Shown: positions 1 to 32,528 of the stretch, piece by piece
How positions within the stretch are numbered: the first letter of the stretch is position 1
Layout: each line of letters opens with the position of its first letter
From: Erysipelotrichaceae bacterium NK3D112
GTDB lineage: Bacteria > Bacillota_I > Bacilli_A > Erysipelotrichales > Erysipelotrichaceae
Length of the DNA stretch: 32,528 nt
NCBI GenBank assembly: GCA_000701725.1
Contig: JNJQ01000024.1
Coordinates: forward strand, 1 to 32,528
Direction: 5' to 3'
Made by a program: the position numbers and the translations under genes
The notes under the pieces: generated by a model
Databases searched by the model: none
The model's input: only the letters and a program-made list of their open reading frames with translations
Told to the model about the DNA's origin: nothing

Positions 1-167
1 CCGTTACTGACAAGTGGCTGTCCGCAATAAGAACACGTCGGATGATCTGATGGCTTGAGTTTAATCAGAATGTTTTCCGAGTCGTCGGAAGTTTGGATAG
101 ATTCAATGGATTCGATCATATTCGGATCAATATTGAGCATATCCGTGATAAACTTTTCAATAGACAA
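1..167 (-). CDS. ISL3-family transposase, N-terminal part (runs off left edge)
   Basis: This is the first 55 or so codons of a minus-strand gene that continues beyond the window. It begins SIEKFITDMLNIDP after a TTG start and carries a CSYCG motif near the cut, the first half of a zinc-binding pair. A short helical start followed by a C-x-x-C-G zinc site is the usual N-terminus of ISL3-type transposases. I chose TTG at 167-165 because an AAAGGAG ribosome site lies seven bases upstream; the in-frame ATT just before it is a less likely start. The DDE catalytic domain is outside the window, so intactness cannot be judged. A long palindrome upstream at 244-290 probably belongs to the end of the same element. 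Confidence 0.7.
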   Translation of the reverse strand, partial: MSIEKFITDMLNIDPNMIESIESIQTSDDSENILIKLKPSDHPTCSYCGQPLVSN

Positions 168-243
168 AATGTCGCTCCTTTCTTCAGTGGCTAGTGGTAA
201 ATCCATTGTAAGACAGGAGTTTTTATTATGACGAAACCACACA

Positions 244-290
244 GTGTTTAAAGGGTATCAACACAAAGTTGATAACCACCCTTTAAACAC
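244..290. repeat. Long imperfect palindrome upstream of the ISL3-like gene
   Basis: The outer arms GTGTTTAAAGGG (244-255) and CCCTTTAAACAC (279-290) are perfect reverse complements. The inner arms TATCAAC (256-262) and GTTGATA (268-274) extend the structure around a five-base loop, with a four-base bulge on one side. A further partial copy, TGTTTAAAG, follows at about 295-303. This is probably the terminal inverted-repeat region of the ISL3-like element, possibly also a hairpin that blocks transcription coming in from outside. The exact IS end cannot be fixed from one side. Confidence 0.5.
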
Positions 291-383
291 AAACTGTTTA
301 AAGCTCATCCATACAACAAAGTAATTTAGATGCCTTTATTATTTTCACTTTTGTAATAGGTGTGTTTATTCTGCTTGGGTTAT

Positions 384-602
384 CAGCTGAAATCAGTGAA
401 TACACATTCACGATGGATAGAAAGAATGTAACACCGATTAAATCGGGAAGTCAGTATTATATTGTGAAAGCATACATCCCGGCGACAGATCTAGGCAATA
501 TGAATTCAGTCATTATCACCGAAAGACAGGATCCCGTTACAGAACATGTGCAGAGCAATGTACCTCTGCGACCGGCATGCGATTGAGTATTTCAACAGCT
601 GA
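384..602 (+). pseudogene. Remnant of a KIGINFY C-terminal domain gene
   Basis: This piece matches the last third of the C-terminal domain shared by the five large secreted proteins here. Its reading frame contains ISEYTFTMDR and TPIKSGSQYYIVK, close to ISDYTFKMDG and TPVKSGSQYYIEK in the lipase gene at 4006-7752. About 75 bases are missing after codon 40 or so of the remnant, including the part encoding the LSYAY motif. The frame then shifts, so DNA matching GATCCCGTTACAGAACATG and ATTGAGTATTTCAACAGC is read out of frame. The 5' end of the gene is absent. Lying beside an IS, it is best read as the decayed tail of a sixth family member; the in-frame fragment at 362-586 is not a functional gene. 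Confidence 0.8.
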
Positions 603-632
603 AGATATGACGAGCTTCAGCTGTGAGAACCG

Positions 633-656
633 GAAGGAGATCGCCTTCTTTTTTTC
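633..656 (+). terminator. Short terminator after the pseudogene
   Basis: A five-pair stem, GAAGG / CCTTC (633-637 and 644-648), is followed directly by a run of seven T. It would have ended transcription of the gene whose remnant lies just upstream. Confidence 0.55.
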
Positions 657-708
657 TTCAGATGTTCAGAAAAAGTTCAGATTTGTTGTAATTTCAAACT
701 TATATAAT
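657..708 (+). promoter_or_regulatory. Promoter region of the beta-helix gene with three TTCAGA repeats
   Basis: TTCAGA occurs at 657-662, 665-670 and 676-681. A TATAAT -10 box follows at 703-708, with no convincing -35 box at the expected distance. A good -10, a poor -35 and repeated hexamers just upstream suggest activator-dependent transcription of the gene starting at 746. The regulator is unknown. Confidence 0.35.
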
Positions 709-745
709 TACTTATAAGAATATGCATATGGTGAAAGGGGGATTT

Positions 746-3700
746 ATGCATTATTACAGAAAAATCATTGCATACCTGCTCTCATTGGTTCTGATGATGG
801 CAGGCTTTGGCAGTTTCGGTGTTTCTGCGGAATCATCCGCAGTTATTCTGACTTTTTCTGATACAGGTATTGTTGAAACCGTTCCGGGAAGCGGATATGC
901 GATTAACGGAACATCACTTGTGATCAGTTCGCCAGGTGTGTATAAGCTGGGCGGAACTTGTTCAGAGGGCACGGTTGAAGTGGCAAAAGGAGTCAGTGAT
1001 GTCATATTGATTCTGGACAATCTGGATCTGACTTCTGCTGTAACAGCACCTGTTGTTATCAAAAAGACAGCGGCTGTGACAATTCATCTGGATGGAGTGA
1101 ATTCATTGACCAATAATGAAAATCCGGAGAATGAAACATCTGAAGACACGGCGGTGGCTGATGCGTTTGAAGGTGCTGCCATTAAAGTCAAATCGAATTC
1201 ATCTGCTGTTTTCTGCGGAGAAGGCACATTGAATATTTACGGCAATGCAAAAAACGGCATCAAAGGCGGAGCAGAAACAGAACTGGTTTTTAACAGCGGC
1301 ACATACAATGTCAAAGCATTGAATAATGACATCGCATCGGATGGCAGCCTTGTCATCAATGGAGGTATGTATGCGATTGAATCAGAAAATGACGGTATCA
1401 AATCCGTACCGGATGCGGATGATACTTTATCCAAAGGCAGCGTAACAATCAATGGCGGCAGTTTTACAATCAATGCCGGTGGAGATGGAATCCAGGCAGA
1501 AAGTGAACTGTGTATCAATAACGGCACATTCAATATCACTACCATGAGCGGATACAATGATACGTTATTCAATAAGGATACGATGTCATGCAAAGGTTTG
1601 AAAGCAAGCGGCGACCGTGAGAATATAGAAAATGCACTCATTGTAAACGGCGGTGTATTTGACCTCAATACAGCCGATGATGCGTTGCATTCTGATTATG
1701 ATATCACGGTTACAGGAGGCACTTTCACAATCCGCAGCGGCGATGATGGTGTACATGCGGACGGCAAGCTGACTCTGGGAACAGAAAACGGGTATGACCG
1801 TGATCCGGACATCATGGTTGCCAACAGCTATGAGGGTCTCGAAGGCGGCAATGTGTTTATTTACAGCGGCAGATATTATGTCAATGCGTCGGATGACGGT
1901 GTAAATGCAGCCGGAGGCAGTGATTCAAGCGGCGGAACAGATCCATGGCATCCATGGAATCCCGGACCCGGCAGCGGCAATACTTCCGATTACAATATTT
2001 ATATCTATGGCGGCAATGTTTATGTCAACTGTACAGGTGACGGACTGGATTCCAACGGCGGTCTGTATCTTTATGGAGGCAGACAGACTGTTCTTTCACA
2101 GGGACAGGGCGGAGACAATTCTCCGCTGGATTCGGACGGAACCATTGTTCTGAAAGGCGCTGAAGTTTTCGCGGCGGGCACAAATCCGATGAATGACAAT
2201 CCTTCTTCCGGTTATCAGACTTATTACAGATGGTCCACACGCTATAATGCAGGCACTGTCATTCGTCTTTCTGCAGGCAATGAGCTTCTCTATAACGAAA
2301 AGCTGTTAAGAAACATCAATTATATGCTTTATTCAAAGCCGGATCTTTCTTCCCAGCCTTCGGTTGCGGCGGGTACAGAAATCGATCCATGTGTCTCCAA
2401 TGACTGGTCACATGCATGGAATGACGGTGTGATTGTCAAAGAAGCCACTGAAGCGGAAGCCGGACTGAAAGAATTCTCATGTGCAGATTGTCAGAAGACG
2501 GCATATCAGACTGTTCCTTACACACCTGTATATGACTGCGGCGGCCATGAGGATGAAATCATTGAGGAAGATCACGGTTATGCGGTGAAATTCATTGCAG
2601 ACGAACAAGCGAAGATTGATGTTTATTATACTCAGGATTACACCGAAGCAGATGAAACCGGCGTGAATGAAACTGTTTCAAGAAACAGCGATACCGGAGC
2701 TCCTGATTCCACCGGAAACGGCCAGGTGAATTTTGCGGTTGTTTCAGAGGATGGCTATGAGGTTGATGAGATTTCAATTGAAGGCGGGTACAAGAATCTC
2801 AAGAAAATCTCATCAGAAGGAAATGTCCAGATTTACAGAATCACCAAGGTGACTTCCGAGCTCACTGTAACTGTGAAAATGAAAGAGAAGGTTTCAGCAG
2901 TCTCAGTCTATGGTCATTCTCTGTCACTTGACGGCACCATCGGTGTCAACTTCTATCTCACGGTTCCGGATGACCTTCTTGAAACAGCTGTAATCAATAC
3001 ATCGGTAAACGGACGCCATGAAAGCATCGCTGCCAAAGATGCGGAAGTACGTGTTGTTGATGGAATGGAGCGCAGAGTGGTCAGCGTAAAAGTTTATGCG
3101 AAGGAAATGCGGGATGAAATGATTCTCAGCATCACCGATGCTGAAGGCAATCCCCTTGCACTGCTTGATACCGGCAACCAGGATGTCACAGACGGCTATT
3201 CTTATTCAGTTGCGAAATATCTTGAAACAGCGAAAACTTCCGCTTCCACACAAGAGCTTAAAGATCTTGCAAAAGATATGGACAACTATGGCAAATATGC
3301 CCAGATCTATTTTGAATACAATGTTAATGAAGAAGTCACAAATGCGGATGATGTCAGTTCTGTCACTGCGGATATGCTGAAGGAATATGAAACAAAGACA
3401 GAGGGAAGTGTTACAGGTATTGAATATACAGGCAGCTCACTGGAGCTGAACAGCGCCAACTGCCTGAGAGCTTATTTCAAACCGGAAGAAGCTTACGCAA
3501 TTGATACATTCAGATTTACACTGAACGGAACTGAAACAGAAGCGCAGCAGCGCTCATCTTCTGAAAATGTCTGGTACATCGTGACAGATGAAATCGATGC
3601 TAAGAGTCTTAACAGCATGTCGGAGTTCGTTGTTACAAACGGAACCGAAAAAGAAGTGATTTCCTGCGGACCGCTATCATACGCCTACAACGCATTAAGC

Positions 3701-3781
3701 AGAAGTTCAAACGAAAAACTGAAAGATGTATGCAGAGCATTATATCTTTACCACGTATCTGCAAAAGCATACTTTGAGTAG
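746..3781 (+). CDS. Secreted carbohydrate-binding beta-helix protein (Cthe_2159-like) with KIGINFY C-terminal domain
   Basis: A secreted protein of 1011 residues. The start at 746 follows an AAAGGGGGA ribosome site and gives a clean signal peptide (MHYYRKIIAY then a hydrophobic core ending VSA-E). Residues of about 50 to 560 form many short repeats of the GG-x-F-x-I and D-D-G-[IV]-x-A type, such as GGTFTIRSGDDGVHADG. This is the pattern of the Cthe_2159 family, parallel beta-helix proteins known to bind acidic plant polysaccharide in a calcium-dependent way. The middle part is not recognised. From about residue 720 to the end is the shared domain, with variants YGHSLSLDGTIGVNFYL, AKEMRD, NYGKYAQIYF and CRALYLY. 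There is no LPXTG motif or C-terminal membrane helix. Polysaccharide adhesion is the likely role; the exact ligand is inference. Confidence 0.85.
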   Translation: MHYYRKIIAYLLSLVLMMAGFGSFGVSAESSAVILTFSDTGIVETVPGSGYAINGTSLVISSPGVYKLGGTCSEGTVEVAKGVSDVILILDNLDLTSAVTAPVVIKKTAAVTIHLDGVNSLTNNENPENETSEDTAVADAFEGAAIKVKSNSSAVFCGEGTLNIYGNAKNGIKGGAETELVFNSGTYNVKALNNDIASDGSLVINGGMYAIESENDGIKSVPDADDTLSKGSVTINGGSFTINAGGDGIQAESELCINNGTFNITTMSGYNDTLFNKDTMSCKGLKASGDRENIENALIVNGGVFDLNTADDALHSDYDITVTGGTFTIRSGDDGVHADGKLTLGTENGYDRDPDIMVANSYEGLEGGNVFIYSGRYYVNASDDGVNAAGGSDSSGGTDPWHPWNPGPGSGNTSDYNIYIYGGNVYVNCTGDGLDSNGGLYLYGGRQTVLSQGQGGDNSPLDSDGTIVLKGAEVFAAGTNPMNDNPSSGYQTYYRWSTRYNAGTVIRLSAGNELLYNEKLLRNINYMLYSKPDLSSQPSVAAGTEIDPCVSNDWSHAWNDGVIVKEATEAEAGLKEFSCADCQKTAYQTVPYTPVYDCGGHEDEIIEEDHGYAVKFIADEQAKIDVYYTQDYTEADETGVNETVSRNSDTGAPDSTGNGQVNFAVVSEDGYEVDEISIEGGYKNLKKISSEGNVQIYRITKVTSELTVTVKMKEKVSAVSVYGHSLSLDGTIGVNFYLTVPDDLLETAVINTSVNGRHESIAAKDAEVRVVDGMERRVVSVKVYAKEMRDEMILSITDAEGNPLALLDTGNQDVTDGYSYSVAKYLETAKTSASTQELKDLAKDMDNYGKYAQIYFEYNVNEEVTNADDVSSVTADMLKEYETKTEGSVTGIEYTGSSLELNSANCLRAYFKPEEAYAIDTFRFTLNGTETEAQQRSSSENVWYIVTDEIDAKSLNSMSEFVVTNGTEKEVISCGPLSYAYNALSRSSNEKLKDVCRALYLYHVSAKAYFE

Positions 3782-3811
3782 ATTGATTGCTATACATCTT
3801 AATTTCACTGA

Positions 3812-3853
3812 AAGGACCGGACTGTCTGAATACAGGCATTCCGGTCTTGTTTT
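3812..3853 (+). terminator. Terminator after the beta-helix gene
   Basis: ACCGGA (3816-3821) pairs with TCCGGT (3840-3845), with further pairing possible inside the loop, followed by CTTGTTTTA. The T-run is modest, so efficiency is uncertain. Confidence 0.6.
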
Positions 3854-4005
3854 ATGATAACGGAGTCTTCATTCAAATGTTGCATGAGTTCAGTGCTTGT
3901 AAAATAGTATCGTAGCGGCTAGATTCTGTTTTCGTAAATGCTCTTTTACGGATAAACAATTGTGTGTTAATTTGTTGTCATAAAACTGTATGCTGGAGGT
4001 CCGTC

Positions 4006-7000
4006 ATGAAGTGCAGAAAGAAAACAATATTCATAATTTCAATTTTAGTGTCACTTTCTTGTATATATCAACCAGTGTTTGCGGAAGATATCATCCCGGA
4101 AGAAGCAAAGACAGAAGAAACATCTGAACCGCAGCCGGAAGAAAATGATGAAGGCATTAGCGAAGAAGAAAGCAGATCTGATGAGGCTGTTGAAGAAACT
4201 CCGGAGCTCGAAGAAGCAGAAATAGCTGAGGAAGTATCCGGGAATGAGGATCAGACTGTCGAAACTGATGAAGGAGAAAATCTTCCGGAAGATACAGATA
4301 CAGCAGACATCAGTACGGAAACAATCATTGATGAACAGACAGAAGAGAATGTCGGTGAAGAGAACGTAAATAATGATGATAATACAGAGATCGATACACC
4401 TTCTGAGAAGATTGATGATATCAGAGAATCACTGAAATCAATTGATCTTTTGAAGACTGAAAAAGTGCTGCAGACAGAATCAAGTATCAACAGCGGAGTT
4501 GATTATGAATATGCAGACAGCACAGACCGTGCAAATAAACTGCGGGAATTCAAGTATATTCCAATAACATTTACAGATAAAGACGGATTATCATGCGGAT
4601 ATTTTTATAATGACGGAATGATGCTGGCTGATGCGAGAGATCTGTCAGTGGATCTTGCACTTGTGGCAGCCAATCTTGCGGATGCGGCATACAGTTCCGC
4701 AGTCGCAACACGTTTAACTGACATGGGTTATTCCCTGTATCATGGCGATACGTACAATTACACAAAGGAAGTAACATATGAGGATAATGATTCAGTGGCT
4801 TTTGCGATTGGTCATAAACCGATCATCTATGGAGAAATCACATACAATGCATATATCATAGCAATCCGGGGAACATCAAAAAATGCGGAATGGTACAGTG
4901 ATTTCAATCTGGGGAAGAGGTCAGACGGATATCATGAAGGATTCAGAGTAGCAGCGGAGGACATTTTCAATGCCATCCGGACGATACAGACAGACAACAA
5001 TATTTTCCTGGTGACAGGCCACAGCCGTGGAGCAGCAGTGGCAAATATCATCGCAGGTGAACTGAGCACGAATTCAGAATACCGGAATATGGTGAGTGAA
5101 GATCATGTATTCGGGTATACATATGCATGTCCGGCAGTCAGTGATCAGTTAAGTGAATCGGATCTCGCTTTGAGAAATATATACAATTTCAATAATGCTG
5201 GAGATGCAATCCCTGAGCTTCCGCTTGCAAGCTGGGGCTATAAGCGCTATGGGAAAACATTAAAGCTTGAAACAGCAGACGGACAGTTTGAAAATCTGAA
5301 ACAGAGATTCAATACAGAATTAAAAGAAGAATATGCAGGACTGTTAAGTACAACCAGCTATCTTTCCACAATCAGTATTTTGGCAAAAGAGAAGCAAGAT
5401 TTTTACAGTCCGACAAATCAGCTGATATTTGATGTAGGTGCATGGTTCCTCGGAACAAAAGATACAGGGGATCTGGTAAAAATATTGTTACGTCATAATG
5501 TCAAAGGCATTTTAAAGTATAACATTCTGAAATTCATAGGCAGCGGGATTGTCGGGGAATTGCAGTATCACTTCGATAATAATCAGAAAGAATCTCTGGA
5601 ACTGCTGGCAAGAGTTGATACAGAGCTGGACACTACAAGTGAATATGACCAAGAGGCATTTGATCAATGGATTACGAGCAATAGTGAGTTGGTAAAACAG
5701 CTGAAAGAAGAGACGGAGATCGAAATCAAGACGAGGGATGATCTGTATCAGGCAAGGACGGAGATAGCGGAATCGATGTCAAAGCTCTCATCATTTAATG
5801 CCAATCTTGAAACAGTTCTGTCACTTTGGTACACATCAGATGGTGATCTGAAGAACTCGATATTTCATGCGCATCAACCGCAGACATATGTGTTATGGAT
5901 TAATTCAATGTTCTACGGATATAAGGGATGGATGAATAATACTGAATTAGAGCATTTTGATACAGGTGAGCATTATTTCTCCATTGGAAGCAATTGTTTT
6001 TCGAATATACCGAATTTGTCAGATATAACATTAAGAGACAATGCCATGATTCTTGGTGACAATGCTTTTTCAGGATGCTCACAGCTTACCAAGGTAATCC
6101 TGCCGGTTGATATGGTTTACACGTGGAACGGAACAAAGGATGTATCACCGTTTGCGTCAGATGTGAATATCGAGGAGATCGTATACAAAGCAGGTAAAAG
6201 CGGAGAGATGCCGGATATAGGAAAAGGGGCAGTCACTGGGGCAGTGACAGTAGGAAACGACGGTAAGCTGAACAGCCTGAACAGAATTGAATACATCGCA
6301 AGAAATGCCGTAGGGAAAATCGTATACGAGGAAGGAATAACAAAGATCAGTGCCAATGCATGTTCTCCGGAATTCAATCATTATGGTTCTGATACCAGAG
6401 TATCAATGGAAGTACTGAAGACAGTTGATTTACCGTCAACACTGGAAAAGGTGGGAGATTATGCGTTCTATGGTTCGAAGATAACATCTGCTTATCTCCT
6501 TAGAAATGTAAAAGAAATAGGCAGCTATGCATTTGACGGTATTTCCAATCTGACTATGTATGTATACAGAAATACATATGCTCACCAATATGCACTGACA
6601 AATAATAAGAATTATGTATTGCTTGATCCGGCTGCTACAGCAATCTCCCTTCCTTCTGAAAAAGAGATGCCTCTGGGAAGCACGGAACAGCTGACCATAA
6701 CTTATACGCCTGCAGACGCAACTGATCCGATATTCTGGGTATCATCTGATGAATCCATTGTTTCAATTGATGAAAACGGTAATGCCAAAGCTCTGAGTAC
6801 AGGAACAGCAATCATTACTGCCACAACAGACACAGGATTATCAGCCCAGTCAGTAATCACTGTCAGCAGTAAAGGAGTATCCGTATATGGCACCTCATTG
6901 GCACTGGAAGGCAAGATCGGAATCAACTTCTATCTGAATATTGCAGAGGAAGAGCTGGAATATCTGAATGTTGTCATGACAATGAATGGCCAGACAACAA

Positions 7001-7752
7001 CAGTACCTGCATCCGAAGGCAAGGCAAGTACAGTAGGTGGACAGAAGTTAAGAATGTTTGTATATCCTGTAGCAGCTAAAGAGATGAGAGACAAAGTAAC
7101 TCTCACAGTGGAAGATGCAGAAGGAAATAAGATCAAACTTGCCAAAGATGAAACAGACTATACGGAAGGCTATCCGTTCTCAGCAGCTGATTATTTCGCA
7201 AGAGCGGAAGAAGCCGGAAGTGAAAAGACAAAGAAGCTTGCGAGAGTACTGAACAACTATGGCAAGTATGCACAGATCTATTTCAATCACAATCCGGAAG
7301 AAGTGACGGATTTAACAGATGTCAGTGCTGTAACACTGGAGACACTTGCACCATATCAGGCAGTACAGACAGAGAATCAGGTTGCAGGACTTACATATGT
7401 AGGCGGAACCACAATGCTGGATGATGCGATCGGATACAGACTGTACTTCAAGATTGATACGTCACATAAGATCAGCGATTACACATTCAAGATGGATGGA
7501 AAGGTAGTTACACCAGTTAAATCGGGAAGCCAGTATTACATTGAGAAGACAGATATCGCAGCGAAAGATCTTGGTGTTAAGAATAAGATTGAAGTAACAG
7601 ACGGAACAAATACATTCGGAATTCAGTATTGCGCATTGTCGTATGCATACAGGGCACTGGAACTGACAGCGGAAGACAAGATCCCGTTACAGAACATGTG
7701 CAGAGCGATGTATCTGTACAATCAGCAGGCGATTGAGTATTTCAACAGCTGA
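4006..7752 (+). CDS. Secreted class 3 lipase with leucine-rich repeats, Ig-like domain and KIGINFY domain
   Basis: A multidomain secreted protein of 1248 residues. The start at 4006 has a GGAGG ribosome site and opens a signal peptide (MKCRKKTIFIISILVSLSC). A very acidic stretch of Glu, Asp and Thr spans about residues 30 to 150. A class 3 lipase alpha/beta-hydrolase domain follows, with IAIRGTSKNAEW and the nucleophile elbow GHSRG (Ser near 339). Residues of about 660 to 870 resemble BspA-type leucine-rich repeats (GDNAFSGCSQLTKVILP, GDYAFYG, GSYAFDG). A Big_2-like Ig fold covers about 880 to 955, and the KIGINFY domain runs from about 956 to the end. It probably hydrolyses lipid esters at the cell surface; the substrate is unknown. 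The last 118 or so residues almost match the CAP gene at 19139-21562. Confidence 0.87.
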   Translation: MKCRKKTIFIISILVSLSCIYQPVFAEDIIPEEAKTEETSEPQPEENDEGISEEESRSDEAVEETPELEEAEIAEEVSGNEDQTVETDEGENLPEDTDTADISTETIIDEQTEENVGEENVNNDDNTEIDTPSEKIDDIRESLKSIDLLKTEKVLQTESSINSGVDYEYADSTDRANKLREFKYIPITFTDKDGLSCGYFYNDGMMLADARDLSVDLALVAANLADAAYSSAVATRLTDMGYSLYHGDTYNYTKEVTYEDNDSVAFAIGHKPIIYGEITYNAYIIAIRGTSKNAEWYSDFNLGKRSDGYHEGFRVAAEDIFNAIRTIQTDNNIFLVTGHSRGAAVANIIAGELSTNSEYRNMVSEDHVFGYTYACPAVSDQLSESDLALRNIYNFNNAGDAIPELPLASWGYKRYGKTLKLETADGQFENLKQRFNTELKEEYAGLLSTTSYLSTISILAKEKQDFYSPTNQLIFDVGAWFLGTKDTGDLVKILLRHNVKGILKYNILKFIGSGIVGELQYHFDNNQKESLELLARVDTELDTTSEYDQEAFDQWITSNSELVKQLKEETEIEIKTRDDLYQARTEIAESMSKLSSFNANLETVLSLWYTSDGDLKNSIFHAHQPQTYVLWINSMFYGYKGWMNNTELEHFDTGEHYFSIGSNCFSNIPNLSDITLRDNAMILGDNAFSGCSQLTKVILPVDMVYTWNGTKDVSPFASDVNIEEIVYKAGKSGEMPDIGKGAVTGAVTVGNDGKLNSLNRIEYIARNAVGKIVYEEGITKISANACSPEFNHYGSDTRVSMEVLKTVDLPSTLEKVGDYAFYGSKITSAYLLRNVKEIGSYAFDGISNLTMYVYRNTYAHQYALTNNKNYVLLDPAATAISLPSEKEMPLGSTEQLTITYTPADATDPIFWVSSDESIVSIDENGNAKALSTGTAIITATTDTGLSAQSVITVSSKGVSVYGTSLALEGKIGINFYLNIAEEELEYLNVVMTMNGQTTTVPASEGKASTVGGQKLRMFVYPVAAKEMRDKVTLTVEDAEGNKIKLAKDETDYTEGYPFSAADYFARAEEAGSEKTKKLARVLNNYGKYAQIYFNHNPEEVTDLTDVSAVTLETLAPYQAVQTENQVAGLTYVGGTTMLDDAIGYRLYFKIDTSHKISDYTFKMDGKVVTPVKSGSQYYIEKTDIAAKDLGVKNKIEVTDGTNTFGIQYCALSYAYRALELTAEDKIPLQNMCRAMYLYNQQAIEYFNS
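6874..7748 (+). repeat. Long inverted repeat, copy 1 (KIGINFY domain DNA of the lipase gene)
   Basis: The DNA encoding this domain is repeated in opposite orientation at about 19145-20020. The proteins are strongly alike throughout. From VAGLTYVGG to the tail the two sequences differ at one position (HKISDY versus HQISDY) apart from the last two or three residues. The DNA is also nearly identical over long runs, including synonymous positions. The start is set by protein homology, and the boundary of DNA-level identity may be narrower. Confidence 0.8.
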
Positions 7753-7776
7753 TATCCTTGAAAACTGATTCATCAG

Positions 7777-7800
7777 AAAAGGCGCTTGGCGCCTTTTTTT
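7777..7800 (+). terminator. Strong terminator after the lipase gene
   Basis: AAAAGGCGC (7777-7785) and GCGCCTTTT (7789-7797) form a nine-pair stem on a three-base loop and run straight into a T tract. This is a textbook intrinsic terminator, separating the lipase gene from the protease gene. Confidence 0.92.
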
Positions 7801-7897
7801 GATGGAAACATGTCGTTATTTCAATTGAATTAATATTAAGTACGGGTATCTATCTTGGCTGTATGGTAAAGTTTTAATATAAACAAGGAGAATGACA

Positions 7898-10800
7898 ATG
7901 AATCAGACAATCAGAAAGCTATCAATTTCATTATCAGCGTTATTCCTTTTACTGACTGCAGCTGTACCTGCCGAAGTCAAGGCACAGGAGACTCAGTATG
8001 GCGACATCAATGGTGATCCGGTTGTTTCGGAAGTTGAACTGATTCTCACTGAAACTGATGGGACGGCTTCAGAACAGACGCTTTCCATGAGCGGCGATCT
8101 CAATCTTGTGAAAGTGATTGTTGAAATGGAAGAGCCAAGTGTTCTTGAACAGTTCAATCAGGTACAGGACGTACAAGCCCGTGCTTATGAAGAAAGTCTG
8201 AAGAAAGGACAAAATATCATATTGGATCGGACAGCTGATTTGATGCTGGAAAAGGCTTCATCCATGAAGAAAATCGGTGCTGAGCAAAGTGCACAGGCAA
8301 TCAGTGAAAGTGCACAGAAAATGCGAGCGGATATTCGTTTCACAAGAGTCATGAATGGTTTTGTTACGACTGTTCCCAAAGCCATGATGAGTGAAATCGA
8401 ATCAATGGACGGGGTGAAGAGAGTATTTGAACCGGTGGCTTTCGAATTGCCTGAACCGGTTGAAACCGGCAGTGAAACTGAAATGTCGTACAGCTCAGGT
8501 ATGATCGGTGCCGGTCTTGTCAATGAAAGCGGATATGACGGCCGCGGACTGCTGATCGGTGTCATGGATACCGGGCTGGATCTCTATCATAATGCTTTTG
8601 CAAATGATCCAGCTGAACCTAAAGTTACAGAAGAAACTCAATTCTCATTAAGCTTTGCGGAAGATACATACAAGAGTGCGAAAGTTCCTTTCGGCTATGA
8701 TTACGGAAATATGGATCCGGACATCATTCCGACCGGAATCACGAGCGATTCAAGCCACGGCACACATGTGTCAGGAATTGCAGCTGGAAAAGATAAGGAT
8801 TTTGCCGGTGTTGCCCCGGAGGCACAGCTGGCTTTCTTCAAGATTTTCGCGGATGATTCAAGATGGACATACGATTATCAGATTGTCATGGCGCTTGAAG
8901 ATGCGGTCGCGGTACATCCGGATGTATTGAATCTGTCCATCGGCGAACCTTCAGGAGGAGACGGCAGTGACAGTATGCAGAACTGGGGTGAAGAAGCTAT
9001 TGCCATAGGCGAGGCATTTCAGAGGGTTTATGATTCCGGTATTCCCATCAGTATTTCCGGCGGAAACGAGTATTTCTTCGGACTCGGTGCTGACGCTGAA
9101 CATTCACCCGTTCATGTTGGAATCACCAGCTCACCGGGTACATACCATGCGCCGGTGTCAGTTGCCAGTATTGAAAATATCGGCCGTACTCAACTGATGT
9201 TTTATTCGTATAACAGTTCGGTCAGCTATTATGATCCTTCTGACAATCCTGAAACGAGGTTTTCCTCACTCAGTACTCAGAGTGAGCTTGAATATGTCGA
9301 CTGCAATCTCGGATTGCCAGAGGATTTTGCCAATGTTGAGATTGAAGGTAAAGTCGCATTGGTCAGAAACAGTGATGTCAGTGTGATGGAAAAGCAGGCG
9401 AATGCGGCTGAAGCAGGGGCGATTGCGCTCATTGTTTACAATGACACAAAAGGTTCGGTGCGAAATATGATCACTGATACATCCTCGATTCCCTGTATTT
9501 CCATTGCCATGGAAAGAGGCCTGGGATTATTGAATGAAGAGAAAAAAGTCATTTATCATATCAGTGACCAAAAATACGACAACTACAGTAAAGTCCCGTA
9601 TACAAGTTCTTTCTCGAGCTGGGGCACAACTGATGATCTGCGCATGAAACCGGAAATTGCCGCGCCTGGCGGAAATATCTATTCTTCCGTGATCGGCGGA
9701 TATGAATCTTTCAGCGGCACTTCCATGGCGGCTCCCCATTTGGCAGCTTCAATTGCGTTAGTCAGACAGTACGCAAAGGAAAACGAGCTTGCAGAGACAG
9801 ATCAGGATCTCGACAGAGTCGCCATTCAGCTGTTGATGAGCACTGCGAAACCGGTGCTGGCATCTTCAGATACAGAAATTGAATCCGTCCGTCATGTCGG
9901 TGCGGGATTGATCAATATTGTTGATGCAATGAATGCGAAGGCATATCTAAGCGTGAATAATACCGATGATCAGAGACCGAAGCTTGAGCTTGGCGATGAT
10001 CCTTTGAAAACAGGTGTATATCCTTTTTCCTTTAATATCACCAATATTTCCGATGTACCTCTGACCTACACAATCAGCGCAGATGCGAAGTATACAGTTC
10101 GTAATTACGCATTTACTCTCACACCCATGCCGCTGGATATTAACTTTGACTGTGCTTCGTCTATTACTGTGGAAGCCGGTTCATCCGCTGAGATCAGCGG
10201 AACAGTCTCACTGCCTGAGCAAAGCAGACAGTTATTTGAGAATACTCCGGCAGGCATGGGTTTTGTGGACGGATATATTTATCTGGATCCGGACACCTCG
10301 AACGGGGACAGTGTGCAGCTTTCCATTCCTTACATGGCATTCTACGGTGACTGGAATTCACTGCCTGTTCTGGATGTGACCCTGGAACACGGCGCAGAAA
10401 AAGCGAATGGAATGAATGGCCTTGTGAGTTTTGATTCCTATCAGCGCATGCTGGAAAATGCAGTCGAATACAGTTATTACTGCCATATGATCGGTATGAA
10501 TCCGGAAGAAAGCATAAATCCCTCAAGTGCTTCACGGCCTGGAAGTTATTACTTTAGCAATTATGACCGCAAGTATATGGTAACAAGCAGTCTGGTACAT
10601 CCGGATCTGATCGGATATAACGATCCCGCGGTACAGCTGCAGGATAAATCAAAGCATATCGGTGTTTACTCGGTAGCGCTCAGTGTAATGAAAAATATCA
10701 ATCAATACCGCATTACTGCGTCTGATGCAGCTGACGGCACAGTTTACTATGACTCGGGTAATGTTGACGGGACATTACGCAAGGTGACTTCCCAGACCGG

Positions 10801-12559
10801 ATCGGATACTTATGCAAGATGCTTAGCATTGTGGCCGGCAACCGATCAGAACCAGCAACCGCTTGCAGAAGGGACGGAAGTGAATGTGGATGTTACTGTA
10901 TCAACGGATGGCGGAGCACATACCGAGTCGATGATTCTTCCGCTCACCATTGACAATACAGCACCTGTGATCGTCGGCGGTGAGGATAATCCTGAGAGCG
11001 AAACAGGCACATTCACCAAAGCAGTGCTTGCCACAACCGCTTCCGGGAAAAAGTATCTGAAATTTGACGCACAGGACAACTATTACCTGGCAGCCGCCAA
11101 AGTCGGCAGCTCCGTGACAACTACGGTCGATAAACCTTTTGCGGATTTGGGAGATCCTGCGATCGCGGATGTTGAATTTAAAGATCAGAAACTGGAAGGA
11201 ATTACTGATGAGACGTTATTCACCGGTGATGAAAAGAATGAATTGAATCATGTTATCCTGGATGTCACAGATCTGGATTTATCTTCCATCTATGTCGGTG
11301 TTTACGATTATGCGGATCTGAAGAAATTCTACAAAGTTTCCGCTGACTCAGAAAAAGATCTTCAGCTGCGGATTTCGCCTGCCGAGACAACTCTGACCAT
11401 TGATTCGGATACAGTGGATATTCAATACCGAGTGACTGATCAGGACGGTGCAGAGATCAGCAGAGACAGTCTTTCCGGTGAAATTGTTGATTATGAAGGC
11501 TATTATTCACATCTTTACGGATTCCAATTGAGTATCAGCCCTAATGAAACTGTTGAGCAGCTCAAGATAAGAGTCAGTATGAAGGACGATCCTGATGTCT
11601 TTGCGGATGCCGTTGTCCACCTGGAATATGCGCCATCTATCGAACTTGCCGGAAAATCCCTCGCTCTTGACGGCAAGATCGGATTGAATTTTTATACGGT
11701 GATACCTGAGGAGATCCTGAAAGATGCGGATGCCAGTCTGATGAAGCAATGGAATGAGGTGACGGACCAGATCACCATGAAAGCGGCAGATGCGCCTGAA
11801 AGCACGGTCACCGTGGATGGAGTCAGTAAAAAAGCACGTGTGTTTACAATGCGTACCGCTGCCAAGGAAATGCGGGATAATATCTCATTGACTTTCACCA
11901 GACCCGGGCAGTATAGCAGCAGCTATATCATGACTTACATGAACGGCGGCAGAAAAGTCAGAACAAGCTTATATACATTCAGCGTGGAAGATTATTTCAA
12001 TCTTGCTGAGAGTTCGGGCAGTGAAAAACTGAAGCCGCTGACCAGAAGCCTGAACAACTACGGCAAGTATGCGCAGTATTATTTCAATTACAATACCAGC
12101 AACATCTGGACCGGTCCGGATGATGTGAGTGAGGTCACGGAAGCGGATCTGGAACCCTATAAAGAGAAAATCGAAGGCAGTGTGAACGGACTGAAATATG
12201 CCGGCTCCACGCTTGAGCTGGAGGCTGACACCCTGCTGCGTCTGTATTTCCAGCCTGAAAGCGGACATAAAATTGATGAATACACCTTCACGGTGGATGG
12301 AAAGACCGTCAAACCTGTGCAGAGATCTTCCGGCAGCTCATATTATTATGTGACATTGGAAAATATTGCCGGTAAGGAACTCGGTCTTGCCAGAACTTTC
12401 CAGGTATCCAGAGGCAATGAAACGATGGCAATCGCATGCAGCGCGCTTTCTTATGCATACAAAGCGCTGACCTCAGAAACCAGCGGAGACAATCTGCGCA
12501 ATACCATGCGGGCATTATATCTTTACAACCAGGCGGCGATTGATTATTTCGCGGAATAA
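7898..12559 (+). CDS. Secreted S8 subtilisin-like protease with PA domain and KIGINFY domain
   Basis: A secreted serine protease of 1553 residues. ATG 7898 lies seven bases after AAGGAG; ATG 7892 is only one base away and less likely. A signal peptide (MNQTIRKLSISLSALFLLL) and a propeptide-like region precede the catalytic domain. The triad is visible in subtilisin order: Asp in GVMDTGLD (about 224), His in SHGTHVSG (about 286) and Ser in SGTSMAAPH (about 607). A PA-like insert lies between His and Ser (VALVRNSD, AGAIALIVYND). Together with long beta-rich regions behind the catalytic domain, this is the plan of lactocepin and C5a-peptidase type envelope proteases. The KIGINFY domain starts near 1248 and replaces the usual wall anchor. 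The next gene encodes the small peptide at 12763, so a role in maturing local products is possible but speculative. Confidence 0.93.
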   Translation: MNQTIRKLSISLSALFLLLTAAVPAEVKAQETQYGDINGDPVVSEVELILTETDGTASEQTLSMSGDLNLVKVIVEMEEPSVLEQFNQVQDVQARAYEESLKKGQNIILDRTADLMLEKASSMKKIGAEQSAQAISESAQKMRADIRFTRVMNGFVTTVPKAMMSEIESMDGVKRVFEPVAFELPEPVETGSETEMSYSSGMIGAGLVNESGYDGRGLLIGVMDTGLDLYHNAFANDPAEPKVTEETQFSLSFAEDTYKSAKVPFGYDYGNMDPDIIPTGITSDSSHGTHVSGIAAGKDKDFAGVAPEAQLAFFKIFADDSRWTYDYQIVMALEDAVAVHPDVLNLSIGEPSGGDGSDSMQNWGEEAIAIGEAFQRVYDSGIPISISGGNEYFFGLGADAEHSPVHVGITSSPGTYHAPVSVASIENIGRTQLMFYSYNSSVSYYDPSDNPETRFSSLSTQSELEYVDCNLGLPEDFANVEIEGKVALVRNSDVSVMEKQANAAEAGAIALIVYNDTKGSVRNMITDTSSIPCISIAMERGLGLLNEEKKVIYHISDQKYDNYSKVPYTSSFSSWGTTDDLRMKPEIAAPGGNIYSSVIGGYESFSGTSMAAPHLAASIALVRQYAKENELAETDQDLDRVAIQLLMSTAKPVLASSDTEIESVRHVGAGLINIVDAMNAKAYLSVNNTDDQRPKLELGDDPLKTGVYPFSFNITNISDVPLTYTISADAKYTVRNYAFTLTPMPLDINFDCASSITVEAGSSAEISGTVSLPEQSRQLFENTPAGMGFVDGYIYLDPDTSNGDSVQLSIPYMAFYGDWNSLPVLDVTLEHGAEKANGMNGLVSFDSYQRMLENAVEYSYYCHMIGMNPEESINPSSASRPGSYYFSNYDRKYMVTSSLVHPDLIGYNDPAVQLQDKSKHIGVYSVALSVMKNINQYRITASDAADGTVYYDSGNVDGTLRKVTSQTGSDTYARCLALWPATDQNQQPLAEGTEVNVDVTVSTDGGAHTESMILPLTIDNTAPVIVGGEDNPESETGTFTKAVLATTASGKKYLKFDAQDNYYLAAAKVGSSVTTTVDKPFADLGDPAIADVEFKDQKLEGITDETLFTGDEKNELNHVILDVTDLDLSSIYVGVYDYADLKKFYKVSADSEKDLQLRISPAETTLTIDSDTVDIQYRVTDQDGAEISRDSLSGEIVDYEGYYSHLYGFQLSISPNETVEQLKIRVSMKDDPDVFADAVVHLEYAPSIELAGKSLALDGKIGLNFYTVIPEEILKDADASLMKQWNEVTDQITMKAADAPESTVTVDGVSKKARVFTMRTAAKEMRDNISLTFTRPGQYSSSYIMTYMNGGRKVRTSLYTFSVEDYFNLAESSGSEKLKPLTRSLNNYGKYAQYYFNYNTSNIWTGPDDVSEVTEADLEPYKEKIEGSVNGLKYAGSTLELEADTLLRLYFQPESGHKIDEYTFTVDGKTVKPVQRSSGSSYYYVTLENIAGKELGLARTFQVSRGNETMAIACSALSYAYKALTSETSGDNLRNTMRALYLYNQAAIDYFAE

Positions 12560-12698
12560 AACTGTCCGGACTGACATATTCATAACCGCTGAGGGAAATA
12601 TGCTCTACCAAAGGGTATAATTACCGGAAAAATTGTTGTTTTCAACAGTGATCAGCGGATTATCAATGATTTGCGGAGTCTGAAACACCAGTAAAAAC

Positions 12699-12727
12699 TT
12701 GAAAGATTTGTTGGTGAATGATAATAT
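12699..12727 (+). promoter_or_regulatory. Promoter of the 33-residue peptide gene
   Basis: TTGAAA (12699-12704), a 17-base spacer and TAATAT (12722-12727) make a good housekeeping promoter. The expected start near 12734 gives a leader of about 29 bases that includes the GGAGGAG ribosome site at 12750-12756. Confidence 0.65.
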
Positions 12728-12762
12728 TTTCTTGTTTAAAGATTTAAGTGGAGGAGACAGAA

Positions 12763-12864
12763 ATGAAGGAAGTTTACAACGCGCCTGAACTTGAACTGGT
12801 CGTATTAAATGGTGAAGATATCGTAACGAGCAGCAATTGCCCGAACGAAACAGAAATTCTGTAA
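12763..12864 (+). CDS. 33-residue RiPP-like precursor peptide (cassette 1)
   Basis: A very short gene with strong expression signals: a GGAGGAG ribosome site six bases before ATG, its own promoter and its own terminator. The peptide starts MKEVYNAPELELVVLN and ends SSNCPNETEIL, with one Cys just before the P-N-E-T-E-I-L tail. The Y-x-x-P-x-L-x-L start and P-[NG]-E-T-E end are shared with the 54-residue peptide at 30509-30673. The plan fits a recognition leader followed by a short acidic core. It sits immediately ahead of an HprK-like enzyme and convergent with a radical SAM/SPASM enzyme, the usual company of modified peptides. I do not recognise a named RiPP class. That it is expressed is well supported; that it is modified is inference. 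Confidence 0.75.
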   Translation: MKEVYNAPELELVVLNGEDIVTSSNCPNETEIL

Positions 12865-12866
12865 AA

Positions 12867-12899
12867 AAAAACAGGCGGGGTGAAAATCCCGCCGTTTTT
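12867..12899 (+). terminator. Terminator between peptide 1 and the membrane protein gene
   Basis: GGCGGG (12874-12879) pairs with CCCGCC (12888-12893). The A-rich side before it and GTTTTT after it extend the stem with one bulge, so it could work in both directions. It starts three bases after the peptide stop codon. The peptide transcript should mostly stop here, with downstream genes expressed by read-through or a separate promoter. Confidence 0.85.
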
Positions 12900-12912
12900 A
12901 TGGAGCATAGAT

Positions 12913-13338
12913 ATGAGTGATAAACTGAAACAAAATCCTTTATTGAAAATCTTATCGATCTGTCTTGCAGTTGCAGTTGCATTCGCAGCCGGTTTTTTCG
13001 GCACAAAACTTCTTGATCCGAGCGGTTCATCAAAGAAAGATGAAGTGCCCGGTGAAACGGAAATCCTGATTGATGAAAATCCGATCATCGTGGATGAGCT
13101 GCCTGATCTGAATACAGATGATCCCGAAGGCGAAACTTCTGAAAGCGACGGGGAGTCTTCTGAGGAAACGGATCAGTCTTCACAGTCCGCTGAAGAGAGC
13201 GGTGAAGCATCTGCGGAAGAAACAGATCCGGAAACATCATCCGAGGAATCCTCATCCGAAGCATCTGCCGAGGAAGGCAGTGAACCGGTTGTTACCGACT
13301 CACCGCTTGGTCCCAACGAAACAGAAATTCTCCCTTAA
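12913..13338 (+). CDS. Single-pass membrane protein with acidic Ser/Glu tail ending in the peptide motif
   Basis: 141 residues from ATG 12913, which has GGAG eight bases upstream; an earlier in-frame GTG at 12880 falls inside the terminator and is rejected. A short basic start (MSDKLKQNPLLK) is followed by one membrane helix at about residues 12 to 31, predicted N-in and C-out. The rest is an extended tail rich in Ser, Glu and Asp. The motif seen in peptide 1 appears twice: VPGETEIL just outside the membrane and GPNETEILP at the very C-terminus. The last copy shares 17 identical bases, AACGAAACAGAAATTCT, with the peptide gene. It may be a membrane-tethered substrate or docking partner of the same enzymes. 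No known family is recognised. Confidence 0.72.
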   Translation: MSDKLKQNPLLKILSICLAVAVAFAAGFFGTKLLDPSGSSKKDEVPGETEILIDENPIIVDELPDLNTDDPEGETSESDGESSEETDQSSQSAEESGEASAEETDPETSSEESSSEASAEEGSEPVVTDSPLGPNETEILP

Positions 13339-13347
13339 TAATTCATT

Positions 13348-14091
13348 ATGGTTACATTTCAGATCAGAATTGCGGAAATCACGGTCGGAGTCACGGCTTT
13401 CTATAACAATACTATGCTCAGAAGCAGAGGCTATCTCTGTGAAAATGAGGAAGAGTCTTTTCATGTTACCGTCGATGAGCAGGACATGGAAAAAGAAAAG
13501 CAGATCTTCATGGAAAGAGCGCTGGCAAGAGGGGAAACGGATTATAAGGTTTTCGGATTCCATCTGGACAGGAATGCCGTATACAGAAAGATTGCGGAAA
13601 AGATGATTGATTATGACCGCATTCTGATCCATGGCTCATCCATTGCAATAGACGGTAAAGGCTTTCTCTTTATTGCGCCAAGCGGTACCGGGAAAAGCAC
13701 ACATACGCGTTTGTGGCGTGAGGCTTTCGGAGAAAGAGTGATCATGATCAATGATGACAAGCCGCTGATTCACGTCAGCGGGAATGAAGCCGTTATTTAC
13801 GGGACACCATGGGACGGCAAACATCACCTGAGCACCAATACAGGAGTTCCCCTGAAAGGTATCTGCCGTATTGTGAGGGCAAAAGAGAATTCCATCCGCA
13901 GGCTTTCATCAGCAGATGGTTTTACAGCTGTATTGGAACAGACATACCGGTCCGTCAGTCCATTGAAATTTGTGCATACAATGGATCTGCTGAAGCAGAT
14001 GCTTCAGGAAATCCCTGTTTTTGAGCTTTCCTGCAACATGGATATAACCGCGGCGTATACCGCATATGAAGCTATGATGAATGATCAATGA
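13348..14091 (+). CDS. HPr-kinase-like ATPase of RiPP type (cassette 1)
   Basis: 247 residues with a Walker A loop, FIAPSGTGKST, at about 108 to 118 and an acidic INDDKPL segment further on, as in HPr kinase C-terminal domains. It lacks the N-terminal domain of true HPr kinase/phosphorylase. Standalone HprK-like proteins of this size occur in RiPP clusters; in the paeninodin lasso pathway one phosphorylates the C-terminal Ser of the precursor. The second copy at 30744-31460 shares DKP, Y-x-[ST]-P-W-x-G-K and ENSIR motifs. ATG lies nine bases after the stop of the membrane protein gene with no clear ribosome site, so translation is probably coupled. Kinase activity on peptide 1 or on the membrane tail is inference. 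Confidence 0.82.
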   Translation: MVTFQIRIAEITVGVTAFYNNTMLRSRGYLCENEEESFHVTVDEQDMEKEKQIFMERALARGETDYKVFGFHLDRNAVYRKIAEKMIDYDRILIHGSSIAIDGKGFLFIAPSGTGKSTHTRLWREAFGERVIMINDDKPLIHVSGNEAVIYGTPWDGKHHLSTNTGVPLKGICRIVRAKENSIRRLSSADGFTAVLEQTYRSVSPLKFVHTMDLLKQMLQEIPVFELSCNMDITAAYTAYEAMMNDQ

Positions 14092-14125
14092 TGATCATGA
14101 ATCAAATGACTGTATGAAGAAACAC

Positions 14126-14152
14126 AGCCGCCTGTATGATTTACGGGCGGCT
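14126..14152. terminator. Shared terminator between convergent hprK-like and radical SAM genes
   Basis: AGCCGCCTGTA (14126-14136) and TACGGGCGGCT (14142-14152) pair over 11 positions, with one T-G wobble, around a five-base loop. It sits 34 bases after the HprK-like stop and 14 bases beyond the radical SAM stop. Tails on either side are short, so strength in each direction is uncertain. Confidence 0.7.
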
Positions 14153-14166
14153 TTCATCGTGAACAT

Positions 14167-15453
14167 TCAGATTTTCTTTTTCAACGTATGAAGAAGTCTG
14201 ATCTTATGGACGGATCTGCAGTCATAGACAAGATCCGGACAGTCCGCAAACTCAGTGCACTCAGGCAGGAAGGGACATGTGCGGCATTTTTCACGCACAA
14301 CCTCAGCATCGCATGATCGTCTGCGGCTGATATCATTCTGTTCCATATTTCCCAGCAGACTTTCCTTATGGCAGTGTTCGCAGCTATAGACAAGTCCATC
14401 CGCGCCGATTGAGACACAGGAAGGATTGGATGCGATACAGTAATATAAGCGGATCGGCTCCATACCGCGTTTTTGAGAAACGGCAAAGCCTTTTTCCTCA
14501 AACAGATCTTCCATTTTCATGCATTCTTCCCAGATTTCATTGCAGCGGGAAGACATTTCGGTAAGAAACAGAGGATGCACATAAACGCCAAGTCCGGATT
14601 TGTCAGGGAAAAGCTGATCAAGGTGTGCGCAGAGAGAGCGGACACTTTCTATATTTTCAAAATCCATATTGATTCGCAGCCTCACCTTGATGCCTGTCTG
14701 TTTCAATAAGGCTATATTTTCAGTCAATTTTCCGAACGGTGAAATACTCTTGTCAAAATAGTTTTTTCTCCGGTTGTATTCCTCTTCATCCCCGTCCAGT
14801 GTGATCTGGACAGTTTTTAAATTCCAGAGATTCACTGCTTCGCTGACGATGGATTCATTGAAAAGGAAGCCGTTGGTCACCATGAATGATCTGAATGAAA
14901 CATTGTTTTCTTTTAATGCTGAACAAACCTGATTGATCACTTGTTTTCCAAGCAGCGGTTCTCCGCCAAACCATCTGAGAAGGATTTCGTCTTCCTGGTG
15001 TGTATTCAGGATAAACTGAATCAGCTGATCTGTTTTATCCTGATCCATGGCTGTGAAATGATAGTCCAGTTCATAACAATAGAAACATCTTGCATTGCAG
15101 TAGGTGGTCGGCAGAATAGTATATGTGCTGTATCCGTTCTCCTGTTTCATCATTCTGAGCAATGAGATCACACTGCAGTATGTCCGGTATTCGTCGATGT
15201 CTTCACGGACAAAGAAATGATGTGAGATCAGATATTTCAGTTCATCATTCATCTGATTCTGAGTATTGATGGCTTCCGGACAGGAACCGTCCAGTTCAAT
15301 CAGTTCACGGCTCATCGTATGAAAAAGAAAAACCTTCTGATCATATTCAAACGTCAATGCATATACGGATTTTTTCATATTGATCTGATCAGCAGGGATA
15401 TCCTGCTGAATCAGCTTTAATATCCGGCTGTCAGGCTGTGAGATCATTTTCAT
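14167..15453 (-). CDS. Radical SAM/SPASM peptide maturase
   Basis: 428 residues on the minus strand. Cys residues of the radical SAM cluster are seen in TYCNARCFYCYE (C119, C123 and C126). A WFGGEPLL motif and a VTNGFLF strand follow, typical of this fold. The C-terminal third has the many Cys of a SPASM domain (YYC, SCEHC, CRTCPFLPEC, FADC, YDC), which bind auxiliary iron-sulfur clusters. Enzymes of this plan make thioether, C-C or other cross-links in RiPP precursors, or act as sulfatase maturases. The 118 residues before the cluster may hold a peptide-recognition domain. I chose ATG 15453, with GGAG ten bases upstream, because a likely -10 box at 15475-15480 lies downstream of the longer start at 15492. 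Convergence with the peptide cassette points to peptide 1 as substrate; this is inference. Confidence 0.87.
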   Translation of the reverse strand: MKMISQPDSRILKLIQQDIPADQINMKKSVYALTFEYDQKVFLFHTMSRELIELDGSCPEAINTQNQMNDELKYLISHHFFVREDIDEYRTYCSVISLLRMMKQENGYSTYTILPTTYCNARCFYCYELDYHFTAMDQDKTDQLIQFILNTHQEDEILLRWFGGEPLLGKQVINQVCSALKENNVSFRSFMVTNGFLFNESIVSEAVNLWNLKTVQITLDGDEEEYNRRKNYFDKSISPFGKLTENIALLKQTGIKVRLRINMDFENIESVRSLCAHLDQLFPDKSGLGVYVHPLFLTEMSSRCNEIWEECMKMEDLFEEKGFAVSQKRGMEPIRLYYCIASNPSCVSIGADGLVYSCEHCHKESLLGNMEQNDISRRRSCDAEVVREKCRTCPFLPECTEFADCPDLVYDCRSVHKIRLLHTLKKKI

Positions 15454-15474
15454 ATTTTCGTTTCTCCGGTTTCT

Positions 15475-15480
15475 ATTATG
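15475..15480 (-). promoter_or_regulatory. Possible extended -10 box for the radical SAM gene
   Basis: On the minus strand TGTCATAAT reads as an extended -10 element (TGn plus CATAAT). The predicted start near 15468 leaves a short leader containing GGAG before ATG 15453. No good -35 box is seen. Confidence 0.35.
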
Positions 15481-15525
15481 ACATATTTTCATCTTTCGCG
15501 TACAAGGCGCCGTGATCCGGTGGTT

Positions 15526-15554
15526 TTGTAAAGCAAAAATGAATAAAATAATAG
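15526..15554 (+). promoter_or_regulatory. Promoter of the Ig-repeat protein gene
   Basis: TTGTAA (15526-15531), 17 bases, then TAATAG (15549-15554). The AAAGGAA ribosome site and ATG 15585 follow at a suitable distance. Confidence 0.5.
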
Positions 15555-15584
15555 GTGAAAATATCTACGAAAGGAATTTACAGA

Positions 15585-18452
15585 ATGAGAAAAACAATTT
15601 TAATCAGAATCATCTCAATGGCAGCGGCATTCTTTTTATGTATCGGCTTTATTCCGGTATATGCATCGGAGGAGGCGACAGTATCAGTAAGAAGACGTTT
15701 TGGAAACGATCTGATCATTGGTGAAACCAAACAGCTGGAAGTCATCAAAAAGAATTTTCAGGAGGACGATATCATTCATTGGAGAAGTTCGAATGAAGTT
15801 GTTTGCACGGTTGATGAAAACGGCGTTGTGACAGCACTTTCACGCGGATCTTCCACGGTTTATGCGAGTCTGGATAACGGCAGCGAGACATATTTATATG
15901 TCTTTGTCTATAATGAGCCGGAAGCTATTGCTTTTACGGATGAGGACTATCTGGCAATCGCCGGACAGAGAGTCACGACGCTTTCAGCCAAAGTCACAAA
16001 CGGAGTTCTCGACGAGCGAATTGTCTACACGGTTGAGGATCCGGAAATCGCAACGACCGAAGGGGACTTTCTGATCGGACTGAAAGCAGGGAAAACACGT
16101 GTGAAAGCAGAGATTCCCGGCTATGAAGCACATGCATATGCGGATGTGGAAATTCTGGAAGGGGATTATGCGGAATATATAAATTATGTAGGGGGACCTG
16201 ATAAAACAACGGTGGCAGGTTTGGATCTTCAGCTGGAATATACACTCGGGTCTTCTGAAGACTATTCAAAAACTGAATTCGATGATGAACATGTCATCTG
16301 GACGATGGACTCGGATGCCCCGGATATCGGAACAATATCTGATGAAGGCATATTCCATGCGGTATCAACTGGACAGACAAATGTATATGCGACAATCACA
16401 AACAGACAAAGACTCAGCTATCATATTTATGTAATTACACCTGTTGAGTCCATCGAGTTTGACGAAACAAATCTGTACTCACTGAATACAGGTACGGACA
16501 TCAATCTGCTTTCCTATATTAAATACGGTCCGCAAGAGGCAGGTACTCAGGATCTTGAGTATGCTTCGAGTGATGAAACAGTTCTTACGGTAAATGATTC
16601 TGGAACTGCCAAGGCGGTCGGTCCGGGGACTGCGGTTGTGACTGTGTCAGCCCGGTCAAATCCGGAAGTCTCTGCTTCACATGAATTCAAAGTATTTGAT
16701 TATGTTGCACCTGCAGGAATCAAACCGGTTTCGGATCCGGATCAGGTTTATTATCTGAACTACACATATGTGCCTCTTCAGATTGAGTATGAACCTGCCG
16801 AAGGAAATCCGAAAACAAACTGGCAGACTTCCAACGTGCATATTCTGAATGTCAGCGGCTCAGAAACTTATGGTTACGTATCAACCGTATCAGCAGGGAC
16901 AGCTTATGTTACAGCCGGCAGTGCAATCAATTCACTGATCAGTACACGCTTCAATATAACGGTCAAAGAGGGAGATCCTGAACCGGGCACATATGATACT
17001 GTGCTGACTATCGGAAAATACGAAGACGGCGCATATACACCGAAGGATCCGCAGGTGAATCCGGATGTCTATACGCTGGAAAAAGGTGAGGACTACATGC
17101 TTGTCTATCGCTTTGACAGTGATGTCTGCATACCGGATATTTCAAAGCTCGGCGATTTCTTCGCGGATTCCCAGAGCATTCATCTGGTCAGAATGCTGGG
17201 CTTTTCGAACAATAGTACCAATGATCATCTGTCAACGCAGGTTTCATTGCTGATCCATGTTGATGACGCATGTGAAGAAACATTTAAAATCGGCAGCCGG
17301 GAAATCACATTCATTGCAGAGGGAGATCCGGGGGATGTCGCCAAACTGGAAATCATCTCACCCGGACAGATCATGGAATTTGAGGAGACTCTCCAGCTGA
17401 CAGCTTTGACAAAGCCTGAAAACAGCAAGGTGGAATGGAGCTCCTCAAACCCGAGTATTATTGAAGTTGACGAAAACGGTTTATGCACCGCGAAGCACAG
17501 ATTCGGCACTGTCAAAATCACCGCGAAGGCAGGTAAAAAATCAGCGGCTGTAAATATCAGTGTCAAATCACCGGTACAGATCCATGGCAGGAGTCTTTCA
17601 CTTGAAGGAAAGATCGGGGTGAACTTTTATCTTTATGCGGACTTAGACAAAAATGAGGATATCGATATTATTCTTTCCATGGGAGATGATATCAGAAGAA
17701 CCAGATATACAGACGGCCTGCCTGGCACCACTTCACCAAGGACAAAGAAATTCTCATTTGATGTGTCAGCGAAACAGATGCATGACAGCATCCTGATCAA
17801 CGCGGAAAGAAGTGACGGATCTGTCAAAGTGATTCAGGATCCGGAGGGAAACTATTATCACAGCGGATGCAGTTACACGGTCAATGATTATCTTCAGCAG
17901 GCATTCAAAACAGGTTCCGATCAGCTGAAACTTCTGGCCGGGGCAATGATCACATATGGTAAATATGCACAGCAGTATTTCGATTACAATGTGGACGAAT
18001 ATGTGAAGGATGTTCATGATCTTTCCTATATCACAGCAGAAACATTAGCTGAATATGCTGCAAAACAGAGCGGAAGTGTCGGTGGCTTGACTTATGCCGG
18101 TGCGTCACTTGAGCTGGAAAGCGATACCGGATTCAGATTGTATTTCAGCCTTGCTGAGGGCCATGATATCAAAGATTACACATTCAGCCTTGGCGAAGAG
18201 AAAATAGACGTAAGCCGCAAAGCAGGCGGCAATCTGTATTATGTAACGATCGATGGCATCGCCGCCCAGGATCTGGACAAAATGAAGACGATTACAGTCA
18301 CTGCCGGTACGGATGCCCTGAATATTCAGTATTGCCCGCTTTCTTATGCATATACGGCTTTGTCATCTGAAAAAGCAGGTGATCCGATCAAAAACGTATG
18401 CCGTGCATTGTATATCTACAATCAGCAGTCAAAGGCATATTTCAACAATTGA
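15585..18452 (+). CDS. Secreted Ig-like (Big_2) repeat protein with KIGINFY domain
   Basis: 955 residues. ATG 15585 has AAAGGAA nine bases upstream and starts a good signal peptide (MRKTILIRIISMAAAFFLC, cleaved near YASEE). About five bacterial Ig-like repeats follow, recognised by W-x-S-S-x-x-x-V and G-x-x-x-V-x-A patterns, for example HWRSSNEVVCTVDENGVVTA and EWSSSNPSIIEVDENGLCTA. A segment at about residues 465 to 585 does not look like the repeats and is not recognised. From about 663 the KIGINFY domain runs to the end (SLSLEGKIGVNFYL, then the divergent forms SAKQMHD and TYGKYAQQYF). No catalytic motif is visible, so it is probably an adhesive or structural surface protein. Confidence 0.85.
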   Translation: MRKTILIRIISMAAAFFLCIGFIPVYASEEATVSVRRRFGNDLIIGETKQLEVIKKNFQEDDIIHWRSSNEVVCTVDENGVVTALSRGSSTVYASLDNGSETYLYVFVYNEPEAIAFTDEDYLAIAGQRVTTLSAKVTNGVLDERIVYTVEDPEIATTEGDFLIGLKAGKTRVKAEIPGYEAHAYADVEILEGDYAEYINYVGGPDKTTVAGLDLQLEYTLGSSEDYSKTEFDDEHVIWTMDSDAPDIGTISDEGIFHAVSTGQTNVYATITNRQRLSYHIYVITPVESIEFDETNLYSLNTGTDINLLSYIKYGPQEAGTQDLEYASSDETVLTVNDSGTAKAVGPGTAVVTVSARSNPEVSASHEFKVFDYVAPAGIKPVSDPDQVYYLNYTYVPLQIEYEPAEGNPKTNWQTSNVHILNVSGSETYGYVSTVSAGTAYVTAGSAINSLISTRFNITVKEGDPEPGTYDTVLTIGKYEDGAYTPKDPQVNPDVYTLEKGEDYMLVYRFDSDVCIPDISKLGDFFADSQSIHLVRMLGFSNNSTNDHLSTQVSLLIHVDDACEETFKIGSREITFIAEGDPGDVAKLEIISPGQIMEFEETLQLTALTKPENSKVEWSSSNPSIIEVDENGLCTAKHRFGTVKITAKAGKKSAAVNISVKSPVQIHGRSLSLEGKIGVNFYLYADLDKNEDIDIILSMGDDIRRTRYTDGLPGTTSPRTKKFSFDVSAKQMHDSILINAERSDGSVKVIQDPEGNYYHSGCSYTVNDYLQQAFKTGSDQLKLLAGAMITYGKYAQQYFDYNVDEYVKDVHDLSYITAETLAEYAAKQSGSVGGLTYAGASLELESDTGFRLYFSLAEGHDIKDYTFSLGEEKIDVSRKAGGNLYYVTIDGIAAQDLDKMKTITVTAGTDALNIQYCPLSYAYTALSSEKAGDPIKNVCRALYIYNQQSKAYFNN

Positions 18453-18519
18453 ATAAAGACTGAAAAAGAAAGTCAGGCAGATTGCGGATAAGAGCTGTCC
18501 GGAATCATTGATCATTAAT

Positions 18520-18564
18520 AAGCAGTGTTTATCAGGCTGATGTACAGCACTTGGAACACTGCTT
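18520..18564 (+). terminator. Long-loop hairpin after the Ig-repeat gene
   Basis: AAGCAGTGTT (18520-18529) and AACACTGCTT (18555-18564) are perfect 10-base inverted repeats with a 25-base loop, followed by TTCATATTT. It lies 68 bases beyond the stop codon. It probably acts as a terminator, though the T-run is weak. Confidence 0.55.
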
Positions 18565-19106
18565 TTCATATTTGTAATACATCAGCCCAAAAGGAAACAG
18601 AATCTATTCTTTGTGCACTGATGCAATCCTTGCTATATACATCATAAGAACGGATCTCTTCTATATACGAATGAATATGCATTATACCGTAATACGCAAA
18701 ATCGTTTTCCCAGCTATTTCGAATGGCAGCTGAGCATATTATCCATTCAGTCGTATAACGAGTGAATAAGTCTGGAAAGGCGACATTTGATTAACCATAG
18801 ACGGTGCAGAAGTCGGCTTTCACGTGGAAGATCTTTAGAGTATCTGGTTTCGGAAACTGATCAGCAGCTTAGCAGTGATTCGGGGGGAAGGGTACTGTGA
18901 TGTCTGTATGGAAACAGCTGCAAGAAGATTCACATCTGCCCTATTGCACTGATTTTTACACTATAAGAGGCCTGCTTCATTCTCATACAAAGCTGCAGGG
19001 TTCCTCATTCTCATTGTTCTGAAACTGAATGAGAAGACATATGCAATGAATGATTTCAGCTTCAGAATTCATCAGCCTGATGAATCGTGGATGGTCCATA
19101 AGAAAA
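18565..19106. other. Gene-poor interval between convergent genes
   Basis: No open frame here is long enough or has a ribosome site good enough to call, and I recognise no protein remnant, RNA gene or IS end. A frame from ATG 18900 encodes about 37 residues without family signs. The stretch is probably decayed sequence. Confidence 0.5.
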
Positions 19107-19129
19107 CTCTGCCGGGAAACCCGGCAGAG
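19107..19129 (-). terminator. Strong terminator of the CAP-domain gene
   Basis: CTCTGCCGGG (19107-19116) and CCCGGCAGAG (19120-19129) form a perfect 10-pair stem on a three-base loop. Read on the minus strand it is followed by TTTTCT, as expected for the gene ending at 19139. Confidence 0.92.
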
Positions 19130-19138
19130 CTTCAATTG

Positions 19139-21562
19139 TTATTTCGTATTGAAATACTCAATCGCCTGCTGATTGTAGAGATACATCGCTCTGCACATGT
19201 TCTGTAACGGGATCTTGTCTTCCGCTGTCAGTTCAAGTGCTCTGTATGCATACGACAATGCGCAATACTGAATTCCGAATGTATTTGTTCCGTCTGTTAC
19301 TTCAATCTTATTCTTAACACCAAGATCTTTCGCTGCGATATCTGTCTTCTCAATGTAATACTGGCTTCCCGATTTAACCGGTGTAACTACCTTTCCATCC
19401 ATCTTGAATGTGTAATCGCTGATCTGATGTGACGTATCAATCTTGAAGTACAGTCTGTATCCGATCGCATCGTCAAGCATCGTGGTTCCGCCTACATATG
19501 TAAGTCCTGCAACCGGATTCTCTGTCTGTACCACCTGATATGGTGCAAGTGTCTCCAGTGTTACAGCACTGACATCGGTTAAATCAGTTACTTCATCTGT
19601 ATTGTAATTGAAATAGATCTGTGCATACTTGCCATAGTTGTTCAGTACTCTCGCAAGCTTCTTTGTTCTTTCCTGTCCGGCTGTTTCAGCTTTTGCGAAA
19701 TAATCAGATGCTGAGAACGGATAGCCTTCCGTATAGTCTGTTTCATCTTTGGTCAGTTTTACTTTGTCACCTGACTTGTTTTCCACTGTGAGAGTTACTT
19801 TATCTCTCATCTCTTTGGCAGCTACAGGATATACAAACATTCTTAACTTCTGTCCTAATACTGTGCTTGCTAAGCCTTCGGATGCGGGGACTCTGACATC
19901 TTCCTTCTCACCCATCTGCATGACCACAGTCAGATCATTGAGATCTTCCTCTGCAATATTCAGATAGAAGTTGATTCCGATCTTGCCTTCCAGTGCCAGG
20001 GAGGAGCCGTAGATGCTGATAGGTTTTTTCTCAACAGTCACTTCACATGTTGCGGTAAGACCGTTCACAGTTGAAGCAGTAATGGTAGCCGTACCTGCGC
20101 CAACCGCAGTTACAGTACCATTGTCCACAGTGACAACGGAATTATCACTGGTAGACCATGTGACAGTCTTATCATCGGCATTGTCAGGTGTGACGGTTGC
20201 GGTGATTGCAGCTGTTTCGCCAGCTGTGAGATTGAGTGAGGTGGGATTTACAGTAATGCCGGCTGCGGGAATACTTCTCTTTACAACATTGACTTCGACT
20301 TCGGCGCTCAGACCGTTGGCAGATGTCAGTGTGATTGTTCCGCTGCCTTCCGCAAGACCGGTAACTTCAACCGTATTTCTGGCTTCGCCGAATGCTGCTT
20401 CAAAGCTTGCCGGGGAACTGTTATAGGATGAATGCATGGAACTGACATAATCAGTGCTTGATGCAGGTACAAAGCTCGCGGTGATTGTGGCTGTTTCGCC
20501 AACACCGACTTCCAGGGAAGAAGGACTGACCGACATGGACTCATCTTCATAGAGCTGGAAGAAGTTGACGGTATAGGAGATTTCACCGTTAACACAGTTG
20601 AAGATTGTAATATCGTAGCTGTCGCCGGGTGCGTATGTCACATTCTCCGGTCTCCAGATGATGGCACCGGAAGTTCCGTATACATCGTTGTCGATATTGA
20701 AATAACCGGATGTGCTTGTGGCGGAATATTTGGTGGCGACTTTTGTCTTGTTGTTTGTCATGACAACATATACTGTGGAAATGTCTTCGGCTCTGCCTGT
20801 GGATACAGACCACGGATATTCTGTACCGAAGAATTCAACCGGTGTATTCTGAGCCGGCCATACATTGGATGTTTTCTTGTTAGAGCCGCTGGTATCATAT
20901 GCATACATTCCGGAATAAGCGCCGACTGCGCCGAAACCGGTCTTTCCCATCGCTGCGTTCAGAAGCCATCTTCTGTGACCGATGACATCGATGTTGGAAG
21001 CGTCGCCGTCATTCAGCCATCCGGCTGTGACCGCACCTGCAAGGGTGGGAATATTCCATGCGATGTTGGCTGAGCTGCATCCTCTGTATCCGAGCTGATA
21101 GAGCCCGTCATCAATGCCGGCAGGTTTTTCAGGGAAATGGGACAGCTCATCGTTGATGGCATTCAGCAATGCGCCTGCCTGGACCATTTCTTTGCAGGAA
21201 TCATCCAGTTTCACCTGATAATCAAGGCCTGCGATATAACGGATGGTATTGACTGCCTTCAGCGCGTCATTCTGCACTTCATCAGTTAATTTACCAGCCG
21301 CATACGGGGCTGTTGTATAATCGGGTGCTTCCGCATAGGCGTTGGCAAGATACTGCGGACCATTGTCAGCGACATACTTTTTGATATCTTCGATGGAATG
21401 GTAATCAACGGTAATACCGACGGCATCTGTGATTTCATCTTCGATAATCAGGCCATCGGGATCAGCACCTTCAGCGGGAGTGGCATCCTTTGCGTTTACC
21501 GCAAGCGGGCTGCCAAGGGTCAGGACTCCGCACAATGCGGCAATCAGACTTCTTTTCAACAT
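19139..21562 (-). CDS. Secreted CAP-domain protein with Ig-like and KIGINFY domains
   Basis: 807 residues on the minus strand. ATG 21562 follows AAAGGAGG and gives a signal peptide (MLKRSLIAALCGVLTLGSPL). Residues of about 95 to 235 form a CAP/SCP-type domain: a VNTIRYIAGL helix, LSHFPEKP, and GHRRWLLN near 196 to 203. Bacterial CAP proteins are secreted and often surface-bound; their biochemical role is generally unclear. Two Ig-like repeats follow, the second a clear Big_2 (TVTWSTSDNSVVTVDNG). The KIGINFY domain runs from about 514 to the end and nearly copies the lipase gene in its last 118 or so residues, which points to recent duplication or gene conversion. It converges on the Ig-repeat gene and diverges from the penicillin-binding protein gene. 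Confidence 0.87.
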   Translation of the reverse strand: MLKRSLIAALCGVLTLGSPLAVNAKDATPAEGADPDGLIIEDEITDAVGITVDYHSIEDIKKYVADNGPQYLANAYAEAPDYTTAPYAAGKLTDEVQNDALKAVNTIRYIAGLDYQVKLDDSCKEMVQAGALLNAINDELSHFPEKPAGIDDGLYQLGYRGCSSANIAWNIPTLAGAVTAGWLNDGDASNIDVIGHRRWLLNAAMGKTGFGAVGAYSGMYAYDTSGSNKKTSNVWPAQNTPVEFFGTEYPWSVSTGRAEDISTVYVVMTNNKTKVATKYSATSTSGYFNIDNDVYGTSGAIIWRPENVTYAPGDSYDITIFNCVNGEISYTVNFFQLYEDESMSVSPSSLEVGVGETATITASFVPASSTDYVSSMHSSYNSSPASFEAAFGEARNTVEVTGLAEGSGTITLTSANGLSAEVEVNVVKRSIPAAGITVNPTSLNLTAGETAAITATVTPDNADDKTVTWSTSDNSVVTVDNGTVTAVGAGTATITASTVNGLTATCEVTVEKKPISIYGSSLALEGKIGINFYLNIAEEDLNDLTVVMQMGEKEDVRVPASEGLASTVLGQKLRMFVYPVAAKEMRDKVTLTVENKSGDKVKLTKDETDYTEGYPFSASDYFAKAETAGQERTKKLARVLNNYGKYAQIYFNYNTDEVTDLTDVSAVTLETLAPYQVVQTENPVAGLTYVGGTTMLDDAIGYRLYFKIDTSHQISDYTFKMDGKVVTPVKSGSQYYIEKTDIAAKDLGVKNKIEVTDGTNTFGIQYCALSYAYRALELTAEDKIPLQNMCRAMYLYNQQAIEYFNTK
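19145..20020 (-). repeat. Long inverted repeat, copy 2 (KIGINFY domain DNA of the CAP gene)
   Basis: This is the partner of copy 1 at 6874-7748 in opposite orientation, nearly identical in its 3' half and clearly homologous in the rest. Recombination between the two would invert the roughly 11.4 kb between them. Confidence 0.8.
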
Positions 21563-21606
21563 GTTCAACCTCCTTTTTATGGATTCCTCATAATAATGCA
21601 ATTACA

Positions 21607-21634
21607 GTATTATTTTTTCACAGTTCGATGTCAA
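21607..21634 (-). promoter_or_regulatory. Promoter of the CAP-domain gene
   Basis: On the minus strand a perfect TTGACA (21634-21629), 16 bases, then TAATAC (21612-21607). Transcription would start near 21600 and give a leader of about 38 bases before ATG 21562. It is one of the best promoters in the window. Confidence 0.7.
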
Positions 21635-21712
21635 ATGAAATGGCAAATGCTCATACATATTAATAAAAATTCAGTTTTATCTGCGCCATTTCAGCTTAAT
21701 TTAGTAGAATAT

Positions 21713-24214
21713 ATGTATATGTCTGAACCGGTCGGAAATAAAAAACATATACATAAAAAAAAGAAAGTCCGCCTGAGTGTGATCATGCTCGCACTGGTTG
21801 TCATTTTTTATATGACAATTGCTTTGACCGGAGGCATTTTTGCGGCAAGAATGCTTAAAGGTGTTCCGGAATTCGATGTGCATGATTTTATTTCCCAGGA
21901 AACAACCCAGATTTATGATGCCAGAGGCAATCTTGTCCAGGAGCTTGGCACGTATTTAAGAGACAATATTGAATACAATGACTGTCCGGACTGTCTGATT
22001 GATGCCTTTTTAAGTATCGAGGACAACCGTTTCTTTACTCATAAGGGAATTGACATTCCCCGTTTCACCAAGATTCTGATCAATTACATCCGTTATCACG
22101 ATGCCTCCAGCGGCGGATCCACTTTTACCATGCAGCTGGTGAGAAATACATACTTTTCAATTGAGGATGCCAGCGGAAGTGTGGAAAGAGAGCGTACCTT
22201 ATCTTATAAGGTGCAGCAGATTTATCTGGCAGCCAAACTTGAAAGATATATGGGAAAGAAGGAAATCTTCCAGCTCTATTTGAACAAGATCAACTTCGGA
22301 AAGAATATCCGAGGTGTGCAGATGGCCTCAAGGTATTACTTCGGCAAGGACAGCACAGAGCTGACCACCAGTGAAGCGGCATTGCTTGCGGGAATTGTCA
22401 ACCTTCCTAATAAATATAACCCTTATGTCAATGTTGACTGGGCAACGGCAAGAAGAAATACCGTGCTTGATATGATGTTAAGCCATGGCTATCTCACTCA
22501 GCAGGAATACGACCTGGCTGTTTCGATCAAAGTGGAGGATCAGCTGGCCGGGGAGGGAAGTGTCATTCTTCAGGAAGGCAATTATCAGGACTATATTGAT
22601 GCTGTATTGAATGAAGCGCAGAGGATTACCGGAAATGATCCTTATTTTACAGGTATGCAGATCTATACAGCTCTGGAGCCTTCTATTCAGAGTGCGATTG
22701 AATCCGTTGAAGAGCAGACCAGCGGCATTGCCTTTATCAATGATCTTCAGCAGATCGGTATTGTTTCGATGAATAACCGTACCGGCGAAGTGGTAGGAAT
22801 CGGCGGCGGAAGAAACTATAACGGTGTTCGCCTTTATAACCGTGCCACCAGTGCATATATTCAGTCGGGTTCAGTGATCAAGCCTGCGCTCAGCTATGCG
22901 CTTGGATTTGAATACCTCGGATACAGCTGGGATGAGGTGCTGGTGGACAGACCCTGGTCACTTCCAGGTGAAAGCCGTGTGCTTGTCAACGCAACCGGTG
23001 AATATGAAGGTGATGTCACCATTCAGTATGCCCTGGCAAGATCCCTGAATATACCGGCAATCCGCATGCTTCAGGATGTGCAGGATAAAATCGGAAAAGA
23101 AGAGATTATCAAATATATGCAGTCCATCGGCTTTGACAGGGCAAATGAGGATACATATACGGTTCTCTCATCAATCGGCGCTGACACATTTACCGTTACA
23201 CCGATGCAGATGGCAGGTGCTCACGCGGCTTTAATCAATCTCGGCGTATATATTGAGCCGCACACTATTAATAAAATCATAACAAGTTCAGGTGAAATCA
23301 TTGAGGTTAACGGCAATCCGACCCGGGTTTTAAGTGCGGGCAGTGCATATCTCTCGGACAGACTGATGCAGAACAATGTGGAAAGCGGTCTTCCAAATTA
23401 TATGGATATCCTTGAGAGGAGTTATCCGGTATATGCCAAAACCGGAACCACTGACTGGGGACATGATGGCGAACAATATGGTATTCCATACGGAAGACCG
23501 AAGGACGCGTGGATGGCTGCCAGCACATCTGTATTCACCAATGTGGTATGGCTTGGCTGGGATGAGGCAGTGGCAGGTGGACATACATACTTTGATGATG
23601 AAGATTACTGGAAAAATATCCCGGGAAGAGTGAACCAGCTTTTACTTGATACTGAGGAAGGCATCCATCCGGATCAGTTATCCGGTATCAGCCAGCCGGA
23701 GGATATAGAAACCATTCAATATGTATACGGAACTTATCCTCATGTGGCCTCAGATGGCTCACTTCCCAATACAATCAGTTCGATTGTTTCATCGGAAGGA
23801 TTGAAGAATTCACCTCTGATCAGCAGTGATGAATATATCCTCGCGGATGCGCAATTCAAGGGAATCTCTTCCTTTATATATGACGGCAACTTATATATTC
23901 AGTGGAATATGAGGGAAGCACCATGTTCGTGGTACAGGGATATTTCTCTGCATAACATGTTCAAGGATATCAATATGAGCGGCGCATGCCTTGTGGACAA
24001 CACATGGATCGGTGTCAATGACAATTATTCGTACAGTGCTGATATTTATCTGGATGATACCGTCATTGATTCGGTAAACGGATCATCCATAGGCATCTAT
24101 TCCGGCGCCATGGCGGATGTTTCCGGAGAAATCAAAATATGCGGAAGGGTAACCGGAGCATACGGGGATGTTTCAAGAGAGGCATGTAAGGTATTGGGTG
24201 TGTTCCAGCCCTGA
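21713..24214 (+). CDS. Class A penicillin-binding protein (transglycosylase/transpeptidase)
   Basis: 833 residues from ATG 21713; ATG 21719 is equally possible, and neither has a clear ribosome site. A basic N-terminus (KKHIHKKKKVR) precedes one membrane anchor, so the bulk lies outside the cell. The GT51 transglycosylase domain shows SIEDNRFFTHKGID (catalytic Glu near 102) and SGGSTFTMQLVRN. The transpeptidase domain has the SVIK tetrad (Ser near 387), SLN near 443 and KTGTT near 577. Both activities needed to polymerise and cross-link peptidoglycan are therefore present. The last 180 or so residues after the transpeptidase are not recognised. The wall ligase gene follows 82 bases downstream. 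Confidence 0.93.
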   Translation: MYMSEPVGNKKHIHKKKKVRLSVIMLALVVIFYMTIALTGGIFAARMLKGVPEFDVHDFISQETTQIYDARGNLVQELGTYLRDNIEYNDCPDCLIDAFLSIEDNRFFTHKGIDIPRFTKILINYIRYHDASSGGSTFTMQLVRNTYFSIEDASGSVERERTLSYKVQQIYLAAKLERYMGKKEIFQLYLNKINFGKNIRGVQMASRYYFGKDSTELTTSEAALLAGIVNLPNKYNPYVNVDWATARRNTVLDMMLSHGYLTQQEYDLAVSIKVEDQLAGEGSVILQEGNYQDYIDAVLNEAQRITGNDPYFTGMQIYTALEPSIQSAIESVEEQTSGIAFINDLQQIGIVSMNNRTGEVVGIGGGRNYNGVRLYNRATSAYIQSGSVIKPALSYALGFEYLGYSWDEVLVDRPWSLPGESRVLVNATGEYEGDVTIQYALARSLNIPAIRMLQDVQDKIGKEEIIKYMQSIGFDRANEDTYTVLSSIGADTFTVTPMQMAGAHAALINLGVYIEPHTINKIITSSGEIIEVNGNPTRVLSAGSAYLSDRLMQNNVESGLPNYMDILERSYPVYAKTGTTDWGHDGEQYGIPYGRPKDAWMAASTSVFTNVVWLGWDEAVAGGHTYFDDEDYWKNIPGRVNQLLLDTEEGIHPDQLSGISQPEDIETIQYVYGTYPHVASDGSLPNTISSIVSSEGLKNSPLISSDEYILADAQFKGISSFIYDGNLYIQWNMREAPCSWYRDISLHNMFKDINMSGACLVDNTWIGVNDNYSYSADIYLDDTVIDSVNGSSIGIYSGAMADVSGEIKICGRVTGAYGDVSREACKVLGVFQP

Positions 24215-24241
24215 AATTAAGAACTGAAAAAGTATACATAG

Positions 24242-24271
24242 TTGCAAACCCGCATCAAAAAGCTTTAAATA
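24242..24271 (+). promoter_or_regulatory. Possible promoter of the LCP gene
   Basis: TTGCAA (24242-24247), 18 bases, then TAAATA (24266-24271). The -10 is weak, and the gene may also be read through from the penicillin-binding protein gene, since no terminator is seen between them. Confidence 0.3.
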
Positions 24272-24296
24272 GATATGTTGAAGCGAGGTATGAACG

Positions 24297-25832
24297 ATGG
24301 CAAAAAAGAAGAGAAGAAGCAGATTTTCAAGGATCCGATGGGGATCGATGACATGGCTTGTGCTCCTGGTGTTTGTCATCGTTTTTGCATTCCTTCTTCT
24401 GAAATTCCCGATTATTCCGAATAAATGGAAATTTATAGTGCTTGGTGCAGTGGCTGTTATTACGGCCCTTCTCGGTTATTTCTCATTCCGCAATTTCAAG
24501 GATTTTTACAGTAAAAAGCCCGTTGTTTCGGCATTGAATATACTCTTATCCATTGTTCTGCTGATCTGTTCCATCATCCTTCCGACGGTGGAAAGCGGTA
24601 TCCGCAGGGTATTCGATGATGTGCCGGAAACAGTGAGCACCAAGATCAATGTCTATGCGATGACAACCGACTATAAATCCGCACACAGTGATCTTTTCCG
24701 CAGCCGCGGATTGATTACGGATGCGAGCTTGAACAATTATGCCAACAAGCAGTTTATCACTCAGACATCCGTGGATCAGGAAAACCAGGCGTTTGCCCTG
24801 GAAAAGCTGCAGATGATGTACAATTCCAAAAGCCTCTGGATCAATGAACAGGATACGGTATGGAATGCAGTTAATGCCTTATATACAGCGGAAGGCGATG
24901 CGCTGATACTCAATGAAGCGTATGTAGATCTGCTTACTGATACAGAAGAATACAGCAATTTCAAGGAAGATACGATCGTTCTATATTCTTTCACAAGGGA
25001 AGGGGAGAGTTCTTCCTCCAAATCCGAAGCAGATCTGACACAGCCGTTCAATATTTATATTGCAGGTTCTGATTCAAGAGAAGAAGGACTTACTACTGTT
25101 ACCAGAACAGACGTCAATATCATTGCCACGGTCAATCCGGAAAAGAAGACAGTAATACTGACTTCCTTCCCGCGAGACTCTTATATAGCCAATCCGGCTC
25201 TTGGCAACGGTCTGGACAAGCTTACCCATATGGGTGTATACGGAATTGACAATTCGCTGGCAGCTCTCAGCAGTTACATGAATGCGCCGCTGGACAATTA
25301 TGTATTGGTCAATTTCTACACATATAAAACGATTATCAATGCAATCGGAGGAGTGGATATAGACAATCCGTATGAATTCTCTGCCGGCTCATATACTTTC
25401 GAGGCAACCAGAATTCATCTGGATGGTGATTCGGCACTTGCGTATGTCAGAGAGAGAAAGAGCCTCCAGGGCGGTGACTTCAACCGTAATGAGCATCAGG
25501 TAATCGTATTGAGGGCAATCCTGAAAAAGATGCTCAGTCCGGAAAACATCGTAAATCTGAATAATGTACTGGACGCATTAAGCGGTACATTCATGACAAA
25601 TCTGTCATCAGATTCCATCTTCAAACTGGTAAGCGAGCAGATCGACAGACCCGGAAACTGGAATATCATTTCCTATCATGTGACCGGCACAACCGGCAGT
25701 GAAGTCACCGCTTCAATGCCCGGACAGCTGCTTTCGGTGGTCTATCCGGACACCGCCCAGATGGAATTCGCGGTGGATCAGATGAACAGACTGCTCGCAA
25801 ATGAAGACATATATCAGGAAAAACTACCCTGA
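24297..25832 (+). CDS. LytR-CpsA-Psr (LCP) family cell-wall ligase
   Basis: 511 residues with three predicted membrane helices in the first 110 (a basic KKKRRSRFSR start, then LVLLVFVIVFAFLLL and two more). The LCP domain lies at about residues 250 to 420: YIAGSDSR, TRTDVNIIATVNP, SFPRDSYI, DKLTHMGVYG, GGVDIDNP and YVRERKSLQGGDFNRNEHQ. The conserved Arg and Asp residues that hold the lipid pyrophosphate are present. LCP enzymes move wall teichoic acid or capsule polymers from lipid carriers to peptidoglycan on the outer face of the membrane. The insert between the helices and the catalytic domain is a known accessory arrangement. Its place after a penicillin-binding protein fits a cell-wall role; the polymer is unknown. 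Confidence 0.93.
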   Translation: MAKKKRRSRFSRIRWGSMTWLVLLVFVIVFAFLLLKFPIIPNKWKFIVLGAVAVITALLGYFSFRNFKDFYSKKPVVSALNILLSIVLLICSIILPTVESGIRRVFDDVPETVSTKINVYAMTTDYKSAHSDLFRSRGLITDASLNNYANKQFITQTSVDQENQAFALEKLQMMYNSKSLWINEQDTVWNAVNALYTAEGDALILNEAYVDLLTDTEEYSNFKEDTIVLYSFTREGESSSSKSEADLTQPFNIYIAGSDSREEGLTTVTRTDVNIIATVNPEKKTVILTSFPRDSYIANPALGNGLDKLTHMGVYGIDNSLAALSSYMNAPLDNYVLVNFYTYKTIINAIGGVDIDNPYEFSAGSYTFEATRIHLDGDSALAYVRERKSLQGGDFNRNEHQVIVLRAILKKMLSPENIVNLNNVLDALSGTFMTNLSSDSIFKLVSEQIDRPGNWNIISYHVTGTTGSEVTASMPGQLLSVVYPDTAQMEFAVDQMNRLLANEDIYQEKLP

Positions 25833-25920
25833 TAGCTTGATTTCCCGGCTGAATTGAAAAAAAATCTGAAGCATTCAAAAATTAAAATGTTTAGAACTTT
25901 AATTTTGCGGATTTCTCATA

Positions 25921-25926
25921 TACAAT
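25921..25926 (+). promoter_or_regulatory. Likely -10 box of the InlB-repeat gene
   Basis: TACAAT is placed so that transcription would start near 25933, just before the stem-loop at 25937. The matching -35 (TTTAAT, 25898-25903) is poor. Confidence 0.4.
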
Positions 25927-25936
25927 ACTTTTGATG

Positions 25937-25973
25937 AACACCATTTTCATAGTCTCGTGATGAGAGTGGTGTT
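25937..25973 (+). promoter_or_regulatory. Stem-loop at the predicted 5' end of the InlB-repeat mRNA
   Basis: AACACCATTTTCAT (25937-25950) pairs over 14 positions, two of them G-U, with ATGAGAGTGGTGTT (25960-25973) around a nine-base loop. No T-run follows, so it is not a terminator. At the very start of the leader it would be expected to protect the long transcript from decay. The GGAGGGG ribosome site lies clear of it at 26002. Confidence 0.6.
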
Positions 25974-26020
25974 GCGGAGTTCCGGATCAATCCTGGAATA
26001 TGGAGGGGAAAGGTTAGATT

Positions 26021-29000
26021 ATGAAAGAAAACAAATTCCTGAAATCTCTGCTGGCATCGTTACTGGCATTCACTGCCGTAGCTTCGTCAGCAACCCCTGT
26101 ATTCGCTGAGGATACAGCGGCAGAACCGGAAGAAGCTGTTTTGGAAGAGGCGCCTGCAGAAGCAGAGGAACTTCCTGCTGAGGAAGTTGCTGAAGAGCTT
26201 CCTGTAGAGGGAGTTGAAGAAGAACTCCCTGCAGAGGAAGTTACTGTTGAAGAAGAAGCCGTCGAAGAAACTGTCTCCTTCTACCAAGAAATTGAAGATG
26301 TTACTGTTTCAGCAGAAGCAGCAGCAAACGTTTTCCCGGACGGCACTGTCATGACAGTTAAAAAAGTAGATGACGAGGCTACTTTGGAGCTGGCAGCACA
26401 GGCGGTTGGCGAAAATGCGACAACAAAAGTCGCTGTCGATATCACATTCATTTGCGGAAATGATGAAATTCAGCCTAATGGAGAGGTTCGTGTTACGATC
26501 AGTTCTCCTGAAATCGCTGAACTCGACAATCCTGTGCTTGTTCACGTAGATGACAAGCAGGAAGAAGTGACACCTGAAGTTGTTGAGCAGATTAAAGAAC
26601 CGACACCTGCAGAGGAAGTCACAGCTGATCTGGAATCATTCTCTGTTTATGCGGTTGTCGAAGATGGCGGTACCGGAGATGATGCGCGTCTCAAGGTAAA
26701 TTTTGTTCAGACGGATGGAACTACAACTATCCTGGTAAAGAAAACTGATGATAAAAAAGAAACGATTGACGGTGTAGAGGTTGATCATTTTGAAGAAGTT
26801 CTTTACGATCCAGGCGCTGGTGCTCTGACCGGAAGACAGATGTTCAAAGGATGGACAACTGAAGAAAACTATACGGATGAAACAACTGCTAAAACAATCG
26901 CGGATGTTCGAAATGAAGTTAAAGCGCAGCTGTATGATGGTGTTACTGAAGGTGAATCAGTAACATATTATGCAATGATTTTTGATGTTTATAGCTTAAT
27001 GCTTCTTGATGAAGATGGTGCTGTGCTGAGATCTGAATCTGTCATCGTAAAGAGCGGATCATCCAAATCTTATACTGTCAATCAGTTTTATGATCCGAAG
27101 GATCCGGATTCAAGATTTGAAGGCTGGGCTGAAGCCACTCAGGATGCAGACGGAAAATGGGTGATCAGTGATAATCCTGATCCTTTATATCCGAACGGAA
27201 CCGAGTTTACTTTTGGCGCCGGCGGACTCAACAAAGATCTTGTTTTAAAGGCATATGTTCCTGCAGGAAAATGGCTGATCTTTAAAGAAAATGGTGAAGG
27301 TGCAAGTTATACTGCTCCTCAATTCTATCGTGGACAGGTAACACAGGAGCCGACTCCCGCTCCTACACGTTTTGGTTATGAATTTGGCGGTTGGTATCTG
27401 GATGAGGGATGCACTGAAAAATTTGTATTTGGCAATGTTCTTGAGAAAACCACACGTGTATATGCTAAATGGAATGCTAATACAAAAGCAAATTATACAG
27501 TAGTCATCTGGACCGAGAACCTGGCGGGTGATGGTTATGATTATAAAGAAGTTGTTACAGTTAGGGATGCAAATGTTGGTGCTAATACAAATGTAACCGG
27601 AAATGCAGATGATGTGCAGGTGAGTATTAACGGCACTCGTAAGTCGTATACCGGATTCCATCTTAAAGCGGCTCCCGAAAATAAAACAGTTACACCGGAA
27701 GGTACTGCAGTAGTAAATGTATATTTTGACCGCACAGAGTATACCTTTACATTCCAGACTCAAAATGGAACTACAATTCATACTGTAACAAGAAAGTATG
27801 ATACTGATATTACGGATATTTGGAATTTCACTGGCTCAAATGGGGTAACTTATCCGCGATCAGACACTTCTTGGACTCCGCATGGTTCTGACACATATAC
27901 TGCTCGTATTACAGTGATGCAGAGAATGCCGGCAGAAAACATTAGGTGGACTCATACAAGTTCTGATAATACAAAGCGCTATTTCCATTATATGCGTGAA
28001 GTACCTGACGGAGAAACTGGCACAAAGACATATGCTGGACGTCAATTTGACGAATGGAAAGTTTTCGAAAATGACTTTAATATTGTGTTCTACAATGATG
28101 ACTTCTGGGTACTAAAAGGATTTGAGAGACTTGCAATTACTAAGAGTAATGACGAGGCAGTTAGTTTGACTGCAGGCAATTCAATCAGATGGACTGCCTT
28201 AAATAGCAATTATGGTGGTACCGATAATCATCTTTACTTCTATTACACGAGAATGCAGTACCCGATCAACTACATGGATGGAAAATATGTTGATGGGTAT
28301 GGTGTAGAGTTGGATGAAGCAAATCGAGGCCAGCTCCATGAAAGTGCAAAGATTGATTACGATGCAGATATTTCATCATATGGCAAAGGCGGAGCTAACT
28401 ATTATGCTGCGGCAGATAAAACTCCTCAGGGATACACATTCGGTGGATGGTATATCGATCAGCCTTGCACAGTGCCGTATGACTTTACAAGGATGCCGAT
28501 TGATGGTTTGACTGTATATGCAAAATGGATCAAGAATCAGTATCGTGTGTTCCTCCATCCAAATGTTCCGACTGATGAGGCATATGAATATGGTGATCAG
28601 GAGACATCGTTCAGAATCGATTATGATGAAGAAATCAGCAAAATCCAGTACTACAGAGATGAATATACATTAAGCGGTTGGTATAGAGATCCTGATTTTA
28701 CACAGTCATTTAACTTCGATGCGTTTGCAGCGAATGATAACACAGTGTATGAAGCATATGACCAGACAGAATCTACAGAGAGAAATGAATATGGTGTAGA
28801 AACTTCGAGCGAAAACAAAGATGCTAAAAATAATCGTTTCTGGATTAAGACAAAGCTTGATCTGTATGCAAAGTGGCGTTATAAGCTTGTAGGCGCAGAC
28901 GGAATTAATGTAGTATATGATGCTGTAGAAGGAAAAGGTACTTTTGCTGGAGGCGAAGTTGAACATACTGATCCGTTAGTCTACCAGGATGCTTCCACAG

Positions 29001-30484
29001 CATCTGCTCAGACTGCTTCTGTAGCAACAAGCGCAAATGAAGAATTCAAGTATTGGGTATTATATAGTTGGAATGGAACTGAATTTGTTCCTACCGAGCA
29101 GACAGTTTTACCTGGCCAGACATTTGTTGTATATGCAAAGGATGCTCACAAGACTGAGAATTCTGATCACACAGAAGATGATCCCAGCTATACATACACA
29201 ATCAAGCTTGTTGCTGAATACGGTTCTATTGAAGCTCCGGCTGATACTCATATTAATTGGTACTCCAATGTTAAAGACATTTTAGGCAATACGATGGATT
29301 TGGATAAATTCCATAAGACCACTGATAAATCTGAAGCTGATAAAGGCTGGTATGTCACTAATGATCCTATTGAAATCAATAAAGGTTATAACATCATGCC
29401 TGCCGATACATACAGCTATGATGATTATGCATTCCTTGGATGGGCTAAGCTTGAAGAACATGAAAAGGCAAGTGATAAAGTCTTCACTGAAGCAGATCTG
29501 TTCTTAAAGTGGGTACCTGCATCAGGCGATAAAGCCGCTCATTTTGAAACTCAGGATGGACGTACTGTAACTCAGGTTGCCGCTGATGAGAATCATCCTT
29601 ATGAAGATCTCTATGCAGTTTGGTACAAGCCTGAAACAATTAGAATTAATCATTCATCAAATAGAGCAGAAACCAACGATAACGTCTTAGTCTATGTGTC
29701 CGACACATTAAGTGATACAACTGCTGCGATCGCTCAGAACTTTGCAACAACTAAAGGCTATGAATTTATTGGAAAAACTGACAAGATCGATATGACTGAG
29801 TATGTTTCTGACGGTTATTTCTATGGTGGCTATTATAAGCATAATAACAATACTGGAAACTATACAGGAGATCCTAATTATTGGGTCGAAGATGATGCTT
29901 GGACAAATAACGGTCTCGAAGTTGATCCTGATGTATTAATGAATGATCAGAATTTGACAGATAAGACGTATTATCTGAAAGAAGTACCTGTTGATTATCT
30001 TGTACCGAAGACTCAGTACGTATATAACAAGTATCGTGGTAATGTTGTAACAAAACTTCTGGCTCTTACAGCGATTGATGACGGTAACTACAACGCGATC
30101 GAAGCTGTTGATATTGATGGTAACGTTGTTGACGTACACATTGCCAATAAATATACAGTTAAGGGTGAAGCTTCAAAAGACTTTACTGCACAGTCTCTGA
30201 TCAGTAAAGATGGTTATGTGGTTGTATGGAATGCTAAGGAAACAAAACCGCAGAGCGGTGTCGCATTTGGAGATTATTCTGGTACAAGTGCAATCAAAGC
30301 CAATCAGACAATGACACAGGTATTAAGACTTATTACACTTGACAATGTCGTTGTTGAGAGAGCTACACGTGTAGTTACAACTGGTAACAACTCAATCGGC
30401 TTTGCTACACCTGGTGATTTGAAGAGTACAACAACCAATAAAACAACAATTACGTATTCAGCATATGACAATTCTGGAGAATAA
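26021..30484 (+). CDS. Large secreted InlB B-repeat surface protein without visible anchor
   Basis: 1487 residues. A signal peptide (MKENKFLKSLLASLLAFTAV, cleaved near FAED) is followed by acidic tandem repeats of the EELPAEEV type up to about residue 90. Several InlB B-repeat (Listeria-Bacteroides) units follow, each with a GW core and a YAKW end, for example FGGWYLDEGC near 454, FGGWYIDQPC near 805 and LSGWYRDPDF near 883, with less regular units at about 272, 364 and 1135. Such repeats usually occur in adhesins. The protein stops at TTITYSAYDNSGE with no LPXTG, membrane helix or KIGINFY domain, so it is either released or the end has been lost. Its codons look more A/T-rich than its neighbours. 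The peptide gene at 30509 begins 25 bases later in the same transcript. Confidence 0.85.
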   Translation: MKENKFLKSLLASLLAFTAVASSATPVFAEDTAAEPEEAVLEEAPAEAEELPAEEVAEELPVEGVEEELPAEEVTVEEEAVEETVSFYQEIEDVTVSAEAAANVFPDGTVMTVKKVDDEATLELAAQAVGENATTKVAVDITFICGNDEIQPNGEVRVTISSPEIAELDNPVLVHVDDKQEEVTPEVVEQIKEPTPAEEVTADLESFSVYAVVEDGGTGDDARLKVNFVQTDGTTTILVKKTDDKKETIDGVEVDHFEEVLYDPGAGALTGRQMFKGWTTEENYTDETTAKTIADVRNEVKAQLYDGVTEGESVTYYAMIFDVYSLMLLDEDGAVLRSESVIVKSGSSKSYTVNQFYDPKDPDSRFEGWAEATQDADGKWVISDNPDPLYPNGTEFTFGAGGLNKDLVLKAYVPAGKWLIFKENGEGASYTAPQFYRGQVTQEPTPAPTRFGYEFGGWYLDEGCTEKFVFGNVLEKTTRVYAKWNANTKANYTVVIWTENLAGDGYDYKEVVTVRDANVGANTNVTGNADDVQVSINGTRKSYTGFHLKAAPENKTVTPEGTAVVNVYFDRTEYTFTFQTQNGTTIHTVTRKYDTDITDIWNFTGSNGVTYPRSDTSWTPHGSDTYTARITVMQRMPAENIRWTHTSSDNTKRYFHYMREVPDGETGTKTYAGRQFDEWKVFENDFNIVFYNDDFWVLKGFERLAITKSNDEAVSLTAGNSIRWTALNSNYGGTDNHLYFYYTRMQYPINYMDGKYVDGYGVELDEANRGQLHESAKIDYDADISSYGKGGANYYAAADKTPQGYTFGGWYIDQPCTVPYDFTRMPIDGLTVYAKWIKNQYRVFLHPNVPTDEAYEYGDQETSFRIDYDEEISKIQYYRDEYTLSGWYRDPDFTQSFNFDAFAANDNTVYEAYDQTESTERNEYGVETSSENKDAKNNRFWIKTKLDLYAKWRYKLVGADGINVVYDAVEGKGTFAGGEVEHTDPLVYQDASTASAQTASVATSANEEFKYWVLYSWNGTEFVPTEQTVLPGQTFVVYAKDAHKTENSDHTEDDPSYTYTIKLVAEYGSIEAPADTHINWYSNVKDILGNTMDLDKFHKTTDKSEADKGWYVTNDPIEINKGYNIMPADTYSYDDYAFLGWAKLEEHEKASDKVFTEADLFLKWVPASGDKAAHFETQDGRTVTQVAADENHPYEDLYAVWYKPETIRINHSSNRAETNDNVLVYVSDTLSDTTAAIAQNFATTKGYEFIGKTDKIDMTEYVSDGYFYGGYYKHNNNTGNYTGDPNYWVEDDAWTNNGLEVDPDVLMNDQNLTDKTYYLKEVPVDYLVPKTQYVYNKYRGNVVTKLLALTAIDDGNYNAIEAVDIDGNVVDVHIANKYTVKGEASKDFTAQSLISKDGYVVVWNAKETKPQSGVAFGDYSGTSAIKANQTMTQVLRLITLDNVVVERATRVVTTGNNSIGFATPGDLKSTTTNKTTITYSAYDNSGE
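26145..26265 (+). repeat. Imperfect tandem repeats encoding acidic Glu-Leu-Pro units
   Basis: The DNA repeats units resembling GAGGAACTTCCTGCTGAGG, which encode EELPAEEV, EELPVEGV and EELPAEEV variants. Such repeats can change number by slippage and alter the length of the N-terminal stalk. Confidence 0.6.
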
Positions 30485-30508
30485 TTGAATCTCAGGGGGA
30501 TATTATAA

Positions 30509-30673
30509 ATGAATAACACTTCAACAAAATATGAAAAGCCTAAGTTTCTGTTATTCGAATCAAAAAAGTCTATGATTCTGAATAATGTTGACACAGTCAA
30601 TCCGAATCCCGGAGAAACAGAGGATCCTGATCCTACACATACATCCGAGGAATGGGGAGAACTTGACGACTAA
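30509..30673 (+). CDS. 54-residue RiPP-like precursor peptide (cassette 2)
   Basis: A short gene directly after the InlB-repeat gene, with an AGGGGGA ribosome site eight bases before ATG. The peptide starts MNNTSTKYEKPKFLLFES, has NPNPGETEDPDP in the middle and ends SEEWGELDD. The Y-x-x-P-x-[LF]-x-L start and P-G-E-T-E motif match peptide 1 at 12763-12864, and both are followed by a terminator and then an HprK-like gene. It has no Cys, so a Cys thioether cannot form here; this separates its chemistry from peptide 1. The C-terminal half is very acidic. With PqqD-like and kinase-like neighbours, a modified peptide is the best reading, but this is inference. Confidence 0.72.
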   Translation: MNNTSTKYEKPKFLLFESKKSMILNNVDTVNPNPGETEDPDPTHTSEEWGELDD

Positions 30674-30690
30674 AGCTTAGGTGCTATAGG

Positions 30691-30726
30691 GAGAGAATCA
30701 CTTTGATGAGATTCTCTCTCTTTTTT
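30691..30726 (+). terminator. Strong terminator between peptide 2 and its hprK-like gene
   Basis: GAGAGAATC (30691-30699) and GATTCTCTC (30710-30718) form a perfect nine-pair stem on a ten-base loop, followed by TC and six T. It closes the InlB-repeat / peptide transcript. Confidence 0.92.
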
Positions 30727-30727
30727 A

Positions 30728-30736
30728 TGGTATAAA
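30728..30736 (+). promoter_or_regulatory. Extended -10 promoter giving a leaderless mRNA
   Basis: TGGTATAAA is a good extended -10 element. Seven bases beyond it is the ATG at 30744, so the transcript should start at or next to the start codon. No ribosome site can exist upstream. A normal -35 would fall inside the terminator stem. Confidence 0.55.
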
Positions 30737-30743
30737 TTTAGTT

Positions 30744-31460
30744 ATGACAAATATTATGCTGGCAGATGTTAATATTGCTTACGAATTCAGTGTTGAAGAT
30801 ACATCAAAATTTTTCGAAGGATATGCAACTGATTGCAGAGAAGAGGCAGTTGCACTGGAACTTACGGATGTTGAAAAAGACTCGCTTAAACAAAAGGAGT
30901 CCAGGGCGAAAGATTATGAATTCTATTATATTCTGAATCATTTGTCGAATATGTTTCTTCCTATGAAACGCGTATTTTATCATGGTGTGGCATTTTATAT
31001 TAATGATGATGCTTATTTACTTACTGCATCAAGCGGAGTGGGAAAAACAACGCAATACAAAAATATGAAACAGCTGCATCCGGATCATATCCGTATTCTG
31101 AATGGTGACAAACCGATCCTGCATTTTACTGACGAATCTATTCATATGTACGCTTCTCCCTGGATGGGCAAAGAAAGAATGGGCGAATTGGGGGATACTG
31201 AATTAAAAGGAGTGATTATTCTGTCGCAGAATAAAGAGAATTCAATCCGTAAGCTCAACACTGAAGAAGCGATCATACCGCTGATGCAGCATTTCCTGTA
31301 TAATCCTGATACATTGGAAGATATAGGATATGTATGCAAAATGACAGAATGTATACTGAGCAGAGTACCAGTATGGTTTTATGAGAACACAGGTACACCT
31401 GAATCTTCTGAACTGTTATATCAAATGCTTTTAAAACACAGCGGAGGTCGCAATGGATAA
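30744..31460 (+). CDS. HPr-kinase-like ATPase of RiPP type (cassette 2)
   Basis: 238 residues with a Walker A loop, TASSGVGKTT, at about 94 to 103, then LNGDKPIL, YASPWMGK and KENSIRKLN, each with a counterpart in the enzyme at 13348-14091. As there, the N-terminal domain of true HPr kinase is missing and the length fits RiPP-associated members, some of which phosphorylate peptide precursors. The start has no ribosome site and lies directly downstream of an extended -10 box, so translation is probably leaderless. The gene overlaps the PqqD-like gene by eight bases, so the two are made together. The likely substrate is the peptide at 30509-30673, by position only. Confidence 0.8.
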   Translation: MTNIMLADVNIAYEFSVEDTSKFFEGYATDCREEAVALELTDVEKDSLKQKESRAKDYEFYYILNHLSNMFLPMKRVFYHGVAFYINDDAYLLTASSGVGKTTQYKNMKQLHPDHIRILNGDKPILHFTDESIHMYASPWMGKERMGELGDTELKGVIILSQNKENSIRKLNTEEAIIPLMQHFLYNPDTLEDIGYVCKMTECILSRVPVWFYENTGTPESSELLYQMLLKHSGGRNG

Positions 31461-31770
31461 TTACATTATCAGAGAAGGAGTCATGCTCACAAGCATTCTT
31501 GATCAGTACATACTTGTCTCTGTTAAAGCATGCAGGGACAAATGTCCATATGTAAAAATGGTGAATGAAACCGCAGCATATTTCTGGAAAATGATTGAAA
31601 AGGGTTGTTCTATCGAAGAAATGACAGAAAATGCCTGTAATCAATATGGTGTAACTGATATGGATGAAATGCGCAATGACATCCATGAATATATATTGTC
31701 TTTACAAAATGCAGGTTATTTGCTCTCTGAAGATGAAGTTTCAGCTATGGAATTACAGACTCAAATATAA
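31453..31770 (+). CDS. PqqD-like peptide-binding protein
   Basis: 105 residues starting in an eight-base overlap with the HprK-like gene, with GGAGG upstream of ATG. The N-terminus (REGVMLTSILDQYILVSVKA) would form the beta strands, and MVNETAAYFWKMIEKGCSIEEM the first helices, of a PqqD fold. A winged helix with an E-x-x-x-D-x-x-x-[YF] stretch follows (MDEMRNDIHEYILSLQNAGYL). PqqD-type proteins hold the leader of a RiPP precursor and present it to the modifying enzyme. No radical SAM gene adjoins it, so it may serve the HprK-like partner or the distant radical SAM enzyme at 14167-15453. Confidence 0.82.
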   Translation: MDNYIIREGVMLTSILDQYILVSVKACRDKCPYVKMVNETAAYFWKMIEKGCSIEEMTENACNQYGVTDMDEMRNDIHEYILSLQNAGYLLSEDEVSAMELQTQI

Positions 31771-31826
31771 ATAATGATATTCTAACAGTAAACAATTCTG
31801 GCCATAAACAGCACTGATGCTGTGAA

Positions 31827-31835
31827 TGGTATAAT
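31827..31835 (+). promoter_or_regulatory. Extended -10 promoter of the right-hand IS transposase
   Basis: TGGTATAAT is a near-perfect extended -10 element. Transcription from about 31842 would include the whole structured leader before the transposase ATG at 31933. Confidence 0.55.
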
Positions 31836-31930
31836 GACATCGCCAAATATTGAAGTACTTAAGCAGCCATCTGGCTCAATGTTTGGCGACATCTCCGGTC
31901 GGATGGCTGCTTAAGTAATCGGAGATGTCG
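31836..31930 (+). repeat. Interlocking inverted repeats in the transposase leader
   Basis: Three pairings compete. ACTTAAGCAGCCATC (31857-31871) pairs perfectly with GATGGCTGCTTAAGT (31902-31916). CGACATCTCCG (31887-31897) pairs perfectly with CGGAGATGTCG (31920-31930), which covers the GGAG ribosome site. The segment at 31840-31852 pairs with 31877-31889 with one mismatch. Because arms overlap or cross, only some can form together. This looks like an IS end combined with translational control of the transposase. Confidence 0.6.
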
Positions 31931-31932
31931 TT

Positions 31933-32528
31933 ATGTCAAAACAGAATATGTTTACTGACCTTGTTTTCGGTTTATCTGACAAGGAATTTTCACTATTGCA
32001 AGGCGCCGTATCTATGCGGCTGAACAAGGAACGCTATGGTGCCACTACATTCAATGAACTCGCGGTCAAATACAAGAGAATGCCTTCCTGTCCTGACTGC
32101 GGGAGTGAAGAAAGTATTAAGAGCAGTCTCACACCCGATGGAATCCAAAGGTATATATGCAAAGACTGCGGCTGTCGTTACAATCTGCTGAGCAATACAA
32201 TCTTTCACTCAACAAACAGGAGCTTTAGCTGTTGGACAACCTATCTGACATTGATGACATTCAATGTCCCTCTGGAAATGACAGAAGAAATCTGCAGAAT
32301 TTCGCATCCTACTGCCATGCTGTGGAGGAAAAAAGTGTTCAAAACTGTTGATGGATATCAGAATCATCTGTATCTGCACGGACGGGTCTGGATCGACGAA
32401 ACATATATACAGGACAGTTCACTGCTTCATGATTGTTTCGCCCCAAATATATTGACCGCAAGCTGCTTGTGTTGAATGTCCGTGAGCAGCTTTTTATAAT
32501 GTCCATTGCGAAGAAAGGAAAAGCTCTG
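31933..32528 (+). pseudogene. IS1595/ISXO2-like transposase, frameshifted and cut by the right edge
   Basis: The first frame (stop at 32475) encodes 180 residues. It has a zinc ribbon, SCPDCGSEESIKSS then YICKDCGCRYN, and ends with WIDETYIQDSS, which holds the first Asp of the DDE triad; this is the usual order in IS1595-type transposases. After that the frame gives NILTASCLC and a stop. The frame beginning on the third base of each codon continues with LLVLNVREQLFIMSIAKKGKAL, which resembles the strand after the first catalytic Asp in this family. A frameshift near 32430-32460 therefore probably splits the gene. The rest is beyond the window. GGAG nine bases before ATG supports the start. 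Confidence 0.65.

Follow-up and report, generated by a model that had tools for sequence, protein, structure and literature searches.

What kind of system is encoded by two neighbouring sets of short peptide gene, terminator and HprK-like ATPase gene, and do the two sets work as one? These questions are raised by a stretch of 32,528 nucleotides (hereafter the window), for which a sequence-only reading had proposed a single split RiPP-type system fitting no nameable class. The window is one entire contig of the source genome G000, a 95-contig MAG of a gut-type bacterium with ~4% contamination, so that contig linkage could mislead. Our analysis argues for two separate cassettes resembling those of linear polyphosphorylated peptides (LPP), the first being part of a dispersed system, and we regard this reading as likely.

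Gene content of the two cassettes

All parts previously listed for the two cassettes are present, with small corrections to their coordinates. The features of the window are as follows (CTD, C-terminal domain of the surface proteins).

722..3781, + strand: surface protein with CTD (CTD profile), no peptide gene behind it
3964..7752, + strand: surface protein with CTD (CTD profile), no peptide gene behind it
7892..12559, + strand: giant secreted subtilase-type surface protein (S8, PA, Fn3; Pfam) ending in CTD (CTD profile), upstream of peptide 1
12763..12864, + strand: precursor peptide 1, 33 aa, MKEVYNAPELELVVLNGEDIVTSSNCPNETEIL
12874..12893, + strand: intrinsic terminator hairpin directly behind peptide 1
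12913..13338, + strand: single-TM membrane protein (anchor), 141 aa from the better start
13348..14091, + strand: HprK-like kinase 1 (LppK-like), P-loop APSGTGKST and NDDKP motifs (alignment)
14167..15492, − strand: radical SAM/SPASM peptide maturase (PF04055, E 3.2e-12), start possibly at 15453
15555..18452, + strand: surface protein (Big_2 repeats; Pfam) with CTD (CTD profile), no peptide gene behind it
19139..21601, − strand: surface protein with CTD (CTD profile), no peptide gene behind it
26021..30484, + strand: giant surface protein with Listeria-Bacteroides repeats (Pfam), lead gene of cassette 2
30509..30673, + strand: precursor peptide 2, 54 aa, leader motif YEKPKF and acidic core PGETEDPDP...EEWGELDD
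30688..30721 (about), + strand: terminator-like hairpin behind peptide 2 (−16.8 kcal/mol), missed by a simple scan
30744..31460, + strand: HprK-like kinase 2, divergent type B (alignment; model and PDB match)
31453..31770, + strand: PqqD-like discrete RRE (PF05402, E 1.4e-10)
31847..32528, + strand: IS1/IS1595-type element with a palindromic end, directly behind the PqqD gene, at the contig end

Four observations had not been made in the sequence-only reading, namely a 7-residue tail common to peptide 1 and the anchor, the CTD of five surface proteins, the IS element behind the PqqD gene and the extent of the window as a whole contig.

Neither ATPase received an HprK assignment from Pfam. The AlphaFold models (pLDDT 93.8 for kinase 1 and 88.4 for kinase 2) both found their best PDB match in Lactobacillus casei HprK/P at probability 1.00; as modelled, both cassette ATPases thus have the HprK fold, in agreement with the sequence-only reading. 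The two kinases are 23% identical, and the HprK-related kinase A/B and ScmC families (TIGR04352, TIGR04355, TIGR04249) show weak sequence similarity to kinase 1, at E values of 0.0005-0.03 that are far below their cut-offs.

Peptide 1 combines an RRE-binding YxxPxL leader (YNAPEL) with Ser24, a core Cys26 and the tail PNETEIL, and matches the leader profile of its family at 5.5e-12. Iterated profile searches found this leader in 59 places; D19 and S24 are invariant in the peptide alignment, S24 being kept in 16 peptides. The comparison loci were gathered via kinase homology from species related to one another, so that the p-values given below overstate independence. Among relatives the arrangement of peptide, terminator and kinase recurs, the proximity of kinase 1 to peptide 1 being conserved in the collected loci, and terminators stand behind 20 of 44 peptides as against 11 of 132 random stretches; together with the counterparts of both cassettes in the relative G125, this recurrence exceeds what chance would give. 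No clear surplus of sigma-70 promoters was found upstream of the peptides relative to shuffled sequence.

Dispersed partners of cassette 1 and the separate cassette 2

The lpp cluster of Paenibacillus alginolyticus, the described LPP system, was published in May 2026 (Nat Commun, PMC13381572), and the set tested there comprised RRE, HprK, SpI, ABC and NTase (PMC13381572). This same set is the norm around homologs of kinase 1, and it is complete in G000. An adjacent PqqD gene and archaeal-type signal peptidase (SpI) gene lie on contig C20, away from kinase 1; the SpI (C20:477-905) matches TIGR02228 at E 1.9e-11, below that model's cut-off. These two products are 78% (PqqD) and 61% (SpI) identical to those of the genes directly behind a 58%-identical kinase in G125/L160. 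In profile comparison with solved lasso and LPP RREs, the PqqD scored 1.8e-11 against TbiB1, 1.8e-8 against LppB (9x8z) and 2.6e-6 against PbaB1. Contig C33 carries an MsbA-like ABC exporter (45-50% identity to LPP-cluster genes) next to a nucleotidyltransferase (40-43%), with best matches in G016 and G044. The modules are re-assorted in the relative G125, with kinase and PqqD-SpI on contig C83 and peptide, anchor and radical SAM enzyme on C202.

Cassette 1 shares with LPP the YxxP leader peptide, an HprK-like kinase (LppK), a discrete RRE (LppB), an archaeal-type SpI (LppS), an MsbA-like exporter (LppD), an NTP transferase (LppN), a short variable core and a link to capsule loci. It differs in that its genes are spread over three contigs, that a radical SAM enzyme accompanies Cys cores, that a CTD surface protein stands directly upstream and that the anchor bears the peptide's tail; in addition, the leader reads EDV[IV]xxS instead of FETxxS and the conserved Ser stands one residue later than LppA S3. 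The text of the LPP paper makes no mention of a radical SAM enzyme, a lipoprotein or a surface protein, and neither a CTD surface protein upstream of the peptide nor a peptide tail copied on an anchor was found there as a feature (PMC13381572). Judged from its sequences, cassette 1 is of the LPP kind; the earlier verdict that the system fits no class, fair from sequence alone, is thereby superseded.

Paeninodin-like phosphorylated lasso peptides likewise have an HprK-like kinase, an RRE, an NTP transferase and a [Y/W]xxP leader, but no lasso cyclase or B2 protease was found in the window or the neighbourhoods examined. No macrolactam cyclase or B2 protease occurs among the ORFs of the window; a SpI and an exporter are located on C20 and C33 of the same genome.

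Cassette 2 contains the HprK kinase, RRE and YxxP peptide of LPP systems. Peptide 2 lacks Cys, and no Ser was found near Tyr+18, the conserved position after the leader. In relatives the order is surface protein, peptide, HprK2 and PqqD; G125, which has counterparts of both cassettes, encodes a 38%-identical surface protein and a peptide at the same place. Relatives of cassette 2 carry a second PqqD and an NTase and no SpI; the window copy, also without SpI as sequenced, ends in the IS element and, the window being an entire contig, is truncated at 32528. Cassette 2 is a divergent LPP relative that carries a PqqD gene of its own and has been interrupted by an IS.

These data bear directly on the proposal of a single split system, in which peptide 1 would depend on the PqqD of cassette 2 and both cassettes would be served by the radical SAM enzyme. 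In its favour, the two cassettes share a contig, and in G125 their counterparts likewise share a contig of 15 kb; PqqD genes number only two in G000, and a [Y/W]xxPx[LVIFA] motif occurs in both peptides. Against it, the C20 PqqD has its ortholog (78% identity) behind the kinase 1 counterpart of G125/L160, PqqD proteins of types A and B are only ~20% identical, type B loci are found repeatedly with a PqqD gene to themselves and no radical SAM gene, and peptide 2 is free of Cys. With each cassette having its own PqqD, we rejected the single split unit, which we consider very improbable.

The radical SAM enzyme and the core cysteine

The radical SAM gene is convergent with the kinase 1 gene, and its position on the opposite strand could be taken to mean that it is a chance neighbour of cassette 1. 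Its homologs, however, lie within or near LPP-type operons of the collected loci, sharing an operon with PqqD or HprK. In addition, a core Cys is present in all 16 loci having both the enzyme and an LPP-type peptide, as compared to 3 of 27 without the enzyme. This rule was formed on the first loci (9/9 vs 3/27, p 2.3e-6) and was upheld in the seven loci examined afterwards (7/7; combined p 3.7e-9). Chance proximity is thus hardly credible, and the sequence evidence indicates that the radical SAM enzyme belongs with the cassette 1 system.

The best model matches of the enzyme are ranthipeptide/sactipeptide maturases (PapB, Clo7bot TIGR04334), with which it shares radical SAM and SPASM Cys motifs and Cys-containing cores, all scores being far below curated cut-offs. 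The combination of radical SAM/SPASM enzyme and Cys-containing precursor expected of those classes was found in 16/16 loci, yet the partners here are a kinase, a discrete RRE and a SpI. No fused RRE was found at the N-terminus by hhalign. Peptide 1 is probably altered at its cysteine by this enzyme, and no mention of a radical SAM enzyme, HprK and precursor peptide together was found in the literature searched.

Surface proteins, shared tails and possible function

The CTD, a C-terminal domain of ~190 residues common to five surface proteins of the window, has no match in Pfam, NCBIfam or PDB sequences, and the domain was not found in the surface protein of cassette 2. In the collected loci, 26 of 31 CTD proteins are encoded directly upstream of a peptide gene (p 1e-27), which substantiates the suggested tie to surface proteins; four of the window's five lack a peptide gene of their own. 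Nearly every scattered peptide in G153 and G183 lies behind a giant surface protein, whereas each genome has one full-length PqqD-HprK locus. This pairing with one kind of surface protein hints at the purpose of the peptides.

The anchor of cassette 1 has a long acidic linker with an internal PGETEIL and the C-terminus GPNETEILP. Membrane-anchored partners often end in the peptide's own C-terminal sequence (PNETEIL in the window), a similarity with permutation p <= 1e-5, or 2e-5 without the window. ELPFVP-type tails occur on LPP-linked peptides and anchors in six other genomes. Several loci show no tail similarity, and in six further loci of a narrower clade it was not significant (p 0.097), so that it failed as a universal rule. 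A genome-wide sorting tag was also ruled out, PxETE[IV]L being confined in G000 to cassette 1 and one internal match elsewhere.

The sequence-based support covers gene content, folds, linkage, the Cys/radical SAM rule, surface-protein linkage and, for the window and several loci, tail similarity; from it we infer phosphorylation, Cys chemistry, cleavage and export. Both cassettes are predicted to make small phosphorylated peptides, in line with the RiPP-type role assigned earlier to HprK kinase and PqqD. In cassette 1, the PqqD-type RRE from C20 would bind the leader through its YxxP motif, kinase 1 would add one or more phosphates at Ser24, just past the leader, and Cys26 would be linked or otherwise modified by the radical SAM/SPASM enzyme. 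The archaeal-type signal peptidase of C20 would then remove the leader, and the MsbA-like exporter of C33 would secrete the product, possibly after decoration by the C33 nucleotidyltransferase. Outside the cell, the PNETEIL tails of peptide 1 and anchor may be ligands of the neighbouring surface protein's CTD, a docking step that we put forward tentatively; the system would control whether CTD surface proteins are retained by the membrane or by the capsule. Cassette 2, with an RRE to itself, would be a divergent form serving a different surface protein.

Two other functions deserve weighing. Peptides could assist the export or folding of the surface protein encoded upstream, as tags or in a chaperone-like manner, the phosphate being regulatory and not part of a secreted product. 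The closeness of their genes to the surface gene, usually 2-50 bp behind it, fits such a role, but the clusters routinely include a SpI and an MsbA-like exporter, and in the described system LppA is cleaved by LppS (PMC13381572), which leaves this explanation unlikely. Alternatively, the modified peptide could be a secreted antagonist or signal (bacteriocin-like), with the same-tail membrane protein as immunity factor or receptor decoy; the surface protein would then be no more than a co-regulated neighbour. A conflict system of this sort is consistent with the RiPP exporters and the patchy spread (PMC13381572, discussion), and an anchor bearing a copy of the tail would make a working decoy. 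Against this, surface proteins and peptides in G153 and G183 are matched one to one, the peptide mostly 2-30 bp further on, and pairing is almost exclusively with one C-terminal domain, which favours a structural partner over a toxin; we find the antagonist role doubtful, albeit less so than the tag or chaperone role.

Overall, the dispersed gene set means that such systems would escape cluster-based mining, and the radical SAM branch would represent a RiPP with both phosphate and Cys modification. The paper naming the LPP class states its biological role as unknown (PMC13381572); given the peptide-CTD pairing and the anchor's tail copy, a possible function can be probed directly and at low cost by a binding assay. 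It is possible, though short of probable, that these loci encode an undescribed mode of surface-protein attachment in Bacillota, in which the CTD of giant secreted proteins would be docked by a short tail present both on a membrane anchor and on a secreted RiPP that is phosphorylated and, in some lineages, Cys-modified. The RiPP would then be a mobile, chemically modified ligand, capping the membrane tether or competing with it.

Cassette 1 and its probable dispersed partners

The window spans all of C23, one contig of a 95-contig genome (G000) that is presumably an Erysipelotrichaceae MAG of gut or rumen type. Using window open reading frames and domain searches, both cassettes of the sequence-only reading were recovered:

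12763-12864, peptide 1, followed by a terminator
12913-13338, single-transmembrane (TM) anchor
13348-14091, HprK-like kinase 1
14167-15492 (-), radical SAM/SPASM enzyme
26021-30484, giant surface protein
30509-30673, peptide 2
30744-31460, HprK-like kinase 2 (HprK2)
31453-31770, PqqD protein
31770-32528, element of the IS1/IS1595 type, one end palindromic, immediately behind PqqD and reaching the contig end

Neither window ATPase gave an HprK match in the Pfam search, and L. casei HprK/P was the best match of the AlphaFold models of both. Around kinase 1 homologs, gathered within the order and from GTDB genomes, we found a recurrent set of HprK, PqqD, archaeal-type signal peptidase (SpI), MsbA-like ABC exporter and nucleotidyltransferase (NTase) genes, which corresponds to the core set of the linear polyphosphorylated peptide (LPP) class (PMC13381572). 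In this class, LppK puts several phosphates on Ser3 of the core, the YxxP leader is bound by LppB, and cleavage after the leader is the task of LppS, a signal peptidase resembling SipW (PMC13381572). An iterated leader profile gave 59 matches, all peptides with the pattern MKExYExPEMEVIEFExEDVITTS and a short core. Across 16 aligned peptides, Asp19 and Ser24 (peptide 1 numbering) do not vary; Ser3 of LppA lies one residue earlier than Ser24 when counted from the Tyr. A terminator is present behind 20 of 44 peptides versus 11 of 132 random stretches. Judged by sequence, cassette 1 is LPP-like.

None of PqqD, SpI, ABC exporter and NTase lies beside kinase 1 in the window, and all LPP partners are encoded elsewhere in G000. 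Contig C20 carries adjacent PqqD and SpI genes within a capsule-type locus; their identity to the genes that follow the kinase 1 counterpart in L160 (a locus of G125, the relative with the nearest kinase) is 78% for PqqD and 61% for SpI. Contig C33 carries adjacent ABC and NTase genes, also amid polysaccharide-type genes. In G125, PqqD and SpI accompany the kinase; a different contig bears the peptide, anchor and radical SAM gene. Such re-assortment of parts between genomes fits one dispersed system.

A second PF14907 nucleotidyltransferase, less similar to the LPP ones, is found in a glycosyltransferase cluster of G000 (contig C29, L258 9604-10815). Penicillin-binding-protein-like and LytR-CpsA-Psr-like genes lie between the two cassettes (21398-25832); capsule loci have been described near LPP clusters (PMC13381572).

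Cassette 2 in related genomes

In the same-genus genomes G004, G008, G039 and G040, the gene of a giant surface protein is joined by those for a peptide, HprK2, PqqD (one or two copies), a nucleotidyltransferase and a small TM or lipoprotein, and G125 holds a close form of cassette 2 (giant protein 38%, HprK2 37% and PqqD 38.5% identical) whose peptide has a YKKP motif and an acidic core. The pairing of peptide and HprK-like genes is retained in relatives. The suggestion that the two cassettes may form one split system was not supported, since kinase 1 has its own PqqD and SpI on C20 and cassette 2 recurs in relatives with its own PqqD; by sequence comparison, cassette 2 is a separate, divergent system. 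Unlike the LPP class, which has a conserved Ser and SpI, cassette 2 has no conserved Ser in peptide 2, and no SpI was seen before the contig ends after the IS element; for these reasons it was not filed as LPP. At the position of this element some relatives carry a second PqqD and a nucleotidyltransferase, so that the cassette 2 operon may be truncated.

In cassette 2-like (type B) peptides of three loci (L051 11003-11260, L052 10382-10645, L049 8292-8537), the motif SQGTSG is conserved; toward the C-terminus these peptides also have an EF-hand-like stretch (e.g. DMDTNGNYVITAAEF), which is unusual for a RiPP core.

Radical SAM enzyme and core cysteine

Homologs of the window radical SAM enzyme (E 2e-53 to 2e-75) are encoded in or close to the kinase/PqqD operons of L175, L196, L210, L211, L214, L218, L224, L233 and L239, and a further homolog precedes PqqD in genome G021. 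A core Cys is present in every peptide of the first nine radical SAM loci examined, window included, and in 3 of the 27 loci that lack the enzyme. Collecting more family members thereafter added L214 and L268-L273 to the loci with an LPP-type peptide, and all seven have a core Cys; another match, L274, has no LPP-type peptide. L268 of G125 comes close to the window layout, with a CTD surface protein (see below), a peptide containing Cys, an anchor with one TM segment and a radical SAM gene in convergent orientation; unlike the window, it has no kinase at the locus. We infer from this distribution that the radical SAM enzyme would act on the core Cys. Thioethers between Cys and Asp/Glu are the products of PapB-type enzymes (PMC9413430), and the peptide 1 core contains CPNETE.

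Two operons of genome G215 (L270, L271) read PqqD, radical SAM, Cys-containing peptide with a long core, HprK; one shares its contig with a type B-like cassette with an ABC exporter. Related enzymes in L153 and L155 (genomes G074, G099) adjoin short Cys-rich peptides without HprK and are probably ordinary sacti/ranthipeptide clusters.

Surface proteins and anchor tails

All results are based on sequence; because loci were collected via kinase homology, the species are related and the source genome is a fragmented MAG, p-values serve as guides. Five window surface proteins share a C-terminal domain (CTD) of ~190 residues, which gave no match in Pfam, NCBIfam or PDB searches. Using a profile built from these five alone, we found 31 CTD proteins in peptide-bearing loci, 26 of them encoded immediately ahead of a leader-peptide gene (p 1e-27), which supports the proposed tie between peptide system and surface proteins; four of the remaining five are the window's own. 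Gaps are mostly 2-51 bp (window 203 bp, G125 124 bp), and the pairs span Ruminococcus-, Lachnospiraceae- and Erysipelotrichaceae-type genomes. Genomes G153 and G183 have 8-9 scattered leader-peptide matches each (the weakest marginal), nearly all of which immediately follow the gene of a giant surface protein; each genome has a single full-length PqqD-HprK locus. Both genomes (L316-L321, L323-L327) are small, with one central kinase locus each.

The neighbour of the peptide is often a lipoprotein or a single-TM protein whose linker looks disordered. The window anchor ends in PNETEILP, repeating the last seven residues of peptide 1; shuffling the extracellular part of the anchor 20,000 times produced shared words of at most six residues, and that length a single time. 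Similar matches occur elsewhere:

Peptide and anchor tail matches
L181: ELPFVPA in both peptide and anchor
L209: EDELPW[VIL]PA, three times
L044: DNExxDP
L046: VDNEAxD

Own peptide/anchor pairs exceeded permuted pairs (p <= 1e-5; 2e-5 minus the window and near-duplicates). In six genomes, a C-terminal ELPFVP tail is borne by LPP-type peptides and anchors, the few remaining matches being a polytopic protein or short reading frames. Tail similarity in six further loci gave p 0.097, indicating that the tail rule is not universal. We hypothesize that peptide tail and anchor tail may be alternative ligands of the neighbouring CTD.
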